This document shows positions 1 through 64,000 of a stretch of DNA of 64,000 nt, in pieces; within the stretch, counting starts at the first letter, position 1; the number at the start of each line of letters is the position of its first letter. The DNA is taken from NCBI GenBank assembly GCA_025464975.1, contig JAODMT010000024.1, positions 310,001 to 374,000 of the forward strand, read 5' to 3'. The notes under the pieces are model-generated. The model ran no database searches. It had not been told where the DNA came from and was given only the letters and a program-made list of their open reading frames with translations. The position numbers and the translations under genes are program-made. The DNA is from Microbacteriaceae bacterium. GTDB lineage: Bacteria; Actinomycetota; Actinomycetes; Actinomycetales; Microbacteriaceae.

Positions 1-1
1 A

Positions 2-802
2 GCCACAGCGACCCTCGAGCGGGTGGTGGCGCCGCCGGCTACCGTTCAGCGCCGCTCCAATCGATTCGAGCGGGTCGCTTTCGCGCTCACCGTTCTCGGC
101 TGGGTGCTGCACGTCGGGGGGACCGTGCTCCGCGGGGTCGCTGCCCATCGCGTGCCGTGGGCGAACATGTTTGAGTTCTCGCTCACCGCGTCAGCGATCA
201 TGGTCGGCGTTTTCATCTTCGTTCAGGTGTGGCAGAACCTGAGATTCCTCGGTGCCTTCATCACCGGGTTCTCCCTCATCATCCTCGGCTTCGGCACGGT
301 CGGCTTCTACGTCAACGTGGTTCCGCTTCCGCCGGCTCTGCAGTCGTACTGGCTGGTCATCCACGTTTTCGTCGCGACGCTCGGGACCGCGTTCTTCGCA
401 ATCGGCGCCGGGCTGTCGATGGTGCAGCTGATCCAAGCCCGTCGCGAGGCCAACAAGCTCAACAGATTTCGCTTCCTTGACACCATGCCGAATGCCGAGA
501 AGCTCGAGAACCTCGCCTACCGGGTGATAGTTGTCGCCTTCGTCTTCTGGACCTTCACCCTCATGGCCGGCGCAATCTGGGCCGAGCACGCGTGGGGCCG
601 CTACTGGGGCTGGGACACGAAGGAGGTCTGGACCTTCATCATCTGGACCATTTTCGCCGGCTACATCCACGCCAGGGCCACTCGTGGCTGGCGCGGTTCA
701 CGCTCTGCGTATCTCGCGATCATCGGCTTCGCCGCGGTGATGTTCAACTTCACCATCGTGAACCTGTTCTTCAAGGGACTGCACTCCTACTCCGGTCTGT
801 AG
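2..802 (+). CDS. ccsB: Cytochrome c biogenesis protein CcsB/ResC, 5' end outside window
   Basis: System II cytochrome c assembly: membrane protein that, with ResB/CcsA-type partners, delivers haem to apocytochrome c outside the membrane. The frame is open to the left edge, so the gene starts upstream; a GTG at 23 is in frame but probably internal, because family members are usually longer than 300 residues. About six hydrophobic helices are visible, and the haem-handling WWD-type motif WGRYWGWDTKEVW lies near residue 190 counted from position 23. The last helix ends in LFFKGLHSYSGL, typical of the family. Linkage to menaquinone genes is common in Actinobacteria. Confidence 0.9.
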   Translation, partial: ATATLERVVAPPATVQRRSNRFERVAFALTVLGWVLHVGGTVLRGVAAHRVPWANMFEFSLTASAIMVGVFIFVQVWQNLRFLGAFITGFSLIILGFGTVGFYVNVVPLPPALQSYWLVIHVFVATLGTAFFAIGAGLSMVQLIQARREANKLNRFRFLDTMPNAEKLENLAYRVIVVAFVFWTFTLMAGAIWAEHAWGRYWGWDTKEVWTFIIWTIFAGYIHARATRGWRGSRSAYLAIIGFAAVMFNFTIVNLFFKGLHSYSGL

Positions 803-815
803 GCCGGCGCGGGAA

Positions 816-1301
816 TCATTCTCCCGGGGAAAGGGCCGCCGCGCATGCGGCCAAGTCGGCGCGGAACCGCACGCGTCGTTTCTCCGGCACGGCGAGGATC
901 ATCCGCTTCTCGACCGCCCGCGCGACCGTGTTAGCCGCATTGAGCACCTCCCGGCCGTGGGGGGTCAGCCGGGTCGGCAGCGCCCTGCCCTGGGGCGCGA
1001 CGTCGGGACGCGTGACGAGGTCACGCTCCTGCAGACCGCGGAGGACGAGGTTCATAGACTGGCGGCTGACGAACGCTCCCCGTGCCAGGTCGGAACTGGA
1101 CAGACCCGGACTCCGGCCGAGCAGCTCAAGGCAGGAGTGCTGCGCGGCTGTGAGGTCGAGCGGCCGAAGCTCCTCGGTCATCCGGCTGCGGAGGGCCGAC
1201 GCGGCGTGTTTGAGCACGTGGGTCAACGCTTCGTCGAGAGTGCCCGCCCGTTGGGCCTTCTCCTTTTTCTTCGATCCGCTTTTCTTCTTGTTCTTCGCCA
1301 T
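816..1301 (-). CDS. MarR-family transcriptional regulator
   Basis: 161-residue winged-helix DNA-binding protein. The recognition region is SSDLARGAFVSRQSMNLVL, followed by a wing containing RPDVAPQGRALPTRLT. The first 20 residues are almost all Lys, Ser and Gly (MAKNKKKSGSKKKEK), an unusual basic tail that may add nonspecific DNA contact. It converges on ccsB with a 13 bp gap and lies just downstream of the LLM oxidoreductase on the same strand. Between 1310 and 1337, before its start, GTGAC and GTCAC halves form a possible autoregulatory site. Ligand and targets cannot be told from sequence. Confidence 0.85.
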   Translation of the reverse strand: MAKNKKKSGSKKKEKAQRAGTLDEALTHVLKHAASALRSRMTEELRPLDLTAAQHSCLELLGRSPGLSSSDLARGAFVSRQSMNLVLRGLQERDLVTRPDVAPQGRALPTRLTPHGREVLNAANTVARAVEKRMILAVPEKRRVRFRADLAACAAALSPGE

Positions 1302-1374
1302 GTCAAGAGTGTGACACCCGCTCGCGGATTAGTCACCACTTGCGGGAATCAGCCACCGGACCGGTCGCAGGCGC

Positions 1375-2412
1375 TCAGCTTTCGGCGAGAATTTCGCGGA
1401 CCCGCGGTGCGACGACCGTGCCGTAGAGCTCGATGCTCTTCATGAGTTTGTCGTGGCCGAGGGTGCCGTTGCTGTATTTGAGATCGAAGCGGTCCAGCCC
1501 GAGGGTCTTGGCGGTTGTTGCGATCTTGTTGGCGACGGTCTGCGGCGATCCGACGTAGAGCGAACCGGTGTCCGCCTCGTGCTCGAAGGATTCCCGGCTC
1601 ATCGGACCCCACCCGCGCTCCCTGCCGATGCGGTTGGTCATCTCGGAGTGGTGCGGCCACAGTTCTTCCCGTGCCTGCTCGTCGGTCTCGGCGATGTGTC
1701 CGGGGGAGTGCACGCCGATCATTGGGGTGGGCTGGCCGAACTGGGCGAGAGCGCGGTGGAACAGGTCGACGTAGGGGGCGAATCGAGCCGGTTCACCGCC
1801 GATGATGGCGAGAGCGAGATTGAAACCGTACCGTGCGGTACGCACCACCGACTCCGGACTGCCGCCCACGCCGACCCAGGTGGTCAGCAGGCCGTCGTCG
1901 ACCCTCGGGAAGACGGACTGATCGCTGAGCGAACTGCGGGTTGCGCCAGACCAGGTGACGGGCTGCTGCGTGCGAAGCTCGGAAAACAGCTCGAGCTTCT
2001 CCTCAAAGAGCTCCTGGTACCGGGTGAGGTCGAAACCGAAGAGAGGGAACGATTCGGTGAACGATCCGCGGCCGAGAGTGATCTCAGCTCGGCCGCCCGA
2101 CAGCCCGTCGAGGGTGGCGAATCTCTCGTACACCCGCACCGGGTCATCCGAACTGAGCACGGTCACTCCGGTACCGAACCGGATGTTCTCGGTGCGCGCG
2201 GCGATCGCGGCGAGAACGACCTCGGGCGCCGAGACGGAGAATTCCTTGCGGTGGTGCTCGCCCACCCCGATGTAGTCCAGACCGACGCCGTCGGCCAGAA
2301 CGGCTTGTTCGAGCAGGTTGCGCAAGACCTGACCGTAGCCGAGCGGTTTTCCCTCGCTGTCGTTGGTGACGTCGCCAAAGGTGTCGACTCCGAGTTGGAT
2401 CTGTTGCGTCAT
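1375..2412 (-). CDS. LLM-class (luciferase-like) flavin-dependent oxidoreductase
   Basis: 345 residues with the bacterial luciferase-like TIM-barrel fold: LGVDTFGD near the N-terminus, GVGEHHRKEF (the conserved substrate/flavin-pocket EHH), IRFGTGVTVLSSDDPVRVYE and GRAEITLGRGSF. Such proteins use FMN or F420; the cofactor cannot be assigned here. The ATG at 2412 (MTQQIQLG) is chosen because the 53 codons upstream in frame look non-coding and no family member has such an extension. A small inverted repeat, TGCAT-N6-ATGCA, lies about 35 bp upstream (2445-2460). Neighbouring MarR gene on the same strand; a regulatory link is only a guess. Confidence 0.85.
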   Translation of the reverse strand: MTQQIQLGVDTFGDVTNDSEGKPLGYGQVLRNLLEQAVLADGVGLDYIGVGEHHRKEFSVSAPEVVLAAIAARTENIRFGTGVTVLSSDDPVRVYERFATLDGLSGGRAEITLGRGSFTESFPLFGFDLTRYQELFEEKLELFSELRTQQPVTWSGATRSSLSDQSVFPRVDDGLLTTWVGVGGSPESVVRTARYGFNLALAIIGGEPARFAPYVDLFHRALAQFGQPTPMIGVHSPGHIAETDEQAREELWPHHSEMTNRIGRERGWGPMSRESFEHEADTGSLYVGSPQTVANKIATTAKTLGLDRFDLKYSNGTLGHDKLMKSIELYGTVVAPRVREILAES

Positions 2413-2525
2413 ACTGTGCCTCCGGGCCCGATCCTCTATCCGCGTGCATGTCTGTATGCAAACGCATTGGCCGGTAACGCGGACACGCGCGCGTCTATTC
2501 CGGGTGCCCGCCTTAGTCCGCGGGC

Positions 2526-3506
2526 TCAGCCCTCCAGCAGTCGGTAGCAGCTCTCGATGCGCGCGGCCCACCAGTGACCGCGGTCGGCGCCGGCGGCGAA
2601 CCGGTCGAGCAGCTCGCCGTCCGGGGTCACCCGTCGTACCTCGATCGCACCGTTGCTGGCGACAAGCGGATCGGCGGTGACATCGCCTCCGAGCAGGCTC
2701 ACCGTGGCGAGTCCGCAGTCGTAGGGCAGGTCGGCGACCGATGCGGCGAGGAAGGCCCCCATCGATATTCCGACCGAGGTCTCGAGCGCACTCGACACGA
2801 CAACGGGAAGCCCGGCCTGCTCGATGACCGAGAGTGCGCGCCGGATGCCGCCGAGCGGCTGAGCCTTGATCACGAGCAGGTCGGCCGACCGGGATCGCGC
2901 GACGGCCACCGGGTCATCCGCCTTGCGAACGCTCTCGTCCGCCGCGATCGGGACACCCATGTACTTGACCCGCTTGCGAATCTCGGCGAGCTCTTCCACG
3001 CTCGCGCAGGGCTGCTCGACGTACTCGAGGTCTAGCGATGCGAGCGCGTGGATGGCGTGTTCGGCCTCGTCCACGTTCCACAGCCCGTTGGCATCGATGC
3101 GGATGCGGCCCTCCGGGCCGAGGTACTCGCGCGCGGCGGTCACCCTCGCGACGTCATCCGTGAGGTCCTGCCCCGGCTCGGCCACCTTGATTTTCACCGT
3201 TCTGCAGCCGGCAAATCGGTCGAGCACGGCCGCGACCCGGTCGGCCGAAACCGCGGGAAGCGTCGCATTGACCCGCACCGAAGACCGGAAGAGCGCGGGG
3301 TTCTGCTGCCACCCGAAGTCGATTGCGGCGGCGAGCCACGCGCTCGATTCCTGGTGGTCGTATTCAAGGAACGGAGAGAATTCGGTCCAGCCGGCCGGAC
3401 CCTCGAACAGTGCGACCTCGCGAGAGTCGATACCGCGGAACCGCTGACGCATCGGAATGGAGACAACTCGAAGAGTGGACAGGATGTCGGTCAGCGGCGG
3501 CAACAT
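2526..3506 (-). CDS. menC: o-Succinylbenzoate synthase MenC
   Basis: 326-residue enolase-superfamily enzyme that dehydrates SHCHC to o-succinylbenzoate in menaquinone synthesis. Visible catalytic features: the KxK pair in TVKIKVAEP, metal ligands in RIDANGLW, EYVEQPC and IAADES, and the distal lysine in LLVIKAQPLGG. The start ATG at 3506 (MLPPLTDIL) is preferred; upstream in-frame codons run into the opposite-strand small membrane gene. It points away from menB-menE-menA, so it is not in the same transcript although it acts in the same pathway. Confidence 0.93.
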   Translation of the reverse strand: MLPPLTDILSTLRVVSIPMRQRFRGIDSREVALFEGPAGWTEFSPFLEYDHQESSAWLAAAIDFGWQQNPALFRSSVRVNATLPAVSADRVAAVLDRFAGCRTVKIKVAEPGQDLTDDVARVTAAREYLGPEGRIRIDANGLWNVDEAEHAIHALASLDLEYVEQPCASVEELAEIRKRVKYMGVPIAADESVRKADDPVAVARSRSADLLVIKAQPLGGIRRALSVIEQAGLPVVVSSALETSVGISMGAFLAASVADLPYDCGLATVSLLGGDVTADPLVASNGAIEVRRVTPDGELLDRFAAGADRGHWWAARIESCYRLLEG

Positions 3507-3546
3507 GAGACCAGTCTGTACCCGACCACCGCCGATACAATCCAGC

Positions 3547-3900
3547 ATGGCCGATCCGCTTCCCGCCCCTCCGCGCCTGGCGCCAGCTCGCAAGCCCGCC
3601 GCCGGCCGGTGGCGAGAGTCGGTCACTCGTCTCTCGCTCGGACTGTGGGCGCTCGGCTTCGCGATCGCCCTCGTCCTGGTCGAGGCGGTGGCCATCGCGG
3701 TCGGCGGTGACGGGCATTGGACGACCGCCCGCATTCTGGCCGAGGTGGTGATCGGGCTATCGGTCGGCTCGTTTCTGCTCGGCCTGGTGGGCGCCCTCCG
3801 TCACGACGGCCGCCGACTCGGCCTCATTGCCGCGGTGCTGAGCGTGCTCGCGAACCCGCTCGTGCAGATCTGGCTACTTGGCGTGCTCGGTGGCTCGTAG
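3547..3900 (+). CDS. Small membrane protein of unknown function
   Basis: 117 residues. After a basic, proline-rich N-terminus (PRLAPARKPAAGRW) there are three probable membrane helices: LGLWALGFAIALVLVEAVAI, a segment around VVIGLSVGSFLLGLVGAL, and LGLIAAVLSVLANPLVQIWLL. No catalytic motif is seen. It is divergent from menC with a 40 bp gap, and its stop lies 10 bp before menB, so it may be the first gene of the menB-menE-menA transcript. I do not recognise a named family. The ATG at 3547 is chosen because upstream codons overlap menC antisense. Confidence 0.7.
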   Translation: MADPLPAPPRLAPARKPAAGRWRESVTRLSLGLWALGFAIALVLVEAVAIAVGGDGHWTTARILAEVVIGLSVGSFLLGLVGALRHDGRRLGLIAAVLSVLANPLVQIWLLGVLGGS

Positions 3901-3909
3901 GCTTGAGCC

Positions 3910-4806
3910 ATGGTTTCCGAGCTGTTCGACCCGTCTCGCTGGGCAACGGTTGCGGGCTTCGACGCCCTCACCGATGTGACCTATCACCACGACACCACCG
4001 GGCGCATCGCGCGCGTCGCCTTCGACCGGCCCGAGGTGCGCAATGCCTTCCGGCCGCAGACGGTCGACGAGCTCGCCAGAGTGCTTGACGACGCGCGGAT
4101 GAATCCGCGGATCGGTGTGGTTCTGTTGACCGGGAACGGCCCCAGTCCCAAGGACGGCGGGTGGGCTTTCTGCTCCGGGGGCGACCAGCGCATCCGCGGA
4201 AGGGACGGCTACCAGTACGCCGCCTCTTCCGGTGCCGAACAGCCCGGCCAGACCGGACGGCTGCACATCCTCGAGGTCCAGCGCCTCATCCGGTTCATGC
4301 CAAAGGTCGTCATCGCCGTGATCCCGGGTTGGGCGGCCGGAGGCGGCCACTCCCTCCACGTCGTGTGCGACCTCTCCATCGCGAGCGCCGAGCACGGCAA
4401 ATTCAAGCAGACGGATGCCGACGTCGGTTCCTTCGACGGGGGCTACGGAAGTGCCTACTTCGCCAGACAGGTCGGGCAGAAGTTCGCTCGTGAGGTGTTC
4501 TTCCTCGCCAGGGAATACGACGCGCAGCGAGCCCTCGACATGGGAGCGGTCAACGCCGTCGTGCCGCATGCCGAGCTCGAGACCACGGCGCTCGAGTGGG
4601 CGGAAGAGATCATGGGCAAGTCTCCGACGGCCATCCGGATGCTCAAATTCGCCTTCAACGCGGTCGACGACGGGCTCGTCGGCCAGCAGGTCTTCGCCGG
4701 TGAGGCGACCCGGCTGGCGTACGGAACGGACGAGGCCGTCGAGGGCCGCGACTCATTCCTCGAAAAGCGCGAACCGGACTGGTCGCCATACCCCTGGCAG
4801 TTCTGA
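3910..4806 (+). CDS. menB: 1,4-Dihydroxy-2-naphthoyl-CoA synthase MenB
   Basis: 298-residue crotonase-fold enzyme that closes the second naphthoquinone ring by Dieckmann-type condensation of succinylbenzoyl-CoA. The MenB-specific CSGGDQRIRGRDGY segment, the oxyanion-hole PGWAAGGGHSLHVVCDLSIA, and TDADVGSFDGGYGSAY are all visible. The C-terminal SPYPWQF is typical of MenB. Its stop codon overlaps the menE start by one base (TGATG), so the two are probably translationally coupled. Confidence 0.95.
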   Translation: MVSELFDPSRWATVAGFDALTDVTYHHDTTGRIARVAFDRPEVRNAFRPQTVDELARVLDDARMNPRIGVVLLTGNGPSPKDGGWAFCSGGDQRIRGRDGYQYAASSGAEQPGQTGRLHILEVQRLIRFMPKVVIAVIPGWAAGGGHSLHVVCDLSIASAEHGKFKQTDADVGSFDGGYGSAYFARQVGQKFAREVFFLAREYDAQRALDMGAVNAVVPHAELETTALEWAEEIMGKSPTAIRMLKFAFNAVDDGLVGQQVFAGEATRLAYGTDEAVEGRDSFLEKREPDWSPYPWQF

Positions 4807-5945
4807 TGACGCGCGCGCTCGCCGTCGTGCCGGCCGACGATGTCGCGGTGGTGTTCGCCGCGCTGCGGGATGCCCTCGCGGGCGGCCCGGCGGTGCTCCC
4901 CGGTACGCCGTCCCGCCCGGTGCCGCCCGAGGTGGAGCAGCGCATCACACTCGTCGTCGAGACGAGCGGGTCAACCGGGCGGCCAAAGCGGGTCGCCCTC
5001 GGCGCCGATGCTTTGCTCGCGAGCGCGGCGGCATCCGAATCATCCCTCGGCGGCCCGGGGCAATGGCTGCTCGCCCTGCCGACCCACTACATCGCCGGCA
5101 TCAACGTACTCGTTCGCTCGATAACGGCTGACACCGACCCGATCGTCATGCCGCTCGGCCACTTCGACCCGCAGGAATTCGCCGCCGCTACCGTGCTGAT
5201 GGACGCCCCGTTGCGATTCACCTCGCTGGTGCCGGCCCAACTGGCGAGACTCGTCGAGGCCGCCGGCGAGGATTTTGAAGTGCTCGCCAAGCTGCGGCGA
5301 CTCGACCGCATTCTCGTCGGTGGGCAAGCCACATCGCCGGAACTGCTGTCCCGCGCGATCGAACTCGGTCTTAACGTGACCCGAACGTACGGCTCGAGCG
5401 AGACCTCCGGCGGGTGCGTGTACGACGGAGTGCCGATCGGAAGTGCAGAGGTTCGCATTGTCGATGGCCAGGTCGAGCTCGCCGGGCCGATGCTCGCCGA
5501 GGGCTACCTCGACGATCCGGAAGCCACGACCGCAGCATTCGTGGTGCACGACGGCTTGCGCTGGTATCGCACCGGCGACGCCGGCACCATTGACGATGGA
5601 GTGCTGCGGGTGACCGGCCGCCTCGATGACGTGATCATCTCCGGAGGGGAGAAGGTATCGCTCCACGCGGTCGAGGAGGTCGTCCGCTCGATTGCCGGCC
5701 TGCAGGATGCGGTGGTGGTTCGGGCGCCGAGCGCCGAATGGGGCGAAGTCCCGGTCGTGTTCTCCTCCGGGCGAGCGACCCTCGAATCGGTCAAGGCGAC
5801 GGTCGTCGCCCGGCTCGGGCGAGCATCCGCTCCCATCGCGATCGTCACGGTGCAGAGTGTCCCGCTGCTCTCCAGCGGCAAGCCCGACCGGGTCTCCCTC
5901 ACCGCGTTCGCGGCCTCACGCGGCGTTTCAGCCGGTGGTCAGTAG
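4806..5945 (+). CDS. menE: o-Succinylbenzoate-CoA ligase MenE
   Basis: 379-residue AMP-forming acyl-CoA synthetase that activates o-succinylbenzoate for MenB. Motifs: P-loop TSGSTGRPKRVAL, adenine-pocket TYGSSETSGG, YRTGDAGTID, hinge GRLDDVIISGGEKVS and the C-terminal catalytic lysine in SSGKPDRV. It is shorter than typical firmicute MenE because the N-terminal part before the P-loop is only about 55 residues, as in other actinobacterial MenE proteins. It starts inside the menB stop and is followed after 3 bp by menA. Confidence 0.92.
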   Translation: MTRALAVVPADDVAVVFAALRDALAGGPAVLPGTPSRPVPPEVEQRITLVVETSGSTGRPKRVALGADALLASAAASESSLGGPGQWLLALPTHYIAGINVLVRSITADTDPIVMPLGHFDPQEFAAATVLMDAPLRFTSLVPAQLARLVEAAGEDFEVLAKLRRLDRILVGGQATSPELLSRAIELGLNVTRTYGSSETSGGCVYDGVPIGSAEVRIVDGQVELAGPMLAEGYLDDPEATTAAFVVHDGLRWYRTGDAGTIDDGVLRVTGRLDDVIISGGEKVSLHAVEEVVRSIAGLQDAVVVRAPSAEWGEVPVVFSSGRATLESVKATVVARLGRASAPIAIVTVQSVPLLSSGKPDRVSLTAFAASRGVSAGGQ

Positions 5946-5948
5946 GAT

Positions 5949-6944
5949 TTGTCCGTGCCGAATCCAGGAAGACCCGTTCAGCGACGCATCGATCCGACCA
6001 CGGTTGGCGGGCGCGAGAAGGGCGCGAGTGGTCGCCCCGGCGGCCGAAAGCCCCGCGTCGTGGTGAAAAAGGCCACGCCTCGCGATTGGATCGGCGGCGC
6101 ACGGCTTCGTACCCTTCCACTGGCGGTGGCTCCGGTGGCTCTCGGCACCGCCTCCGCCCACCTCCTTTCCGACGGCGGGTGGCACTGGGTGAGGGCGTTG
6201 CTCGCCCTTGCCGTCGCGGTCTTCCTGCAGATCGGCGTGAACTTCGCCAACGACTACTCGGACGGGGTTCGTGGCACCGACAGGTACCGGGTCGGGCCTT
6301 CTCGGCTCACCGGATCCGGTGCCGCCAAGCCGCGGACCGTGCTCGTGATCGCGCTCGTATTCTTCGCGCTCGGTGCCGTTGCCGGACTCGCGCTCGTCGT
6401 CACGAGCGAGTACTACTGGCTCATCGTGGTGGGCGCCGTCGCCATCGTCGCCGCGTATTTCTACACGGGCGGCAAACGCCCGTACGGCTACTACGGTCTG
6501 GGCGAGCTGTTCGTCTTCGTGTTCTTCGGCCTCGTTGCAACCGTCGGGACCACCTACACCCAGGTCGGCACCGTCAACATCGAGAGCTGGTTGTCGGCGA
6601 CGGTGGCCGGCCTCTTCGCGTGCGCCGTGCTGATGGTCAACAACATTCGCGACCTCGCCCAGGACAAGGCCGCCGGCAAAAGGACTCTCGCCGTGCTCGT
6701 CGGATTGCGGGCGGCCCGGGCGCTGTTCGCGGTCCTCGTCGTCGTCCCGTACCTAATCCTCGTGTTCTTTGTGTTGTTCTACACGAAGGCACCGCTGGTG
6801 TACTTCACGCTGCTCGCCGCCGTGCCCGCGATCATCATCACACTGACCGGAAAGACGGCGCCCGAATTCATCCTCGCCCTCAAGCTCACGAGCCTCACGG
6901 CGCTGTTATTCGGTCTGAGCCTCGCCGCGGCGATCGCTTTCTAG
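5949..6944 (+). CDS. menA: 1,4-Dihydroxy-2-naphthoate polyprenyltransferase MenA
   Basis: 331-residue UbiA-superfamily membrane prenyltransferase that attaches the polyprenyl tail to DHNA. The first Asp-rich motif is NFANDYSDGVRGTD and the second is NNIRDLAQDKAAGKRT; about eight hydrophobic helices surround them. The first 40 residues are basic and cytoplasmic. The start is uncertain: TTG at 5949 or GTG at 5955 (MPNPGRP) are both in frame. It would use the product of the polyprenyl synthase at 12512. A DUF4229 gene converges on it. Confidence 0.93.
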   Translation: MSVPNPGRPVQRRIDPTTVGGREKGASGRPGGRKPRVVVKKATPRDWIGGARLRTLPLAVAPVALGTASAHLLSDGGWHWVRALLALAVAVFLQIGVNFANDYSDGVRGTDRYRVGPSRLTGSGAAKPRTVLVIALVFFALGAVAGLALVVTSEYYWLIVVGAVAIVAAYFYTGGKRPYGYYGLGELFVFVFFGLVATVGTTYTQVGTVNIESWLSATVAGLFACAVLMVNNIRDLAQDKAAGKRTLAVLVGLRAARALFAVLVVVPYLILVFFVLFYTKAPLVYFTLLAAVPAIIITLTGKTAPEFILALKLTSLTALLFGLSLAAAIAF

Positions 6945-7002
6945 ACCCGAGCGGGTCGATGCCCGGTCGACGTGGGCTCTGGCCGGTTGTTCTCTGGCTG
7001 GT

Positions 7003-7272
7003 TTACGGGAGGTCGGGGTCGACGCGATCGAGCGCCTCGTTTTCGACGTCATTGTCGTCGTCGCGGACCTTCTGGTTGCGGTACCGGTCGATGGTCGTCG
7101 CAAGGTCTCGGCGTTGTTTGCCAAGGAAGAGGTACGATACGCAGAACCCGATGATCGCGGCGCCTATGGCGGCAATGTACACGTTTACGCCGAGCAACAT
7201 GAGCACCGCGAGGGTGACAGCGAACACTCCAACTCGAATGAGCGAGTAGAGGATCCATTGGCGAGAATGCAC
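7003..7272 (-). CDS. DUF4229 small membrane protein
   Basis: 89 residues: an N-terminal basic/aromatic segment MHSRQWILYSLIRVGVF, two membrane helices (VFAVTLAVLMLLGVNVY and AAIGAAIIGFCVSYLFLG), then a charged cytoplasmic tail with KQRRDLATTIDRY. This matches DUF4229, a small family found largely in Actinobacteria and often beside men genes. Function unknown. It lies antisense between menA and the PLDc_N-type gene. Confidence 0.8.
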   Translation of the reverse strand: MHSRQWILYSLIRVGVFAVTLAVLMLLGVNVYIAAIGAAIIGFCVSYLFLGKQRRDLATTIDRYRNQKVRDDDNDVENEALDRVDPDLP

Positions 7273-7343
7273 GAAAACAAGTCTAGGCGCCCGTTCCTGA
7301 ACTCTCGTCGGCGGTGCGCAGGATACCGGCTTACAATTTGCCC

Positions 7344-7688
7344 ATGGCCAGGCTCGAATTGATTCTCGTAGTGCTCTTCATTGCGTTTACGATTTTCGCC
7401 TTCATCGACTGCCTCCGCACCGAGGACTCGCGGGTGCGCGCGCTGCCGAAGTATCTCTGGCTCGTTCTCATCGTGATTCTCACCCCGTTCGGCGGAATTC
7501 TGTGGCTCCTCATTGGCAAGGACCGCGCTGACCGTTCCCCGGTGCGGCACTCCAATCACGGACCGGATGACGACCCCGCCTTTCTTCGCCAGCTTGGCGA
7601 GGACAAGCGGCGGGAGGAGCGAATTCGGGAGCTCGAGGCGCGGCTGGCCGAACTGGACGACGACCAGAACAACTCGAAAGACAAGTGA
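7344..7688 (+). CDS. PLDc_N-domain small membrane protein
   Basis: 114 residues. The first half has two membrane helices and the PLDc_N signature (FAFIDCLRTEDSRVRALPK, then TPFGGILWLLIGKDRADR), the N-terminal membrane module of phospholipase-D-like proteins, here standing alone. The C-terminal half is a charged, probable coiled coil (RREERIRELEARLAEL). The ATG at 7344 is chosen over one at 7314 because it fits the domain start. Its stop overlaps the menD GTG start by four bases, indicating coupled translation with menD. Confidence 0.82.
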   Translation: MARLELILVVLFIAFTIFAFIDCLRTEDSRVRALPKYLWLVLIVILTPFGGILWLLIGKDRADRSPVRHSNHGPDDDPAFLRQLGEDKRREERIRELEARLAELDDDQNNSKDK

Positions 7689-9358
7689 TAGGCAATCCGG
7701 CGACTGACTTCTCGGTTGCACTTCTGGGGCAGCTGATTCGCCGCGGCGTGCGCGACGTGGTTGTCTGCCCCGGCTCTCGATCTCAGGCACTCGCCCTCGC
7801 CGCCGCCGCGTTCGACAGTGCGGGCCTCGTGCGACTCACCGTTCGAATCGACGAGCGGGGAGCGGGATTCCTCGCGCTGGGCCTCGCGATCGAGTCCGGC
7901 CTTCCGGTCGTTGTCATCACGACGTCCGGAACGGCGGTCGCGAACCTGCATCCCGCCGTGTTGGAAGCCCGTCACTCCGGGGTGCCGCTCATTTTGCTTA
8001 CCGCCGACCGACCGGCCGAGTTGCGCGGCATCGGCTCCAACCAGACCACGAATCAGGTCGGGTTGTTCGGGTCGGCCGTCGAGTGGATCCGCGACGTCGA
8101 AGCGCCTCACGACTCCGGGTTTGGCCCGGACTATTCCGCCGAGCTGGCACACGAGGCATACTCCGAGGCAGCCGGTCATTCCGGCGCTGCCGGCCCGGTG
8201 CAGCTGAATCTCGCGTTCCGTGAACCGCTGTCCGGCCCGGTGACCGAGGTTTCCACCCTCACCCCGCACGAGTGGCCGGAGCGGGGCGCCGTCGTCGGGC
8301 TGCCGATCGACCAGGCCGGGCACACCGTGGTCATCGCCGGCGCCGGGGCAGGCGCCCGAGCGGAACAACTGGCGCGGTCCCTCGGCGTTCCGCTGCTCGC
8401 GGAGGCGTCGAGCGGCGCCCGGTTCGGCCCGAACCTGGTCGGGGCCTACCGTGCGCTGTTGCGGCGCCCGGAGTTCGGTGGTCGGGTGCGGCGGGCGATT
8501 GTGTTCGGGCATCCGACGTTGAGTCGAGACATCCCGGCGTTGCTGCAGAGGCCGGATGTCGAAGTGTTGGTTGTGAGCGGGCCGGGTTCCGAGGCGTACA
8601 ACCCAGGGCACCGCGCGGCATCCATCTCGTCGGCGGTGCGGTATGACGGGGAGCCCGACGCCTCTCCCGCCGGTCGAGCCTGGCTCGGAAGCTGGGTTCA
8701 CTCGAGCCGCGAAATTCTCTCCGGTGAGGGGGAAGCGGCATCGGCGGCCGATCGGTCTCTGGACGATCGGCCGGGAAACCTCGGCCGGCAACAGCTCGCA
8801 GCGTTCCGCGAAACGGTGACTCGGCGAATGCTCGCCATCGCCGTCTGGCAGGCAACCTGGCCGCACGACCGGCTCGTGCTCGGGGCGTCCCGCCTGATCA
8901 GGGCGGTGGACGAGAACGTTGCAGGCAAGAAGATATCGGTGCACTCCAACCGGGGGCTCGCCGGAATCGACGGGACCGTCGCCACCGCCGTCGGTATCGC
9001 CGTCGCGAGCCAGGACGGCGATGGGCAGGCCGGGGTAACGCGAGTACTGCTCGGCGACGTCACCCTCTTGCACGACGCCGGTTCGCTGTTGTTCGGTCTG
9101 GGGGAGCGTCGGCCGCGGGTTCAGGTGATCGTCGGCAACGACGGCGGTGGCACCATCTTCGACGACCTCGAGGTCGCGGAAACGGCGCCGCGTGATGCCT
9201 TCGATCGCGTGCTCTACACCCCGCACCAGGCCGACTTCTCCGCGCTCGCCGCGGCGTACGGCTGGACGTATCGGAGGGTGCACAACCGGGGGGAGCTGAG
9301 CGAGGCGCTCTCCGCGACCGACGGCCAGTTTCTCATCGAGGTGTCGCTGCCTCGATAG
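7685..9358 (+). CDS. menD: SEPHCHC synthase MenD
   Basis: 557-residue thiamine-diphosphate enzyme that joins 2-oxoglutarate and isochorismate, the first committed menaquinone step. The N-terminal VVVCPGSRSQALA and TSGTAVANLHPAVLEA are characteristic of MenD, and the ThDP/Mg motif appears as GNDGGGTIFDDLEV near the C-terminus. Start GTG at 7685 overlaps the previous stop. An opposite-strand open frame of 667 codons here is a shadow produced by high GC codon bias. Confidence 0.94.
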   Translation: MIGNPATDFSVALLGQLIRRGVRDVVVCPGSRSQALALAAAAFDSAGLVRLTVRIDERGAGFLALGLAIESGLPVVVITTSGTAVANLHPAVLEARHSGVPLILLTADRPAELRGIGSNQTTNQVGLFGSAVEWIRDVEAPHDSGFGPDYSAELAHEAYSEAAGHSGAAGPVQLNLAFREPLSGPVTEVSTLTPHEWPERGAVVGLPIDQAGHTVVIAGAGAGARAEQLARSLGVPLLAEASSGARFGPNLVGAYRALLRRPEFGGRVRRAIVFGHPTLSRDIPALLQRPDVEVLVVSGPGSEAYNPGHRAASISSAVRYDGEPDASPAGRAWLGSWVHSSREILSGEGEAASAADRSLDDRPGNLGRQQLAAFRETVTRRMLAIAVWQATWPHDRLVLGASRLIRAVDENVAGKKISVHSNRGLAGIDGTVATAVGIAVASQDGDGQAGVTRVLLGDVTLLHDAGSLLFGLGERRPRVQVIVGNDGGGTIFDDLEVAETAPRDAFDRVLYTPHQADFSALAAAYGWTYRRVHNRGELSEALSATDGQFLIEVSLPR

Positions 9359-9416
9359 CGTTCCGTGCGCCCCGGCCTGGGGGAGGCCGCCGCCGGCCGG
9401 GGGTAGCATCCTCCGC

Positions 9417-10268
9417 ATGAACCGATCGACGTGGACCGCGGACCCTTCCGAACTGCTTCTGGCCGGCGATGGCTTTGCCCTCGCGACCGTCGACCCCTCC
9501 TCGACGCCAGGCCTGCAGGCAAGCCGGAAGTCCGGCGGGCGCATGCTCGAAACGGGCAAGCCGGAGCTCGGGGAGCTGCAGGAGCGTCTGTGGGCCGAGA
9601 GCCGCTTCGGGGGAACGCGATCGGTGCTGCTCGTGCTTCAGGCGATGGACACCGCCGGCAAGGGCGGCATCGTGAAGCACGTCATCGGGGGGATGGACCC
9701 GCAGGGGGTGTACACCTTCGGGTTCAAGAAGCCAACGAGCGCGGAGCTGAAGCACGACTTCCTCTGGCGGGTTCGCAAGCAGCTGCCGCAGCCGGGCATG
9801 CTCGCCGTATTCGATCGCTCCCACTACGAAGACGTGCTCATCGCCCGGGTGCACCGTCTCGCAACCCCTGAGGTGATCGAGCAGCGTTATTCGCTCATCA
9901 ACGACTTCGAGAAGGAGGTCTCGGCGGCGGGCACCACCATCATCAAGGTGATGCTGCACATCAGCCCGGACGAACAGAAGGCTCGCCTCCAGAAGCGGCT
10001 GGACGACCCGCGAAAGCACTGGAAATACAACCCAGGCGACCTGGAGGAACGCGCGTTCTGGCCGCAATATCAGCAGGCCTACCAGCGGGCGATCGAGCAG
10101 ACGACCACTCCGGATGCGCCGTGGTTCGTCGTTCCGGCCGACCACAAGTGGTACGCGCGGGTCGCTGTGCAGCAGCTCGTTCTCGACGCGCTGCGACGTC
10201 GCAACCTGACCTGGCCACCGGCCGACTATGACGTCGAGGCGGAGAAGGCGCGGCTGGCGGCGTCCTGA
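9417..10268 (+). CDS. Polyphosphate kinase 2 (PPK2) family protein
   Basis: 283 residues with the PPK2 core: Walker A-like LQAMDTAGKGGIVKHV, HPTS-type substrate region as TFGFKKPTSAELKHDFLWR, Walker B FDRSHYEDVLIARVH, and the lid with KHWKYNPGDLEER. PPK2 enzymes transfer phosphate between polyphosphate and nucleotides; whether this one acts on ADP, GDP or AMP cannot be decided by eye. It converges on menF with a 22 bp gap and has no obvious pathway link to it. Confidence 0.92.
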   Translation: MNRSTWTADPSELLLAGDGFALATVDPSSTPGLQASRKSGGRMLETGKPELGELQERLWAESRFGGTRSVLLVLQAMDTAGKGGIVKHVIGGMDPQGVYTFGFKKPTSAELKHDFLWRVRKQLPQPGMLAVFDRSHYEDVLIARVHRLATPEVIEQRYSLINDFEKEVSAAGTTIIKVMLHISPDEQKARLQKRLDDPRKHWKYNPGDLEERAFWPQYQQAYQRAIEQTTTPDAPWFVVPADHKWYARVAVQQLVLDALRRRNLTWPPADYDVEAEKARLAAS

Positions 10269-10290
10269 CCGCGCTACACCTGGCCCAGCG

Positions 10291-11565
10291 TCAGTTGAGC
10301 GCCTCGGCTATCGGCCGGAACTTCATCCGGGTCTCGAGCAGCTCTCGCTCGGGAACCGAATCCGCCACGATACCGGCCCCGGCGTAGGCGGTGAGGCGGC
10401 CGTCCGGCTCGAACTGAGCGCTGCGCAAGGCGACCGCCCACTCGCCGTCTCCGTCCGCTCCGACCCACCCAACCGGCCCGGCGTAGCGGCCGCGGTCGAA
10501 CGGCTCGAGCTCGTCGATCAGACGAAGGGCGTCGGCGGTCGGGGTCCCCGCGACTGCGGCCGTCGGATGCAGGGACTGGATGAGGTCGAGGGAGGTCGAC
10601 CCGTCGGTGAGGTCGCCCTCGACATCGCTTGCCAGGTGCCACAGGTTCGGAAGCTTGAGGGTGAACGGTATCTCGCTCGCCATGACGTCGGCGCTGTGCA
10701 CCCGAAGCGAAGCGATCACGTTCTGCACCGCGTATTGGTGCTCGTCCTGATCCTTCGCCGAGGTCGCCAGAGCGGTGGCGGCCTCCTGGTCAGAGTCCGC
10801 GTCCAGTCCGCGCGCGGCGCTACCGGCCAGCACCCGGGCGGTCACCGATCCCGCGTTCACGCTGACCAGCGTTTCAGGGCTGGAGCCGATGAACCCGTCG
10901 ACGCTGAACGTCCAGCAGTCCGGGTAGCCGAGCGCGAGCACGTCGATCATCCGGCGCACGTCCGCCCCCTCGGGCAGCTGGCCGACCAGGTCGCGGGCGA
11001 GCACCACCTTGCTGAGCTCGTGGTTGCGAATCCGGTCGACCGCGGATCCGACCGCCGTGCGGTAACCATCCGATGCGAGCGCGCCGGGGTGAAGAGCCAC
11101 GTGATATTGCTCGCCAAATGGGATGAGTGGCGGCGGGATGAGCGGAGGCACGCTGACCGTCGGGAGAACCCCGATAGAGACGCGGGTCACCCAGCTCTGG
11201 CCCTTGTCGCGGCCGATGATGAGAGACGGCACGATGAGAACGCTCGACCTCGCGGAGTTGTCGGAAAAGGCGAAGCTGCCGAAGGCGACCAGTCCGGTCC
11301 CGGTCTGCTTGAGAGGATCGGTCACGGTAGCGTCGGCGACTATTCGCTGCCACGCCACCGCGGCATCCGCCATTCGGTTCGGCCCGCTGAATTCGAGCCG
11401 AACGGCTTCACCGATGCCGACCAGTCCGAATCCGCGTCGCATCCAGAGCAGGGGATTCGACGGCTCAAGCATCGGCACGAGCGGGCCGAGGTCGGGGGTC
11501 GCCGTAGTCTCGACAGTGAGTGGGGATACCGGCGATCGACCGCGCATTGGATCTGATTCGGTCAC
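10291..11565 (-). CDS. menF: Isochorismate synthase MenF
   Basis: Chorismate-utilising enzyme of about 424 residues making isochorismate for MenD. Signature segments: HELSKVVLARDLVGQL, LAGSAARGLDAD, LHPTAAVAGTPTADAL, and the C-terminal AYAGAGIVADSVPERELLET with the metal-binding glutamates. I chose the GTG at 11565 (MTESDPMRG); ATG at 11547 is a six-codon-shorter alternative. The frame stays open upstream through menG antisense, which is not part of the protein. Divergent from menG, so the 69 bp between them must hold both promoters. Confidence 0.92.
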   Translation of the reverse strand: MTESDPMRGRSPVSPLTVETTATPDLGPLVPMLEPSNPLLWMRRGFGLVGIGEAVRLEFSGPNRMADAAVAWQRIVADATVTDPLKQTGTGLVAFGSFAFSDNSARSSVLIVPSLIIGRDKGQSWVTRVSIGVLPTVSVPPLIPPPLIPFGEQYHVALHPGALASDGYRTAVGSAVDRIRNHELSKVVLARDLVGQLPEGADVRRMIDVLALGYPDCWTFSVDGFIGSSPETLVSVNAGSVTARVLAGSAARGLDADSDQEAATALATSAKDQDEHQYAVQNVIASLRVHSADVMASEIPFTLKLPNLWHLASDVEGDLTDGSTSLDLIQSLHPTAAVAGTPTADALRLIDELEPFDRGRYAGPVGWVGADGDGEWAVALRSAQFEPDGRLTAYAGAGIVADSVPERELLETRMKFRPIAEALN

Positions 11566-11634
11566 TCGATCAACACTATCCCGGCTTCCCCCGGGCCCCG
11601 CTGACCCACGGCGCGGCTGAACTACACTTGGGGG

Positions 11635-12474
11635 GTGGCGAAGGCAGATCTGAGTAAGCAACCCGAAGAGGTCGCAGAGATGTTCGACGGGGTCGCGAAG
11701 CACTACGACCGCACGAACGGCGTGCTGTCGATGGGCAACTCGTTCATCTGGCGCCTCGCCACGACCCGCGCCGTCGCCCCGCTTTCCGGCGAACGCATCC
11801 TCGACATCGCCGCCGGTACGGGAACAAGCTCCGCCGCGCTGGCCAAGAGCGGCGCCGAGGTGGTTGCCGCCGACTTTTCCCCCGGCATGATCGAGGTCGG
11901 GCGGCAGAAGCATCCGACCATCACCTTCGTTCAGGCGGATGCGATGGCGCTTCCCTTCGCCGATGGCGAGTTCGACGCCGTCACCATCTCCTTCGGGCTT
12001 CGCAATGTCGAGGACCCGAAGAAAGCTCTCGCCGAAATGTATCGCGTGCTCAAACCCGGCGGGAGACTCGTGATCTGCGAGTTCTCCAAGCCGGCGCGGG
12101 CGATCTTCCGCGCCGGATACGGTGCCTATATGCGGTACCTCATGCCGTCGATAGTCGGCGCGGCAAGCTCCAATCCGGAGGCGTACACGTACCTCGCCGA
12201 TTCCATCCGGGATTGGCCGGACCAGGTGACTCTCAGCCAGTGGATCCGTGGCGCCGGATTCACCCGGGTCGCGTACCGCAACCTCACCACAGGCGTTGTT
12301 GCGCTCCACCGCGGCCACAAGCCGGCACGGGTCTCCGGCCGCCGCGCACCCCGAACCAAGAGACCGGCCACGGCCTCCGCGGCGCCGACCATCACCGCGC
12401 CGAAGGCGCCGGAGCCGGTCGATCCGACGCTCGCGGAACCCAGTCCGGACGGCACGGCGGCTCCGAAGCCTTAG
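11635..12474 (+). CDS. menG: Demethylmenaquinone methyltransferase MenG (UbiE family)
   Basis: 279-residue SAM-dependent methyltransferase, last step of menaquinone synthesis. Motifs: KHYDRTNGVLSMG at the N-terminus, SAM-binding LDIAAGTGTSSAAL, FSPGMIEVGRQK, FGLRNVEDPKKALAEM, RVLKPGGRLVICEFSKP and the closing YRNLTTGVVALHRGHKP. About 45 residues beyond that normal C-terminus form a Pro/Ala/Lys-rich tail (RAPRTKRPATASAAP and on), unusual for UbiE. Start GTG at 11635. The polyprenyl synthase follows after 37 bp. Confidence 0.94.
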   Translation: MAKADLSKQPEEVAEMFDGVAKHYDRTNGVLSMGNSFIWRLATTRAVAPLSGERILDIAAGTGTSSAALAKSGAEVVAADFSPGMIEVGRQKHPTITFVQADAMALPFADGEFDAVTISFGLRNVEDPKKALAEMYRVLKPGGRLVICEFSKPARAIFRAGYGAYMRYLMPSIVGAASSNPEAYTYLADSIRDWPDQVTLSQWIRGAGFTRVAYRNLTTGVVALHRGHKPARVSGRRAPRTKRPATASAAPTITAPKAPEPVDPTLAEPSPDGTAAPKP

Positions 12475-12511
12475 GGCCTCGAGACGATTACCGACGAATA
12501 GGTAAACACAA

Positions 12512-13588
12512 GTGACTCCCAGCGTGCCTCTCACTCGCCATGCCAATTCGCTGAACTCTGCGCTTGGACTCGGTGAAAAGTTCTTCTCCTCCGCGAGCGA
12601 GCGCCGATTTGCGACGGCCATCGAAGACGGACTCGATGCGGTGGAGGCCGGACTCCTTCGCGAGATGTCGTTTGCCGACAACCTCGCCGACGTCACCAGT
12701 CGTTACCTGCTGGAGGCTGGGGGAAAGCGAGTGCGCCCCACTCTCACCCTTCTCACCGCGCAGCTCGGAACGGGCACCAATGCAGAGGTGGTCGCGGCGG
12801 CCGAGGCGCTGGAGATCACCCACCTCGCATCCCTGTACCACGACGACGTGATGGATGAGGCAAACCTGCGTCGCGGCGTTCCCAGCGCCCAGAGCGTCTG
12901 GGGCAACTCGGTCGCCATCCTGACCGGCGACCTGCTGTTCGCCAGGGCCTCCAAACTCATGTCCGGCCTCGGCGAACGCGCCATCATTCTTCAGGCCGAC
13001 ACATTCGAGCGGCTGTGCCTTGGGCAGCTCCACGAGACCACCGGACCGCGCGACGGCGAAGACCCGATTGCCCACTACATCCAGGTGCTCGCCGACAAGA
13101 CCGGGTCGCTCATCGCCGCGGCCGCCGAAATGGGAGTCATCTTCGGAAACGCGCCCGAGGAATACCGCGCACCGGTCATGACCTTCGGCGAGAAGATCGG
13201 CGTGGCATTCCAGCTCATCGACGACGTCATCGACCTCGCCCCCGATGAGGTGGAGACGGGGAAGACGCCGGGGACGGATCTGCGGTCCGGAGTCTCGACA
13301 CTTCCTCTCCTGTACCTGCGCGACCTCGCGACAACCGATCCCGCCGCGGCCGATCTGCTCGCCCGGATCGAACACGACGTCGACGCTCTGCCCCAGTCCA
13401 GCCCCGGAGAGGCTGACCTTGCCGCGGGTATCGCCGAGCTGCGGGAGCATGCCGTCACCCAAAAGACGCTCGAGGAGGCACGGCGGTGGGCGCGCGAGGC
13501 CGTCGAGGCCATCGACCCGCTGCCGGACGGTCCGGTGAAGAAGGCGTTGACGCGCTTCGCGGAGAGTGTCGTCGAACGCTCCAACTGA
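12512..13588 (+). CDS. Long-chain polyprenyl diphosphate synthase
   Basis: 358-residue trans-isoprenyl diphosphate synthase, all-alpha fold. The substrate region GGKRVRPTL, first Asp-rich motif SLYHDDVMDEANLRRG and second motif QLIDDVIDLAPD followed by GKTPGTDLRSG are intact. The residues upstream of the first Asp-rich motif (LEITHLASLYHDD) lack large aromatic blockers at the positions that shorten product chains, consistent with a long menaquinone tail, though chain length is an inference. GTG start. Position after menG supports a menaquinone role. Confidence 0.92.
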   Translation: MTPSVPLTRHANSLNSALGLGEKFFSSASERRFATAIEDGLDAVEAGLLREMSFADNLADVTSRYLLEAGGKRVRPTLTLLTAQLGTGTNAEVVAAAEALEITHLASLYHDDVMDEANLRRGVPSAQSVWGNSVAILTGDLLFARASKLMSGLGERAIILQADTFERLCLGQLHETTGPRDGEDPIAHYIQVLADKTGSLIAAAAEMGVIFGNAPEEYRAPVMTFGEKIGVAFQLIDDVIDLAPDEVETGKTPGTDLRSGVSTLPLLYLRDLATTDPAAADLLARIEHDVDALPQSSPGEADLAAGIAELREHAVTQKTLEEARRWAREAVEAIDPLPDGPVKKALTRFAESVVERSN

Positions 13589-13691
13589 TCCGCCCTCGGC
13601 CGACCGGAGAATCCGGTAGGCGATCGCGGCAAGGCCGCACACTTCCGAGCCGACCGGGCTCCTACGAATCCGCATCAACGAAAGGCCACGA

Positions 13692-15044
13692 ATGACGAAA
13701 TTGAGACTCGCCATAGTCGGCGCCGGGCCAGCTGGAATCTACGCGGCCGACATCCTGTTGAAGGCGGAAAAAAGCTTCGACGTCTCGATCGACCTCTTCG
13801 AGCAGCTTCCGGCCCCCTACGGTCTCGTCCGCTACGGCGTCGCTCCGGACCACCCCCGCATCAAAGGCATTATCGGGGCGCTGCGTGAGGTGCTCGATAC
13901 CGGACGAATCCGCCTGTTCGGCAACGTGCTCTACGGGCGCGACGTCACGCTCGACGACCTCAAGGCGCACTACAACGCCGTCATCTTCTCAACCGGCGCG
14001 GTTCGGGATGCCGACCTCGACATCCCGGGAATCGACCTGCCCGGCAGCTTCGGCGCCGCGGATTTCGTCAGCTGGTACGACGGACACCCGGACGTTCCGC
14101 GCGATTGGCCTCTTGAGGCGACCGAGGTCGCGGTGATCGGCAACGGAAACGTCGCCCTCGATGTCGCCCGGATGCTGGCCAAACACGTCGAGGACCTGCT
14201 GCCAACCGAGATCCCCGCGAACGTGCACGAGGGGCTCGCCGCATCCCCGGTCACGGACGTCCATGTCTTCGGCCGTCGTGGGCCAATGCAGGTGAAGTTC
14301 ACCCCGCTGGAGCTTCGAGAGCTCGGCGAGTTGCGCGACGTCGACATGATCGTGCACGACGAGGACTTCGACTACGACGAGGCATCGAAGGCCGCCATCA
14401 CGAGCAACAAACAGGTGTTGGTCATCGACAAGGTCTTCTCTCAGTGGCGCGCCCGCGAGACCGGAGCGGCCTCCCGCCGGCTTCACCTGCACTTCCACGC
14501 GAAGCCGGTCGAGGTTGTGGGCGAGTCACGGGTCGAGGCGTTCCGCTTCGAACGCACCGAGCCGGACGGCATGGGGGGAGTTCGAGGCACCGGAGAGATC
14601 CGGGAGATTCCGGTGCAGGCCGTCTACCGGGCGGTCGGGTACTTCGGTTCCCCGCTCGACGGAATCCCGTTCGATGAGAAGCGTGGCGTCATCCCGAACC
14701 GGGAGGGCCAGGTTCTCGACGACCGTGACCAGCAGCTGTACGGCGTCTACGCCACCGGGTGGATCAAGCGTGGCCCGGTGGGCCTCATCGGTCACACGAA
14801 GAGCGACGCGATGGAGACCATCAGGCACGTGCTCAACGACCAGGCGAACTGGTGGAGCCCCGCTCATCCCGACGAGCAGTCGGTCGTCGATCTTCTGGAC
14901 GAACGCGGCGTCGAATACACCAATCTAAACGGCTGGCACTCCCTCGACGAGTTCGAGAAGTCGCTCGGGGCGGTCGCCGGTCGGGCACGGATCAAGGTTG
15001 TGCCGCGCCACGAGATGGTCAGGGTCTCGCGAACGGCGGTGTGA
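13692..15044 (+). CDS. Ferredoxin-NADP+ reductase, FprA/adrenodoxin reductase type
   Basis: 450 residues. The N-terminal FAD Rossmann motif is VGAGPAGIYAADILLK, followed by PAPYGLVRYGVAPDHPRIKG, diagnostic of FprA-like reductases. The NADP-binding motif is VIGNGNVALDVARML, and the C-terminal ATGWIKRGPVGLIGHTKSDA closes the FAD site. It moves electrons between NADPH and ferredoxin-type carriers in the cytoplasm. Preceded by a good AAAGG ribosome site (13680s) and followed after 6 bp by the P-loop kinase. Confidence 0.92.
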   Translation: MTKLRLAIVGAGPAGIYAADILLKAEKSFDVSIDLFEQLPAPYGLVRYGVAPDHPRIKGIIGALREVLDTGRIRLFGNVLYGRDVTLDDLKAHYNAVIFSTGAVRDADLDIPGIDLPGSFGAADFVSWYDGHPDVPRDWPLEATEVAVIGNGNVALDVARMLAKHVEDLLPTEIPANVHEGLAASPVTDVHVFGRRGPMQVKFTPLELRELGELRDVDMIVHDEDFDYDEASKAAITSNKQVLVIDKVFSQWRARETGAASRRLHLHFHAKPVEVVGESRVEAFRFERTEPDGMGGVRGTGEIREIPVQAVYRAVGYFGSPLDGIPFDEKRGVIPNREGQVLDDRDQQLYGVYATGWIKRGPVGLIGHTKSDAMETIRHVLNDQANWWSPAHPDEQSVVDLLDERGVEYTNLNGWHSLDEFEKSLGAVAGRARIKVVPRHEMVRVSRTAV

Positions 15045-15050
15045 CCGGCC

Positions 15051-15701
15051 ATGGACGCCGGCCAGGAGGCGTTGGAGCTCGGATCCGACCTGTCGCGCCT
15101 ACTCGACCGGCTTGGCCGGCTCCAGGTGCCGGGGGAGCGGCTCATCGTCGGGATCGTCGGCGCGCCGGGCGCGGGCAAATCCACCCTCGCGGTTGACCTC
15201 GGCGCGGCGCTCGGCGTTGACCGGGCGGTCGTCGTACCGATGGACGGCTTCCACATCGCTACGTCTGCGCTGCGCACGCCCGGCCAGGTTCTGCGCCGGG
15301 GAGCCATCGACACCTTCGATGCCGTCGGCTTCCTGAGCCTGCTCCGCCGTGTGCGGTCCCGTGAAGAAGGGGTCGTGTACGCCCCGGACTTCGACCGAGC
15401 GATCGAGGAACCGATCGCCGCGTCGATCCGGGTGCCGCGCGAGGTGCCGATCGTCATCACCGAAGGAAACTACCTGCTGTCGACCGAACCGGTGTGGCGG
15501 GACATCCGCCCGCTCCTCGACGAGGCGTGGTACCTGGAGGGGGACGATGGCCAACGGCGCGAGCGTTTGCTCGCCCGGCATCGCCGCTTCGGCAAGTCTC
15601 AAATGGACGCTCTGGCGATAGTTCGGGGCTCCGACGAACGGAACGCCGTGCAGATCGTCACCTCTCGCTCACGAGCGGACCTGGTGATCCGCCTGCCCTG
15701 A
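15051..15701 (+). CDS. Nucleoside/nucleotide kinase family protein (uridine kinase-like P-loop)
   Basis: 216 residues. Walker A is VGAPGAGKST near residue 41; next come VPMDGFHIA (base/substrate contact as in uridine and pantothenate kinases), YAPDFDRAIEEPIA, and VITEGNYLL (Walker B-like). The family is usually annotated only as nucleoside/nucleotide kinase; the acceptor could be a nucleoside, sugar or vitamin precursor. Start ATG at 15051 just after the reductase stop suggests one transcript. Its last 33 bp overlap the 3' end of the opposite-strand RDD gene. Confidence 0.8.
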   Translation: MDAGQEALELGSDLSRLLDRLGRLQVPGERLIVGIVGAPGAGKSTLAVDLGAALGVDRAVVVPMDGFHIATSALRTPGQVLRRGAIDTFDAVGFLSLLRRVRSREEGVVYAPDFDRAIEEPIAASIRVPREVPIVITEGNYLLSTEPVWRDIRPLLDEAWYLEGDDGQRRERLLARHRRFGKSQMDALAIVRGSDERNAVQIVTSRSRADLVIRLP

Positions 15702-16247
15702 TTCGCCTATTCGGCGGCGCTCGGGCTTCTCACGCCGGTCCCGCACCTCGGTTCTGGCTATCCGGTCGTACGGGGTGCGACCTGACCCCACGAACAGGAA
15801 CACGACGTACACGATCGGCATAACGTACGCCACGGCGGTGAGCGCCCATACCGAGGGCGGAAGCTGCCCGACAGCGCTCGAAAACACGATGGCATAGACG
15901 GCGGCGTGGCCGATGAGCCACGGGACGGCGACCTTGAGCGTTGTGCGAAGCAGCGCACGGCGGAACGGGACGCGCAGGCCCGTGGTCCGGTCGACGACCG
16001 AGATCCGGAGCGTGCGCTTGCCGACGGAGCCGCGACGCGACCCGGAATCGAGCCAGGACAAAGCGAGCGTCACGGGGATGACCATCACGGCCGCGCCAAT
16101 CAGATTGGCGACAATTGGGTCGGCTGTCCGGACCCCGGTGGCGAGGAAGAGTGGCACACCGATCGCCGCGGTGATCGCCACCCAAACCGTGATGGTGGCG
16201 AGGTCGACCAACCAGGCGAGGAGCCGGCGCACGGGCTTTCGATGCAT
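15669..16247 (-). CDS. RDD-family membrane protein
   Basis: 192 residues with three to four membrane helices and RDD-type signature positions: RRLLAWLVDLATITVWVA at the start, GSVGKRTLRISVVDRTTG in the middle and YDRIARTEVRDR near the end. The charged C-terminal tail overlaps the preceding kinase gene antisense by 33 bp, so the true biological stop of either gene is worth noting. RDD proteins are poorly characterised; some affect ion transport or envelope stress. Downstream of cardiolipin synthase on the same strand. Confidence 0.82.
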   Translation of the reverse strand: MHRKPVRRLLAWLVDLATITVWVAITAAIGVPLFLATGVRTADPIVANLIGAAVMVIPVTLALSWLDSGSRRGSVGKRTLRISVVDRTTGLRVPFRRALLRTTLKVAVPWLIGHAAVYAIVFSSAVGQLPPSVWALTAVAYVMPIVYVVFLFVGSGRTPYDRIARTEVRDRREKPERRRIGESGQADHQVRS

Positions 16248-16278
16248 CTGCCGATGCTAGCGGCCGCGACGGTCGCGC

Positions 16279-17745
16279 CTATTGCACCGCCGCAGTGAGC
16301 CGCGCCGTGTTGTCCAGCACGCGGGATCGGAGCGGACGATCGAGCCACTCCTCGAGCAGCAATTCGCGGCTCTCCTCCCGATAGTGCCCCTCCAGAACGC
16401 GAAGCTCCTGAACAATCGACCGACCGCGGACCATGACCGAAATCTCGAAGTTCAGGCTGAACGAGCGCATGTCCATGTTGCTCGATCCGATCACCGCGAC
16501 CTCGTCATCGATGGTGAAGTGCTTCGCGTGCAGCACCGTCGGCGCGTGATACAGCCAGATTCGAACACCCGCGCGCAGCAGCGCCTCGTAGTAACTTCGC
16601 TGGGCGTGATACACGACCGGCTGGTCGGCCACGGCGGAGACGAACAGTTGCACGTCGAGCCCTCGATACGCAGCGTTCGTAATGGCGTAGAGCATCGAGT
16701 CATCCGGAACGAAGTACGGACTCGTGATGATCACGCGCTCCTGGGCGCTGTACACGAGGGCGTTGAACATCCTCAGGTTGTTCTCGAGCTCGAATCCCGG
16801 CCCGCTTGGCACAACCTGCGCGTCGAGAACCTGCTCGGTTCTCTCGTCCGACACCCGATCGGTCTCCCGAAGCAGCAGCTCGCCGGTCTCGCTGTACCAG
16901 TCGGTCACGAACAGGGCGTTCACCCCGGCGACGATCGGGCCCTCGAAACGCACCATGAGGTCCTTCCAGCGCAGACCGCGCTTGAGGTTGCCCCGCTTGT
17001 TGTAGCTTCGGTCGATCATGTTCTGCGATCCGGTGAAAGCGACGACACCGTCGATCACGAGCAGCTTTCGGTGATTGCGGAGGTCTGGTCGCTGGAAGCG
17101 TCCGCGCAGCGGCTGAACCGGCAGCATGATGCGCCAGTCCACCCCGATTTTCTTAAGCTTTCGAATCGTGCGGTGATATCCGGGGGAGCGAAGGGAGGCG
17201 ACGTGGTCGAGCAGCACCCGAACCGTGACGCCGCGCTTAACCGCATTCTCGAGCGCGTCGAAGAATGGGGTCGTTGAGGTGTCGAAGGAGACGATGTAAA
17301 ACTCGGCGTGCACGAAGTTTCTCGCCCGGTCGACCGCCTCGGTCATCGCCTCCAGTGACGCGTTGTACTCGGAGAAGAGCTTCGCGCGGTTGCCACCGAC
17401 GAGCGGCATCGACCCGAGCGTGCGATTGAGTTCCACGATTGGCTCGAGCCACACGGGGAAGCTGGCGTCCCGGATGACCCGATCCATTCCGTCCGTTGTC
17501 TCGAGAATGTACCGGTTGATCTCGAGCTGCTTCTCCCGGCGGCGCCGCGGCAGCTTCGTGCTACCGATCAGGAAGAACAGGATGATGCCGACATAGGGCA
17601 GAAGGAAAATCAGGATGAGCCAGGCCGCCGCCGTCTGCGGCTTGCGGTTGCGCGGAACCACGGCGATCGCGAAGACGCGGATGACGATGTCCAGAACGAG
17701 CGCGACGATCGTGAAATAGGGATTCGAGGTGATAGCGGCGATCAT
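16279..17745 (-). CDS. cls: Cardiolipin synthase, phospholipase D type
   Basis: About 488 residues that condense phosphatidylglycerol-type lipids into cardiolipin in the membrane. Two N-terminal helices (PLDc_N module, LIFLLPYVGIILFFLIGS) precede two HKD motifs: HRKLLVIDGVVAFTGSQN and HAKHFTIDDEVAVIGSSN. I prefer ATG at 17745 (MIAAITSNPYF). An in-frame GTG at 17772 would add nine residues but abuts the palindromic repeat at 17771-17848 and has no ribosome site. The next gene downstream on this strand is the RDD protein. Confidence 0.92.
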   Translation of the reverse strand: MIAAITSNPYFTIVALVLDIVIRVFAIAVVPRNRKPQTAAAWLILIFLLPYVGIILFFLIGSTKLPRRRREKQLEINRYILETTDGMDRVIRDASFPVWLEPIVELNRTLGSMPLVGGNRAKLFSEYNASLEAMTEAVDRARNFVHAEFYIVSFDTSTTPFFDALENAVKRGVTVRVLLDHVASLRSPGYHRTIRKLKKIGVDWRIMLPVQPLRGRFQRPDLRNHRKLLVIDGVVAFTGSQNMIDRSYNKRGNLKRGLRWKDLMVRFEGPIVAGVNALFVTDWYSETGELLLRETDRVSDERTEQVLDAQVVPSGPGFELENNLRMFNALVYSAQERVIITSPYFVPDDSMLYAITNAAYRGLDVQLFVSAVADQPVVYHAQRSYYEALLRAGVRIWLYHAPTVLHAKHFTIDDEVAVIGSSNMDMRSFSLNFEISVMVRGRSIVQELRVLEGHYREESRELLLEEWLDRPLRSRVLDNTARLTAAVQ

Positions 17746-17770
17746 CGCGGCCCAACCACGTCGTGTGCCC

Positions 17771-17848
17771 ACAACGCAGGAGATTCACCATTAGATGGCG
17801 TTCTTCCGCGCGAAATGGGCAACGAGGTGGTGAATGTCCTGCGTTTTG
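17771..17848. repeat. Palindromic dispersed element, copy 1
   Basis: Inverted arms of about 20 bp: left AACGCAGGAGATTCACCA (17773-17790), right GGTGGTGAATGTCCTGCG (17827-17844) plus TTTT, separated by about 36 bp. The same arms occur at 29274-29354 and 50485-50566. This copy sits immediately upstream of the cardiolipin synthase start, between two minus-strand genes. It is the most diverged of the three (left arm starts ACAACGC, not GAAAACGC). No gene or transposase is associated. Confidence 0.85.
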
Positions 17849-17935
17849 GGACGGCGAGCGGAGCCCGCCGCGGCGCACTGGAGTCGCTTGGCGCACGAGT
17901 CTCCTGCCGCGCGCGCGGTCGCACCCGGCGGCCGC

Positions 17936-18424
17936 TCAGCGGAAGTTCACGAACTGTAGATCGATGTCGAGGTCGGCACCCTTGAGCAGTGCCATTGTTG
18001 ACTGCAGGTCGTCGCGGCTCTTGGACGTGACCCGCAGCTCATCGCCCTGAATCTGTGACTTGACGCTCTTCGGTCCCTCGTCGCGGATGAGCTTCGATAC
18101 CTTCTTCGCGTCTTCGGAGGAGATGCCGTTCTTGAGCGACACTTCGATGCGGTATTCCTTGCCGGAGGCGTAGGGTTCGCCGGAATCGAGGCTGCGCAAC
18201 GAGATGCCCCGCTTGATGAACTTCGCTTCGAGGACCTCGAGCACCGCCTTCACGCGATCCTCCGAGGAGGCCTTTAGCAGTAGCTTCTCTCCGCTCCAGT
18301 CGACCTCGGCCCCGACGTTCTTGAAGTCGTAGCGCTGGGCGATCTCCTTCTGTGCCTGGTGAAGGGCGTTATCGGCCTCCATCTTGTCGACCTTGCTCAC
18401 AATGTCAAAAGTTGGGTCTGCCAT
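17936..18424 (-). CDS. YajQ-family (UPF0234) nucleotide-binding protein
   Basis: 162 residues covering the complete two-domain YajQ fold: FDIVSKVDKMEADNALHQA at the start, AQRYDFKNVGAEVDW, GKEYRIEVSLKNGISSEDAKK, and the ending DLDIDLQFVNFR. Members bind nucleotides or RNA and some Gram-negative members bind cyclic di-GMP; the role in Actinobacteria is not established. It is divergent from the transglycosylase with a 41 bp gap. Confidence 0.93.
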   Translation of the reverse strand: MADPTFDIVSKVDKMEADNALHQAQKEIAQRYDFKNVGAEVDWSGEKLLLKASSEDRVKAVLEVLEAKFIKRGISLRSLDSGEPYASGKEYRIEVSLKNGISSEDAKKVSKLIRDEGPKSVKSQIQGDELRVTSKSRDDLQSTMALLKGADLDIDLQFVNFR

Positions 18425-18465
18425 GCCAGCAGTTTAACGGTCGACTCACGAGATGATGGAAGGCA

Positions 18466-19212
18466 ATGAGATTTCTCCGAGTGTCGCTCATCGTCGCCGG
18501 CGGCGTTATAACCGCCGCCGTGGTTGTTGGTGCGATCATCGTCCTTTCGGAGCCGGATGGCGGGAACTCGAGGAGCCAGTCGCCGACCTTTGCCGGCGAG
18601 GCGCCCCTGGTGCGAGCCGCGCATCCGGTTGGCGCGGGGCTGGCCGGGCTCGCGGATGCTGCGTGGATTGCCGCCACCGCGAAATCGACCGGCATTCCGG
18701 CGCGTGCCCTCGAGGCGTACGCCGGTGCGGCCATCACCGTTGCAAACTCCGAAACCGGCTGCGGTATCGGCTGGAACACGCTCGCCGCTGTCGGAGAGGT
18801 CGAATCTCGACACGGCACAATCTTCGGCGGCGATATCGCGCCCGATGGCGATGCGACTCCGGCCATTTTCGGGGTGCCGCTTTCCGGCGGTGCCTTCGCC
18901 AACATCCCGGATTCGGACGGGGGGACCATCGACGGCGACGCGACCATCGACCGGGCGGTCGGTCCGATGCAGCTCATCCCCGCGACGTGGCGCAATTGGC
19001 ATGTCGACGGCAACGGCGACGGTGTGCAGAATCCGCAAAACATCGACGACGCCACACTCGCTGCGGCGCACTACCTGTGTCGCGCCGGGGGCCAGAAGAT
19101 GGGCACGGAGGCCGGCTGGCGGAAGGCCGTGTTGGCATACAACCACTCGAACCGGTATCTCTCCGACATCATCCACTACGCCACGCAGTATGAAAGCAAA
19201 TCGGGCCACTGA
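18466..19212 (+). CDS. Membrane-anchored lytic transglycosylase-like protein
   Basis: 248 residues. One N-terminal signal/anchor helix (LIVAGGVITAAVVVGAIIVL) is followed by a periplasm-side SLT-like domain: NTLAAVGEVESRHGTI contains the catalytic glutamate, then GPMQLIPATWRNWHVDGN and the AAHYLC and VLAYNHSNRYL segments typical of this fold. It would cut peptidoglycan glycan strands outside the membrane. The stretch DGNGDGVQNPQNIDDA looks like a calcium-type loop. It is transcribed toward tRNA-Tyr. Confidence 0.85.
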   Translation: MRFLRVSLIVAGGVITAAVVVGAIIVLSEPDGGNSRSQSPTFAGEAPLVRAAHPVGAGLAGLADAAWIAATAKSTGIPARALEAYAGAAITVANSETGCGIGWNTLAAVGEVESRHGTIFGGDIAPDGDATPAIFGVPLSGGAFANIPDSDGGTIDGDATIDRAVGPMQLIPATWRNWHVDGNGDGVQNPQNIDDATLAAAHYLCRAGGQKMGTEAGWRKAVLAYNHSNRYLSDIIHYATQYESKSGH

Positions 19213-19307
19213 GCGTTATTCGACGAACAGCCCGTTGGGGATTTTTCTCACCCACTTGACCCTGTATTCTTAAGTGGCGCGCTCGAAGAGTTCCTAGAGG
19301 CGTGCAT

Positions 19308-19389
19308 GGCAAGTTACCCAAGTGGCCAAAGGGATCTGACTGTAAATCAGCCGTCTTAGACTTCGTGAGTTCGAATCTCGCACTTGCCA
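19308..19389 (+). tRNA. tRNA-Tyr (anticodon GTA)
   Basis: Acceptor GGCAAGT (19308-19314) pairs with ACTTGCC (19382-19388), discriminator A. The anticodon loop CTGTAAA places GTA at 19342-19344. A long variable arm between 19347 and 19365 makes it class II, as expected for bacterial tRNA-Tyr. The T arm has GTTCGAATC. The 3' CCA is not directly encoded. A strong terminator follows at 19415. Confidence 0.95.
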
Positions 19390-19414
19390 CACCAGCGCCG
19401 TTCGCGGCTCGATA

Positions 19415-19447
19415 GGCCCGGTTCTCACAGACCGGGCCTTTTGTTTT
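19415..19447 (+). terminator. Rho-independent terminator after tRNA-Tyr
   Basis: Perfect 8 bp stem GGCCCGGT / ACCGGGCC with an 8 nt loop, followed by TTTTGTTTTG. It ends the tRNA-Tyr transcript 26 bp downstream of the tRNA. Confidence 0.85.
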
Positions 19448-19487
19448 GTTCCGCAACGGTCGACGACCACCAAGGAGTGCCTGCCTC

Positions 19488-20303
19488 ATGACGACTAGCT
19501 CACACGCCGGCTCCGAATTGCTCACAATCGCCCGAGGCATCGCGGTCGAGGCCGGTGAGCTCGCGAGGGCACGGCGGGCGCAGGGAGTGCAGGTCGCGGC
19601 GAGCAAATCGTCGATCGAGGACATCGTGACCTTCGCGGACCGGGAGACCGAGTCGCTGATCCGTTCCCGCATCGCCGACGCACGCCCGAACGACGGATTC
19701 GTCGGCGAGGAGAGCGGGGCGGCGACAGGAACCAGCGGACTGACCTGGATCGTGGACCCGATCGACGGAACCGTGAACTATTTGTATGGACTGCCGCACT
19801 ACGCGGTGAGCATCGCCGTCGTCGAAGGCGAACCAGAGCCGGCAAGCTGGCAGGCACTGGCCGGCGTGGTGGTGAATCCCGCGATCGGTGAAGTCTTCAC
19901 CGCGGCGGATGGAGCCGGCGCGTTCCTCGGCGATCGACAGATTCATCCGGCCAGCCCGGTCGACCTGTCTCAGGCTCTCGTAGGAACCGGATTCGGCTAC
20001 AACGCCGAGACCCGCACCGACCAGGCGCGCGTGCTTGCCGGCCTCGTGAGTCGAATCCGCGACGTGCGCCGGATGGGCACCGCCTCCCTCGACCTCTGCG
20101 CCGTGGCCTGCGGCCGACTCGACGGCTACTTCGAGCGCGGATTGAAGCCCTGGGATCACGCCGCCGGTGCTTTGATAGCGCGGGAGGCCGGCGCCACGGT
20201 CAGCCTCCAGGGTGGCGCACCCGACTCGCGCGACCTGGTATTCGCCGCGGCTCCGACGATCGCCGATCACCTGCAGCGGATGCTCCGCGAGCTTGGTGCC
20301 TGA
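19488..20303 (+). CDS. Inositol monophosphatase-family phosphatase
   Basis: 271 residues with the Mg-dependent sugar/inositol phosphatase signatures: GEESGAA (metal-binding Glu), WIVDPIDGTVNYLYGLPHYA (DPIDGT metal site), and the C-terminal GLKPWDHAAGALIAREAGA (WDxAAG). Substrates in this family range from inositol phosphates to histidinol phosphate, so only the class is sure. ATG at 19488 follows CAAGGAG with good spacing. A hairpin with CCCCC/GGGGG arms and a short T run follows the stop. Confidence 0.88.
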   Translation: MTTSSHAGSELLTIARGIAVEAGELARARRAQGVQVAASKSSIEDIVTFADRETESLIRSRIADARPNDGFVGEESGAATGTSGLTWIVDPIDGTVNYLYGLPHYAVSIAVVEGEPEPASWQALAGVVVNPAIGEVFTAADGAGAFLGDRQIHPASPVDLSQALVGTGFGYNAETRTDQARVLAGLVSRIRDVRRMGTASLDLCAVACGRLDGYFERGLKPWDHAAGALIAREAGATVSLQGGAPDSRDLVFAAAPTIADHLQRMLRELGA

Positions 20304-20307
20304 CGCC

Positions 20308-20328
20308 CGCCCCCTATCGGGGGCTTTG
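20308..20328 (+). terminator. Probable terminator after the inositol-phosphatase gene
   Basis: GCCCCC and GGGGGC arms around a TATC loop, then TTTGG. The T tract is short, so strength is uncertain. Confidence 0.55.
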
Positions 20329-20363
20329 GCGAATGCCGAAGGGTGCCCTATCCTTTATAGATT

Positions 20364-20389
20364 CGTTATCAAACGACGGCCTGTCGTTT
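20364..20389 (+). promoter_or_regulatory. CGTTATCAA word and hairpin upstream of the first M23 gene
   Basis: CGTTATCAA at 20364-20372 also occurs on the minus strand at 29227-29235, 39 bp before the NlpC/P60 start. It overlaps a 7 bp inverted repeat AAACGAC / GTCGTTT (20371-20377 and 20383-20389). It may be a regulator site or a 5' leader hairpin; nothing in the sequence decides. Confidence 0.4.
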
Positions 20390-20454
20390 TGTAAAACCAC
20401 ATTTGGTCGGTGCGTGCTTTCACGCCAGAACCATTGTCGGAGGAATTTCCCGCT

Positions 20455-20517
20455 GTGAACTGCACTACCCCATGCCCGCACGCCCTCGCACGAACGACCC
20501 CTGCCGGGGTCCGATAG
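20455..20517 (+). CDS. Putative 20-codon upstream ORF (leader peptide) of the first M23 gene
   Basis: GTG at 20455 is preceded by GGAGGA (20439-20444) at good spacing, better than any ribosome site for the main gene. The frame MNCTTPCPHALAR... ends TAG at 20515-20517, two bases before the GTG at 20520 that starts the M23 frame as MSEFNWD. A comparable short frame precedes the second M23 gene. It may couple or regulate translation. If the M23 protein instead starts at ATG 20472, the overlap makes this frame accidental. Confidence 0.4.
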   Translation: MNCTTPCPHALARTTPAGVR

Positions 20518-20519
20518 GC

Positions 20520-21419
20520 GTGTCGGAATTCAACTGGGACCTGAAAGCGACTGACACGGCGGCTGACGGATCGGCGCGCCCGTCGAATGACGCTTTTCCC
20601 ACCCGGCGCCAGCTGCGGGAACGGGCGAGCCAGGCCGCCAAGTCATCCGGCCCGGTACCGCGGGCGCTGCGCCACGCCACGCCAACTACCGTCGCCGTCG
20701 CGGCGAAGCGAGCAAAGCGTCCCCTTCTGCCCAAGATCGTCAGCATCAGCGCGATGCTCGGTGCCGGTGCGCTGCTCGTGGCAACATCCCTCCCGGCCGT
20801 CGCCCTGCACGCCTCGGCGGCGGATGCGTCGACCGCAGGCCTGCCCGCGCACTCGAAGGTGCAGGGGCAGTCACTCGCCGTCTCCGACAGCATCGCGGAG
20901 ACTGCCCCGGTGCGTGACGCGTATACCGTCGTCAACATCGCCGCGCAGGCGCGGATGAAGAACGCCAACCAGAGCTTCCTGTACACGAACGACATCAACG
21001 GCACCATTCAGTGGCCGTTCCCGGATCCCGTTCCGGTAAGCAGCGGCTTCGGCGCCCGGCACGTGGCCAACTGCAGCTTCTGCTCCACCTTCCACGAGGG
21101 TGTCGACTTCGTCCCACCGGCTGGCACCACGATCGACTCCATCGCAGCCGGAGTGGTTAGCCAGGCGGGAACCACCGGTCCGTTCGGTAATCACGTCATG
21201 ATCGACCACGTGATCAACGGTCAGAAGGTGCAGAGTCTGTACGCGCACATGATCTCCGGATCGATCAAGGTGGTCGTAGGGCAACAGGTTACGGTGGCCC
21301 AGCCGCTCGGTCTGCTCGGCAGCACCGGAAATGCGACGGGACCCCACCTGCACCTCGAGATCCACCTTGACGGAACGCCCGTCGATCCCTTCGCGTGGCT
21401 GAAGGCCAACGCCAACTGA
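20520..21419 (+). CDS. M23-family secreted metallopeptidase (first of a tandem pair)
   Basis: About 299 residues from GTG 20520 (ATG 20472 is the other candidate). After a basic cytoplasmic N-terminus there is one signal/anchor helix (SISAMLGAGALLVATSLPAVAL), a linker carrying VRDAYTVV, then the LytM domain: WPFPDPVPVSSGFGARH, FHEGVDFVPP (Zn His and Asp) and GPHLHLEIHLDG (HxH). All metal ligands are present, so it is probably an active peptidoglycan endopeptidase rather than a regulator. Followed after 210 bp by a paralogue ending in the same DPFAWLKANAN. Confidence 0.88.
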   Translation: MSEFNWDLKATDTAADGSARPSNDAFPTRRQLRERASQAAKSSGPVPRALRHATPTTVAVAAKRAKRPLLPKIVSISAMLGAGALLVATSLPAVALHASAADASTAGLPAHSKVQGQSLAVSDSIAETAPVRDAYTVVNIAAQARMKNANQSFLYTNDINGTIQWPFPDPVPVSSGFGARHVANCSFCSTFHEGVDFVPPAGTTIDSIAAGVVSQAGTTGPFGNHVMIDHVINGQKVQSLYAHMISGSIKVVVGQQVTVAQPLGLLGSTGNATGPHLHLEIHLDGTPVDPFAWLKANAN

Positions 21420-21572
21420 CGGCTAGCCGCGGTCGTCGGGTAGTAGTTTCACTCACGTTTGGCTAGGCTTTACGAAATCGTTACCTGCCCGGGTTCCGGT
21501 AGATCCGCAGAATGCCGAACTCACGTCCCGGTTCGGAAGTTGCTGAGTCGACAAAGCCGTGAGGAGCCCGAC

Positions 21573-21626
21573 ATGTCGAAGTCACCTGCCTCGGTCGAGC
21601 GTCCACGGCCATCGGGAGTCTGTTAA
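21573..21626 (+). CDS. Putative 17-codon upstream ORF of the second M23 gene
   Basis: ATG at 21573 follows GAGGAGC with a short spacing; the frame MSKSPASVERPRPSGVC ends TAA at 21624-21626, three bases before the GTG start of the M23 gene at 21630. Its ending PSGVC resembles PAGVR of the frame before the first M23 gene. It is too short to judge by coding statistics; the repeated arrangement is the evidence. Confidence 0.4.
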   Translation: MSKSPASVERPRPSGVC

Positions 21627-21629
21627 CCC

Positions 21630-22451
21630 GTGCGGTCCAACGACGAGTCATCGCCGCTGGTGCGACGCCGAGCGCGCTCCGGACACCGAGCGACGAGGAA
21701 GTCACTCTCCGCTGCTCCTTCGGCCAGCTCGCCCCGTCGCGGCGGGTCACGGCGGGTGCTGCGCAAACTGATGACGTTCGGCGCGATGACGGGCGCGGCC
21801 GCGCTTCTCGTCTCCACCTCGCTTCCGGCCAACGCATTCTTCGGCGCCGCGCCATCCGCCATCCGACAATCGACCGACAGCGTGTCGTTCCAACGACTGC
21901 AGGTGGAAGAAAGCGTCGCTGTCGAGAAGCCGACGCGGGACGCGTACACCGTCGTCTCTCTCGTTCAGAAGATCGCGGCCAAGTACGTCGCGGCCGCCCG
22001 GAGCACCAGATACACGAATAACCCCCTTGGCACCGTGCAATGGCCGTTCCCGGTTTCGGTGCCGATCACCAGTGGATTCGGCCCGCGTCACGTGGCGAAT
22101 TGCGGGTTCTGCTCAACCTTTCACCAGGGGCTCGACTTCAACCCCGGGTCCGGGGTGCCAATTCAGGCCATTGCCGACGGAGTGGTCAGCAAGGTGGAAT
22201 CCGATTCCGGCGGCCTCGGCAACAACGTCTGGATCGACCACGTGGTCAACGGCCAGAGGGTAACCAGCGTGTACGCGCACATGATGAACAACAGCGTGCG
22301 GGTGAAGACGGGGCAGTCAGTCAAGGTGACGGATGAGATCGGCAAGGTCGGCAGCACCGGCGCCTCCACCGGGGCGCACCTTCACCTCGAAATTCACCTC
22401 GACGGCACCCCGGTTGATCCCTTTGCGTGGCTGAAGGCCAACGCGAACTGA
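21630..22451 (+). CDS. M23-family secreted metallopeptidase (second of a tandem pair)
   Basis: 273 residues, the same plan as its upstream neighbour: basic N-terminus, one hydrophobic segment (MTGAAALLVSTSLPANAFF), linker with TRDAYTVV, then LytM domain with SGFGPRHVANCGFCSTFH, HQGLDFNPG and GAHLHLEIHLDGTPVDPF. The metal-binding residues are intact. The catalytic halves are nearly the same in both proteins while signal and linker parts differ, so this is an older tandem duplication. It converges on the GH13 gene with only 8 bp between stops. Confidence 0.88.
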   Translation: MRSNDESSPLVRRRARSGHRATRKSLSAAPSASSPRRGGSRRVLRKLMTFGAMTGAAALLVSTSLPANAFFGAAPSAIRQSTDSVSFQRLQVEESVAVEKPTRDAYTVVSLVQKIAAKYVAAARSTRYTNNPLGTVQWPFPVSVPITSGFGPRHVANCGFCSTFHQGLDFNPGSGVPIQAIADGVVSKVESDSGGLGNNVWIDHVVNGQRVTSVYAHMMNNSVRVKTGQSVKVTDEIGKVGSTGASTGAHLHLEIHLDGTPVDPFAWLKANAN

Positions 22452-22459
22452 TCGCCGCT

Positions 22460-24160
22460 CTAGCCGCGAAGCCAGACCGTCGTGTCGCCCGGAAGGGCAC
22501 CCACACCGAGCGGCTCCGAGGAGAGCATGACCTCACCAGCGGGAAGGGGAACGACGGCCTCACCGGTGTTGGCGATCACCGTCACGGCTCCGTTGCGGAA
22601 CGCCACGACGTCATCCGGGTAGCCGTCTAACCACTCGATCTCGCCCAGTCCTAGCCCATTCGCGGCACGAGCGGACAGGAGCGACCGGTAGAGCTCGAGC
22701 GTCGAGCCATCCAATCCCTCTTGCGAGTCGCGCGCGTACGGCCCCCAGTCGGTCGGCTGCGGCAGCCAGCTGCGCTGAACGTGGCTGAACCCGTAGTCCG
22801 GCTTGGCGGCCTCCCACGGAATCGGCACCCGGCAGCCATCGCGACCATAGCGAGTGCCATTGGTGCGAAACCAAGTGGGGTCTTGCCTCGCGTCGTCGGG
22901 CAGATCGACATCCTCCGGCAGGCCGAGTTCCTCGCCCTGGTAGATGTAGGCGCTTCCCGGAAGGGCAAGCATGAGGGCGGTTGCGGCGCGGGCGCGGCGG
23001 AGCCCGAGGGCGCGAACCGGCTTGCCGAGGGTCTTCGGGCCGATGCCGTGGCCTTGCGGGTTGTCTTCGGTGAGCGCCAGTCGAGAGGCGTGGCGAACCA
23101 CGTCGTGGTTGGAGAGCACCCAGCTGCTCGGCGCGCCCACGCTGGAAAAGGCGGTGAGCGAGTCGGCGATGACGGAGCGCAACGCTGGTCCGTTCCACGC
23201 GGTCTCGAGGTAGGAGAAGTTGAACGCCTGTTGCATTTCGTCGGGGCGAACCCAGTTGGCGAGCTTTGCCAGCGGCTCGACCCATGCCTCGGCGCACAGC
23301 ACCCGGTCGCCGCCGTACTCCTCGAGCACCCGGTGCCAGTCGCGGTAGATCTCGTGCACTCCCTCTTGGGCCCAGTAGGGCGGGGTGGGCGGATCGACCT
23401 CGGCGTGACCTTCGATCTCCGGCTCCAGCCCCAGCGTGCCGCCCATGCTTCCGGCGTCGGCCGGTGGGGTGTAGTCCGGGAGCCCCTCGGCCTTGATGAG
23501 ACCGTGCGCGACATCCACCCGGAACCCGTCGACGCCGCGATCGAGCCAGAACCGCAGGATGTCGCGGAACTGCTCCCGCACCCAGGAGTTCTGCCAGTTG
23601 AGGTCGGGCTGGGACGTGTCGAAGAGGTGCAGATACCACTGGCCCGGGGTGCCGTCCGGGCGCGTGACACGGGTCCAGGCAGCGCCGCCGAACACCGACT
23701 GCCAATTGTTGGGTGGCAGGTCGCCATGCGGACCGGAGCCGTCGCGGAACATGTATCGATCCCGCTCGGCGCTTCCCTCCGGCGCTGCGAGGGCGGCCCC
23801 AAACCAGGCGTGCTGGTCGGACGTGTGGTTGGGGACCAGGTCGACGATGAGCTTGAGGCCGAGTTCGTGAACCTTGCGCTGCATCGCCTCGAAGTCGGCA
23901 AGCGTTCCGAAGATGGGATCGACGTCACAATAGTCGGCGACGTCGTAGCCGGCGTCCTTCTGCGGGGATGTATAGAAGGGCGACAGCCACACCGCGTCGA
24001 CACCGAGGTCGACGAGAGCGGGAAGCCGTTCGGTTATCCCGACGAGGTCTCCGAGGCCATCCTGCCCCATCCCGTCAGAGAACGACCGGGGGTAAATCTG
24101 GTAGATGACGGCCGATCGCCACCATTCGGTGCCACGCTGGTCTGAAGAGCTCTGTGCCAT
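22460..24160 (-). CDS. GH13 alpha-glucosidase (oligo-1,6-glucosidase type)
   Basis: 566-residue alpha-amylase-superfamily enzyme. Conserved regions: DAVWLSPFYTSPQKDAGYDV, DLVPNHTSDQH (region I), GFRVDVAHGLIK (region II with nucleophile Asp), CAEAWVEP (acid/base Glu) and LSNHDVVRH (region IV with stabilising Asp). Length and the N-terminal WWRSAVIYQIYPRSF fit intracellular alpha-1,4/1,6-glucosidases that degrade maltose, isomaltose or trehalose-type sugars. No signal peptide. The exact linkage cannot be assigned. Long opposite-strand frames here are shadows. Confidence 0.92.
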   Translation of the reverse strand: MAQSSSDQRGTEWWRSAVIYQIYPRSFSDGMGQDGLGDLVGITERLPALVDLGVDAVWLSPFYTSPQKDAGYDVADYCDVDPIFGTLADFEAMQRKVHELGLKLIVDLVPNHTSDQHAWFGAALAAPEGSAERDRYMFRDGSGPHGDLPPNNWQSVFGGAAWTRVTRPDGTPGQWYLHLFDTSQPDLNWQNSWVREQFRDILRFWLDRGVDGFRVDVAHGLIKAEGLPDYTPPADAGSMGGTLGLEPEIEGHAEVDPPTPPYWAQEGVHEIYRDWHRVLEEYGGDRVLCAEAWVEPLAKLANWVRPDEMQQAFNFSYLETAWNGPALRSVIADSLTAFSSVGAPSSWVLSNHDVVRHASRLALTEDNPQGHGIGPKTLGKPVRALGLRRARAATALMLALPGSAYIYQGEELGLPEDVDLPDDARQDPTWFRTNGTRYGRDGCRVPIPWEAAKPDYGFSHVQRSWLPQPTDWGPYARDSQEGLDGSTLELYRSLLSARAANGLGLGEIEWLDGYPDDVVAFRNGAVTVIANTGEAVVPLPAGEVMLSSEPLGVGALPGDTTVWLRG

Positions 24161-24292
24161 CCGAAAACCCTAGGGCATGCATATAGGCGTCAAATGCACA
24201 TGGTGGCAGGTTGGCCGCGCTGGACACCTCCCGGCGGGTGCTATTCTCTAACGGTGCCAAAACGGCCGTGGGGTGACTCGCGCGCTGCTTTC

Positions 24293-24364
<72 letters not shown>

Positions 24365-24392
24365 CTCGTCCCCGGATCTCCGGTGACGTCCC

Positions 24393-24466
24393 GGCGGGGT
24401 AGCTCAGGTGGTTAGAGCACACGGCTCATAATCGTGGTGTCGCGGGTTCGAGTCCCGCCCTCGCTA
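24393..24466 (+). tRNA. tRNA-Met (anticodon CAT)
   Basis: Acceptor GGCGGGG (24393-24399) pairs with CCTCGCT (24459-24465) using two G-T pairs, discriminator A. D arm GCTCAGGTGGTTAGAGC, anticodon loop CTCATAA with CAT at 24427-24429, T arm GCGGG/CCCGC around TTCGAGT. A paired first acceptor position indicates elongator rather than initiator Met. Lies 28 bp after tRNA-Thr, so probably co-transcribed. Confidence 0.93.
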
Positions 24467-24762
24467 CAAATGAATACCCTTTGACCAGGCATTTCCTTGG
24501 CCAGAGAGCTTCCTCTTTTTGCTAGCTGCCACCCACCTTCGCTCTAGACTCCGGTTTAAGTCTGGATTTTGTGCAACGCCCTGTTGTGCTCGCTTGCGTC
24601 CCGGCAGGCCGTGGCTCTCCCGTCGCGGCAGCGCGTCGGCTCCGTGCCGTATAGCGGACGGAACTCCGTTCAAGCCGTGCCACGGCATGGCCTGACTGGG
24701 TCTTGCGGCGGCTGCCCTCGAACAGCTCGACGTCACAGCGCATCACCCACCGGGTGTTGCGG
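24467..24762. other. Gene-free stretch after tRNA-Met
   Basis: About 296 bp between tRNA-Met and the DUF1345 gene. Frames of 74 and 90 codons on the minus strand have no recognisable content and no ribosome site. Base use is less regular than in the flanking genes. It could be degraded integrated DNA next to a tRNA, but no integrase remnant or duplicated tRNA 3' end is visible here. Confidence 0.5.
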
Positions 24763-25392
24763 TTAACTGGACTTGCCGAGGCTGGTGACCAGGTTGATCG
24801 CCACTGCGACCACGAAGGTGCCGAAGAAGTAGGCGAGCAAGGCGTGCCCCAGGGCGATCCGGCGGGAGGGAGTGGACGACTCGTTCACGTTGCTCGCGTT
24901 GTACGCCATGCCGATGGAGAAGGCCGCGTAGGCGAAGTCGCTATACGACGGATCCTCGTCCTGGTTGAAGCGGAAGCTATGGCGCTCGTCGTGGTAATAC
25001 ATCCGAGCGTATTTGAACGCATAGACCGTGTTGACGAGAGCCCACGCGACCACCACGCCGAGAGCGGCGAGGATCGCTGCGGCGACGCCGATGGGGTCCT
25101 TTTGCTGGCTGCGGACCAATGCGAAGACCACCGCCACGAGACTGACGAATGTTGCGCTGATGATGAGGGAGTCAACGAGCCGTCGAGACCGACCTTCCAG
25201 GAGTGCGAGTTCGGCCGTGTCCTCCGGACCAGCAGGCCACGCCTTAGCCCACGCCCAAACCAGGAAGACGCTGCCGGCGACGGCCCATCCGATCAAGGGC
25301 GCGAGTTCGGGAGCACCGAGCAACACCGGGACGAGCGCGATCATGAGGCCGATAACGGCCGAGACCAGAGCCTTGCGATCAAGGTGCGACAT
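24763..25392 (-). CDS. DUF1345 membrane protein
   Basis: 209 residues with five to six membrane helices: VSAVIGLMIALVPVLLGAP, IGWAVAGSVFLVWAWA, LIISATFVSLVAVVFALV, AAILAALGVVVAWALVNTVY and LLAYFFGTFVVAVAINLV. The conserved DUF1345 features are VNTVYAFKYARMYY and YSDFAYAAFSIGMAYNASN. Function unknown. It begins an accessory-looking stretch beside tRNA-Met, sharing its strand with the formaldehyde dehydrogenase 200 bp away. Confidence 0.85.
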   Translation of the reverse strand: MSHLDRKALVSAVIGLMIALVPVLLGAPELAPLIGWAVAGSVFLVWAWAKAWPAGPEDTAELALLEGRSRRLVDSLIISATFVSLVAVVFALVRSQQKDPIGVAAAILAALGVVVAWALVNTVYAFKYARMYYHDERHSFRFNQDEDPSYSDFAYAAFSIGMAYNASNVNESSTPSRRIALGHALLAYFFGTFVVAVAINLVTSLGKSS

Positions 25393-25446
25393 CGAAGAAG
25401 TTGTCCTCCAGCCTTGATTGACCGCGAAGTTGTCCGCCGGCCCGCC

Positions 25447-25484
25447 GCCTGGCAGTCCTCGATGATCCCCGAGGACTGCCAGGC
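25447..25484 (-). terminator. Strong hairpin downstream of the formaldehyde dehydrogenase
   Basis: Perfect 15 bp arms GCCTGGCAGTCCTCG and CGAGGACTGCCAGGC around an 8 nt loop, about 110 bp past the dehydrogenase stop on the minus strand. There is no clear T run on either side, so it may be a terminator or a transcript-stabilising stem. The remaining flanks (25393-25591) show no gene. Confidence 0.5.
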
Positions 25485-25591
25485 CTTGTGCCCCCTACTC
25501 GTCGGCGGACCGCGTTCCAGCGTTTCGCGAGTGAGTGCGAATGCTCAGCCAGGAGGTCAGCTGTTCAGTTCGCCTCCGCGTCAGGATCCTG

Positions 25592-26740
25592 TCAGGCACC
25601 GCTTGGGTGCAGAACGACTTTCGTCCAGCCATCGTCACGGTTATCGAAGTGCTCGTAGGCATCGGATGCCCGGTCCAGGGGCAGCTCGTGGCTGACGATC
25701 CAGGACGGCTTCGCCTTGCCGCCAGCGATGAGATCGCGCAGCCGCCGGTTGTACTTCTTCACCGGGCATTGTCCGCTGCCCATCGTCTGGCCGCGGAACC
25801 AGAACTCTCCGAAGTCGAAGGCGACCTCGCCGCGCTTCGCCAGCTCGTCGGGCCCACCTGGGTCCTGCGGGATGTAGACGCCGACCACGCCGATGGCACC
25901 GGTGAACCGGACTGACTTGACCAGCCGGTTCAGCGTCATGTCGGGGTGTTCATTCCCGTCGGGGTCGTGGGCCTGGTAGCCCACGCACTCGCAGCCGTTG
26001 TCCGCGCCCAGCCCCATGGTCATCTCATTGACGGCCTCGACCGGATCGACGGCGGAGTCGTCGATCGGGATGGCCCCGATCTCCTCGGCCTTCTTCAGCC
26101 GGTCAGGGTGCCGGTCGACGACCATCACCTTGCTTGCGCCCTTGATCACTGCCGAGTATGCAGCCATGCAGCCCACCGGCCCGGCGCCGTAGATGACCGT
26201 CTGGTCACCCGGCTTGACGCCGGCCAGTTCGGTGGCATGGTAGCCGGTCGGGAAGATGTCGGCCAGCATCACATAGTCATTCTGCTTCTCCTCGGCGTCC
26301 TCCCCCAGCCTCAGGCAGTTGAAGTCGCCCCAGGGCACCCGGAGCAACTCGGCCTGGCCGCCGGCCCACGGACCCATGTCGGCGAAGCCGTAAGCGGCGC
26401 CGGCCCACTCCTGCTTCGGCTGCGCGGTCAGACAGTAATTGGTGGAGCCGCGCTCGCAGTTCTTGCAGTAGCCGCAGGAGACGTTGAACGGAACGACGAC
26501 GTAGTCGCCCACCTTCACCTTGCCGACGCCGTCCCCGACTTCGATGACCTGGCCCATGTTCTCGTGCCCGAACCAGCGGCCGGTCTCGAAGTCCGTCCTG
26601 CCCTCATACATATGGAGGTCCGAGCCGCAGATATTCGTGGTGGTGATCCGGACCAGAACGTCGGTCGGCCGCTCGATGCGGGCGTCCGGTACGTCGTTTA
26701 CGCTCACCGTGCGCGGGCCTTCGTACACAACTGCTTTCAT
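25592..26740 (-). CDS. Glutathione-independent formaldehyde dehydrogenase, zinc type
   Basis: 382-residue medium-chain Zn dehydrogenase. Features: catalytic Zn ligands in NICGSDLHMYEGR and GHENMGQV, structural Zn cysteines in CGYCKNCERGSTNYC, cofactor site VIYGAGPVGCMAAY, and the long insertion with GVYIPQDPGGPDE typical of Pseudomonas-type FdhA, which oxidises formaldehyde with NAD without glutathione. ATG at 26740 is set by GGAGGT four bases upstream. A detoxification role is inferred; no methylotrophy genes are nearby. Confidence 0.9.
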   Translation of the reverse strand: MKAVVYEGPRTVSVNDVPDARIERPTDVLVRITTTNICGSDLHMYEGRTDFETGRWFGHENMGQVIEVGDGVGKVKVGDYVVVPFNVSCGYCKNCERGSTNYCLTAQPKQEWAGAAYGFADMGPWAGGQAELLRVPWGDFNCLRLGEDAEEKQNDYVMLADIFPTGYHATELAGVKPGDQTVIYGAGPVGCMAAYSAVIKGASKVMVVDRHPDRLKKAEEIGAIPIDDSAVDPVEAVNEMTMGLGADNGCECVGYQAHDPDGNEHPDMTLNRLVKSVRFTGAIGVVGVYIPQDPGGPDELAKRGEVAFDFGEFWFRGQTMGSGQCPVKKYNRRLRDLIAGGKAKPSWIVSHELPLDRASDAYEHFDNRDDGWTKVVLHPSGA

Positions 26741-27216
26741 GCTGACCTCCAAGGGTCGTCATGGGTTGTGCTGCCGTCCCCCGGTGCCAACGTCTGGCTG
26801 ACGCGACAACAGTCGAATTTTACGCCCGTGCGCCCGCTACATCAATCGCGCGAATTGTCGGTGGCCACGGATGCTCACCGAACAGTGGGCGGAGCAATCG
26901 GGCAAGGGATAGGACCGCGTTGCCCTTCAGTTGCGCGGTGACTCCTACTCGCACCTCACCGTCGATGGGTACGCCGGCCACCATTGCTTGCGGACGGGGG
27001 GGCGAACGGCGGCGACCAGGTGCGTACCAGTTCCTCGAGCAAGCTGCGGCGATCGCGCAGCTTCAAGTGACGGGTGTCGCGGCCCGCAACAGTGAGCACT
27101 ATCGCCGCCCATCCAATTGCGGCGAAATTCGACGGCTCGGGGACTGTCGGATGTGATGTCGCTTTTGTAGCCTGATCTCAGCGTTTTGTCGCACCGCCCG
27201 GACTCGAGGAGGAGAC
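26741..27216. other. 476 bp without a recognisable gene
   Basis: Lies between the divergent formaldehyde dehydrogenase and PhyH genes. A plus-strand frame of 131 codons (26761-27156) has unusual composition, no homology I recognise and no ribosome site. The region must contain the promoters of both flanking genes. Its right end has GAGGAGGAGAC, the ribosome site of the PhyH gene. Confidence 0.5.
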
Positions 27217-28083
27217 ATGTCGGAGACGCTGACTAGTGAGGGACCCGCGATCATCCCGGTGCCGGATGGCGTGGACGACGAGACGGCCGACCAGGTATCC
27301 GCCCTCTACCGAGAGGGGATAGTCGCGAAGCGTGACGCCTTCTCTCGGGCGTGGGCAAGCCAGCTGGCGGAGGACATCGACGTCGCCTTCGCCGAGGCGC
27401 TCGCGCGGCCGAACGGGGCCGTGGGACGCGGCCCGAAGCGATACTACGTGGAGATCCACCCGGAACAGATGCGCGGGTTCGTCGAGCTCGTCGAGCATCC
27501 CTGGGTGCGCTCGCTCTGCGCGGCGGTTCTCGGACCGAACTACCAGATCGTGGAGCTCGGCTTCGATGTCCCCCTCGCCGGAGCGCAGAACCAACCGTGG
27601 CACCGCGACTTCCCCATGCCGGAGGAGACGCGGCGCGACAAGCGGCTGAGCTCCCTCGCGTTCAACGCGACGGCGGTGGACACCGCCGAAGACATGGGGC
27701 CGTTCGAAATCGCTCCGGGTACCCAGTGGGACTGGTCCGAAGAGTTCGATCACGACATGTTCCCGCCGAGGTCGCTGTATCCACGGTACGAAGCGCGAGC
27801 CGTTCGCAAATTCCCGAAGATGGGTGACCTCTCGGCCCGCTCGGCCCTGACGATTCACCGTGGGACCCAGAACCTCTCGTCGAATGCGCGACCGGTTCTC
27901 GTGCTCGGCGTCATCGCTCCCGGGGCTGCCGGGGCGGAGAAGCATGACCTCGCCGTCTCACGCCCGTATTGGGAGCGGTTGCCGCAGCGCGTTCGGGATC
28001 ACCTCGACTGCCCGGTGGTGGACGTGCTCGAGCCGATAAGACAGAAGCACACCATCGAGGGCCTGATGATGGGCGAGCCCTAG
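27217..28083 (+). CDS. Phytanoyl-CoA dioxygenase (PhyH)-like Fe(II)/2-oxoglutarate oxygenase
   Basis: 288 residues. The double-stranded beta-helix iron site is visible as QPWHRDFPMP (HxD) and a distal His in TIHRGTQNLSSNARPVLVLG, whose following Arg would bind 2-oxoglutarate. Length fits PhyH-type hydroxylases, which act on many small molecules; the substrate is not predictable. ATG at 27217 follows GAGGAGGA. Its last bases overlap the stop of the opposite-strand basic protein. Confidence 0.8.
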   Translation: MSETLTSEGPAIIPVPDGVDDETADQVSALYREGIVAKRDAFSRAWASQLAEDIDVAFAEALARPNGAVGRGPKRYYVEIHPEQMRGFVELVEHPWVRSLCAAVLGPNYQIVELGFDVPLAGAQNQPWHRDFPMPEETRRDKRLSSLAFNATAVDTAEDMGPFEIAPGTQWDWSEEFDHDMFPPRSLYPRYEARAVRKFPKMGDLSARSALTIHRGTQNLSSNARPVLVLGVIAPGAAGAEKHDLAVSRPYWERLPQRVRDHLDCPVVDVLEPIRQKHTIEGLMMGEP

Positions 28084-28397
28084 CGCGACTTGCCCGCGAA
28101 CATCCGGAATCTGCGACTCTGTTTGCGGGGCCGACCGCTCGTAGCCTTGCCTGGTCTGCTGCTGGTCTGACCCAGGCTTCGAGCCCTGGCGTTTCGTGCC
28201 TTGATCCGCGCGGTTTGCTTGCGGGCGCGATCTTTCTGGATCACCCGCTGGGCCTTAAGGGCGTCCTTCGCTCGCTTCCTGGCGGCTTTGACCAGCTTCT
28301 TGTCGGCCTTGTCGTCTCTCTTGCGAGAGCCATCCATTTGCTTCTTCGCCACTCTGGTCAGCTTCTTTGCATTCTTGAGAACTTTGTCTCGTGCCAT
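28080..28397 (-). CDS. Small, very basic Lys/Arg-rich protein
   Basis: 105 residues with about 40 percent Lys or Arg and few hydrophobics: MARDKVLKNAKKLTRVAKKQ at the start and QSRRFRMFAGKSR at the end. The composition recalls histone-like tails of actinobacterial nucleoid proteins, but there is no folded HU-type domain and I do not assign a function. ATG at 28397 is chosen from the GAAAGGA box; ATG at 28403 is too close to it. It overlaps the PhyH stop by 4 bp. Confidence 0.65.
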   Translation of the reverse strand: MARDKVLKNAKKLTRVAKKQMDGSRKRDDKADKKLVKAARKRAKDALKAQRVIQKDRARKQTARIKARNARARSLGQTSSRPGKATSGRPRKQSRRFRMFAGKSR

Positions 28398-28485
28398 TGC
28401 CATATCCTTTCGACGTTGCTGGATGTTCCGCACACGGTAGACCGGGTGCGGCGAATACGCGACGCGTTTCGAAAGGTCGATCCAC

Positions 28486-28519
28486 GAAAAACGGCCCCGC
28501 CGAAAACTCAGCGGGGCCG
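28486..28519 (-). terminator. Terminator of the NlpC/P60 gene
   Basis: Perfect 9 bp arms CGGCCCCGC / GCGGGGCCG with a 10 nt loop; read on the minus strand it is followed by TTTTTCG. It lies 19 bp past the peptidase stop. Confidence 0.85.
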
Positions 28520-28537
28520 GAACGTGATTCGGGAAGG

Positions 28538-29188
28538 CTAGACCGTCAAACGGATGAACAGCGGGTTGCCCCACAGACTCGACACGTGTTCGACGTAGCG
28601 ACCCCAGGTGGGCGAGTTGTACATGCCGCCGGCGCCGTCGTAGATGCCAACGTGTTGTCCGGGCCAGTAGACCAGGTCACCGGCGACGGCGTTGGCCTTG
28701 CTGATCTGCACCCCGAGACGTGCCTGGTGGTCGGCTCCGCGGGGGAGGCTGATTCCGAAGGCGGCAAAGACGTATTGGGTGTAACCGTCGCAAGAGAAGC
28801 TGGTCTGCGGGGTGTTGCCCATCCCGTAAGGGACTTTTCCGACGAACTGTGCGGCGTATTGAATGACCGCCGCTCCGCTATAGGCCTGGGCTGGCGGATT
28901 GATCATGCTGGCATTGAAGCGGTTTGCATTGCTAAGCGAACGACCGGTTGCGCCGGCGGCGATCGAGGGCGCCGCCACGACGACGGGCTTCGGTTTGGTC
29001 ACCGAGTAGCCGTCCCGAGCGGCGGCCGGAATGGCCACAGTTGACTCGATCGTCATGGTTTGAACCGTTGCCGTGCGGTGAGGCGCCGCGACTGCCGTGC
29101 CGAAACCGGCATAGGCGGGAATGGCCACAGTCGCGATGAGGGCTCCCGCAGCCACAAGGGCGCTGAGCTTCGCGGCGTAAGAAGTCAT
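28538..29188 (-). CDS. NlpC/P60 (C40) cell-wall endopeptidase
   Basis: 216 residues with an N-terminal signal peptide (LSALVAAGALIATVAIPAYA) and a C-terminal NlpC/P60 domain: catalytic Cys in TSFSCDGYTQYVFAAFGI, LPRGADHQARLG, GDLVYWPG and the catalytic His in GQHVGIYDG. It should cut peptide stems of peptidoglycan outside the cell. The linker carries ARDGYSVT, the same motif as VRDAYTVV and TRDAYTVV in the two M23 proteins. Promoter word CGTTATCAA lies 39 bp upstream. Confidence 0.9.
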   Translation of the reverse strand: MTSYAAKLSALVAAGALIATVAIPAYAGFGTAVAAPHRTATVQTMTIESTVAIPAAARDGYSVTKPKPVVVAAPSIAAGATGRSLSNANRFNASMINPPAQAYSGAAVIQYAAQFVGKVPYGMGNTPQTSFSCDGYTQYVFAAFGISLPRGADHQARLGVQISKANAVAGDLVYWPGQHVGIYDGAGGMYNSPTWGRYVEHVSSLWGNPLFIRLTV

Positions 29189-29273
29189 CCGGACAGGTTA
29201 GCCCAGACCGCCTGATAAATCTCAAATTGATAACGCGCCTGTGGAATACGAATCGGATATCGCCCCGCGATAC

Positions 29274-29354
29274 CGAAAACGCAGGAGATTCACCACCTCA
29301 CGGTGGCATCTCGTCTGTCGACGGCGCGGTGGTGGTGAATTTCCTGCGTTTTCG
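29274..29354. repeat. Palindromic dispersed element, copy 2 (best preserved)
   Basis: 24 bp arms with one mismatch. The left arm begins CGAAAACGCAGGAGATTC (29274) and ends CACC (29297); the right arm begins GGTGGTGAATTTCC (29331) and ends GTTTTCG (29354). The spacer is 33 bp. It sits in the divergent gap between the NlpC/P60 gene and the tiny peptide gene. Copies at 17771-17848 and 50485-50566. Confidence 0.88.
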
Positions 29355-29503
29355 GGCGACCACCGGGGCGATGTCGGCGGCCGGGACATTCCGCGGGGGG
29401 TGGTTCAGGTGCGCCGCAGCGCCGGCTGGCGGCCGGAAATGTCGGGGGTGCGGGATATGGTGAAAAAGAAAGTCCGCGACACGCCCGAAACACTAGATGT
29501 AGT

Positions 29504-29536
29504 GGAATGACAGGAGTGTCATTCCGGTTATATAGT
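29504..29536 (+). promoter_or_regulatory. Palindromic operator and promoter of the tiny peptide gene
   Basis: Perfect 9 bp inverted repeat GGAATGACA (29504-29512) / TGTCATTCC (29517-29525) with a 4 bp spacer. It overlaps a -35-like ATGACA (29507-29512), which is 18 bp from a -10-like TATAGT (29531-29536). A dimeric regulator bound here would cover the -35 box. No second copy of this palindrome was seen in the window. Confidence 0.65.
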
Positions 29537-29609
29537 GGGAACATGCAGCGGCGCCGATCGGCGATCGGAGCGGCTGAGACAAACTTCACCAGATTTCTAG
29601 GAGGCCCAC

Positions 29610-29690
29610 ATGGACAACGACAACAGCATCGGCGGCTACTCGGTTCCCGTGGACCCCATGGACGACCTGCAGTGCGACAGCTGCCAGTAA
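29610..29690 (+). CDS. Tiny 26-residue acidic peptide with C-terminal CxxC
   Basis: ATG at 29610 is preceded by a full AGGAGG (29599-29604) at 5 bp spacing. The product starts MDNDNSIGGYSVP and ends DDLQCDSCQ; six Asp, no Lys or Arg, and two Cys as CDSC. It has no signal peptide. The gene stands alone between its own operator/promoter (29504-29536) and a terminator at 29749. The form (acidic front, Cys pair at the extreme end) could suit a metal- or redox-sensing peptide or a modified-peptide precursor, but no maturation genes are adjacent and function is unknown. An overlapping frame from 29542 lacks a ribosome site. Confidence 0.65.
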   Translation: MDNDNSIGGYSVPVDPMDDLQCDSCQ

Positions 29691-29748
29691 GCAACTCGGT
29701 CTAGAGATCGACCGGTCTAAGGATCGACTCGGTTTCACGAACGACACA

Positions 29749-29789
29749 AGCCTCGGCTCACCGGAGATGGTGCGCCGAGGCTTTGTCGT
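29749..29789 (+). terminator. Terminator after the tiny peptide gene
   Basis: Perfect 9 bp arms AGCCTCGGC / GCCGAGGCT, loop of 16 nt, then TTTGTCGTT. It ends 60 bp before hadA. Confidence 0.75.
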
Positions 29790-29849
29790 TAAGCTTTCGC
29801 TGTGCCTGTTCGACGCTGTGCCTGTTCGACCCAGCCCAAGGAATCCTGA

Positions 29850-30296
29850 ATGACAGTAAACCCCGGTCTTGTGGGGCGCTCCTTCCCCCCAACGGCCCCG
29901 TATCTCGTTGGTCGCGAGAAGATCCGCGAGTTTTCTCGCGCCGTCTTCTCGACTAGCCCGCTGAGCGAGGATGTCGCCGCCGCTCGAGCCGCCGGCTACA
30001 GCGACCTGGTTGCGCCGCCGACCTTCGCCGTCGTGGTTCAGGAGCTCACCCTGCACCAGTTGCTGTCCGAGCCGGACGCCGGGATCGATTTCTCCCGAGT
30101 CGTGCATGGCGACCAACGCTTCAGCTTCTCCCGCCCGATCGTCGCGGGCGACGAACTCACGGCGACGCTCGCGGTGTCGAGCATCAAGTCGCTCGGGGGG
30201 CACTCCATGGTGACCGCCGAATCCGTCATCCTTGCCGCGGACGGCTCGCATGTCGTCACAGCGGTGTCAACGCTCGTGGTCAGGGGAGACGAATGA
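29850..30296 (+). CDS. hadA: MaoC-type (3R)-hydroxyacyl dehydratase, HadA-like subunit
   Basis: 148 residues, FAS1-type dehydratase half of the hot-dog fold: VNPGLVGRSFPPTAPYLVGREKI family start, LVAPPTFAVV, and FSRVVHGDQRFSFSRPIVAGDEL. HadA lacks the catalytic His-Asp pair and pairs with HadB to dehydrate hydroxyacyl-ACP (type II fatty acid elongation in mycobacteria; role in non-mycolate relatives is less clear). Its stop overlaps the hadB ATG by four bases. Position before murB and the tRNA-Trp-secE-nusG region matches other Actinobacteria. Confidence 0.85.
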   Translation: MTVNPGLVGRSFPPTAPYLVGREKIREFSRAVFSTSPLSEDVAAARAAGYSDLVAPPTFAVVVQELTLHQLLSEPDAGIDFSRVVHGDQRFSFSRPIVAGDELTATLAVSSIKSLGGHSMVTAESVILAADGSHVVTAVSTLVVRGDE

Positions 30297-30697
30297 ACAC
30301 CGTCGAGATCGGTCAGGTTGTTGCCGAGTCGGAGTTTCGGCTCACTCGCGACTCCCTCGTCCGGTACGCCGGAGCATCCGGCGACTTCAACCCGATCCAC
30401 TACCGCGACGACTTTGCCCGCTCGGTGGGGCTCCCCGGCGTGCTCGCGCATGGCATGCTCACCATGGGCTTCGCAGTACAGCCGGTCGTCGAGTGGCTCG
30501 GCGACCCCGGCCGGGTTCTCGACTACCAGGTGCGCTTCACCCGACCGGTGCCGGTGGATGCCGAGGAGGGCGCGGCCGTTACGGTAGTCGCGAAGGTAGG
30601 CGCCGTCGACGCCGCCGGGGCGCGCATCGATCTGACGGTGACCTTCGATGGTTCGACGGTGCTCGGCAAGGCGCAAGTGCGTGTAAGGCTCGATTGA
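30293..30697 (+). CDS. hadB: MaoC-type (3R)-hydroxyacyl dehydratase, HadB-like catalytic subunit
   Basis: 134 residues with the catalytic hot-dog signature YAGASGDFNPIHYRDDFARS (Asp and His) followed by LPGVLAHGMLTMGFAVQ. It is the active partner of the preceding HadA-like protein; ATGA overlap implies coupled translation and a heterodimer. No hadC-like gene follows: murB starts 3 bp after the stop. Confidence 0.88.
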   Translation: MNTVEIGQVVAESEFRLTRDSLVRYAGASGDFNPIHYRDDFARSVGLPGVLAHGMLTMGFAVQPVVEWLGDPGRVLDYQVRFTRPVPVDAEEGAAVTVVAKVGAVDAAGARIDLTVTFDGSTVLGKAQVRVRLD

Positions 30698-30700
30698 ACG

Positions 30701-31804
30701 ATGAACCTCTCCGAACTCACCACCCTCCGTGTCGGGGGGCCTGCCGACGAGTTGCTCGAACCGGCAAGCGCCGACGATCTGGTCGCGGTGGCACGCGAGG
30801 TGTGGGCGAGCGGTGACGACTGGATTGCCATCGGTGGTGGGTCCAATGTCGTCATTTCCGATGATGGAGTCCCCGGCACCGTGATCCGCATCGTGACGCG
30901 CGGCATCGAAAAGCTTGCGGCGCGCGAGGGCGTGACGCTCCGTGTGCAGGCCGGCGAACCGTGGGACGATCTGGTCGCCTACACGGTCGGCCGCGGACTC
31001 GCCGGTCTCGAGGCCCTGTCCGGAATCCCAGGATCGACGGGAGCTGCGCCAATCCAGAACATCGGGGCGTACGGCCAGGAACTGTCGTCCGTGCTCGACT
31101 CCATCGAGTTCCTCGACTATCTCAGCGGAGATCTCGTTCAGCTGTCCAGCGCCGAACTCGGCCTCGGCTACCGCCGCTCGGTGCTCAAGGGCGGCCGACC
31201 CGGAATCGTCGTGGCTGTCACGCTGCGGCTATCCGAGAATCCCGGTGCGCTGAGCGACCCGATCCAGTACCCCCAGCTCGCAGCGGCGCTCGGCGCGCAG
31301 GTCGGCGACCGCCTCCCGGTGGCGGAGGTGCGCGAGGCCGTGCTCGCCCTCCGCTCGACCAAGGGCATGATTCTTGACCCGACCGACCCGGATTCGGTGA
31401 GTGCCGGATCCTTCTTCACAAATCCGATCGTGAGCGACGGATTCGCCCGATCCCTGCCGGCCGACGTGCCGCGCTGGACGGTAGCCCCGGATGATGCTCC
31501 CGCCGTCATCACGCCGCTCGAGGCCTACTCGCCCGCACATCTTGGGTCGCCGCTACGCGCGGAATCGCGCGGCGTGAAGCTGAGCGCAGCGTGGCTCATC
31601 GAGCGAGCCGGGGTCACTCGCGGGTTCCGCCTTCCCGGTTCGAACGCCGCGATCTCAAGCAAGCACAGCCTCGCCATCGTCAACACGGGCGGCGCAACGG
31701 CGCTGCAGATCGCCGAACTCGCCCGCTACGTGCAGACCAGGGTGCTCGCAGCGTACGGGGTGGTGCTGCAGCCCGAGCCGGTCCTCGTCGGTGTGCACCT
31801 CTAG
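30701..31804 (+). CDS. murB: UDP-N-acetylenolpyruvoylglucosamine reductase MurB
   Basis: 367-residue FAD enzyme reducing UDP-GlcNAc-enolpyruvate to UDP-MurNAc in peptidoglycan precursor synthesis. Features: TLRVGGPADELL (FAD domain start), GGGSNVVISDDGVPGTVI, GLEALSGIPGSTGAAPIQNIGAYGQE, the catalytic Ser in DSVSAGSFFTNPIV, and ISSKHSLAIVN near the end. ATG at 30701 lies 3 bp after hadB, so hadA-hadB-murB is probably one operon. Confidence 0.94.
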   Translation: MNLSELTTLRVGGPADELLEPASADDLVAVAREVWASGDDWIAIGGGSNVVISDDGVPGTVIRIVTRGIEKLAAREGVTLRVQAGEPWDDLVAYTVGRGLAGLEALSGIPGSTGAAPIQNIGAYGQELSSVLDSIEFLDYLSGDLVQLSSAELGLGYRRSVLKGGRPGIVVAVTLRLSENPGALSDPIQYPQLAAALGAQVGDRLPVAEVREAVLALRSTKGMILDPTDPDSVSAGSFFTNPIVSDGFARSLPADVPRWTVAPDDAPAVITPLEAYSPAHLGSPLRAESRGVKLSAAWLIERAGVTRGFRLPGSNAAISSKHSLAIVNTGGATALQIAELARYVQTRVLAAYGVVLQPEPVLVGVHL

Positions 31805-31837
31805 ACCCGGCCGGATCGTGCTCGATCGGGCGGGGTC

Positions 31838-33124
31838 TCAGTTCGAGCCGGATCTCCTCGACGACCCTGCCGAGGAGGCTTCCGAGTCCCGTGAATCCTC
31901 GTCCGGCTCGAGCGCTCTCGACCCTCCACGCGCAGCGTATCTTCCGCGGACATCCGCGCTGCCGCGTTCTGCCTCGTCCCGGGAGCCGTCCTCGCCGGAA
32001 CGGCCGGAATCGCCGGAGTCCGTCCCGGACCGACCGACCGACGACGCTTCTTTGTCAGGGTTCGCGCTTCTACCTCGGGTACGGCGGAGCCGCAGGCCGG
32101 CTCTGATGTCTTTGGCGTGTTGCTCCGCCGCCTTGTCGCTCTTCTTCGTGTCGCGCGGGGGAAGCTGAATAGTCTCCTCCGCCTCGATTCCGGCCTGCAG
32201 CTGCCGGCCTCGCTCCAGTTCGGCGTCGAGCTCGGCCCCGAAAAGCAGGGCGATGTTGGAAATCCAAATCCAAAGCAGGAAGACGATGACGCCGCCGATG
32301 GAGCCGTAGGTCGCGTTGTAATTGGAAAAGTTCGCCGCATAGAACGCGAAGCCGACCGATGCGAGCGCCCACACGATGAGCGCGACGAAAGCGCCGATGC
32401 TCATCCAACGGAACTTCGGTTGTTTGATGTTCGGCGTGGCGTAGTAGAGCACGGCGATGAGGAGCACCGCGAGGAGTGCGACTATTGGCCACTTCACGAT
32501 GTCCCACACCACGAGCACGGATCCGCCGACGCCGATGACCGAACCGATCCGGGATGCGATGGGACCGCTGACCACGATCATCACCGCTGCGAGCACTGCG
32601 ACCACAACGGCCAGAACCGTGACGGCGAGAGTGATCGGCCGAAGCTTCCAAAACGGCCGTCCCTCCTGGATTGAGTAGACGCGATTCATGGCCCGGCCGA
32701 AGGCTCCGACGTATCCAGATGCCGACCAGAGTGCGCCGACGATTCCGGCAATGAGGGCGACGCCGGCCGCCGGCGAGTTCGTCAGGTTCTCGATCGGTTG
32801 ACGCAGCAAGTTAAGCGTGGAGGCCGGGACGAGACCCTGAGCGAGATTCAGCAGGGCATTCGTCGTCTTTTGGGCGTTGCCGAAGAGCCCGAGGAGCGAG
32901 ACGAACGCGAGCATCGCGGGGAAGAGGGCGAGCGTGCCGTAATAGGTCAGTGCGGCCGCGAGATCGGTGCATTGATCGCTGCTGAATTCGCGCGCCGTCT
33001 TACGAACGACGTACTTCCAGGACGGCTTGCTGATGTCATTCGGTGAATCAGGCTTGCGCGGATCATCGGGATTTGCGGCGCTCGCGTCCCGTTCACGAGC
33101 GAGCTGCCCCGGCTGTTCAGCCAT
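31838..33124 (-). CDS. YihY/BrkB-family membrane protein
   Basis: 428 residues. Six membrane helices with the family core: DLAAALTYYGTLALFPAMLAF, YVGAFGRAMNRVYSIQEGRP, and IWISNIALLFGAELDAELER. The last 110 residues are a disordered, charged Ser/Arg/Glu tail (GRSGTDSGDSGRSGEDG), longer than usual. The name ribonuclease BN sometimes given to this family is a misannotation; true function is unknown. Its start overlaps the DUF3618 stop by 8 bp, first of a four-gene minus-strand membrane block. Confidence 0.88.
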   Translation of the reverse strand: MAEQPGQLARERDASAANPDDPRKPDSPNDISKPSWKYVVRKTAREFSSDQCTDLAAALTYYGTLALFPAMLAFVSLLGLFGNAQKTTNALLNLAQGLVPASTLNLLRQPIENLTNSPAAGVALIAGIVGALWSASGYVGAFGRAMNRVYSIQEGRPFWKLRPITLAVTVLAVVVAVLAAVMIVVSGPIASRIGSVIGVGGSVLVVWDIVKWPIVALLAVLLIAVLYYATPNIKQPKFRWMSIGAFVALIVWALASVGFAFYAANFSNYNATYGSIGGVIVFLLWIWISNIALLFGAELDAELERGRQLQAGIEAEETIQLPPRDTKKSDKAAEQHAKDIRAGLRLRRTRGRSANPDKEASSVGRSGTDSGDSGRSGEDGSRDEAERGSADVRGRYAARGGSRALEPDEDSRDSEASSAGSSRRSGSN

Positions 33125-33368
33125 TCCGGTGCCTCACGGCGCGCGTGATGAGACCACCGATGGCAAGGGCAATTCCGCCGCTCACGGCCGCCGCGCGTAC
33201 CGGGCGCTCCCTGAACGCCAGCGTCACCGACTTCCAGAGTTCCTTCGGGGCGAGCCTCGACTCGATCTGATTGAGCGTCCGCTCCAACTCGTCACGGGTG
33301 CGATCGGCGTCAAGCCGCACGGTATCGACCCCGGCGGAGCCGGAGGGCTCCGGTGTCCTGTCCGTCAT
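33117..33368 (-). CDS. DUF3618 small membrane protein
   Basis: 83 residues: DADRTRDELERTLNQIESRLAP (the DUF3618 amphipathic motif) then a helix VRAAAVSGGIALAIGGLITRAV. Function unknown; the family is usually linked, as here, to holin-like PF07332 and YtxH-like genes. Overlaps both neighbours by a few bases, so the block is translationally coupled. Confidence 0.83.
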   Translation of the reverse strand: MTDRTPEPSGSAGVDTVRLDADRTRDELERTLNQIESRLAPKELWKSVTLAFRERPVRAAAVSGGIALAIGGLITRAVRHRNG

Positions 33369-33769
33369 GACATTGTTCCTTTCACCGTCCTGATGTCTTC
33401 CTTCACGCTGTCGATGGACTCCGTCGGCACGGGCGGCACGCCCGCTTTGAGTTTTCGCACTCCGACGAGAGTAAGGACGGCGGCAATTATCGCGAGCACG
33501 ACTCCCACGGTCAGCGCCGACAGCCAGGCCGGAAGCACCATGGCGAGGCCGAGAATGGCGGAGGCGAGGAGGGCGTTGATTGCAAACAGGAGCAGCACCA
33601 AGCCGCCGGCGAGGAGGCCGGCGCCGACGCCAGCGGCCTTGAGCTTGGTGGTCAGCTCAGCCTGCGCCGCTCGCAACTCGTCCCGCACCAGTCGCGATAC
33701 CTGACGCGGGATGCTGGCCACGAGGTCGAGGAGCCGTGGACGCCGCGCTCCGTCTAGGGTCTCGGTCAT
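33365..33769 (-). CDS. Phage-holin-superfamily (PF07332-type) membrane protein
   Basis: 134 residues with a basic amphipathic front (SIPRQVSRLVRDELRAAQAELTTK split over the membrane edge) and two long helices (VGAGLLAGGLVLLLFAINAL and LSALTVGVVLAIIAAVLTLV). The holin name is a family label; in Actinobacteria this is a chromosomal envelope protein and there are no phage genes here. Overlaps the DUF3618 start by 4 bp. Confidence 0.83.
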   Translation of the reverse strand: MTETLDGARRPRLLDLVASIPRQVSRLVRDELRAAQAELTTKLKAAGVGAGLLAGGLVLLLFAINALLASAILGLAMVLPAWLSALTVGVVLAIIAAVLTLVGVRKLKAGVPPVPTESIDSVKEDIRTVKGTMS

Positions 33770-33772
33770 TGA

Positions 33773-34162
33773 TTACCGTTCGGCGGACGGCGGAAGCAGC
33801 GGGTTGCTGAATGACGGCGAGCCGGATGTCGCGCCGGCCATCCCCGAGTTCGTTCCCGGCGAATTCGTTGACGGCGCGGTCGGCGGCCCGTCGGCGGTGC
33901 CGCCTGACGAGGCCGAGTGCGCTCCGGAGTCCGACCGCACCCGGTCGGTGAGCTTCTGCGACGCGTCCGCGATTGTCCCCCCGACCACCGGAATCTTGTC
34001 CTTGGCGAATTCGCCGACGGTCGACACCGTTTCCTGCACGCGAGGGTTTAACCACAGATTGCTCGCTTGTGACTTGAGGCGCTCGTAACCCTTGCGACCG
34101 GATCGAGTACCGAAGACATAGCCCGCCGCGGCGCCGAGAGCAAACATCAATTTCCCCTGCAT
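33773..34162 (-). CDS. YtxH-like small membrane-associated protein
   Basis: 129 residues. A glycine-rich N-terminal helix (LMFALGAAAGYVFGTRSGRKGYERLK) matches the YtxH pattern; then an amphipathic segment (VSTVGEFAKDKIPVVGGTIADASQKL) and a low-complexity Ser/Gly/Pro tail. ATG at 34162 follows AAGGAG. It is first of the minus-strand block YtxH, holin-like, DUF3618, BrkB, which probably shares one promoter. Confidence 0.78.
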   Translation of the reverse strand: MQGKLMFALGAAAGYVFGTRSGRKGYERLKSQASNLWLNPRVQETVSTVGEFAKDKIPVVGGTIADASQKLTDRVRSDSGAHSASSGGTADGPPTAPSTNSPGTNSGMAGATSGSPSFSNPLLPPSAER

Positions 34163-34355
34163 AGGAACTCCTTAGTGGCAGTTGTGTGGCTGAAGCTCAT
34201 CACGGTACCCGCGCTGAAAGCAGAGGACAGGGGTTGCGTTTAGCGCGGCCTGTGGTTAAGCCCCGGGCAAATCGACGCGTCACTCGCGCGGTGGGGCGGA
34301 CTCCTGCATTGCCGGATCTTTCGGTGCGCGGCCTGTCGCAGGAGGGCGGGCGTCG

Positions 34356-34994
34356 GTGGTGATCGTCGACGACCATTCCATCTACCGGTCCGGCCTGCGC
34401 GCCGACCTCGATGACTCTGTGGTGGTTGTCGGTGAGGCGGCCGACGTCGATTCGGCCGTCGCGCTGATCGCGGAGCTTGTCCCCGACGTCGTGCTGCTCG
34501 ACGTGCACCCTCCTGGAGGCGCTGGCGGCGGTGGAACCGAGGTGTTGCGTCGGAGCGCGGGGCTTCTCGGAGCGACCAAGATCCTCGCCCTGAGCGTCTC
34601 GGATTCGGCCGAAGACGTGGTGGGAGTCATTCGAGCTGGGGCGCGCGGCTACCTCACCAAGGGAAGTTCCGGCGCGGAGGTCACTCGCTCCATCCACGCC
34701 GTCGCGGCCGGGGACGCGGTGTTCTCGCCACGCCTGGCCGGATTCGTGCTCGACGCGTTCGGGGCGGTGGCCGGGGAGCAGGCCGAGACGAGCGAGGAAC
34801 TCGACAGGCTCTCGGCGGGGGAGCTCCAGGTCATGCGCCTGATCGCGCGCGGCTACGCATATAAAGAGGTCGCGGCCAATCTCTTCATTTCGATCAAGAC
34901 GGTGGAGACACACGTGTCGGCGGTGCTGAGGAAGCTGCAGTTCTCCTCACGCCACGAACTGACCGCGTGGGCGCTGGAACGCAAGTTGCTGTAG
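34356..34994 (+). CDS. Orphan LuxR/NarL-type response regulator
   Basis: About 212 residues: receiver domain with IVDDHSIYRSGLRADL (acidic pocket), phospho-acceptor Asp in VVLLDVHPPGG, and the conserved Lys in GYLTKGSSG; then a LuxR helix-turn-helix, LSAGELQVMRLIARGYAYKE and NLFISIKTVETHVSAVLRKL. No sensor kinase is adjacent. The start is unsure: GTG at 34356 leaves no residues before the first strand, and the frame is open upstream to 34260, so a non-ATG start further 5' is possible. Divergent from the membrane block, which may be its target. Confidence 0.85.
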   Translation: MVIVDDHSIYRSGLRADLDDSVVVVGEAADVDSAVALIAELVPDVVLLDVHPPGGAGGGGTEVLRRSAGLLGATKILALSVSDSAEDVVGVIRAGARGYLTKGSSGAEVTRSIHAVAAGDAVFSPRLAGFVLDAFGAVAGEQAETSEELDRLSAGELQVMRLIARGYAYKEVAANLFISIKTVETHVSAVLRKLQFSSRHELTAWALERKLL

Positions 34995-35189
34995 CGCCCG
35001 CGGGGACGAGGCCGGCGTTCGGGAGTCAGGCAGCCGAGTATCGGCCGAGTCGACTCGCCTCAGCTTTGCGCCCCCGCACAAGGTCGCCTAGACTGGACCC
35101 AGGTAGTTGAATTCTGCCATCATTTCGTATGCCCTTTTCAGGGCGAACCCCGGTAACCGGAGTGCGAAGTGAGCCGAGTTCGATTGCGA

Positions 35190-35262
35190 AGGGCGGTGGC
35201 TCAATTGGTAGAGCAGCGGTCTCCAAAACCGCAGGTTGCAGGTTCAAGTCCTGTCCGCCCTG
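35190..35262 (+). tRNA. tRNA-Trp (anticodon CCA)
   Basis: Acceptor AGGGCGG (35190-35196) pairs with CCGCCCT (35255-35261), discriminator G. Anticodon stem GCGGT/ACCGC encloses CTCCAAA with CCA at 35223-35225. T arm GCAGG/CCTGT with TTCAAGT. Located just before secE as in many Actinobacteria. Confidence 0.95.
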
Positions 35263-35361
35263 CAGCTCGGTTCGTGCACCAGTACGGATCGGCAGTTGGA
35301 CTGGCGTTTCCGACGAAAACACGAGTCGGGGCGCACAAACAGTTTCCGGAAGGTAAATGAC

Positions 35362-35634
35362 GTGGCGAAAAAAGTCGTGGACGAGCCCAGCGAGGACATC
35401 GTCGCCAACGCCAAAAAGGAGCGCGGCGCAAGCCGTGGTCCCTTTGGTCGACTCGTCCTATTTATCCGACAGGTCATCAACGAACTTAAGAAGGTCGTCA
35501 CCCCGACCCGCAAGGAATTGTTCAGCTACACCGGCGTCGTGTTGATCTTCGTGATCATCATGATGGCGCTGGTGTACGGGCTCGACTACATTTTTGCCTT
35601 CGCTGTGCAATATGTATTCGGAACAGTGAAATAG
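35362..35634 (+). CDS. secE: Preprotein translocase subunit SecE
   Basis: 90 residues. The SecE amphipathic helix RLVLFIRQVINELKKVVTPT and the motif TRKELFSYTGVVLIFVIIMM lead into a single membrane helix. SecE clamps SecY in the translocation channel. GTG at 35362 is the start (MAKKVVDEP); preceding in-frame codons run through tRNA-Trp. A GGAAGG box lies upstream. Confidence 0.92.
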   Translation: MAKKVVDEPSEDIVANAKKERGASRGPFGRLVLFIRQVINELKKVVTPTRKELFSYTGVVLIFVIIMMALVYGLDYIFAFAVQYVFGTVK

Positions 35635-35714
35635 CGGGCGCTACTCGCACGGGAAGTGCTGCTTCCCACTCGTGACTGGTGCTTGACGCCGGTGGCAAAC
35701 CTCAAGAAACGGAA

Positions 35715-36773
35715 ATGGGATTCAAAGTGTCTGGAACTGAGCGCGACGACATCGACCTCGCGACTGCCGCCGAGCAATCGTCGGAGGAGGACGAAGCGCA
35801 GGAGGGCAACGAGTTGGCCTCCGACGAGTCATCCGTCGTATCTGCCGAAGCCTCCGCACTTCACGTCGTCGATCAGGACGACAGTGACACTAACGACATT
35901 GAGGCTGACCTGGATGCCGCGCTCGACGCCGTCGAGGCCGCAAACGATCCCGAAGCCGACGCGGTCGTCGACACCGCGTTCGATATCAACTCGCCCGATC
36001 AGGCCGAAGCCGCGTTCGAGGCGACCGAGGACGAGGTCGGCTTCGTTGAGGGCGAGTCCGAAGAGGTCGTTCCGTTCGACGACGCCTTCGAGGCCGAGAT
36101 TGAGTCGGAACTGGCCGAGCAAAGCGCCGTGGACGAAGCCGATGACGCCGAGCCGGCCGAGGTCGACCCGTACGAGGAGTTCCGTCGCGAGCTGAAGAAC
36201 GCCTATGGCAAGTGGTACGTGATCCACTCGTACGCGGGATTCGAGAAGCGAGTCAAGCAGAACATCGAGAACCGTAAGGTGTCCATGGCGATGGAGGACT
36301 ACGTCTTCCAGGTCGAGGTGCCGATGGAAGACGTCGTCGAGATCAAGAACGGCCAGCGCAAGCTCGTCACTCGCGTTCGAATCCCTGGATACGTTCTCGT
36401 GCGGATGGATCTCAACGAAGACAGCTGGTCGGTCGTGCGACACACCCCGGGCGTCACCGGGTTCGTCGGCAACTCCCACAACCCGACCCCGCTGCGGTTC
36501 GAAGAGGCATTCAACATGCTCAAGAGCCTTGTGCAGATCGTCGAGGCGCCGGTGAAGGCCGGAACCAAGGGCAAGGCGGTCAACCGGTCCATCCCGCAAG
36601 AGGTCGACTTCGAGATCGGCGAGACCATCACCATCAAGGAGGGTTCGTTCGCGGGTCTCCCGGGTTCGATCAACGAGATCAAGCCGGAGAGCGGCAAGCT
36701 CATCGTGCTCGTCTCGCTGTTCGAGCGCGAGACTCCGGTCGAGCTCAGCTTCGATCAGGTCACCAAGCTTTAA
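35715..36773 (+). CDS. nusG: Transcription termination/antitermination factor NusG
   Basis: About 352 residues. The C-terminal 180 residues are canonical NusG: WYVIHSYAGFEKRVKQNIE (NGN domain), GYVLVRMDLNEDSWSVVRHTPGVTGFVG in two parts, and the KOW domain with GSFAGLPGSINEI. The first 170 residues are an acidic, Ala/Glu/Asp-rich disordered extension (about one third Asp or Glu), longer than in many Actinobacteria. Start ATG 35715 or GTG 35727, unresolved. A small hairpin GGGAAG/CTTCCC (35651-35667) sits between secE and nusG. Confidence 0.93.
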   Translation: MGFKVSGTERDDIDLATAAEQSSEEDEAQEGNELASDESSVVSAEASALHVVDQDDSDTNDIEADLDAALDAVEAANDPEADAVVDTAFDINSPDQAEAAFEATEDEVGFVEGESEEVVPFDDAFEAEIESELAEQSAVDEADDAEPAEVDPYEEFRRELKNAYGKWYVIHSYAGFEKRVKQNIENRKVSMAMEDYVFQVEVPMEDVVEIKNGQRKLVTRVRIPGYVLVRMDLNEDSWSVVRHTPGVTGFVGNSHNPTPLRFEEAFNMLKSLVQIVEAPVKAGTKGKAVNRSIPQEVDFEIGETITIKEGSFAGLPGSINEIKPESGKLIVLVSLFERETPVELSFDQVTKL

Positions 36774-36877
36774 TGGAATAGGCCGCTGAGGCCACCACAT
36801 CGACTACCGCGCTCCGGACTGGCCGGAGAGGCGGGAGAGCGTCCGGCAACGGACACTCGAACAGAAAAGGAAATCAC

Positions 36878-37309
36878 ATGGCACCGAAAAAGAAGGTCAC
36901 GGGTCTGATCAAGCTTCAGATCCAGGCCGGCGCCGCTAACCCCGCACCGCCCATCGGGCCTGCGCTTGGTCAGCACGGCGTAAACATCATGGAGTTCTGC
37001 AAGGCGTACAACGCCGCGACCGAGTCGCAGCGCGGCAACGTCATCCCGGTCGAGATCACCGTGTACGAGGACCGCTCGTTCACGTTCATCCTGAAGACCC
37101 CGCCCGCCGCCGAGCTCATTAAGAAGGCCGCCGGCGTCGCCAAGGGATCCGGAACCCCGCACACCTCGAAGGTCGGTCGACTCTCGAAGGACCAGCTCCG
37201 TTCGATCGCCGAGCAGAAGATGGTTGACCTCAACGCAAACGACGTCGAGGCCGCAGAGAAGATCATTGCGGGCACCGCCCGTTCTATGGGAATTACGGTG
37301 GACGCATAA
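36878..37309 (+). CDS. rplK: Ribosomal protein L11
   Basis: 143 residues, full length. [20 protein letters not shown] and [19 protein letters not shown] form the N-terminal domain that binds the GTPase-associated region of 23S rRNA and thiopeptides; [17 protein letters not shown] is the rRNA-binding C-terminal domain. AAAAGGAAATCAC precedes the ATG. Stop overlaps rplA start by one base. Confidence 0.97.
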
Positions 37310-37998
37310 TGGCTAAGAAATCTAAGGCATACCGCGCCGCAGTCGACAAGATGGAAGAGGGCAAGTTCTACTCGCCCAACGAAGCCGTCGGAATCGCTCG
37401 CGAGACCGGATCGAAGAAGTTCAACTCCACCGTTGAGGTCGCCCTCAAGCTCGGCGTTGACCCGCGCAAGGCGGACCAAATGGTTCGCGGCACCGTCATC
37501 CTCCCGCACGGCACCGGCAAGACCGCCCGCGTCATCGTGTTCGCGACCGGTCCGGCGGCTGACGCCGCGATCGCCGCCGGAGCCGACGAGGTTGGTGGCG
37601 ACGAGCTCATCGAGAAGGTCGCCGCCGGTTACACCTCCTTCGACTCCGCGGTCTCCACCCCGGAGCTCATGGGCAAGGTTGGTCGACTCGGAAAGGTGCT
37701 CGGCCCGCGCGGCCTCATGCCGAACCCGAAGACCGGAACCGTGACGACGGATGTCGCCAAGGCGGTCAACGAGATCAAGGGCGGAAAGATCGAGTTCCGC
37801 GTCGACAAGCACTCCAACGTTCACTTCATCGTTGGCAAGGCGGCCTTCCCGGCCGAGCAGCTCGAAGAGAACATCAAGGCTGCCCTCGACGAGATCGTGC
37901 GCTCCAAGCCGAGCTCGGCGAAGGGTCGCTACATCCAGAAGGGCACCGTCACGACCACCTTCGGTCCTGGCATCCCGCTGGACGTCAACGTTCTGTAA
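37309..37998 (+). CDS. rplA: Ribosomal protein L1
   Basis: 229 residues, full length, with [20 protein letters not shown] (domain I), [20 protein letters not shown] (L1 signature) and [20 protein letters not shown] nearby. It forms the L1 stalk and is often an autogenous repressor of its own operon. Starts within the rplK stop (TAATGG); ends at a terminator. Confidence 0.97.
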
Positions 37999-38019
37999 CA
38001 ACACCACCGCGTGAAACGG

Positions 38020-38045
38020 AAAGGGTCCGCCTCGGCGGGCCCTTT
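38020..38045 (+). terminator. Terminator of secE-nusG-rplK-rplA
   Basis: 12 bp stem AAAGGGTCCGCC / GGCGGGCCCTTT (one wobble) with a two-base centre, followed by CTGC; the stem itself supplies the T run. It lies 22 bp after rplA and separates the operon from the GNAT gene. Confidence 0.75.
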
Positions 38046-38103
38046 CTGCATCCCCCGCCCGCGCGTCTGCGCCGGCCATCCAGTGCAATCCGAGGAGATA
38101 CCC

Positions 38104-38634
38104 ATGGCAACCACCGTTCGTCCGGCAGCGCGGTCGGATGCCCCGCTCCTGCACCGGATCGCGGCAGCGACCTTCGCCCTGGCCTGCCCTCCCGGCACGA
38201 CTCGGGAGGCGATCGCCGACTTCATCGGCACGACGCTGTCCGAGGCGAGCTTCGCCGAATACCTCACCGATCCCGCGCGCGTCCTGCTCATCTCAGAGGT
38301 GGACGGCGATCCGGCCGGCTACACGATGCTTGTGTTCGGCGAGCCATCCGATGACGACGCGGCGGCGGCGGTGTCGGTTCGCCCCGCGGCGGAGCTGAGC
38401 AAGGTCTACGTGCTCGAGGGTCACCACGGCGCCGGCGTCGGCGCGGCGCTCATGGCGGCGAGCCTTGCAGCGGCCCGGGGGCGGGGCGTCGCCGGCATGT
38501 GGCTCGGGGTGAATCAGCTGAACGCGCGCGCCAATCGGTTCTATGAGAAGAACGGGTTCACCATCGTCGGCGAGAAGAAGTTTCTTGTCGGAGGCAAGAC
38601 CGAGGATGATTTCGTGCGGGAGCTCGTCTTCTGA
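38104..38634 (+). CDS. GNAT-family N-acetyltransferase
   Basis: 176 residues with the acetyl-CoA fold: VRPAARSDAPLLHRIAAATF at the start, ELSKVYVLEGHHGAGVGAAL (motif A, pyrophosphate loop HHGAGVG), and LNARANRFYEKNGFTIVGEK (motif B). The acetyl acceptor is unknown. ATG 38104 follows GAGGAGA. First gene of the stretch that separates rplKA from rplJL. Confidence 0.87.
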   Translation: MATTVRPAARSDAPLLHRIAAATFALACPPGTTREAIADFIGTTLSEASFAEYLTDPARVLLISEVDGDPAGYTMLVFGEPSDDDAAAAVSVRPAAELSKVYVLEGHHGAGVGAALMAASLAAARGRGVAGMWLGVNQLNARANRFYEKNGFTIVGEKKFLVGGKTEDDFVRELVF

Positions 38635-38653
38635 CGCGTGAGCCTCGGAACAG

Positions 38654-39619
38654 CTAGAGGCCGGAGACGTTCAACACGATCTTGCCCCGGGTGTGGCCTG
38701 TCTCGAGCGCGGCGTGAGCCTCAGCTGCTTGCTCGAGGTCGAACACCCGGTCGACGGTGACGTGAACGTCGCCGGATTCGAGCAGCCGACCGATGACTGC
38801 GAGGGTTGCGCCGTCGGGGGACACCTTGTAGGTCGTCGCGCGCACGCCGGCCGCCGCGGCATCCTCGATCACCGTCGGCCAGCTCCCGCTGGGGGCGTTG
38901 ATGAGTAGGCCGCCCGGCCGAAGCACCTCGAGAGATCGCGTGCCCGTGTCGTCGTGGGTGTTGCCGATCAGATCGACAACCACGTCGACCCCGCTCAGCT
39001 CGCGTTCGAATCGCGTCGACTGGTAGTCGATGACCTCGGCCGCGCCGAGCTCACGCAGCCAGGCCATGTTGCGGTGCGATCCCGTCGCAATGACGTGGGC
39101 GCCGAAATAAGCGGCGAGCTGAACGGCGAAATGACCGACGCCGCCCGCCCCAGCATGGATCAGGATGCGCTGCCCCTCGTGGGTTTTCGCGAGATCCACC
39201 ACGAGTCCCCAGGCGGTCAGCGCCGCGAGCGGAACCCCGGCGGCTTCGATATGGGTGAGCCGAGGCGGTTTGCGGGCGAGGTTCATCGTCGGCACGCTCA
39301 CGAACTCGGCGTAGGTGCCGGCCAAGCGGGGTACCGGAACCATGCCGAACACCTCGTCGCCCGGCTGAAAGGGGGACGCCTCGTACGGGCTGGCGACCAC
39401 GATCCCGCTGAAGTCGGCGCCGAGCACCGCCGGATAGTTCGCGATTGCGGCCGCATTGCCGCTGCCCGCTCGCGTCTTGGCGTCGATCGCGTTGACGCCG
39501 GCGGCGATGACCTTGACGAGCACCTCCGAGTCCACGGTGACGGGAAGGGGAAGGTCGGCGAGGGTGAGCGACTCCGGTTTTCCAGTGGCCTGGATCACCA
39601 TGGCCCGCATAGTCGTCAT
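38654..39619 (-). CDS. Zinc-independent NADPH:quinone oxidoreductase-type MDR dehydrogenase
   Basis: 321 residues, medium-chain dehydrogenase/reductase without the zinc ligands. Motifs: GVNAIDAKTRAGSG, AVLGADFSGIVVA, the nucleotide-binding ILIHAGAGGVGHFAVQLAAYFGA in two halves, and ATGSHRNMAWLRELGA. This pattern is typical of quinone oxidoreductase/zeta-crystallin-like enzymes in redox defence. Promoter with TTGACA and an upstream inverted repeat at 39640-39698. Confidence 0.87.
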   Translation of the reverse strand: MTTMRAMVIQATGKPESLTLADLPLPVTVDSEVLVKVIAAGVNAIDAKTRAGSGNAAAIANYPAVLGADFSGIVVASPYEASPFQPGDEVFGMVPVPRLAGTYAEFVSVPTMNLARKPPRLTHIEAAGVPLAALTAWGLVVDLAKTHEGQRILIHAGAGGVGHFAVQLAAYFGAHVIATGSHRNMAWLRELGAAEVIDYQSTRFERELSGVDVVVDLIGNTHDDTGTRSLEVLRPGGLLINAPSGSWPTVIEDAAAAGVRATTYKVSPDGATLAVIGRLLESGDVHVTVDRVFDLEQAAEAHAALETGHTRGKIVLNVSGL

Positions 39620-39639
39620 GTTCGCAATCTAAGCGTCCA

Positions 39640-39698
39640 ATGATTCGCAGGTGTTACGGGGGTGTCAACTGAATGCAAACTATGTGACTAGCATTCAG
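39640..39698 (-). promoter_or_regulatory. Promoter and inverted repeat between the divergent MDR and DUF998 genes
   Basis: On the minus strand TTGACA (39663-39668) and AATCAT (39640-39645) are 17 bp apart and point at the MDR gene. Directly behind the -35 box lies an inverted repeat CTGAATGC (39669-39676) / GCATTCAG (39691-39698) with a 14 bp centre, also just upstream of the DUF998 ATG. This looks like a shared operator; the regulator is unknown. Confidence 0.5.
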
Positions 39699-39701
39699 GG
39701 C

Positions 39702-40406
39702 ATGGCTCTCCCGTACCTGTCCGCTGCCCGGCGTGCGAATCTCGAAATGCTCGCCACAGTAGCCGGATCGGTTGCGGTGCTTTGCGCGGTCGTGATTATT
39801 TGGGCCGCCCGAATCATCCAGGGCCGTGACATGTACGTGAGCGAACTGGGCGCAGCGGGGGAGCCGACTGCACGCTGGTTCGAGGGCGCCCTGCTGCTCA
39901 TCGCGGTCGGGGGCAGCCTGATCGCGTACGCGGCGCGGGACATCCGCTCCCGCGTGGTCATCCTGGCCACCTGGACGCCCGCGATCTCGATCTGGCTGGG
40001 CTGCGGGTTCTTCTTCATTGACTCTCAGGTCACCTGTACCCGGGGCTGCCCGCTACCCGTTGGGGCCGAATTCTCCTGGCAGGACCTCATTCACACCGTC
40101 GTCGCGGTCATCGCCTTCGCCGCTGCCTGCGTCGCAATGCTGCAGATCTCATTCGCCGAGGGCAACCGGCGGCTCGGTCGGTTCTCGCGGGCATGCGGGG
40201 TCGCGGTGGCGCTAATCGCCGGGGCCGGCGGGATATCGTCGCTGCTGAATTTTCACACGAATATTGGCAGCAGGCTGGAGCTCGCGGCCACCACCATCGC
40301 GCTCGCCTGGTTGCTTGTGCTCGGCCTGGTGATGACTGGGCGATTACGCCGGGTTGTCAGCACGAGCACCCCGGCGACATCCATGGCGATGCGGGCGGCG
40401 CGCTAG
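39702..40406 (+). CDS. DUF998 membrane protein
   Basis: 234 residues, about six helices (SVAVLCAVVIIWAARIIQ, ALLLIAVGGSLIAYAA and others), with YVSELGAAGEPTARWF near the first loop and DLIHTVVAVIAFAAACVAML, both typical of DUF998. Function unknown. Two Cys in DSQVTCTRGCPLP face one side of the membrane. ATG at 39702 begins 4 bp after the inverted repeat. Confidence 0.8.
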   Translation: MALPYLSAARRANLEMLATVAGSVAVLCAVVIIWAARIIQGRDMYVSELGAAGEPTARWFEGALLLIAVGGSLIAYAARDIRSRVVILATWTPAISIWLGCGFFFIDSQVTCTRGCPLPVGAEFSWQDLIHTVVAVIAFAAACVAMLQISFAEGNRRLGRFSRACGVAVALIAGAGGISSLLNFHTNIGSRLELAATTIALAWLLVLGLVMTGRLRRVVSTSTPATSMAMRAAR

Positions 40407-40433
40407 CCCTGAAGTAGCTGGCGCTCGGCGGTG

Positions 40434-41048
40434 TCAGCGGGAGCGTTCTCGCCGCACCAAGTCGAGCACCCGATCGGCGAGTTGCACTAGCAGGTAAATC
40501 TCGTTTTCGTCGCGATCGATCCACCGGCATTCCGGTTCGGCGTTGGTCGGAACGAAGTCGTCGTGTTGCTCCCAGACGAGGAGGGTGCGGTCCGCGCCGA
40601 GCACATACTGCTGCCACCAGACCTGGCGTAGGTACGAGCGGGGGATCGATCGCCAAGCGGAACTGGTCGTCTTGATCTCGGCCAGTTCGAGCGAGCCGGT
40701 GGTCGTGACGGAGAGCCCGTCCGGGGTGGCTAGGTGCGCGGTCTGGCCGGCAGCGTGGAACAGGGCGTCACTCGACACGATCCCGTAGCGGGCGTGGACC
40801 CAGCGCGCGATTTCCGGTTCGCGCGCGCGTCCGTGATCGGTGTAGGCATTGCCGCCGAACCCGTTTCCGTGGATCTTTTCGAGTGCGACAGCCTGCACGG
40901 ATGCCGCCCCGGACAGTCGTGCAACGTCGGTCGCGGTTATCCCGCGGCTGCGTGCCCGCAGCCACGCGACGCGGTCGGCGGCTCGTGCCACGATGCGATC
41001 GCGGTGATCCGGAGCAGGCTCGTCCCACAGGGAGAGCATTGGCTGCAC
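40434..41048 (-). CDS. YqaJ-type (lambda exonuclease-like) nuclease
   Basis: About 204 residues of the PD-(D/E)XK nuclease fold. RSRGITATDVARLSG is the YqaJ/RecB-like start; then GNAYTDHGRAREPEIARW, ATPDGLSVTTTGSLELAEIKTTS (D and E-x-K active site) and YLRQVWWQQYVLGADRTLL (the QxxxY region). I choose GTG at 41048, eight bases after GGAGGG; other starts are 41057 and 41039. Such nucleases usually belong to phage or RecT pairs, but here it stands alone among chromosomal genes. Confidence 0.8.
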   Translation of the reverse strand: MQPMLSLWDEPAPDHRDRIVARAADRVAWLRARSRGITATDVARLSGAASVQAVALEKIHGNGFGGNAYTDHGRAREPEIARWVHARYGIVSSDALFHAAGQTAHLATPDGLSVTTTGSLELAEIKTTSSAWRSIPRSYLRQVWWQQYVLGADRTLLVWEQHDDFVPTNAEPECRWIDRDENEIYLLVQLADRVLDLVRRERSR

Positions 41049-41184
41049 GACGGTCACCCCTCCATTGTCCCCCTCACGGGCACCGGCTGCCGCGAACCGC
41101 CGACGGCGAGCCACGGCAGCCGACCTCAGCAAAGGTATGGCTGCCCCATAGGCTTCTCATAGAAAAATCGCCATAGTAGGAGAT

Positions 41185-41943
41185 GTGACTTCTCTCAATT
41201 CCGCAACCTCGTCCAGTCAACCGGCCGGCCCGAAACTGCGCCGTGCCGATGGTTCCCCCGTTCGAGTCGTCGTTGTCGACGATGAGGCGACGCTGAGCGA
41301 TCTGCTCAGCATGGCTCTTCGCTACGAGGGGTGGGACGTGCGAACGGCGAGCGAGGGTCGAGCCGCCATCGGCCTCATCCGCGAGTTCCAGCCGGATGTC
41401 GTCGTGCTTGACGTGATGCTGCCCGACATCGACGGGCTGCAGGTTCTCAAACGGTTGCGCGATGACGGGCAGGACACCCCGATTCTCTTCCTCACCGCCA
41501 AGGATGCGCTCGATGACCGCATCGCGGGACTAACCGCCGGCGGCGACGACTATGTCACCAAGCCGTTCAGTCTCGAGGAGCTCGTGGCCCGCTTGCGGGG
41601 ACTCATCCGCCGCTCATCGATCGTGGTCGCTGACTCGTCGGACCCGCTGCTTCGCCTCGGCGACCTGGTGCTCGACGAGGAGAGCTATGAAGTTCGCCGT
41701 GACGGTCGCCTGATCGAGCTGACCGCCACGGAATTCGAGCTCTTGCGTTTCCTCATGCGCAACCCGCGCCGGGTGATGAGCAAGGCCCAGATTCTTGACC
41801 GGGTGTGGAGTTACGACTTTGGTGGCCGATCCAGCATCGTCGAGATCTACATCTCCTACCTTCGCAAGAAGATCGACGCCGGTGCCACACCGATGATTCA
41901 CACCGTTCGCGGCGTCGGGTACATGATCAAGGCAGCTGGATGA
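41185..41943 (+). CDS. OmpR/PhoB-type response regulator
   Basis: 252 residues. Receiver with VVVDDEATLSDLLSMAL, phospho-acceptor in DVVVLDVMLPDIDG, and FVTKPF-type lysine as YVTKPFSLEEL; then winged helix with LTATEFELLRFLMRNPRRVMSK and YISYLRKKID. Paired with the overlapping histidine kinase (ATGA overlap). The ligand and regulon are unknown. Start GTG 41185. Confidence 0.93.
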   Translation: MTSLNSATSSSQPAGPKLRRADGSPVRVVVVDDEATLSDLLSMALRYEGWDVRTASEGRAAIGLIREFQPDVVVLDVMLPDIDGLQVLKRLRDDGQDTPILFLTAKDALDDRIAGLTAGGDDYVTKPFSLEELVARLRGLIRRSSIVVADSSDPLLRLGDLVLDEESYEVRRDGRLIELTATEFELLRFLMRNPRRVMSKAQILDRVWSYDFGGRSSIVEIYISYLRKKIDAGATPMIHTVRGVGYMIKAAG

Positions 41944-43496
41944 CCACAACCGCGGGACCGCGGTGGTGGTCACTGCGAAAGCGGCTGGCGGCCGCTGCCG
42001 CCGATCGACCGCGGTGGTCTTTGCGGAAGCGGCTGGTGCTCGCGGTCGTGGGTCTTCTCGCTGCCGTCGCCATCGTCATTGGCACGGTCAGTGTGCTCGC
42101 GCTGAGCACCTTTCTCACGCAACGCCTCGACGATCAGCTGACTGCGGCAACGGGCCGGTCGCAGGGCGCGTTCAGCTTCGGGCAGCCAAGCGCTCTCTCC
42201 CAAGACCAGTTTCTCGCTGCCGTCGCGCGGCAGGCGCCGGGAACCCTGATTGCCGTTGTATTGAACGGCACCGTGTACGGCGGGGTGAAGGGGCAGGTGG
42301 GTGAGCTTGCGCCGCTCTCGCGTGCCCAGCAAGACACCATCCTGTCGGTGTCGTCCAAGAGCGGCCCGAACACGGTCTCGTTGACCTCGCTTGGCAACTA
42401 TCGGGTCAAATCCAACCACTTCTCCAACACCGACCTGATCACCGGCCTGCCGCTCGGCGACATGCAGGCGACGCTGCTTCAACTCTCGCTTGTCATCGCA
42501 ACGGTCACGGCGGTTGGGCTGGTCGGCATCGCGTTCGCCGGCGCCGGAATCGTACGGGTGGCCCTTCGTCCGCTTGAACGGGTCGTCGCCACGACGACGC
42601 GGGTTGCCGAGCTGCCGCTCGATCGGGGTGAGGTCGCACTCGCCGAGCGGGTGCCCGACGAGGACGCCGACCCGCGCACCGAGGTGGGGCAGGTCGGTTC
42701 CGCCATCAACCGCATGCTCGGGCACATCGCGGCGGCCCTCACCGCTCGTCAGGAGAGCGAGAACAAGGTGCGCCAGTTTGTCGCGGATGCCAGCCACGAG
42801 CTGCGCACGCCGCTTGCGTCGATCCGCGGATACGCCGAGCTCTCCCGTCGCGGAAACCACGACCTTCCGGATGACGTCACCTACTCGATCCGCCGGGTCG
42901 AGTCCGAGGCGACCCGCATGACCTCGCTCGTCGAAGACCTGCTTCTCCTGGCCCGACTGGATGAGGGCCGCGACCTTGAGAGCAAGCCGATCGACCTGTC
43001 TCGGCTGCTCATCGACGTGGTGAGCGACGCGCATGCGGCCGGCCCGGATCACGAGTGGGCACTCGACGTGCCGGAGGAACCCGTAATCATCCCGGGCGAT
43101 GACGCGAGGCTGCATCAGGTGTTCGCGAACCTTCTCGCGAACGCGCGGGTGCACACGCCGGCCGGATCTTCGGTCGTCGTCGCCCTTGGCATGGAGGAAG
43201 ACTTCGCCGTCGTCACGGTCACCGACGACGGTCCGGGCGTTCCCGACGAAGTCAAGCCGGTCATGTTCGAGCGGTTTGCCCGAGCCGACTCATCCCGGTC
43301 GCGTGCGGCCGGTAGCACGGGACTCGGGCTCGCGATCGTCACCGCCGTAATTCAGGGCCACGACGGCATGGTCGCGGTGGAGAGTGAACCGGGTCGCACC
43401 CAGTTCCGGGTCGCGTTGCCACTCGAGACCGGCGCCGTAGCCCGCGGCGAGATCGAAGCGCCAAGCGCGCCAGCCGAAGGTCCTGTCGCGGAGTAG
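41940..43496 (+). CDS. Sensor histidine kinase
   Basis: 518 residues. Two membrane helices flank an extracytoplasmic domain (about residues 55-175); then HAMP, the phospho-acceptor box DASHELRTPLASIRGYAEL, and ATPase boxes NLLANARVHTP, TDDGPGVPDE and GLGLAIVTAV. The cytoplasmic N-terminus contains a near duplicate, PRWWSLRKRL and PRWSLRKRL, spaced 18 residues apart. It starts inside the regulator stop, so the two are one coupled operon. Confidence 0.92.
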   Translation: MTTTAGPRWWSLRKRLAAAAADRPRWSLRKRLVLAVVGLLAAVAIVIGTVSVLALSTFLTQRLDDQLTAATGRSQGAFSFGQPSALSQDQFLAAVARQAPGTLIAVVLNGTVYGGVKGQVGELAPLSRAQQDTILSVSSKSGPNTVSLTSLGNYRVKSNHFSNTDLITGLPLGDMQATLLQLSLVIATVTAVGLVGIAFAGAGIVRVALRPLERVVATTTRVAELPLDRGEVALAERVPDEDADPRTEVGQVGSAINRMLGHIAAALTARQESENKVRQFVADASHELRTPLASIRGYAELSRRGNHDLPDDVTYSIRRVESEATRMTSLVEDLLLLARLDEGRDLESKPIDLSRLLIDVVSDAHAAGPDHEWALDVPEEPVIIPGDDARLHQVFANLLANARVHTPAGSSVVVALGMEEDFAVVTVTDDGPGVPDEVKPVMFERFARADSSRSRAAGSTGLGLAIVTAVIQGHDGMVAVESEPGRTQFRVALPLETGAVARGEIEAPSAPAEGPVAE

Positions 43497-43543
43497 CCCG
43501 CTGGGTGACAAACTTGTCAGGAACCCAATCGTTAGGAAAATTT

Positions 43544-44389
43544 GTGAAAATTGCTGTGACCGGAGCCAGCGGAAAACTGGGACGCGCAGTCGTCCGGCGT
43601 CTTCGCGACTCGAACCATTCCGTACACGCTCTCGATGTGGTCGGCGAGCGTGGACCGGGCTTCACCCAGATCAACCTCACCGACTACGGACAGACCATCG
43701 ATGCGCTGTTCGGCATCAACGACCGCCACGACGGCCTCGACGCCGTTGTGCACCTTGCGGCCGCGCCGGCCGGAGGCATCCTCCCCGATTCGGCGACGTT
43801 CCACAACAACATGAACGCGACCTTCAACGTCTTTCAGGGCGCCCGTCGTGCGGGAATCAAGAAGATCGTCTACGCGTCGAGCGAGACTGTGCTCGGACTC
43901 CCGTTCGAGACCCCGCCGCCGTATCTTCCCGTGGATGAGGAGTACGACACCCGCCCGGAGAGCATCTACTCGCTCACCAAGCACCTCGAGGAGCAGCTCG
44001 CCCAGAAGCTTGTGCGCTGGGATCCCGAGCTGAGCATCAGCGGGCTGCGTTTTTCAAACGTGATGGATGTCGCGGACTATGCGGCATTCCCCGCCTTTGA
44101 CGCCGACCCGTCCCTGCGCAGGTGGAACCTGTGGGGCTACATCGACTCCCGCGACGGGGCACTAGCGGTCGAGCGTGCCCTCGAGACCAGCAAGCCGGGT
44201 TTCGAGGCATACATCATCGCTTCGCCCGACACGGTGATGAGCCGGCCGAGCGCCGAACTCGCCGCCACTGTCTTCCCCTCGGTTCCGGTCACCCGACCGC
44301 TCGACGGGCGCGAAACACTGCTGTCGATCGAAAAGGCCCGCCGGTTGCTCGGGTACGACCCGCAGCACTCCTGGCGCGACCACGTCTAA
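43544..44389 (+). CDS. NAD(P)-dependent epimerase/dehydratase (SDR family)
   Basis: 281 residues, extended short-chain dehydrogenase. KIAVTGASGKLGRAVVRRL is the nucleotide-binding start, DAVVHLAAAP follows, YASSETVLG carries the catalytic Ser-like position and PESIYSLTKHLEEQ the YxxxK pair. Sugar-nucleotide or uronate dehydrogenase activities are possible. GTG at 43544 follows AGGAAAA; an earlier GTG at 43505 would add 13 residues with no ribosome site. Confidence 0.85.
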   Translation: MKIAVTGASGKLGRAVVRRLRDSNHSVHALDVVGERGPGFTQINLTDYGQTIDALFGINDRHDGLDAVVHLAAAPAGGILPDSATFHNNMNATFNVFQGARRAGIKKIVYASSETVLGLPFETPPPYLPVDEEYDTRPESIYSLTKHLEEQLAQKLVRWDPELSISGLRFSNVMDVADYAAFPAFDADPSLRRWNLWGYIDSRDGALAVERALETSKPGFEAYIIASPDTVMSRPSAELAATVFPSVPVTRPLDGRETLLSIEKARRLLGYDPQHSWRDHV

Positions 44390-44412
44390 CAGCGGCGTCA
44401 GCCAGAATCACT

Positions 44413-44453
44413 GGGGGCCGGCTGCGACTCCTCTCGAGTTGCAGCCGGCCCCC
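44413..44453 (+). terminator. Long hairpin after the epimerase gene
   Basis: 18 bp arms (44413-44430 and 44436-44453) with one mismatch and a 5 nt loop, GGGGGCCGGCTGC against GCAGCCGGCCCCC. There is no T run. It ends transcription before the ribosomal leader or blocks read-through. A TTGCAG/TAGTCT promoter (44439-44468, 18 bp spacing) overlaps its right arm. Confidence 0.6.
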
Positions 44454-44499
44454 GGTGTGACGTAGTCTATGCGAAGCCAAAGACCGCCGGTTATCGGTG

Positions 44500-44690
44500 T
44501 GCCGTCGCTCATCACTGAGAGACAGTCCCGATCCAAGGTTCGCTCAAGCGAAGACCTGCGCAGGTGTATTGAGAGACTTTTCGGTCCTGCTCCGTGCGCT
44601 TGCGCCGGAGCATTTTTTGTTGGGTGACCCGCCTTCGCAACGCGAAGCGCGTGCGGTCCGTAGCCACGAAATTGCGCAACACCAATGAAA
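44500..44690 (+). ncRNA. Ribosomal protein L10 leader (rplJL attenuation region)
   Basis: A gene-free, structured 5' leader before rplJ. It carries the AAGACCTGCGCAGGTGTATTG region expected of the L10(L12)4 binding site, then a terminator-like hairpin TGCTCCG / CGGAGCA (44588-44612) followed by TTTTTT, 90 bp upstream of rplJ. This is the arrangement of the L10 leader family, where L10 binding controls transcript continuation. The exact boundaries are estimates; the remaining 44390-44499 holds the preceding hairpin and a likely promoter. Confidence 0.7.
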
Positions 44691-44704
44691 TCACTAGGAG
44701 CCCC

Positions 44705-45220
44705 ATGGCGAACAAGGAAGCTTCGGTTGCCGAGCTCACGGACAAGTTCCGCGACTCCAACGCCGTTCTGCTCACCGAGTACCGCGGGCTCACTGTCGCT
44801 CAGCTGAAGACGCTGCGCAAAAACCTCAGTGAGAACGCCACGTACGCCGTGGTGAAGAACACGCTGACCAAGATTGCGGCGAACGCTGCGGGGATCACGT
44901 CTTTCGACGACGACCTCGTCGGCCCGTCCGCCATCGCATTTGTGCATGGTGACCCGGTCACCGTCGCAAAGGGTCTTCGCGACTTCGCCAAGGCAAACCC
45001 GCTGCTGATCGTCAAGGGCGGTTACTTCGACGGTAACCCCCTTACCCCGGCAGAGGTCAACAAGCTCGCAGATCTCGAAACCCGAGAGGTGCTGCTCGGC
45101 AAGCTTGCCGGCGCCTTCAAGGCTTCGCTGTTCGGCGCGGCATACCTGTTCAACGCACCGCTGTCGAAGGCGGTCCGTACCGTCGATGCGCTGCGCGAGA
45201 AGCAGGATTCCGCCTCCTAA
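44705..45220 (+). CDS. rplJ: Ribosomal protein L10
   Basis: 171 residues. [20 protein letters not shown] and [17 protein letters not shown] are L10 signatures; the C-terminal helix (LREKQDSAS end) anchors L12 dimers. ATG at 44705 follows CACTAGGAGCCCC. Behind a structured leader, and co-transcribed with rplL. Confidence 0.96.
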
Positions 45221-45279
45221 TCCCGTACGGGACTAGACAGCGCGGCTGATATACAACTCAAGAAACAAGGAGAAATACC

Positions 45280-45663
45280 ATGGCAAAGCTTTCCAGCGAC
45301 GACCTGATCGCCGCATTCAAGGACCTCACCCTCATTGAGCTCAGCGAGTTCGTGAAGAAGTTCGAAGAGGTCTTCGAGGTCACCGCAGCCGCCCCCGTCG
45401 CCGTTGCGGCTGCCGGCGGACCCGCCGTTCCGGCTGAAGAGGTCGAGGAGAAGGATTCCTTCGACGTCGTTCTCGAGTCGGTCGGCGACAAGAAGATCCA
45501 GGTCATCAAGGAGGTCCGCGCGCTCACGAGCCTCGGACTCGGCGAGGCGAAGGCCGTCGTCGATGGCGCACCGGGCGTTGTGCTCGAGGGTGTCAACAAG
45601 GAGACCGCCGAGAAGGCCAAGGCTCAGCTCGAAGAGGCCGGCGCCACGATCACCCTCAAGTAG
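45280..45663 (+). CDS. rplL: Ribosomal protein L7/L12
   Basis: 127 residues. N-terminal dimerisation part with [20 protein letters not shown], an Ala/Val/Pro hinge ([19 protein letters not shown]), and the factor-binding domain ending [20 protein letters not shown] and [10 protein letters not shown]. Present in multiple copies on the stalk through L10. CAAGGAGAAATACC precedes the ATG. Confidence 0.97.
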
Positions 45664-45712
45664 TACGCGACCCTCACGGTCCCTACTTGTGGCGTAATCA
45701 CCACGCGATGTT

Positions 45713-45742
45713 GGGCGCCGATCCCCCCGGGGATCGGCGCCC
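45713..45742 (+). terminator. Terminator of rplJ-rplL
   Basis: Perfect 14 bp arms GGGCGCCGATCCCC / GGGGATCGGCGCCC with almost no loop, then TTCGTCGTT. About 50 bp after rplL. Confidence 0.75.
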
Positions 45743-45843
45743 TTCGTCGTTAACGCCGTCGCCGGGAGCAGAGGGCAGCGTCCCGGTTGCGCCCAGCGCG
45801 AATTGCGAGCGGACCACCGGCCGACGGTGCGTAAGGTGAACGG

Positions 45844-47778
45844 GTGAGTGGAATGAGAGGCGGCGGCGGCGGCATGGGCGCCGCAATGCGCGGTGGCGGC
45901 GGCGGCATGGGCGCCGCAATGCGCGGTGGCATGCGCGGCGGGGGCGGGATGCGCGGACGAGTGAGCGGCGGCGATCCCGAGGCCCAGCGGGCGGCCAATG
46001 CCGAGGCGCCGAAGATCCCCAACCTATTTCGGCGCATTGTCGTCCTCTTCGAACCGCATCGCACCGCGCTCACCGTCACGGTCGTGCTCGTCATCATCGG
46101 CGCCGGCCTCACCGTGCTGCCGCCTCTGCTCACCAAGAGCGCCTTTGACATCGGGCTGTTTCCCAAGTCCGGCCAGCCCAACTTCCCGGTGCTGCTCCAG
46201 ATAGTGCTCCTGATGGTCGCGATCTACGTGGCCTCGGCCGCGCTCGGCGTATGGCAGACCTACCTCACGGCGACGGTGGGTAACAAGGTCATGGGTGCGC
46301 TGCGGGTACGGCTGTTCGGCCACCTGCAGCGGATGGAAATGGCTTTCTTCACGCGCACGAAGACCGGAATCATCCAGTCCCGATTGCAGAACGACGTCGG
46401 CGGCGTCGCCAACGTGCTCACGAACACGGTCTCAAGCGTGCTCGGCAACACGGTGACCGTGGCCGCCGCCTTCGTCTCCATGCTCGTGCTGTCCTGGCAG
46501 CTCACCATCGTGGCCGTGATCCTCATGCCGATTCTCGTGATCGCGCAGCGCCGGGTCGGCCGGGTGCGGGCAAAGATCGCAACCAAGACCCAGGAGTCGC
46601 TGAGCGACATGACGGCGATAACGCAAGAGACCCTCTCTGTCTCCGGCATCCTGCTCGCCAAGAGTTTCAATCAGCAGGATGCCGAGATCGGCCGCTACAG
46701 CGACGAGAACGACAATCAGATTCGTCTTCAGGTTCGAGAGCAGATGAGCGGCCAGTGGTTCTTCGCCATGGTGCAGATCTTCCTCGCCATCGTCCCCGCG
46801 GTTATCTACCTCTGCGCGGCCTGGTTGTTCTTTCACAACGTCGACATCACCGCGGGGACGATCGTCGCGTTCACCACGGTGCAGGCTCGCCTGATGTTTC
46901 CGCTGCTCGGGATCATGCGCGTCGCACTCGATCTGCAGACCTCTCAGGCCTTGTTTGCGCGGATCTTCGAGTACCTCGATCTGCGGCCGGCCATCGTCGA
47001 TGCGCCAGGTGCGCACCCGGTCGTGGAGTCGAGGCTCGGCCTCGTGGAATTCGACAGCGTGGTCTTCTCGTACCCGGATGCCGGTCCCGCGATGCCGCCG
47101 ACCCTCAAGGGGCTGTCCTTCCGCATCGAGCCCGGCCAGTTCGCCGCGTTCGTCGGACCGTCCGGGGCAGGGAAGACCACCGTGTCCTACCTGGTCCCGC
47201 GCTTTCACGACGCGACGAGCGGTCGCGTGCTCTTCGCCGGCGATGACGTGCGTTCGCTGGAGCAGGACTCACTCGTCGCCAACATCGGCATCGTGAGCCA
47301 GGAGACCTACCTGTTCCACGCGACGATCGCCGAAAACCTCCGGTATGCCAAACCGGGAGCGACGGATGCCGAACTCGAGTCGGCCGCCCGCGCCGCGAAC
47401 ATCCACAACACGATTGACACCTTCCCCGATCGCTACGACACGATCGTGGGGGAACGTGGGTACCGGCTGAGCGGCGGCGAGAAGCAGCGGATCGCGATTG
47501 CCAGGGTGCTCCTGAAGGATCCGAGAGTTCTGATCCTCGACGAGGCAACGAGCGCCCTCGATTCCATCTCCGAGCGTGTCGTGCAGGAGGCCCTCGATGC
47601 GGCCTCCCGCGGGAGGACGACCATCGCGATCGCACACCGCCTGTCGACGATCGTTTCGGCGGACGTCATCTTCGTGGTCGATGGTGGTCGCATCGTGGAG
47701 CAGGGCACCCATGACGAGTTGACCGCCGCCGATGGCGTGTACGCGCGGTTGTATTCGGAGCAAGTCACTCAGCACTGA
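45844..47778 (+). CDS. ABC transporter, fused permease-ATPase (exporter type)
   Basis: 644-residue half-transporter: six membrane helices (residues 60-350) then an ATPase domain with Walker A GPSGAGKTTVSYL, Q-loop SQETYLFHATI, signature LSGGEKQRIAIARVLLK and Walker B RVLILDEATSALD. It would act as a dimer exporting lipids, peptides or drugs. The first 37 residues are a repeat of Met-Arg-Gly blocks (MRGGGGGMGAA twice, then MRGG and MRGGGGMRGR), encoded by 33 bp tandem repeats from 45853. Start GTG 45844. Confidence 0.92.
   Translation: MSGMRGGGGGMGAAMRGGGGGMGAAMRGGMRGGGGMRGRVSGGDPEAQRAANAEAPKIPNLFRRIVVLFEPHRTALTVTVVLVIIGAGLTVLPPLLTKSAFDIGLFPKSGQPNFPVLLQIVLLMVAIYVASAALGVWQTYLTATVGNKVMGALRVRLFGHLQRMEMAFFTRTKTGIIQSRLQNDVGGVANVLTNTVSSVLGNTVTVAAAFVSMLVLSWQLTIVAVILMPILVIAQRRVGRVRAKIATKTQESLSDMTAITQETLSVSGILLAKSFNQQDAEIGRYSDENDNQIRLQVREQMSGQWFFAMVQIFLAIVPAVIYLCAAWLFFHNVDITAGTIVAFTTVQARLMFPLLGIMRVALDLQTSQALFARIFEYLDLRPAIVDAPGAHPVVESRLGLVEFDSVVFSYPDAGPAMPPTLKGLSFRIEPGQFAAFVGPSGAGKTTVSYLVPRFHDATSGRVLFAGDDVRSLEQDSLVANIGIVSQETYLFHATIAENLRYAKPGATDAELESAARAANIHNTIDTFPDRYDTIVGERGYRLSGGEKQRIAIARVLLKDPRVLILDEATSALDSISERVVQEALDAASRGRTTIAIAHRLSTIVSADVIFVVDGGRIVEQGTHDELTAADGVYARLYSEQVTQH
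45853..45961 (+). repeat. Tandem repeat encoding a Gly/Met-rich N-terminus
   Basis: Two 33 bp units, ATGAGAGGCGGCGGCGGCGG... and ATGCGCGGTGGCGGCGGCGG..., both ending CATGGGCGCCGCA, then two shorter partial units. In-frame copy changes would vary the length of the cytoplasmic N-terminus of the ABC exporter. Confidence 0.8.
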
Positions 47779-47866
47779 TCGCCCGTCACGCTTGTGCCGC
47801 CCTCGACACCGTCGCCTTGTCACAGAGAGCCGACACCCCGGGGCCCGCTGGTAGATTGGCCGGACT

Positions 47867-49231
47867 ATGAAGTTCGCCAATAGCGTCATCGACCTCGTCG
47901 GCAATACCCCCCTCGTGAAGCTCAATCGGGTGACGGACGGCATCGCCGCGACCGTGCTCGTCAAGGTGGAGTATCTCAACCCGGGAGGCTCGTCGAAAGA
48001 CCGAATCGCCACGCGGATCATCGACGCCGCGGAGGCCGAGGGGCTGCTGGGACCCGGCGGAACCATCGTCGAGCCGACCTCCGGCAACACGGGAATCGGC
48101 CTCGCGCTCGTCGCGCAGCAGCGCGGCTACCGCTGCGTCTTCGTGCTTCCCGACAAGGTCGGCGAGGAGAAGCGCAACGTGCTGCTCGCCTACGGGGCAG
48201 AGATCGTCGTCACACCGACCGCCGTCGCACCTGACAGCCCGGAGTCGTACTACTCGGTGTCGGATCGGCTCACGCGGGAGATTCCCGGGGCATTCAAGCC
48301 GAACCAATACTCCAACCCCAACGGACCGCTCAGCCACTACGAAACCACCGGTCCGGAAATCTGGCGGGACACCGATGGTCAGGTCACGCACTTTGTCGCC
48401 GGGGTCGGCACCGGCGGCACCATCAGCGGGGTCGGCCGGTACCTCAAGGAGGTGTCGCAGTCGGCGGTACAGATCATCGGCGCCGATCCGGAGGGCTCCG
48501 TCTATTCCGGCGGGACGGGGCGTCCCTACCTTGTCGAGGGAGTTGGGGAAGACTTCTGGCCCGAGGCCTACGACGCGAGCGTCGTCGACGAGATCATTGC
48601 GTGCTCCGACGCCGAGTCGTTCGAGATGACGCGCCGACTCGCCCGCGAGGAGGGACTGCTCGTCGGCGGCTCAAGCGGTCTCGCTGTCGCGTCGGCGCTC
48701 AAGGCAGCGAAGGACCTCCCCGCGGATGCCGTCGTGGTGGTGCTTCTGCCGGACGGCGGCCGGGGTTACCTCGGAAAAGTGTTCAGCGAGAAGTGGATGC
48801 AGTCCTACGGCTTCACACAGGTCTCGTCCGAGAAGACAGTGGCCGACGTTGTCGGACACAAGACGGGAAGCCTGCCTGCGCTCGTGCACGTTCACCCGAC
48901 GGACACGGTGCGCGACGCCATCCAGATCATGGCCAAATACGGGGTGTCGCAGCTCCCTGTGCTGTCGGCCGAGCCGCCCGTCGTGATCGGCGAAGTGGTC
49001 GGCGCGGTGGAGGAGCGCTCCCTCCTCGAGGAAGTGTTCAGCGGCGCGGCGAGCATGACCGACGCGATCGGGAAATTTATCGGGGCGCCTCTCGGTTTGA
49101 TCGGGGTACACGAGCCGGTGAGCGCGGCCCGGTCCGCCTTCGTCGACTCCGATGCCCTCCTTGTCACCGAGGATGGGAAACCGGTCGGCGTGGTCACTCG
49201 CCATGACCTGCTCACGTTCCTGTCCGACTGA
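47867..49231 (+). CDS. Cystathionine beta-synthase
   Basis: 454 residues. The PLP domain has NPGGSSKDRIATRI with the Schiff-base Lys, PTSGNTGIGLALVAQQRGY, and GTGGTISGVGRYLKE for phosphate binding; the C-terminal 130 residues are a CBS-domain pair (TVRDAIQIMAKYGVSQLPV and GKPVGVVTRHDLL). This combination marks cystathionine beta-synthase rather than plain cysteine synthase: homocysteine plus serine gives cystathionine. The gamma-lyase gene follows after 38 bp. Confidence 0.92.
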   Translation: MKFANSVIDLVGNTPLVKLNRVTDGIAATVLVKVEYLNPGGSSKDRIATRIIDAAEAEGLLGPGGTIVEPTSGNTGIGLALVAQQRGYRCVFVLPDKVGEEKRNVLLAYGAEIVVTPTAVAPDSPESYYSVSDRLTREIPGAFKPNQYSNPNGPLSHYETTGPEIWRDTDGQVTHFVAGVGTGGTISGVGRYLKEVSQSAVQIIGADPEGSVYSGGTGRPYLVEGVGEDFWPEAYDASVVDEIIACSDAESFEMTRRLAREEGLLVGGSSGLAVASALKAAKDLPADAVVVVLLPDGGRGYLGKVFSEKWMQSYGFTQVSSEKTVADVVGHKTGSLPALVHVHPTDTVRDAIQIMAKYGVSQLPVLSAEPPVVIGEVVGAVEERSLLEEVFSGAASMTDAIGKFIGAPLGLIGVHEPVSAARSAFVDSDALLVTEDGKPVGVVTRHDLLTFLSD

Positions 49232-49269
49232 CCGACCCTGCCGTCCACTCCTGAGAAGAATCGACTCAA

Positions 49270-50430
49270 TTGCCTTCCTCCCACGATTTCTCCACCCGCG
49301 CCATCCATTCCGGGCAGAGCTTCGACCCCACCACTGGCGCGGTCATCCCGCCGATCTACCAGACCTCGACCTTCGTGCAAGATGGCATCGGCGGCTTCCG
49401 GGGCGGCTACGAGTACGCGCGAGGCGGCAACCCCACCCGTACGTCGCTCGAGACGCTTCTCGCCGACCTGGAGGGGGCCAAGCACGGCTTCAGCTTCGGT
49501 TCCGGCCTGGCCGGTGAGGATACGCTGCTCCGCGCGGTGCTCGCCCCTGGCGACCACGTGATCATGGGCAACGATGTCTACGGCGGGACGCATCGTCTCG
49601 TCAATCGGGTCTTCGTTCCGTGGGGGATCGGGCTCGACACCGTGGAGATGACCGACCTCGACGCCGTCCGCGCCTCGATCAGGCCGAACACCAAGGTGCT
49701 GTGGCTGGAGACGCCGAGCAACCCGCTCATGAAAATCAGCGACATCGCCGCCCTCGTGGAGATCGGGCACGCCGCCGGCGTGCTCGTCGTTGTCGACAAC
49801 ACCTTCGCCTCGCCCTACCTGCAGAACCCGCTCGCGGACGGCGCCGACGTCGTCACCCACTCGGCGACCAAGTACCTCGGCGGTCACTCCGACGTGCTCG
49901 GTGGCGCGGTCGTGTTGAACGACGACGAGCTCGCGGAGAAGATCGGCTTCCTGCAGTTCGCCGTCGGGCCGGTCTCCGGACCGATGGATGCGTGGCTCAC
50001 CACGCGGGGGATCAAGACCCTCGCGGTGCGAATGGAACGCCACTCGTCGAACGCGCAAGCGATCGCCGAGGCGCTTGTCGCGCATCCGGCGGTCGAGCGC
50101 GTCTACTACCCCGGACTGTCGACGCATCCCGGCCACGAGATCGCCGCGCGGCAGATGCGGGCGTTCGGCGGGATGATCTCCGTCGGACTGACCGGGGGAG
50201 CGGCCGCAGCGCGCGCCTTCGCCGAGTCGACGGAACTGTTCCAACTCGCCGAGTCCCTCGGCGGCGTGGAGTCGCTTATCAGCTACCCGTCGGAGATGAC
50301 GCATGCGTCGGTGCGGGGAACCGCGCTGGAGGTTCCGGCCAATGTCACGCGCCTCTCCGTCGGTATCGAGGGAGTGGATGACCTCCTCTCCGACCTGCTC
50401 TCGACGCTCGATCGGGTCAACGCCCTCTAA
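49270..50430 (+). CDS. Cystathionine gamma-lyase/gamma-synthase (Cys/Met PLP family)
   Basis: 386 residues, with YARGGNPTRTSLETLLADLE, GNDVYGGTHRL, VVDNTFASPYLQNPL and the PLP lysine in HSATKYLGGHSD. Sequence alone separates gamma-lyase from gamma-synthase poorly; pairing with cystathionine beta-synthase favours the lyase and reverse transsulfuration from homocysteine to cysteine. Start TTG at 49270 (MPSSHDFSTRAIH); no ATG or GTG fits. Probably co-transcribed with the upstream gene. Confidence 0.9.
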   Translation: MPSSHDFSTRAIHSGQSFDPTTGAVIPPIYQTSTFVQDGIGGFRGGYEYARGGNPTRTSLETLLADLEGAKHGFSFGSGLAGEDTLLRAVLAPGDHVIMGNDVYGGTHRLVNRVFVPWGIGLDTVEMTDLDAVRASIRPNTKVLWLETPSNPLMKISDIAALVEIGHAAGVLVVVDNTFASPYLQNPLADGADVVTHSATKYLGGHSDVLGGAVVLNDDELAEKIGFLQFAVGPVSGPMDAWLTTRGIKTLAVRMERHSSNAQAIAEALVAHPAVERVYYPGLSTHPGHEIAARQMRAFGGMISVGLTGGAAAARAFAESTELFQLAESLGGVESLISYPSEMTHASVRGTALEVPANVTRLSVGIEGVDDLLSDLLSTLDRVNAL

Positions 50431-50786
50431 CTCCGTATCCCGCTCGTCGTCGCCTCCCGTCCCGTGGTGGGTGCCTCCGCGTGACCGAAAACGCAGGACA
50501 TTCACCGTGGGAGGGCGTGTTTCGCCGGTTTTCCTTTCGGTGGTGGTGTTTCTCCTGCGTTTTCGGTGCGCGGCGGGGCGCGGCTGACCCGCCCCGGATG
50601 TCGACGTGGCAGGTGCCTGGTATTCCATTTTGAGAATATGTCGGTCGGGCAGCACGAGAGGTCTTCCCCTGCGCCCGCGCTGGCGCAATGTCGGCCGATA
50701 GGGCATCAGCCAGTTGGTGCGCGATAATGGGATCCCGTACACGAAATCGACCGTGCGGCCCGCAACGAATCCGGATACCACCATCC
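50431..50786. other. 356 bp intergenic region before the LacI regulator
   Basis: Contains palindromic element copy 3 (50485-50566), a short inverted repeat TATTC/GAATA at 50621-50638, and a direct repeat ATGTCGGTCGGG (50639) / ATGTCGGCCGATAGGG (50689). The LacI promoter should lie in the second half. No gene seen. Confidence 0.6.
50485..50566. repeat. Palindromic dispersed element, copy 3
   Basis: Left arm CCGAAAACGCAGGACATTC begins at 50485 and ends ACCG (50508); right arm GGTGGTGTTTCTCCTGCG runs from 50542 and ends TTTTCGG (50566). The spacer is about 34 bp. It lies between the gamma-lyase stop and the LacI gene, both on the plus strand. Confidence 0.86.
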
Positions 50787-51800
50787 ATGGAACAAGCGAA
50801 GGTTCGCGCCCCGAGCATCCGCGATGTCGCGCGGATCGCTGGCGTGTCGTATCAGACCGTCTCCCGGGCACTCAATGACTCGGTGAACATCCGGCAAAGC
50901 ACCAAGGATCGAGTGCTCGAGGTCATCGAGCAGCTGGGTTATCGACCAAATCAGGCTGCAAGGGCGCTCGTCACGAGCCGCTCACGCACCATCGGCGTGC
51001 TCACTTCGCAAGTGGCGACATACGGGCCGGCCACGAGTCTTCAGGCCATCGAAGAGGCCGCCCGGGAGTCCGGCTACCTGATCACAACGACGAGCCTCGC
51101 CACGAGTGACTACGAGGCGATCCGGGATCGGCTGGAGTATCTGATCAGCCAGGCCATTGAGGGCCTCATCGTTATCGCGCCGCAGGTGCGGGTGTTCGAC
51201 GCGATTCGCGAGTTAGAGATCAGCCTTCCCCTTGTCACCCTCGACTCCACCGGTCGCGACGGCCAGCGAAGCCTGTCTGTCGACCAGGTCGCTGGAGCAC
51301 GGCTAGCCACACGCCACCTCATCGACCTTGGCCATCGAAACATCGTCCACCTCGCCGGCCCGCAGGACTGGATCGAGGCCGAGGCTCGAATGAGCGGATT
51401 CCTCGACGAGATGATCGAGAGCGACCTCGACTTTCGCCCGCCCGTTCTTGGCGACTGGACAGCGGAGTTCGGTTACCAGGTCGGGCAGGAGCTTTCCCGC
51501 TTTCGGGACTTCACCGCCGTGTTCGCGGCCAATGACCTCATGGCCCTCGGGCTGATTCACGCGTTCAGGGACGCGGGTCTTGACGTTCCAGGCGACGTAA
51601 GCGTGATTGGCTTCGATGACGTGCCGGAGGCCGCACACTACTGGCCTCCGCTCACCACGGTGCGCCAGGACTTCGCGGAGATCGGCCGCCGGTCGATCGG
51701 TCTGCTGCTCGACGAGTTGCATGGGCAGCGCGACCGGACGCACGACCAGATCCGGCCGGAACTCATTCTGCGAAAGTCGACGGCCCCACCCAAGCGCTGA
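50787..51800 (+). CDS. LacI-family transcriptional regulator
   Basis: 337 residues. N-terminal helix-turn-helix SIRDVARIAGVSYQTVSRAL and hinge-helix region GYRPNQAARALVTSRS, then a periplasmic-binding-protein-like sensor domain (TIGVLTSQVATYG, VFAANDLMALGLIHAF, VIGFDDVPEA). Sensor domains of this kind bind sugars; L-arabinose or a related ligand is inferred from the locus. Candidate operators are the TGTGA-CG palindromes at 53215-53258 and 57570-57607. ATG 50787. Confidence 0.9.
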   Translation: MEQAKVRAPSIRDVARIAGVSYQTVSRALNDSVNIRQSTKDRVLEVIEQLGYRPNQAARALVTSRSRTIGVLTSQVATYGPATSLQAIEEAARESGYLITTTSLATSDYEAIRDRLEYLISQAIEGLIVIAPQVRVFDAIRELEISLPLVTLDSTGRDGQRSLSVDQVAGARLATRHLIDLGHRNIVHLAGPQDWIEAEARMSGFLDEMIESDLDFRPPVLGDWTAEFGYQVGQELSRFRDFTAVFAANDLMALGLIHAFRDAGLDVPGDVSVIGFDDVPEAAHYWPPLTTVRQDFAEIGRRSIGLLLDELHGQRDRTHDQIRPELILRKSTAPPKR

Positions 51801-51880
51801 TCGGGCCGCACTCGCTCACGTCGCGCCGGGTTGCGTTAATTTGTTGACGGCAACCGGTCGGATGATGCACCCTCGTAGGC

Positions 51881-53083
51881 ATGCGAGCAACGTCGGGGCA
51901 GCACCCGCACTCGACTCCGCGCATCGTGCGGAGTCCGGGCTCGCAGACCGCGCTTCGCGAGCGCAATCAGCAGCGCATCATCGACAGCCTCCTCGACAAC
52001 GGTCCGCTCACCCAGGCCGAACTGGCGCGCCGGACGGGGTTGTCCGCCGCGACGGTCTCAAACATCGTGAACGTCATGGCCGATGCGGGAATGGTCGGGA
52101 CGCAGCGAACCACCAGCTCGGGGCGGCGCGCGCTCCTGGTGCGAATGGCGGACAACGGCAAGGTGGCGATCGGCATCGACTTCGGTCGTCGTCACTTGCG
52201 CATCGTCGTGGCGACCGTCGGGTACTGGGTGGTGGCCGAGGAGTCGGTTGAGCTGCCGTTCGGGTATAGGGCAGAAGTCGGGGTCGACACGGCTTCGAAG
52301 TTGCTCTCCCGGCTTCTCGAGAAGCATGGACTCGTCCCCAGTGCGGTACTCGGCGTCGGTGTCGGCATTCCCGCCCCGATCGACCAGCGCACCGGCACCG
52401 TGGTGCACGGCGCCATCCTGCCGGAGTGGGTCGGGATGCGACTCAAAGACCTCGAGGACGGCCTCGGCCTCCCGGTGTCGTTCGACAACGATGCCAACCT
52501 TGGCGCCCTTGCCGAGGTCACGTGGGGGCCGCACGGCTCGATCGAGAATCTCGTCTTCATGAAGATCGGCAGCGGAATAGGCGCCGGCCTCATCCTCAAC
52601 GGCAAGCCGTTCTATGGCAGTCTCGGAGTGAGCGGAGAAATCGGTCACGAGATCGTCGTGGAGAACGGCGAGCGTTGCCACTGCGGCAACAATGGCTGTC
52701 TCGAGACGGTGGCGTCGACCTCGGCGATGCTGTCGGCGCTCTCTGGGCAAGCCGACCCACCGCACAGCACGGCCGAGATCGTGCGAGACGGCTTGCGTCA
52801 CGATGCTCCGACCATCGAGGTGCTCGAGGTCGCCGGTCTTCTCATCGGGCGTGCGCTCGGGAGCGTCGCAAACCTGCTGAATCCCGAGCTCATCGTCATC
52901 GGGGGACCGCTCACCGCGCTCGGCGACGCGCTTCTTGGCCCGATTCGGGCGGGGCTCCGGGACCATGGCATGCCGGGCCTCGGCGGAGCGACAAGGGTGG
53001 TGGTCTCGTCCCTCGGCGAGAGGGCCGAGGCCCTCGGAGGCGCGGCACTGGCTATTCAGCGCTCCGACGCCCGCAACTCGTAG
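51881..53083 (+). CDS. ROK-family transcriptional regulator
   Basis: 400 residues: a winged-helix front (LTQAELARRTGLSAATVSNI) joined to a ROK sugar-kinase fold with AIGIDFGRRHLRIVVA, PAPIDQRTGTVVHG, and the zinc motif ERCHCGNNGCLETVAS (complete Cys set). NagC/XylR-like repressors share this plan. An inverted repeat GGTTGC/GCAACC (51829-51855) just before its start may be its own operator. It is the second regulator upstream of the sugar transporter operon. Confidence 0.9.
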   Translation: MRATSGQHPHSTPRIVRSPGSQTALRERNQQRIIDSLLDNGPLTQAELARRTGLSAATVSNIVNVMADAGMVGTQRTTSSGRRALLVRMADNGKVAIGIDFGRRHLRIVVATVGYWVVAEESVELPFGYRAEVGVDTASKLLSRLLEKHGLVPSAVLGVGVGIPAPIDQRTGTVVHGAILPEWVGMRLKDLEDGLGLPVSFDNDANLGALAEVTWGPHGSIENLVFMKIGSGIGAGLILNGKPFYGSLGVSGEIGHEIVVENGERCHCGNNGCLETVASTSAMLSALSGQADPPHSTAEIVRDGLRHDAPTIEVLEVAGLLIGRALGSVANLLNPELIVIGGPLTALGDALLGPIRAGLRDHGMPGLGGATRVVVSSLGERAEALGGAALAIQRSDARNS

Positions 53084-53110
53084 TCGTTACGGCATTGTTG
53101 TGTTCATAAC

Positions 53111-53140
53111 TTGACTGCAAGAGTGCTGAGAAGGTTTAGT
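53111..53140 (+). promoter_or_regulatory. Probable promoter of the first sugar-transporter operon
   Basis: TTGACT (53111-53116) and TTTAGT (53135-53140) with an 18 bp spacer. Transcription from here gives a leader of about 140 nt that includes the tandem palindromes at 53211-53270. Confidence 0.5.
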
Positions 53141-53210
53141 CTGTTAGCGGGCACTTTCAGCCCCCTAACGAGACAAGGTAGTCCGGCGTTGAAATCACGT
53201 GCATTCGTCG

Positions 53211-53288
53211 CAGTTGTGAACGTACACAACTCGCACCTCCAGGCTGTGAACGTACACAACCCGCACCTCCCGGCTGTGGAGGCCACAC
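53211..53288 (+). repeat. 30 bp tandem repeat with palindromic operator core
   Basis: Two 30 bp units (53211-53240 and 53241-53270) and a partial third. Each full unit contains TGTGAACGTACACA (53215-53228 and 53245-53258), an imperfect 14 bp palindrome of LacI-operator type, then CGCACCTCC. The ATPase gene follows with GGAGG at 53278-53282 and ATG at 53289. Two related palindromes precede araB. Spacing puts the sites about three helical turns apart. Confidence 0.75.
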
Positions 53289-54839
53289 ATGGCTGATGAA
53301 CCCGTCATCCTCGAGATGCGTTCCATCACAAAAGAATTTCCGGGCGTCAAGGCGCTCGACCGGGTTTCGCTCACGGTGCGGGCAGGCGAGATCCATTCAA
53401 TTTGCGGCGAGAACGGTGCCGGCAAGTCGACCCTCGTGAAGGTGCTCTCCGGGGTCTATCCCTACGGCACGTATCAGGGCGAGATCATCTTCCAGGGGCA
53501 CGAGTCGCGCTTCAAGGACATCCGCTCGAGCGAAATCGCCGGCATCGTCATCATCCATCAGGAGCTCGCACTCATCCCCGAGCTTTCGATCACCGAGAAC
53601 ATATTTCTCGGCAACGAGCCGCGAAGCTTCGGCATAATCAACTGGGGCGAGGCCAAGCGCCGCGCGATCGAGCTGCTCGCCCGGGTCGGTCTGCAGGACG
53701 ACCCCGACACCCAGGTAAAGAACCTCGGCGTTGGCAAGCAGCAGCTTGTCGAGATCGCCAAGGCGCTCAACAAGTCGGTGAAGCTGCTGATCCTCGACGA
53801 GCCGACCGCCGCACTGAATGAGGCAGAATCGCAGCACCTGCTCGACCTGATCCGCGGGCTCAAGGGGCGCGGCATCGCCTCGATCATGATCTCGCACAAG
53901 CTCAATGAGATCGAAGCCATCTCCGACGCCATCACGATCATCCGAGACGGAAAGTCGATCGAGACAATCGATGTGACTACCGACGGGGTGAACGAAGACC
54001 GCATCATCCGTGGAATGGTCGGCCGCGTTCTCGAGAACCGCTTCCCGGATCGCACACCCCACATCGGGGAGGTGTTCTTCGAGGTGCGCGACTGGACGGT
54101 ACGCCACCCGCTCGCCGCCGAACGACTGGTGGTTAAGAACTCGAGTTTCACGGTTCGGCGCGGCGAGGTCGTCGGATTCGCCGGTCTCATGGGGGCCGGT
54201 CGAACGGAACTCGCGATGAGCATCTTCGGTCGCTCCTACGGGACGTACGTGTCCGGTCAGGTGTTCAAAGACGGTAAAGAAATTCAGTTGCGCAACGTGT
54301 CCGAAGCTATCGACAATGGAATCGCGTACGTGAGCGAGGACCGGAAGGCGCTCGGGCTGAACCTGCTCGACGACATCAAGCGCTCGATCGTTTCCGCCAA
54401 GCTCTCCAAGATCTCCCGCGGAGACGTCGTGAACGACATCGAGGAACACAAGGCGGCGGAACAATACCGCAAGAGCCTGCGCATCAAGGCGCCGACCGTT
54501 GACGAGGGCGTCAACAAGCTCTCCGGTGGAAACCAGCAGAAGGTGGTCCTGGCCAAGTGGATGTTCACGGACCCGGACCTTCTCATCCTGGATGAACCTA
54601 CGCGCGGCATCGACGTCGGTGCGAAGACCGAGATCTACGGCATCATCCGGGACCTCGCGGCGCAGGGAAAGGGAGTCATCATGATCTCCTCCGAGCTGCC
54701 GGAGCTTCTCGGTGTTTCCGATCGGATCTACACGATCTTCGAGGGCGCCATCACGAACGACATTCCGATCGACCGGGCCGACCCCGAGACTCTCATGAAG
54801 AGCATGACCTCTGCCAAGAAGAAAGTTACCCAGCCATGA
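53289..54839 (+). CDS. Monosaccharide ABC transporter ATPase (two-domain, MmsA/AraG type)
   Basis: 516 residues with two ATPase domains. Domain 1: Walker [18 protein letters not shown], signature-like [16 protein letters not shown], Walker [16 protein letters not shown]. Domain 2: degenerate Walker [14 protein letters not shown], canonical [31 protein letters not shown]. This asymmetric pattern is normal for carbohydrate importers of the RbsA/AraG class. Permease start overlaps its stop by four bases. L-arabinose as substrate is inferred from araBDA downstream. Confidence 0.93.
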
Positions 54840-56200
54840 GCGAACCAACAGCAGCACCCAAGAAGTCCGGGGGCTTCCGCGACCTCGGAAAAATGTTCGG
54901 CTCGGGATCGAGCGGACGCCAAGTCGGCATTCTCGGCGCCCTCGTCGTCATCATCATCTTCTTTCAGGTCGCCACGGGAGGGCTCACGCTAGACCCGACC
55001 AACCTGATCAACCTGGTCAACCAGAACGCCTACGTTCTGATTCTCGCGATCGGCATGGTCATGGTCATCGTGGCCGGCCACATCGACCTGTCCGTCGGAT
55101 CGATCGCCGCCTTCGTGGGGATCATCGTCGCGACCTCGATGGCAAGCTGGCACTTCCCGTGGCCCCTTGCCATCATTCTCGGTCTGGTGATGGGCTTCGT
55201 CATCGGAGCGTGGCAGGGCTGGTGGGTCGCCTATGTCGGCGTACCGGCGTTCATCGTCACGCTCGCCGGCATGCTCATCTTTCGCGGTGCGAACCAGTTC
55301 TTCGGTAACTCGCAGAGCGTCACGGTCCCGGATGCCTACACCTTCATCGGTGGCGGATTCATCCCCGACTTCGGGCCGAACACCGCATACAGCAACGGCA
55401 CGCTCCTGATCGGACTCGTCGTCGCGATCGTCATTGTCGTTCAGGAATGGCGTGCGCGCCGCACCCAGACCGAGATGGGTTCCGAGAAGGCGCCGCTCTG
55501 GGTCAGCGTGGTCAAGATCGTGCTGCTCGTTGCCGTCGTCGTCTACGCGACCCTGTTGTTCGCCGGTGGCCGAGTCGGCACGAGCTTCCCGGTCTCCGGA
55601 ATCATCCTCGGCGTGCTTGTGCTCGCCTACTCCTTCGTCACCCGCCGCACCACGTTCGGCCGCCACATTTACGCGGTCGGTGGAAACTGGCACGCCGCAG
55701 AACTCTCCGGCGTCAAGATCAAGAGGATCAACTTTCTCGTCATGATGAACATGTCGATCCTCGCCTCGGTGGCGGGAATGATCGGCGTGGCCCGCGCCGG
55801 CGCCTCCGGCCCCGGCGACGGTGTCGGCTGGGAGCTCGACGCGATTGCCGCCGTCTTCATCGGTGGAGCCGCGGTCGCCGGCGGAATCGGAACCATCGTC
55901 GGCTCGATCGTTGGTGGTCTGGTAATCGCCGTGCTGAACAACGGCCTGCAGCTGCTCGGCGTCGGAATTGACCGAGTGCAGATCATCAAGGGACTCGTTC
56001 TGCTGATCGCCGTCGGCATCGACGTCTACAGCAAGAAGCAGGGTCGACCGTCCCTCATCGGAATGATGACTCGCAACCGACGCGCCTCGACTGAAGCCCC
56101 GATTGGATCGCAGACTTCGCAGCCGCTCGAACGGCCAGCCGTCGCCCCAACCGACAGCGCAGAGGAGTCCTCGCGCCCCAAATCCACTACGCCGAACTGA
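54836..56200 (+). CDS. Monosaccharide ABC transporter permease (MmsB/AraH type)
   Basis: 454 residues, about ten membrane helices; [21 protein letters not shown] is the RbsC/AraH family signature and the cytoplasmic loop [20 protein letters not shown] contacts the ATPase. Compared with RbsC it has an extra segment in the middle ([18 protein letters not shown]), as in the multiple-monosaccharide MmsB/GguB group, and a 50-residue hydrophilic tail. Confidence 0.93.
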
Positions 56201-56219
56201 TCACTCAGCTGTAGTCGCT

Positions 56220-56238
56220 GGGGACGACGCCTGTCCCC
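56220..56238 (+). other. Stem-loop between permease and binding-protein genes
   Basis: GGGGAC/GTCCCC arms with a 7 nt loop, no T run, inside the transporter operon 19 bp after the permease stop. Such stems often stabilise the upstream end of a highly expressed binding-protein message. Confidence 0.45.
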
Positions 56239-56281
56239 GGTTCCATTGCACAATCAAGACAAGAGAAAGCGAATCAATCAC

Positions 56282-57385
56282 ATGCGCAAAATCGCTATCA
56301 CGACTGTGGCAATCGCCGGAGTCGCACTGATGGCCCTGTCGGGCTGTTCCACGCGTGACACAAGCGGCACCGGCACCACCGGCGCTGCCGGGTTCAAGGC
56401 CGGATCCACAATTGGCGTGGCTCTTCCGGACAAGACCTCGGAGAACTGGGTTCTCGCCGGACAGCTCTTCACCGACGCCATCGCCAAAGCCGGATACAAG
56501 GCAGACGTGCAGTACGCGCCGGCCACCAACACCGCCGCCGAACAGGCCAACCAGGTGTCGTCCATGATCACCAAGGGCGCGAAGGTCGTCGTCATCGGAG
56601 CCAAGGACGGCAAGCAGCTCGGCCCGCAGGCCAAGGCCGCTCACGATGCCGGTGCGAAGGTCATCGCCTACGACCGCCTGATCGAGAACACGAAGAACGT
56701 CGACTACTACGTCGCGTATGACAACGAGAAGGTGGGCGAGCTGCAGGGGCAGGCTCTCCTCGATGGTATGAAGGCGCGTTTCCCCGACGCGAAGACGTAC
56801 AACATCGAGCTGTTCTCCGGATCCTCGGATGACGCGAACGCTCCGGTCTTCTTCAACGGAGCCATGAAGGTTCTCGAGCCCAAGATCAAGGACGGAACCC
56901 TCAAGGTTGTGTCGGGTCAGACCGACATCAAGCAGACTGCAACCGCCGGATGGCTCGCGCAGAACGCCCAGACCCGCATGGACACCCTCCTCGCCGGAAA
57001 CTACGCCAACACGGTACTGAACGGTGTGCTCTCGCCGAACGACACCCTCGGTCGCGCGATCATCACCTCGATCAAGAACGCGGGCAAGGCCACCCCGACC
57101 ATGCCGGTTGTCACCGGACAGGACTCGGAAGCCGCGTCCATCCCGCTCATCATGACCGGTGAGCAGTACTCGACCATCAACAAGGACACGACCAAGCTGG
57201 TCGCGCACACCGTCCAGATGATCAAGGACCTGGCCGCGGGCAAGACGCCGGCGACCAACTCGACTGACTACAACAACGGTGTCAAGGTCGTTCCGACCTA
57301 CCTCCTGCCGCCGGAGCTCGTCACGAAGGACAACGCCGCGGCGTCTTACAAGAACAACCCGACCCTCGAGGCGCTGACCAAGTAG
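56282..57385 (+). CDS. Sugar-binding lipoprotein (ChvE/MmsE type), first transporter
   Basis: 367 residues. Signal peptide with lipobox LMALSGC (lipid-anchored Cys), then a type I periplasmic-binding fold: IGVALPDKTSENWVLAG, VIAYDRLIENTKNVDYYV and VTGQDSEAASIPLIMTGEQY, all close to ChvE-like multiple sugar-binding proteins. ATG 56282 is chosen over an upstream ATG at 56246, which would spoil the signal peptide. A strong terminator ends the operon. Confidence 0.92.
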   Translation: MRKIAITTVAIAGVALMALSGCSTRDTSGTGTTGAAGFKAGSTIGVALPDKTSENWVLAGQLFTDAIAKAGYKADVQYAPATNTAAEQANQVSSMITKGAKVVVIGAKDGKQLGPQAKAAHDAGAKVIAYDRLIENTKNVDYYVAYDNEKVGELQGQALLDGMKARFPDAKTYNIELFSGSSDDANAPVFFNGAMKVLEPKIKDGTLKVVSGQTDIKQTATAGWLAQNAQTRMDTLLAGNYANTVLNGVLSPNDTLGRAIITSIKNAGKATPTMPVVTGQDSEAASIPLIMTGEQYSTINKDTTKLVAHTVQMIKDLAAGKTPATNSTDYNNGVKVVPTYLLPPELVTKDNAAASYKNNPTLEALTK

Positions 57386-57405
57386 TCACGCCCTCGTAGG
57401 TCACG

Positions 57406-57443
57406 AAGGTCCGGCTCCCGCTTCGGCGGGGCCGGACCTTTTC
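57406..57443 (+). terminator. Terminator of the first sugar-transporter operon
   Basis: Perfect 10 bp arms AAGGTCCGGC / GCCGGACCTT with an internal CCCGC/GCGGG extension, then TTCG. It lies 20 bp after the binding-protein stop. Confidence 0.8.
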
Positions 57444-57569
57444 GTTGCCCGCTTGCGCGTGGCGGCCGGTGTTCCTCGACCTGTGGTCGCCAAAGCGCGG
57501 TCCGCCGTAACCGACCGCCCAAAAATGAGGTTTGCGCGCGGACTGCGGCAGGGCTATTGTCGTGAAAGA

Positions 57570-57607
57570 TGTGAACGGTAACATTCTGCCGTTTGTTACC
57601 GGTCACA
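57570..57607 (+). promoter_or_regulatory. Paired operators upstream of araB
   Basis: TGTGAACGGTAACA (57570-57583) and, in opposite orientation, TGTTACCGGTCACA (57594-57607; reverse complement TGTGACCGGTAACA), centres 24 bp apart. They overlap a possible -10 TAACAT with TTGTCG about 16 bp upstream, so a repressor bound here would block araBDA transcription. They resemble the TGTGAACGTACACA cores before the transporter operon. Confidence 0.65.
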
Positions 57608-57640
57608 TAGAGGTATCGGGATCGACAAAGGAGTCCACTG

Positions 57641-59464
57641 GTGAGTCTGCCCACGCCCGGCGTAACCGCCGATCAGCGCGAAACCGCCGACCACAGCGAA
57701 ACCGCCGAGACGCGCGGGGCCGCAGACCAGTACGTCATCGGCATCGACTTCGGCACGCTCTCCGGTCGTGCAGTCGTGGTGCGCGTTTCCGACGGGGCCG
57801 AGCTTGGCATCGGAACATTCGTCTACCCACATGCCGTGATGGATACCGTGCTCGCCTCTAGCGGAGCCGCGCTTCCCCCCGACTGGGCGCTTCAGGTTCC
57901 CTCCGACTATGTCGACGTCCTCAAGCACGCTGTTCCCGAAGCAGTCTCCGCATCCGGCATCGACGTCTCCCGGGTGATCGGAATCGGCACCGACTTCACC
58001 GCGAGCTCCCCGATGCCCGTGATCGCGGACGGCACTCCGCTGAACGAGCTGCCGGAGTACGCGGACCGCCCGCACGCCTACGTCAAGCTGTGGAAGCATC
58101 ATGCCGCCCAGGGACAGGCCGACCGGATAAACAGGCTTGCCGCCGAGCGCAAGGAGAAATGGTTGCCCCGCTACGGCGGCCTGATCTCGAGCGAGTGGGA
58201 ATTCGCCAAGGGGCTTCAGCTGCTCGAGGAAGATCCGGAGCTCTACGAGCGAATGGATCACTGGGTCGAGGCGGCAGACTGGATCGTCTGGCAGCTCACC
58301 GGATCCTACGTTCGCAATGCCTGCACCGCGGGCTATAAGGGAATCCTGCAGAACGGGGAGTACCCGACGGTCGATTTCCTCGGCGCGCTCAATCCCGGGT
58401 TCGCCGGGTTCGCCGCCGACAAGGTCGCGCACGAGATCGGTCAGCTCGGCGCCGCCGCGGGAACCCTATCCGCTTGCGCCGCCGAGTGGACCGGCCTTCC
58501 GGAGGGCATCGCGGTCGCGGTCGGTAACGTCGATGCGCACGTAACCGCGCCGGCCGCCCAGGCCGTCGAACCGGGGCAGATGCTCGCCATCATGGGCACA
58601 TCGACGTGCCATGTGATGAACTCCGATGTGCTCACCGAGGTCTCGGGCATGTGCGGCGTCGTGGACGGCGGAATCGTCTCCGGCCTCTATGGCTATGAGG
58701 CCGGGCAGTCCGGCGTCGGCGACATCTTTGCGTGGTACGTCAAGAACCAGGTGCCCGCCCGATACTTCGAGGCAGCGGATGCGGCGGGCAAGAGCATCCA
58801 CGAACACCTCACCGATCTCGTCAAGAACCAGCCGGTGGGCGGCCATGGCCTTATCGCGCTGGACTGGCAGAGCGGCAACCGTTCGGTGTTGGTGGACCAC
58901 GAACTGAGCGGTCTGCTTGTGGGTACGACGCTGACTACCAGCCCCGAGGAGGTCTACCGCGCGTTGCTCGAAGCGACCGCGTTCGGCACGCGAAAGATCG
59001 TCGAGACCTTCAACGCGAGCGGCGTCCCGGTGACCGAATTCGTCGCGGCGGGCGGCCTGGTTCGGAATGCGTGCCTGATGCAGATCTATAGCGACGTTCT
59101 GCGGATGCCGATCTCAACAATCGCGAGCGAGCAGGGTCCCGCACTCGGTTCAGCCATTCACGCGGCCGTCGCAGCCGGAGCCTACGCCGACGTTCTCGAG
59201 GGCGGAGCGGCGATGGGCCGGGTGAACCGCGGTGCGTACACCCCGAACACCGCGGCGGCGGATGCCTACGACGCGCTCTACGCGGACTATGAGATTTTGC
59301 ACGACTACTTCGGTCGCGGAACGAACGATGTGATGCACCGTCTCGCGGCGCTTCGTCGGGCCGGTTTCAGGACAGCACCGACGGGGCCCGAAACCACCTC
59401 ACCCATCGGCCCGGACGAGCGCACCTCGAAGACGGACCGCGGCGACTTGGCGGGCCGTTCGTGA
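57641..59464 (+). CDS. araB: Ribulokinase AraB
   Basis: 607-residue FGGY-family kinase that phosphorylates L-ribulose. YVIGIDFGTLSGRAVVVRVS is the ATPase phosphate loop of ribulokinases; DFTASSPMPVI, LISSEWEFAKGLQLLE and FVAAGGLVRNACLMQIYSDV fit AraB better than xylulokinase. The first 30 residues are an extra Thr/Ala/Glu-rich tail with a short repeat (ETADHSETAETRGAAD). GTG start after AAAGGAG. araD begins within its stop. Confidence 0.94.
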   Translation: MSLPTPGVTADQRETADHSETAETRGAADQYVIGIDFGTLSGRAVVVRVSDGAELGIGTFVYPHAVMDTVLASSGAALPPDWALQVPSDYVDVLKHAVPEAVSASGIDVSRVIGIGTDFTASSPMPVIADGTPLNELPEYADRPHAYVKLWKHHAAQGQADRINRLAAERKEKWLPRYGGLISSEWEFAKGLQLLEEDPELYERMDHWVEAADWIVWQLTGSYVRNACTAGYKGILQNGEYPTVDFLGALNPGFAGFAADKVAHEIGQLGAAAGTLSACAAEWTGLPEGIAVAVGNVDAHVTAPAAQAVEPGQMLAIMGTSTCHVMNSDVLTEVSGMCGVVDGGIVSGLYGYEAGQSGVGDIFAWYVKNQVPARYFEAADAAGKSIHEHLTDLVKNQPVGGHGLIALDWQSGNRSVLVDHELSGLLVGTTLTTSPEEVYRALLEATAFGTRKIVETFNASGVPVTEFVAAGGLVRNACLMQIYSDVLRMPISTIASEQGPALGSAIHAAVAAGAYADVLEGGAAMGRVNRGAYTPNTAAADAYDALYADYEILHDYFGRGTNDVMHRLAALRRAGFRTAPTGPETTSPIGPDERTSKTDRGDLAGRS

Positions 59465-60159
59465 CCGCCCCGACTCCCGACCGCGCCGGGGCGATCCTCG
59501 AAGCGCGGGCAGATGTCGCGAGACTCCACGAGCTCTTGGTGCGCTACAACCTCGTGATCTGGACCGGCGGCAACATCTCCGGCCGAGTCCCCGGCTCTGA
59601 CCTCTTTGTGATCAAGCCGAGCGGAGTCGAGTATGACGATCTGACCCCCGAGAACATGATCCTGTGCGACCTGGATGGCACGGTTGTCGAGGGCGACCAC
59701 GCCCCATCGAGCGATACCGCCGCTCACGCCTACGTTTACCGGAACATGCCCGCGGTCAACGGCGTCGTGCACACCCACTCCACCTACGCCACGGCCTGGG
59801 CCGCGCGCGGCGAGTCCATTCCGTGCGTGATCACCGGGCAGGCGGATGAATTCGGAGGGGAGATCCCGGTCGGACCGTTCGCCACCATCGGCGACGATTC
59901 GATCGGCCGCGGCATCGTCGCGACCCTCACCGGCCATCGGTCGCGGGCGGTACTGATGCAAAACCACGGTGTCTTCACCGTCGGAAAGAACTCGAGAGAC
60001 GCGGTCAAGGCCGCCGTGATGGCCGAAGACGTCGCCCGAACAGTGCACATCTCTCGGCAGCTCGGCGAACCGATTCCGATCCCCCTGCACTCGATCGACG
60101 CACTGTTTGATCGCTACCAAAACGTCTATGGGCAAGACCCAACAGGAGCACTTAAATGA
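59461..60159 (+). CDS. araD: L-Ribulose-5-phosphate 4-epimerase AraD
   Basis: 232 residues, class II aldolase fold: [20 protein letters not shown], zinc ligands in [17 protein letters not shown], the ligand [20 protein letters not shown] region and [20 protein letters not shown]. It converts L-ribulose-5-phosphate to D-xylulose-5-phosphate. GTG start overlaps araB by 4 bp and its stop overlaps araA by 4 bp. Confidence 0.94.
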
Positions 60160-61676
60160 GTCGCAGCATCCTCCCCGATCTCAAGACTCTCGAGGTCTGG
60201 TTCGTCACGGGAAGCCAGAATCTGTACGGGGAGGAGATTCTCGCTCAGGTGGCCGAGCAATCCGCGGAGATCGCGCGCGCCCTCGAGGCGTCGACCGACA
60301 TCCCAGTGACCGTCCTTTGGAAGCCGGTACTGAAGGACTCCGAGTCGATTCGCCGGATGGCTCTCGAGGTCAACGCGCTCGACAGCGTGATCGGCGTCGT
60401 CGCCTGGATGCACACCTTCAGCCCGGCGAAAATGTGGATCACCGGACTCGACCTGCTGCGCAAGCCATTGCTTCACCTGCACACGCAGGCCACCGTCGAA
60501 TTGCCGTGGTCCGAGATCGACATGGACTTCATGAACCTCAACCAGGCCGCCCACGGCGACCGGGAGTTCGGCTACATCCAGACCCGGCTGGGCGTCGCGA
60601 GAAAGACCGTCGTCGGTCACGTTTCCAACCCGGAGGTCACGACAAGGGTGGGGACGTGGACGCGAGCCGCAGCGGGGTGGGCGGCAACGCACCAACTCAA
60701 GCTCGCCCGCTTCGGCGACAACATGCGTTTCGTGGCGGTGACGGAGGGCGATAAGACCGAGGCCGAATTGCAGTTCGGAGTGCAGGTCAACACGTGGGGG
60801 GTCAACGAGCTGGTCGAAGCCGTGGACGCGGCGAGCGAGTCGGACGTTGATGCGCTCGTGGCGGAGTATGAGGAACTATACGAGGTTGCCCCCGAGCTCC
60901 TGGCCGGGGCAGAGCGGCGCGACTCGTTGCGTTACGGCGCGCGAATCGAGCTCGGGCTGCGATCTTTTCTCGAGGCGGGCGGTTTCAGCGCGTTTACCAC
61001 GAGCTTCGAAGACCTCGGCGGCCTCCGTCAGCTTCCCGGCCTCGCCGTGCAGCGGCTCATGGCCGACGGCTACGGGTTCGGAGCGGAGGGCGACTGGAAG
61101 ACCGCGGTGCTGGTTCGCGCGGCGAAGGTCATGGGCTCGGGCCTACCCGGTGGTGCGTCGCTCATGGAGGACTACACCTACAATCTTGTTCCCGGCGAAG
61201 AGCTCATCCTCGGCGCCCACATGCTCGAGGTGTGTCCGACTCTCACGACCTTGCGTCCGAGACTCGAGGTGCACCCGCTCGGCATTGGCGGCCGTGAAGA
61301 CCCCGTTCGGCTCGTCTTCGACGCGGATGCCGGACCCGGGATCGTCGTCGCGTTGAGCGACCTGCGTGACCGGTTCCGGCTCGTTGTCAACGTCGTCGAA
61401 GTCGTCGACCTGCCGCATCCGCTCCCCAACCTTCCCGTGGCACGGGCCGTCTGGCGGCCGGAGCCGGACTTCGCCACGAGCGCTGCGGCCTGGCTCACCG
61501 CCGGCGCTGCCCACCACACCGTGATGTCGACCGCGGTGGGCCTAGAGGTTTTCGAGGACTTCGCGGAGATCGCCAAGAACGAGCTTGTCGTGATCGACAG
61601 GAACACCAACCTCCGCGAATTCGCTCGCGAATTGCGATGGAACCAGGCGTACTACCGGCTCGCGAAGGGCTTGTAG
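60156..61676 (+). CDS. araA: L-Arabinose isomerase AraA
   Basis: 506 residues. [17 protein letters not shown] is the family start; [28 protein letters not shown] and the metal/catalytic Glu regions [13 protein letters not shown] and [16 protein letters not shown] are intact. It interconverts L-arabinose and L-ribulose in the cytoplasm with Mn. Last of the araB-araD-araA operon, coupled by a 4 bp overlap. Confidence 0.95.
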
Positions 61677-61798
61677 AGGAGCGCCCAAGAACTTGCCGGG
61701 TCACTCGGCGAGGAACGTGTCCAACGGGGACGAGGACGTGTTCGCACAGCACCACAGATGACAACGACGTCCTATTGGGTAAGTGAAAGGAATTCACA

Positions 61799-62926
61799 GT
61801 GAAAACAAGAAGGCTTCTTATCGGCGTCGCGGCAGTGGGGCTCGCGCTGTCGCTTGCTGCCTGCTCCGGCGGCCGGGCAAGCACCACCACCTCGAGCTCC
61901 AGCAGCGACAACACGGGAGCTCTCGTCGGCGTCGCCATGCCGACGAAGGTTTCCGAACGCTGGATCAAGGACGGCGACGCCGTCAAGTCCGACCTCGAGA
62001 AGCTCGGCTACAAGGTCGACCTCGAGTACGCGGACAACAAGATTCCGCAGCAGGTGCTTCAGGTCAGCAACATGATCACGAAGGGCGCGAAGATCCTCAT
62101 CGTCGCGTCCATCGACGGAGGGTCGTTGAGCGACCAGCTCGACACCGCGGCGAAGGCCGGCATCAAGGTCATTTCCTACGACCGACTGCTCACCGGCGAC
62201 AAGAACGTTGACTACTACGTCTCGTTCGACAACTACAAGGTCGGCGTGGATCAGGCGAACAGCCTGCTCACCGGCCTCGGAATTCTCGACGCCGCTGGCA
62301 AACCGACCGGCAAGAAGGGACCGTTCAACGTCGAACTCTTCGCCGGAAGCGCGGACGACAACAACGCGACCTTCTTCTTCAACGGCGCGATGGACACCCT
62401 GAAGAAGTACATCGACGACGGCACCATCGTCATCAAGAGTGGACAGACCGGCTTTACTCAGGTCGCGACCCAGCAGTGGGACCCGGCAACGGCCAAGGCA
62501 CGCATGCAGAACCTTGTTGCGAAGTCCTACTCGGACGGATCCAACGTGAACGGCGTGCTGTCACCGTACGACGGCCTCTCGATCGGCATCATCTCGGCGC
62601 TCCAGGGCGCCGGATACGGCTCGGCGACCAAGCCGCTGCCCGTCATCACCGGTCAGGACGCTGAGGCGGCTTCGGTGAAGTCGATCATCGCCGGCCAGCA
62701 GTACTCCACGGTGTACAAGGACACCCGCAAGCTCGCCGACAAGGCTGCGGAGATGGCCAACGACATCCTTACCGGCAAGACGCCGCAGGTGAACGATACG
62801 AAGAGCTATGACAACAAGGTGAAGGTTGTTCCGACCTTCCTCTTCCAGCCCACCGTCGTCACCAAGGACAACTACAAGACGGTTCTCCTCGACAGCGGCT
62901 ACTACACCGAGGCCGACCTCAAGTAG
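61799..62926 (+). CDS. Sugar-binding lipoprotein (ChvE/MmsE type), second transporter
   Basis: 375 residues. Signal peptide with lipobox LSLAACSGG; binding fold with [37 protein letters not shown] and [21 protein letters not shown] clear paralogue of the protein at 56282, but signal and several pocket segments differ (NYKVG versus NEKVG, for instance), so sugar preference may differ. GTG 61799 follows GTGAAAGGAATTCAC. 122 bp after araA. Confidence 0.92.
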
Positions 62927-62938
62927 GTTCGCCCCCCG

Positions 62939-62972
62939 GCACTGGCGGCGGGATCATTCCCGCCGCCAGTGC
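62939..62972 (+). other. Perfect 15 bp stem-loop after the second binding-protein gene
   Basis: GCACTGGCGGCGGGA / TCCCGCCGCCAGTGC with TCAT loop and no T run, placed between the binding-protein gene and the next ATPase. It probably shields the abundant upstream message from 3' decay or gives partial termination. Confidence 0.55.
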
Positions 62973-63005
62973 TTCATCGCTCCTCCCCGCATGGAAGAAG
63001 AAGCT

Positions 63006-64000
63006 GTGACAACAAACATTCTGGAGATGCGCGGCATCACCAAGACCTTCCCCGGCGTCAAGGCGCTGCAGGAAGTTTCCCTCGCCGTCGAGCTCGGGCA
63101 GGTTCACGCCATCTGTGGCGAGAACGGCGCTGGCAAGTCAACGCTCATGAAGGTGTTGAGCGGCGTCTATCCGCACGGAACGTACGAGGGCGACATCACC
63201 TTCGAGGGGTCCCCCGTGGCCTTCAAGAGCATTAACGATTCCGAGGCGGCCGGCGTCGTCATCATCCACCAGGAACTCGCGCTCAGCCCCTACCTGTCGA
63301 TCGCCGAAAACATCTTTCTCGGCAACGAACAGCAGAGCAACGGCTGGATCGACTGGAACAAGACCAACCTCGAGGCGGCGAAGCTCCTGAACCGGGTCGG
63401 TCTGCACGACAACCCGGTCACCAAGGTCACCGACCTCGGGGTCGGCAAGCAGCAACTCGTCGAGATCGCCAAGGCTCTCTCCAAGCGGGTGAAGCTGCTC
63501 ATCCTCGACGAACCGACCGCGGCCCTCAATGACGAAGACTCCGCCCACCTGCTCGACCTGATCAAAAGCCTCCAGGCCGAAGGAATCACCTCGATCATCA
63601 TCAGCCACAAGCTCAACGAGATCAAGGCGATCGCCGACAAGGTCACCATCATCCGGGATGGCAAGACGATCGAAACGATCGACATGCACGCCGACGAAGT
63701 CAGCGAGGCCCGGATCATCAAGGGCATGGTCGGTCGGGATCTCGAGAGTCGCTTCCCGGAGCACGCGCCGAACATCGGCGCCGAACTGCTGAGGATCGAG
63801 AACTGGACGGTGCACCACGCGCTCGACTCGTCCCGACTCGTCGTCAATTCGGCGAACCTCTCCGTGCGGGCCGGTGAGATCGTCGGCATCGCGGGACTCA
63901 TGGGTGCCGGTCGCACCGAGCTTGCAATGAGCGTGTTCGGTCACAGCTACGGCACGAACATCTCGGGCACGGTCTACAAACGTGGCGAAAGAATCGACAC
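63006..64000 (+). CDS. Monosaccharide ABC transporter ATPase, second transporter, 3' end outside window
   Basis: 331 codons present; the frame is open to the window edge. Domain 1 is complete: Walker [49 protein letters not shown]; domain 2 begins with [16 protein letters not shown]. It parallels the ATPase at 53289 almost block for block. GTG at 63006 ([10 protein letters not shown]) is preferred because of GGAAGAAG upstream; ATG 62991 is in frame. A permease gene is expected to follow beyond 64000. Confidence 0.92.

What the first reader, a model, noticed from the sequence alone, without database searches (positions are those of the whole stretch)
17771..50566. Three dispersed copies of an about 80 bp palindromic element in intergenic DNA
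Copies at 17771-17848, 29274-29354 and 50485-50566 share inverted arms based on GAAAACGCAGGAGATTCACC with about 35 bp spacers whose sequence differs. The arms are preserved while centres vary, and the copies sit in different contexts (upstream of a start, divergent gap, tandem gap), so they are not ordinary terminators. Size, structure and spread recall REP-like or non-autonomous mobile palindromes, or a structured RNA/protein-binding site. Three in 64 kb would imply many genome-wide.
Basis: seen in the sequence. Interest (0 to 1): 0.7.

Follow-up and report, generated by a model that had tools for sequence, protein, structure and literature searches.

The report
Palindromic repeats with a nuclease partner
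The three palindromes are copies of a genome-wide family of paired DNA sites kept at a fixed spacing, and related copies sit on both sides of a gene for a probable DNA-cutting protein, which points to a partnership between a repeat and an enzyme.

Summary
The palindromes are real: three of about 47 two-armed copies in this 3.22 Mb genome. The family is spread patchily over Microbacteriaceae: core CGRAAANNCAGGA plus an inverted copy. The spacer is free in sequence but fixed in length: outer span 80-84 or 93-95 bp, none at 85-92 among 208 arm pairs with at most 2 mismatches. At orthologous sites the arms stay conserved while the spacer drifts, and the arms show no compensatory pairing; this favours paired protein-binding sites over an RNA hairpin. 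Copies also sit in frame in mutM and smc. No Y1/RAYT transposase was found in 28 genomes. Instead, an AbiEi-like winged-helix plus DUF559/Vsr-like nuclease gene has an element upstream of its start in 12 of 12 cases and one at its 3' end in 11 of 12, in four genera, with arm type following protein type. In the same stretches 6 of 8 predicted nuclease genes are bracketed against 6 of 1067 others. Best reading: a REPIN-like population whose partner is a nuclease. Binding, cutting and movement are inferred, not shown.

The parts
17768..17850 (.). element copy 1; arms 17768-17790 and 17828-17850, 37 nt between; tandem gap between PLD-like gene (16279 to about 17745-17772, minus strand) and DUF520 gene (17936-18424, minus)
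   Evidence: ortholog at the same place in G010 (L108), interior 91% identical
17768..17790 (+). left arm of copy 1
17828..17850 (-). right arm of copy 1
29273..29355 (.). element copy 2; arms 29273-29297 and 29331-29355, 33 nt between; gap between NlpC/P60 gene (28538-29188, minus) and FAS1-like dehydratase gene (29850-30296, plus)
29273..29297 (+). left arm of copy 2 (CCGAAAACGCAGGAGATTCACCACC)
29331..29355 (-). right arm of copy 2
50484..50567 (.). element copy 3; arms 50484-50506 and 50545-50567, 38 nt between; tandem gap between Cys/Met-metabolism PLP enzyme gene (49270-50430, plus) and lacI-type gene (50688-51800, plus)
50484..50506 (+). left arm of copy 3
50545..50567 (-). right arm of copy 3

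Best explanation
Each element is a pair of inverted binding sites (core CGRAAANNCAGGA) held on the same face of the DNA helix by a spacer of fixed length. The sites belong to a winged-helix (AbiEi-like) plus DUF559/Vsr-like nuclease whose gene carries one element upstream of its start and another at its 3' end. A dimer or higher oligomer of the nuclease is proposed to bind both arms, bridge or loop the spacer, tune its own gene through the upstream copy, and rarely cut so that repair copies or loses an element elsewhere. This would give a mostly vertically inherited, REPIN-like population. Shown: the family, the fixed spacing, arm conservation at fixed loci, the bracketed gene, arm types that follow protein types, no Y1 transposase found. 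Inferred: binding, dimerisation, cleavage, copying, any host benefit. Number of such genes per genome: not known.
For: Bracketing: 12 of 12 nuclease genes have an element upstream (89-147 bp from the starts used; start choice matters: G000 would be 206 bp with the start aligned to its relatives, G260 71 bp with the start); 11 of 12 have one at the 3' end, 10 of these overlapping the ORF. Among automatically predicted genes of the same stretches 6 of 8 nuclease genes are bracketed against 6 of 1067 others (Fisher p 1.2e-11). Four genera: g1, g59, g80, g94. Arm type follows protein type: AAAACGCAGGA with the F1 protein (5 genomes), GGAAA(T/C)TCAGGA with the F2 protein (5 genomes of g1 and g59), CGAAAATGCAGGA in g80, SGGAAACGCAGGA in g94; F2 proteins are 28-31% identical to the F1 reference. 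G000 lacks the F2 gene at the glyS-frnE locus and has 0 F2 arms. Spacing: of 208 arm pairs 168 at 80-84, 24 at 93-95, 0 at 85-92. Arms against spacer: 98.8% and 86.5% (12 G000-G010 pairs), 88.1% and 56.7% (6 G000-G004 pairs), unrelated spacers 54.3%. Nuclease-type residues kept; profile match to 3hrl, E 5.2e-5.
Against: No binding, cut or movement was seen and no target duplication could be defined. Of 20 element-bearing stretches of other genera and G001 only 5 hold the gene. G107 has no element within 400 bp of the gene's 3' end. G000 and G010 appear to share their copies, so copying is rare or over. Pfam matches are mostly below cut-off; only the G260 protein passes DUF559. G011's protein has D to N and G145's E to D in the ExD motif. 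One gene-side element of G145 has span 92 with 3 mismatches, outside the two classes. Polarity of the outer triplets is not significant in G006 (18 copies, P 0.11).
Confidence: 0.58

Rival explanations
1. Regulon or chromosome-architecture sites: the winged-helix nuclease-like protein is a DNA-binding regulator or bridging protein; elements are its operator or anchor sites, kept by selection, and are not mobile.
For: Arms conserved at orthologous positions with free spacer; fixed spacing; an element upstream of each of 12 nuclease genes; all F2 arms found in G009 and G011 lie in one syntenic core region of about 60-90 kb.
Against: Only 3 of 46 copies lie in divergent gaps, where promoters meet; element polarity ignores transcription direction; copies lie in frame inside mutM and smc; F1 arm counts range from 0 to 96 within one genus.
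Confidence: 0.22
2. A classical REPIN or TIR population moved by a transposase that was not detected; the nuclease link is secondary.
For: Size, paired conserved ends with a length-constrained spacer, placement at 3' ends and intragenic copies in DNA-maintenance genes match published REPs and REPINs (passages of PMC3116915, sections of PMC3733652).
Against: No Y1_Tnp (PF01797) in 13 of 13 and 18 of 18 genomes, while 5 of 14 control genomes ring; single arms do not fold better than shuffles (4 of 4 tested); no compensatory changes; nuclease bracketing is too strong to be incidental. Other transposase families were not searched.
Confidence: 0.1
3. RNA element: transcribed long hairpin acting at 3' ends (stability, attenuation).
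For: Mostly tandem or convergent gaps; arms are largely complementary.
Against: Variable arm positions pair no better than shuffled arms (884 of 966 against mean 886.5); only 4 of 46 have fully complementary 21-bp arms; polarity unrelated to transcription; no Rfam match at the copies.
Confidence: 0.05
4. Passive, decaying remnants of miniature inverted-repeat transposons.
For: Terminal inverted arms, and remnants at mutM in G003 and G012.
Against: Arms do not decay with the spacer and length stays fixed.
Confidence: 0.03

Closest known systems
REPIN with RAYT (REP-associated tyrosine transposase)
   Same: [quoted passage not shown] passages of PMC3116915); dozens of copies; partner gene single copy and vertically inherited (passages of PMC8049555); partner gene flanked by repeats (a section of PMC3733652).
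   Different: No Y1 transposase in 28 genomes tested; partner is a winged-helix DUF559/Vsr-like nuclease; single arms do not fold; no compensatory pairing; two spacings about 11 bp apart.
Rickettsia palindromic elements and intragenic REPs
   Same: In-frame copies adding 20-30 residues, often in DNA synthesis and repair genes (a section of PMC3733652); here mutM and smc.
   Different: No sequence comparison was made; a nuclease partner and a fixed two-arm spacing are not described in the parts that I read.
EDxHD homing endonucleases such as I-Bth0305I
   Same: Conserved E, D, ExD, H, D pattern in the nuclease domain (that it resembles EDxHD is my reading). A solved mobile-intron protein, 3r3p, is a weak profile hit, E 0.78 (that it is I-Bth0305I is recalled). 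I-Bth0305I is reported to dimerise on a target of nearly 60 bp (passages of PMC3943268).
   Different: Not in an intron or intein; N-terminal AbiEi-like winged helix; many genomic site pairs instead of one homing site.

Membership tests
REPIN/RAYT | two inverted conserved ends with length-constrained spacer | tested here: met
REPIN/RAYT | cognate Y1 (IS200-like) transposase in the genome | tested here: not met
   PF01797: 0 of 13 genus genomes and 0 of 18 copy-rich genomes (3 in both); 5 of 14 controls ring
REPIN/RAYT | each end is a REP with its own small hairpin | tested here: not met
   four arm sequences (two of window copy 2, one F2, one g80) fold no better than shuffles, z 0.15, 0.02, -1.03, -0.45
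REPIN/RAYT | hairpin with compensatory changes | tested here: not met
   arm matches equal shuffles: 884 of 966 against 886.5 in G000, 351 of 378 against 351.8 in G006
REPIN/RAYT | partner gene flanked by the repeats | tested here: met
   met by a nuclease gene, not by a transposase
MITE or TIR transposon | target site duplication at empty-site comparison | tested here: inconclusive
   mutM empty in G005 and G011, and one gap without arms in G004 (L057 to L267), but junctions cannot be aligned
DUF559/Vsr-like nuclease | profile match to the family | tested here: met
   DUF559 in 5 of 12 members, best 2.4e-10, one above cut-off; MTES_1575 in 3 of 12; 3hrl E 5.2e-5; weak for most members
DUF559/Vsr-like nuclease | catalytic-type residues kept | tested here: met
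   E222, D249, H265 invariant, E259, D261, D280 in 90% or more of 12
DUF559/Vsr-like nuclease | fold | tested here: inconclusive
   single-sequence model mean pLDDT 35.8, unusable
homing endonuclease | cleaves a target and is copied into it | not testable with these tools
   needs enzyme assays
intrinsic terminator | short-loop stem followed by a T run | tested here: not met
   0 at copies 1 and 2; at copy 3 one stem inside the spacer, 50522-50543, against 0.5 expected; no terminator formed by the arms

The most novel reading that the evidence does not exclude
A new class of bacterial repeat system: paired, helically phased DNA sites spread and maintained by a dedicated winged-helix DUF559 nuclease, convergent with REPIN/RAYT but using double-strand recognition and cutting with host repair instead of Y1 single-strand transposition, kept across a bacterial family, its arms rewritten in concert as the nuclease diverges, and used to insert peptide loops in frame into MutM and SMC.
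Probability: 0.4. Interest if true: 0.9.

Novelty: new variant of a known kind. Interest (0 to 1): 0.8.

Why it matters
[quoted passage not shown] A copy-rich family with a clear partner gene that is not a Y1 transposase makes that directly testable, suggests a role for a poorly known AbiEi-DUF559 protein type, and offers a natural experiment in which dozens of dispersed sites change sequence together with their presumed binding protein.

Tried and rejected
Invertible spacer (recombination between arms): rejected; orthologous spacers keep the same orientation to the flanks wherever they still align. Terminus-marking sites: G004's contig has a dnaA-like motif near base 534 (motif recalled) and the F1 arms listed for it lie at 0.64-3.04 Mb of 3.33 Mb, with no cluster opposite the presumed origin; GC skew of twenty 20-kb samples was too noisy to place ter. 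RNA gene between the paired copies at L064: Rfam negative, a protein gene was found. Viral or plasmid carriage: no exact element match in viral contigs for two patterns, no relative of one nuclease in plasmids or phages, none of the alignment in viral contigs. An empty gap of the window matching G006 L131: not supported by protein comparison. Nuclease fold: model unusable, so no fold search was run. Two own-genome pattern searches had wrong gap lengths and found nothing. Papers: ten searches (palindromic repeats with Microbacteriaceae or Clavibacter, Rickettsia elements, REPIN/RAYT, REP with actinobacteria, four arm sequences as letters, DUF559 with palindromic or inverted repeat, EDxHD, a combined list) listed nothing whose title or abstract start describes this family or a DUF559-repeat link; I read passages or sections of five papers only (PMC3733652, PMC5552033, PMC3116915, PMC3943268, PMC8049555), and most subscription papers are not held.
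Full report
Observation. The three palindromes are present as described and are the first three of 13 inverted repeats listed for the window. In the own genome, G000 (3,223,636 bases, 24 contigs), the arm pattern with up to two mismatches matches 56 + 62 times against 7 + 2 for the reversed control. I fetched loci and found 46 complete two-arm copies (40 with arm offset 54, 6 with 53), a 47th with a small deletion (L033) and two partial ones (L036, L058). The consensus is CYSAAAACGCAGGASATTCACCAC, about 35 bp of variable spacer, then the inverted arm. Of the 46 copies 27 lie in tandem gaps, 15 in convergent, 3 in divergent, 1 inside a gene; gaps of 80 bp or more in the same loci, element-bearing ones included, number 97, 16 and 33 (my own gene caller).

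Relatives. In 60 genomes (G000, 12 others of the genus, 47 more distant) 11 have an arm match; only genus members carry several: G010 31+29, G006 15+15, G004 7+7, G003 3+3, G007 2+1; G001, G008, G022, G031 and G056 have one each. Flanks show many copies at orthologous places: G000 with G010 (flanks 93-97%), and G000 with G004, G006 or G007 (about 69-80%). In G004 and G006 the arms read GCC where G000 has ACC: 18 of 18 left and 17 of 18 right arms in G006, 9 of 9 both in G004. G010 is 64% complete and has 60 arm matches against 96 in G000, so nearly all copies may be shared.

Selection on arms and spacing. For 12 G000-G010 element pairs arms are 98.8% identical, spacer 86.5%, near flanks 77-79%, long flanks 95.0%. 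For 6 G000-G004 pairs (fewer loci, since neighbouring copies share partners) arms are 88.1%, spacer 56.7%, near flanks 52-54%; unrelated G000 spacers give 54.3%. Spacer length differs by 0 or 1 in every pair. Of 208 distinct arm pairs with at most two mismatches in the collected stretches, 168 have span 80-84, 24 have 93-95, none 85-92; 16 lie outside these classes and include chance pairings and pairings between neighbouring copies. One element beside the G145 gene, with three mismatches, has span 92. The two classes are about 11 bp apart, close to one helical turn. The varying arm positions pair no better than shuffled arms (G000 884 of 966, mean 886.5; G006 351 of 378, mean 351.8). Outer triplets are anti-symmetric in G000 (P 0.013), so elements have a polarity; in G006 this is not significant (P 0.11). 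Polarity could be scored in 38 of 46 copies; in tandem gaps it runs with transcription in 12 and against in 10 (my tally). Four arms folded alone do no better than shuffles. This suits paired protein sites on double-stranded DNA, not a selected RNA stem.

Inside genes. One copy is in frame in mutM. All 13 genus genomes have mutM. At the same linker 7 carry an F1 element (G000, G010, G004, G006, G007, G008, G001), G002 an F2 element, G009 a palindrome of another kind, G003 and G012 remnants of an arm, G005 and G011 nothing. The codons CCT GCG TTT of the right arm are the same in the 7 F1 genomes, which suits selection on DNA. The smc gene carries an element at one aligned linker in G006, G002, G008 (genus g1) and G389 (g80), with the arm type of its own genus; in G176 (g101) the same linker has four left arms in a row and one right arm. 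An element lies inside an S4/FtsJ gene of G389, and one lies in the open frame before or at the 5' end of a polyphosphate kinase gene of G010.

Two families and the wider group. A second arm type, F2 (CGGAAATTCAGGACTTTGGTC), occurs in G002 (13+13), G009 (11+13), G001 (6+9), G008 (7+7) and as a variant in G011 (9+5), with 1-3 weak matches in G003, G006 and G007 and none in G000, G004, G005, G010 and G012. F1 relatives with other inner arms occur in G008 (45+47), G001 (17+16) and G002 (10+7). The shared core, sought as CAGGA-N49-66-TCCTGNNTTTYCG, matches in 56 of 398 Microbacteriaceae genomes (43 of 349 good ones; 23 of 85 genera in the tally), the reversed control in 8 genomes, once each. By my count of that table 36 genomes in 16 genera have three or more matches; single matches can be chance, and symmetric elements count on both strands. 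In 396 genomes of the order 13 match: G000 and 12 others with one match each and no constant length, against 6 single control matches. The group is a family-level one with patchy presence.

Partner gene. No Y1 transposase was found in 13 of 13 genus genomes nor in 18 of 18 copy-rich genomes, three of them in both sets; other transposase families were not searched. At one locus conserved in G000, G004, G006 and G002, two F1 elements bracket a gene. A profile of these four proteins found further members in ORFs of fetched loci: G008, G009, G011, G107, G145, then G260, G001, G201, five hits in 20 stretches (G107 and G145 again). No hit fell in 400 kb of G004 drawn at regular steps nor in the window, none in five further large pieces and fifteen short ones. 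For 12 of 12 genes an element lies upstream: 89-147 bp from the starts used, though starts are uncertain (206 bp for G000 if aligned to its relatives, 71 bp for G260). For 11 of 12 an element lies at the 3' end: 10 overlap the ORF, G260 is 40 bp beyond, G107 has none within 400 bp (up to 4 mismatches allowed in 22 scored bases, at most 3 seen). In the same kind of stretches 6 of 8 automatically predicted nuclease genes are bracketed within 220 bp against 6 of 1067 other genes; my gene caller missed or shortened F1 genes, so this undercounts. Arms beside the gene agree with the other elements seen in that genome (few in G145). F2-type proteins are 28-31% identical to the F1 reference. The F2-like gene sits between glyS and an FrnE-like gene in three genera (G011, G009, G001; G145, G201; G107), which points to vertical descent; G000 has other genes there and no nuclease, in line with its lack of F2 arms.

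What the protein is. The 12-member alignment keeps E222, D249 and H265 in all and E259, D261, D280 in at least 90%. Pfam: DUF559 in 5 of 12 (best 2.4e-10, one above cut-off), MTES_1575 REase in 3, AbiEi_4 in 2; PADLOC AbiEi in 6 at most per model and homing endonuclease in 1; NCBIfam none. PDB profile search: 3hrl, endonuclease-like, E 5.2e-5; 3r3p, mobile intron protein, E 0.78; three other chains (CopN and a low-calcium-response protein, E 0.19-0.32) look unrelated. The structure model was unusable. I read it as a winged helix plus Vsr/EDxHD-type nuclease. I-Bth0305I, an EDxHD homing nuclease, is reported to dimerise on nearly 60 bp (passages of PMC3943268), a fair parallel to an arm-to-arm offset of 54 bp.

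Mechanism. Most likely the protein binds both arms of an element as a dimer or pair of dimers, with spacer length held by helical phase, tunes its own gene through the upstream copy, and on rare occasions cuts DNA so that repair duplicates or removes a copy. Steps shown: repeat family, spacing classes, conservation, bracketing, matched types. Steps inferred: all biochemistry and all copying. The regulon or architecture reading is the strongest rival, because present-day movement was not seen.

Comparison. It works like a REPIN with its RAYT: paired invariant ends, spacer length constrained, partner flanked by repeats, 3'-end placement, copies inside DNA repair and maintenance genes (PMC3116915 and PMC8049555, passages found by term; PMC3733652, abstract and two sections). 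It is not a member: the tests for a Y1 transposase, for REP-type ends and for compensatory pairing are not met. I therefore call it a new variant of a known kind and give the bolder reading separately.

Limits. One convergent gap of G000 (L057) has no arms in an unselected G004 piece (L267), a likely empty site.

Noticed in passing
L241-L250 (G011 C1:588-675 kb; G009 C25:1-60 kb and C121): All F2 arms found in these two genomes (up to 3 mismatches) lie in one syntenic core region with lepA, hrcA, dnaJ, era, recO, glyS and dnaG (names by recall from the sequences), the neighbourhood of their nuclease gene; perhaps local spread from the gene, or a regional function.
   Followed up: partly
L175 (G009 mutM linker): A different palindrome with 22-bp arms around GGTCTCGACAAGCTCGACC sits in the same mutM linker, so this linker takes up more than one repeat family.
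   Followed up: no
L213, L227, L236, L240 (G008): F1 copies of G008 carry an extra inner inverted repeat, GAGCAAAA with TTTTGCTC, in the spacer.
   Followed up: no
L038, L043, L064, L327, L340: Neighbouring copies about 100-150 bp apart, in L043 with near-identical flanks, look like local duplications.
   Followed up: no
L300 (G176 smc): Four left arms in tandem before one right arm inside smc coding sequence.
   Followed up: partly
window 44409-44457 and 45706-45749: Two short-loop inverted repeats (22-bp arms with 5 nt between, 21-bp arms with 2 nt) that could be ordinary terminators; not tested.
   Followed up: no
G000 contigs such as C1, C5 and C18: No arm match with 0 or 1 mismatch is listed on these contigs (its list is cut), although the average is about one copy per 65-70 kb; the distribution may be uneven.
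   Followed up: no
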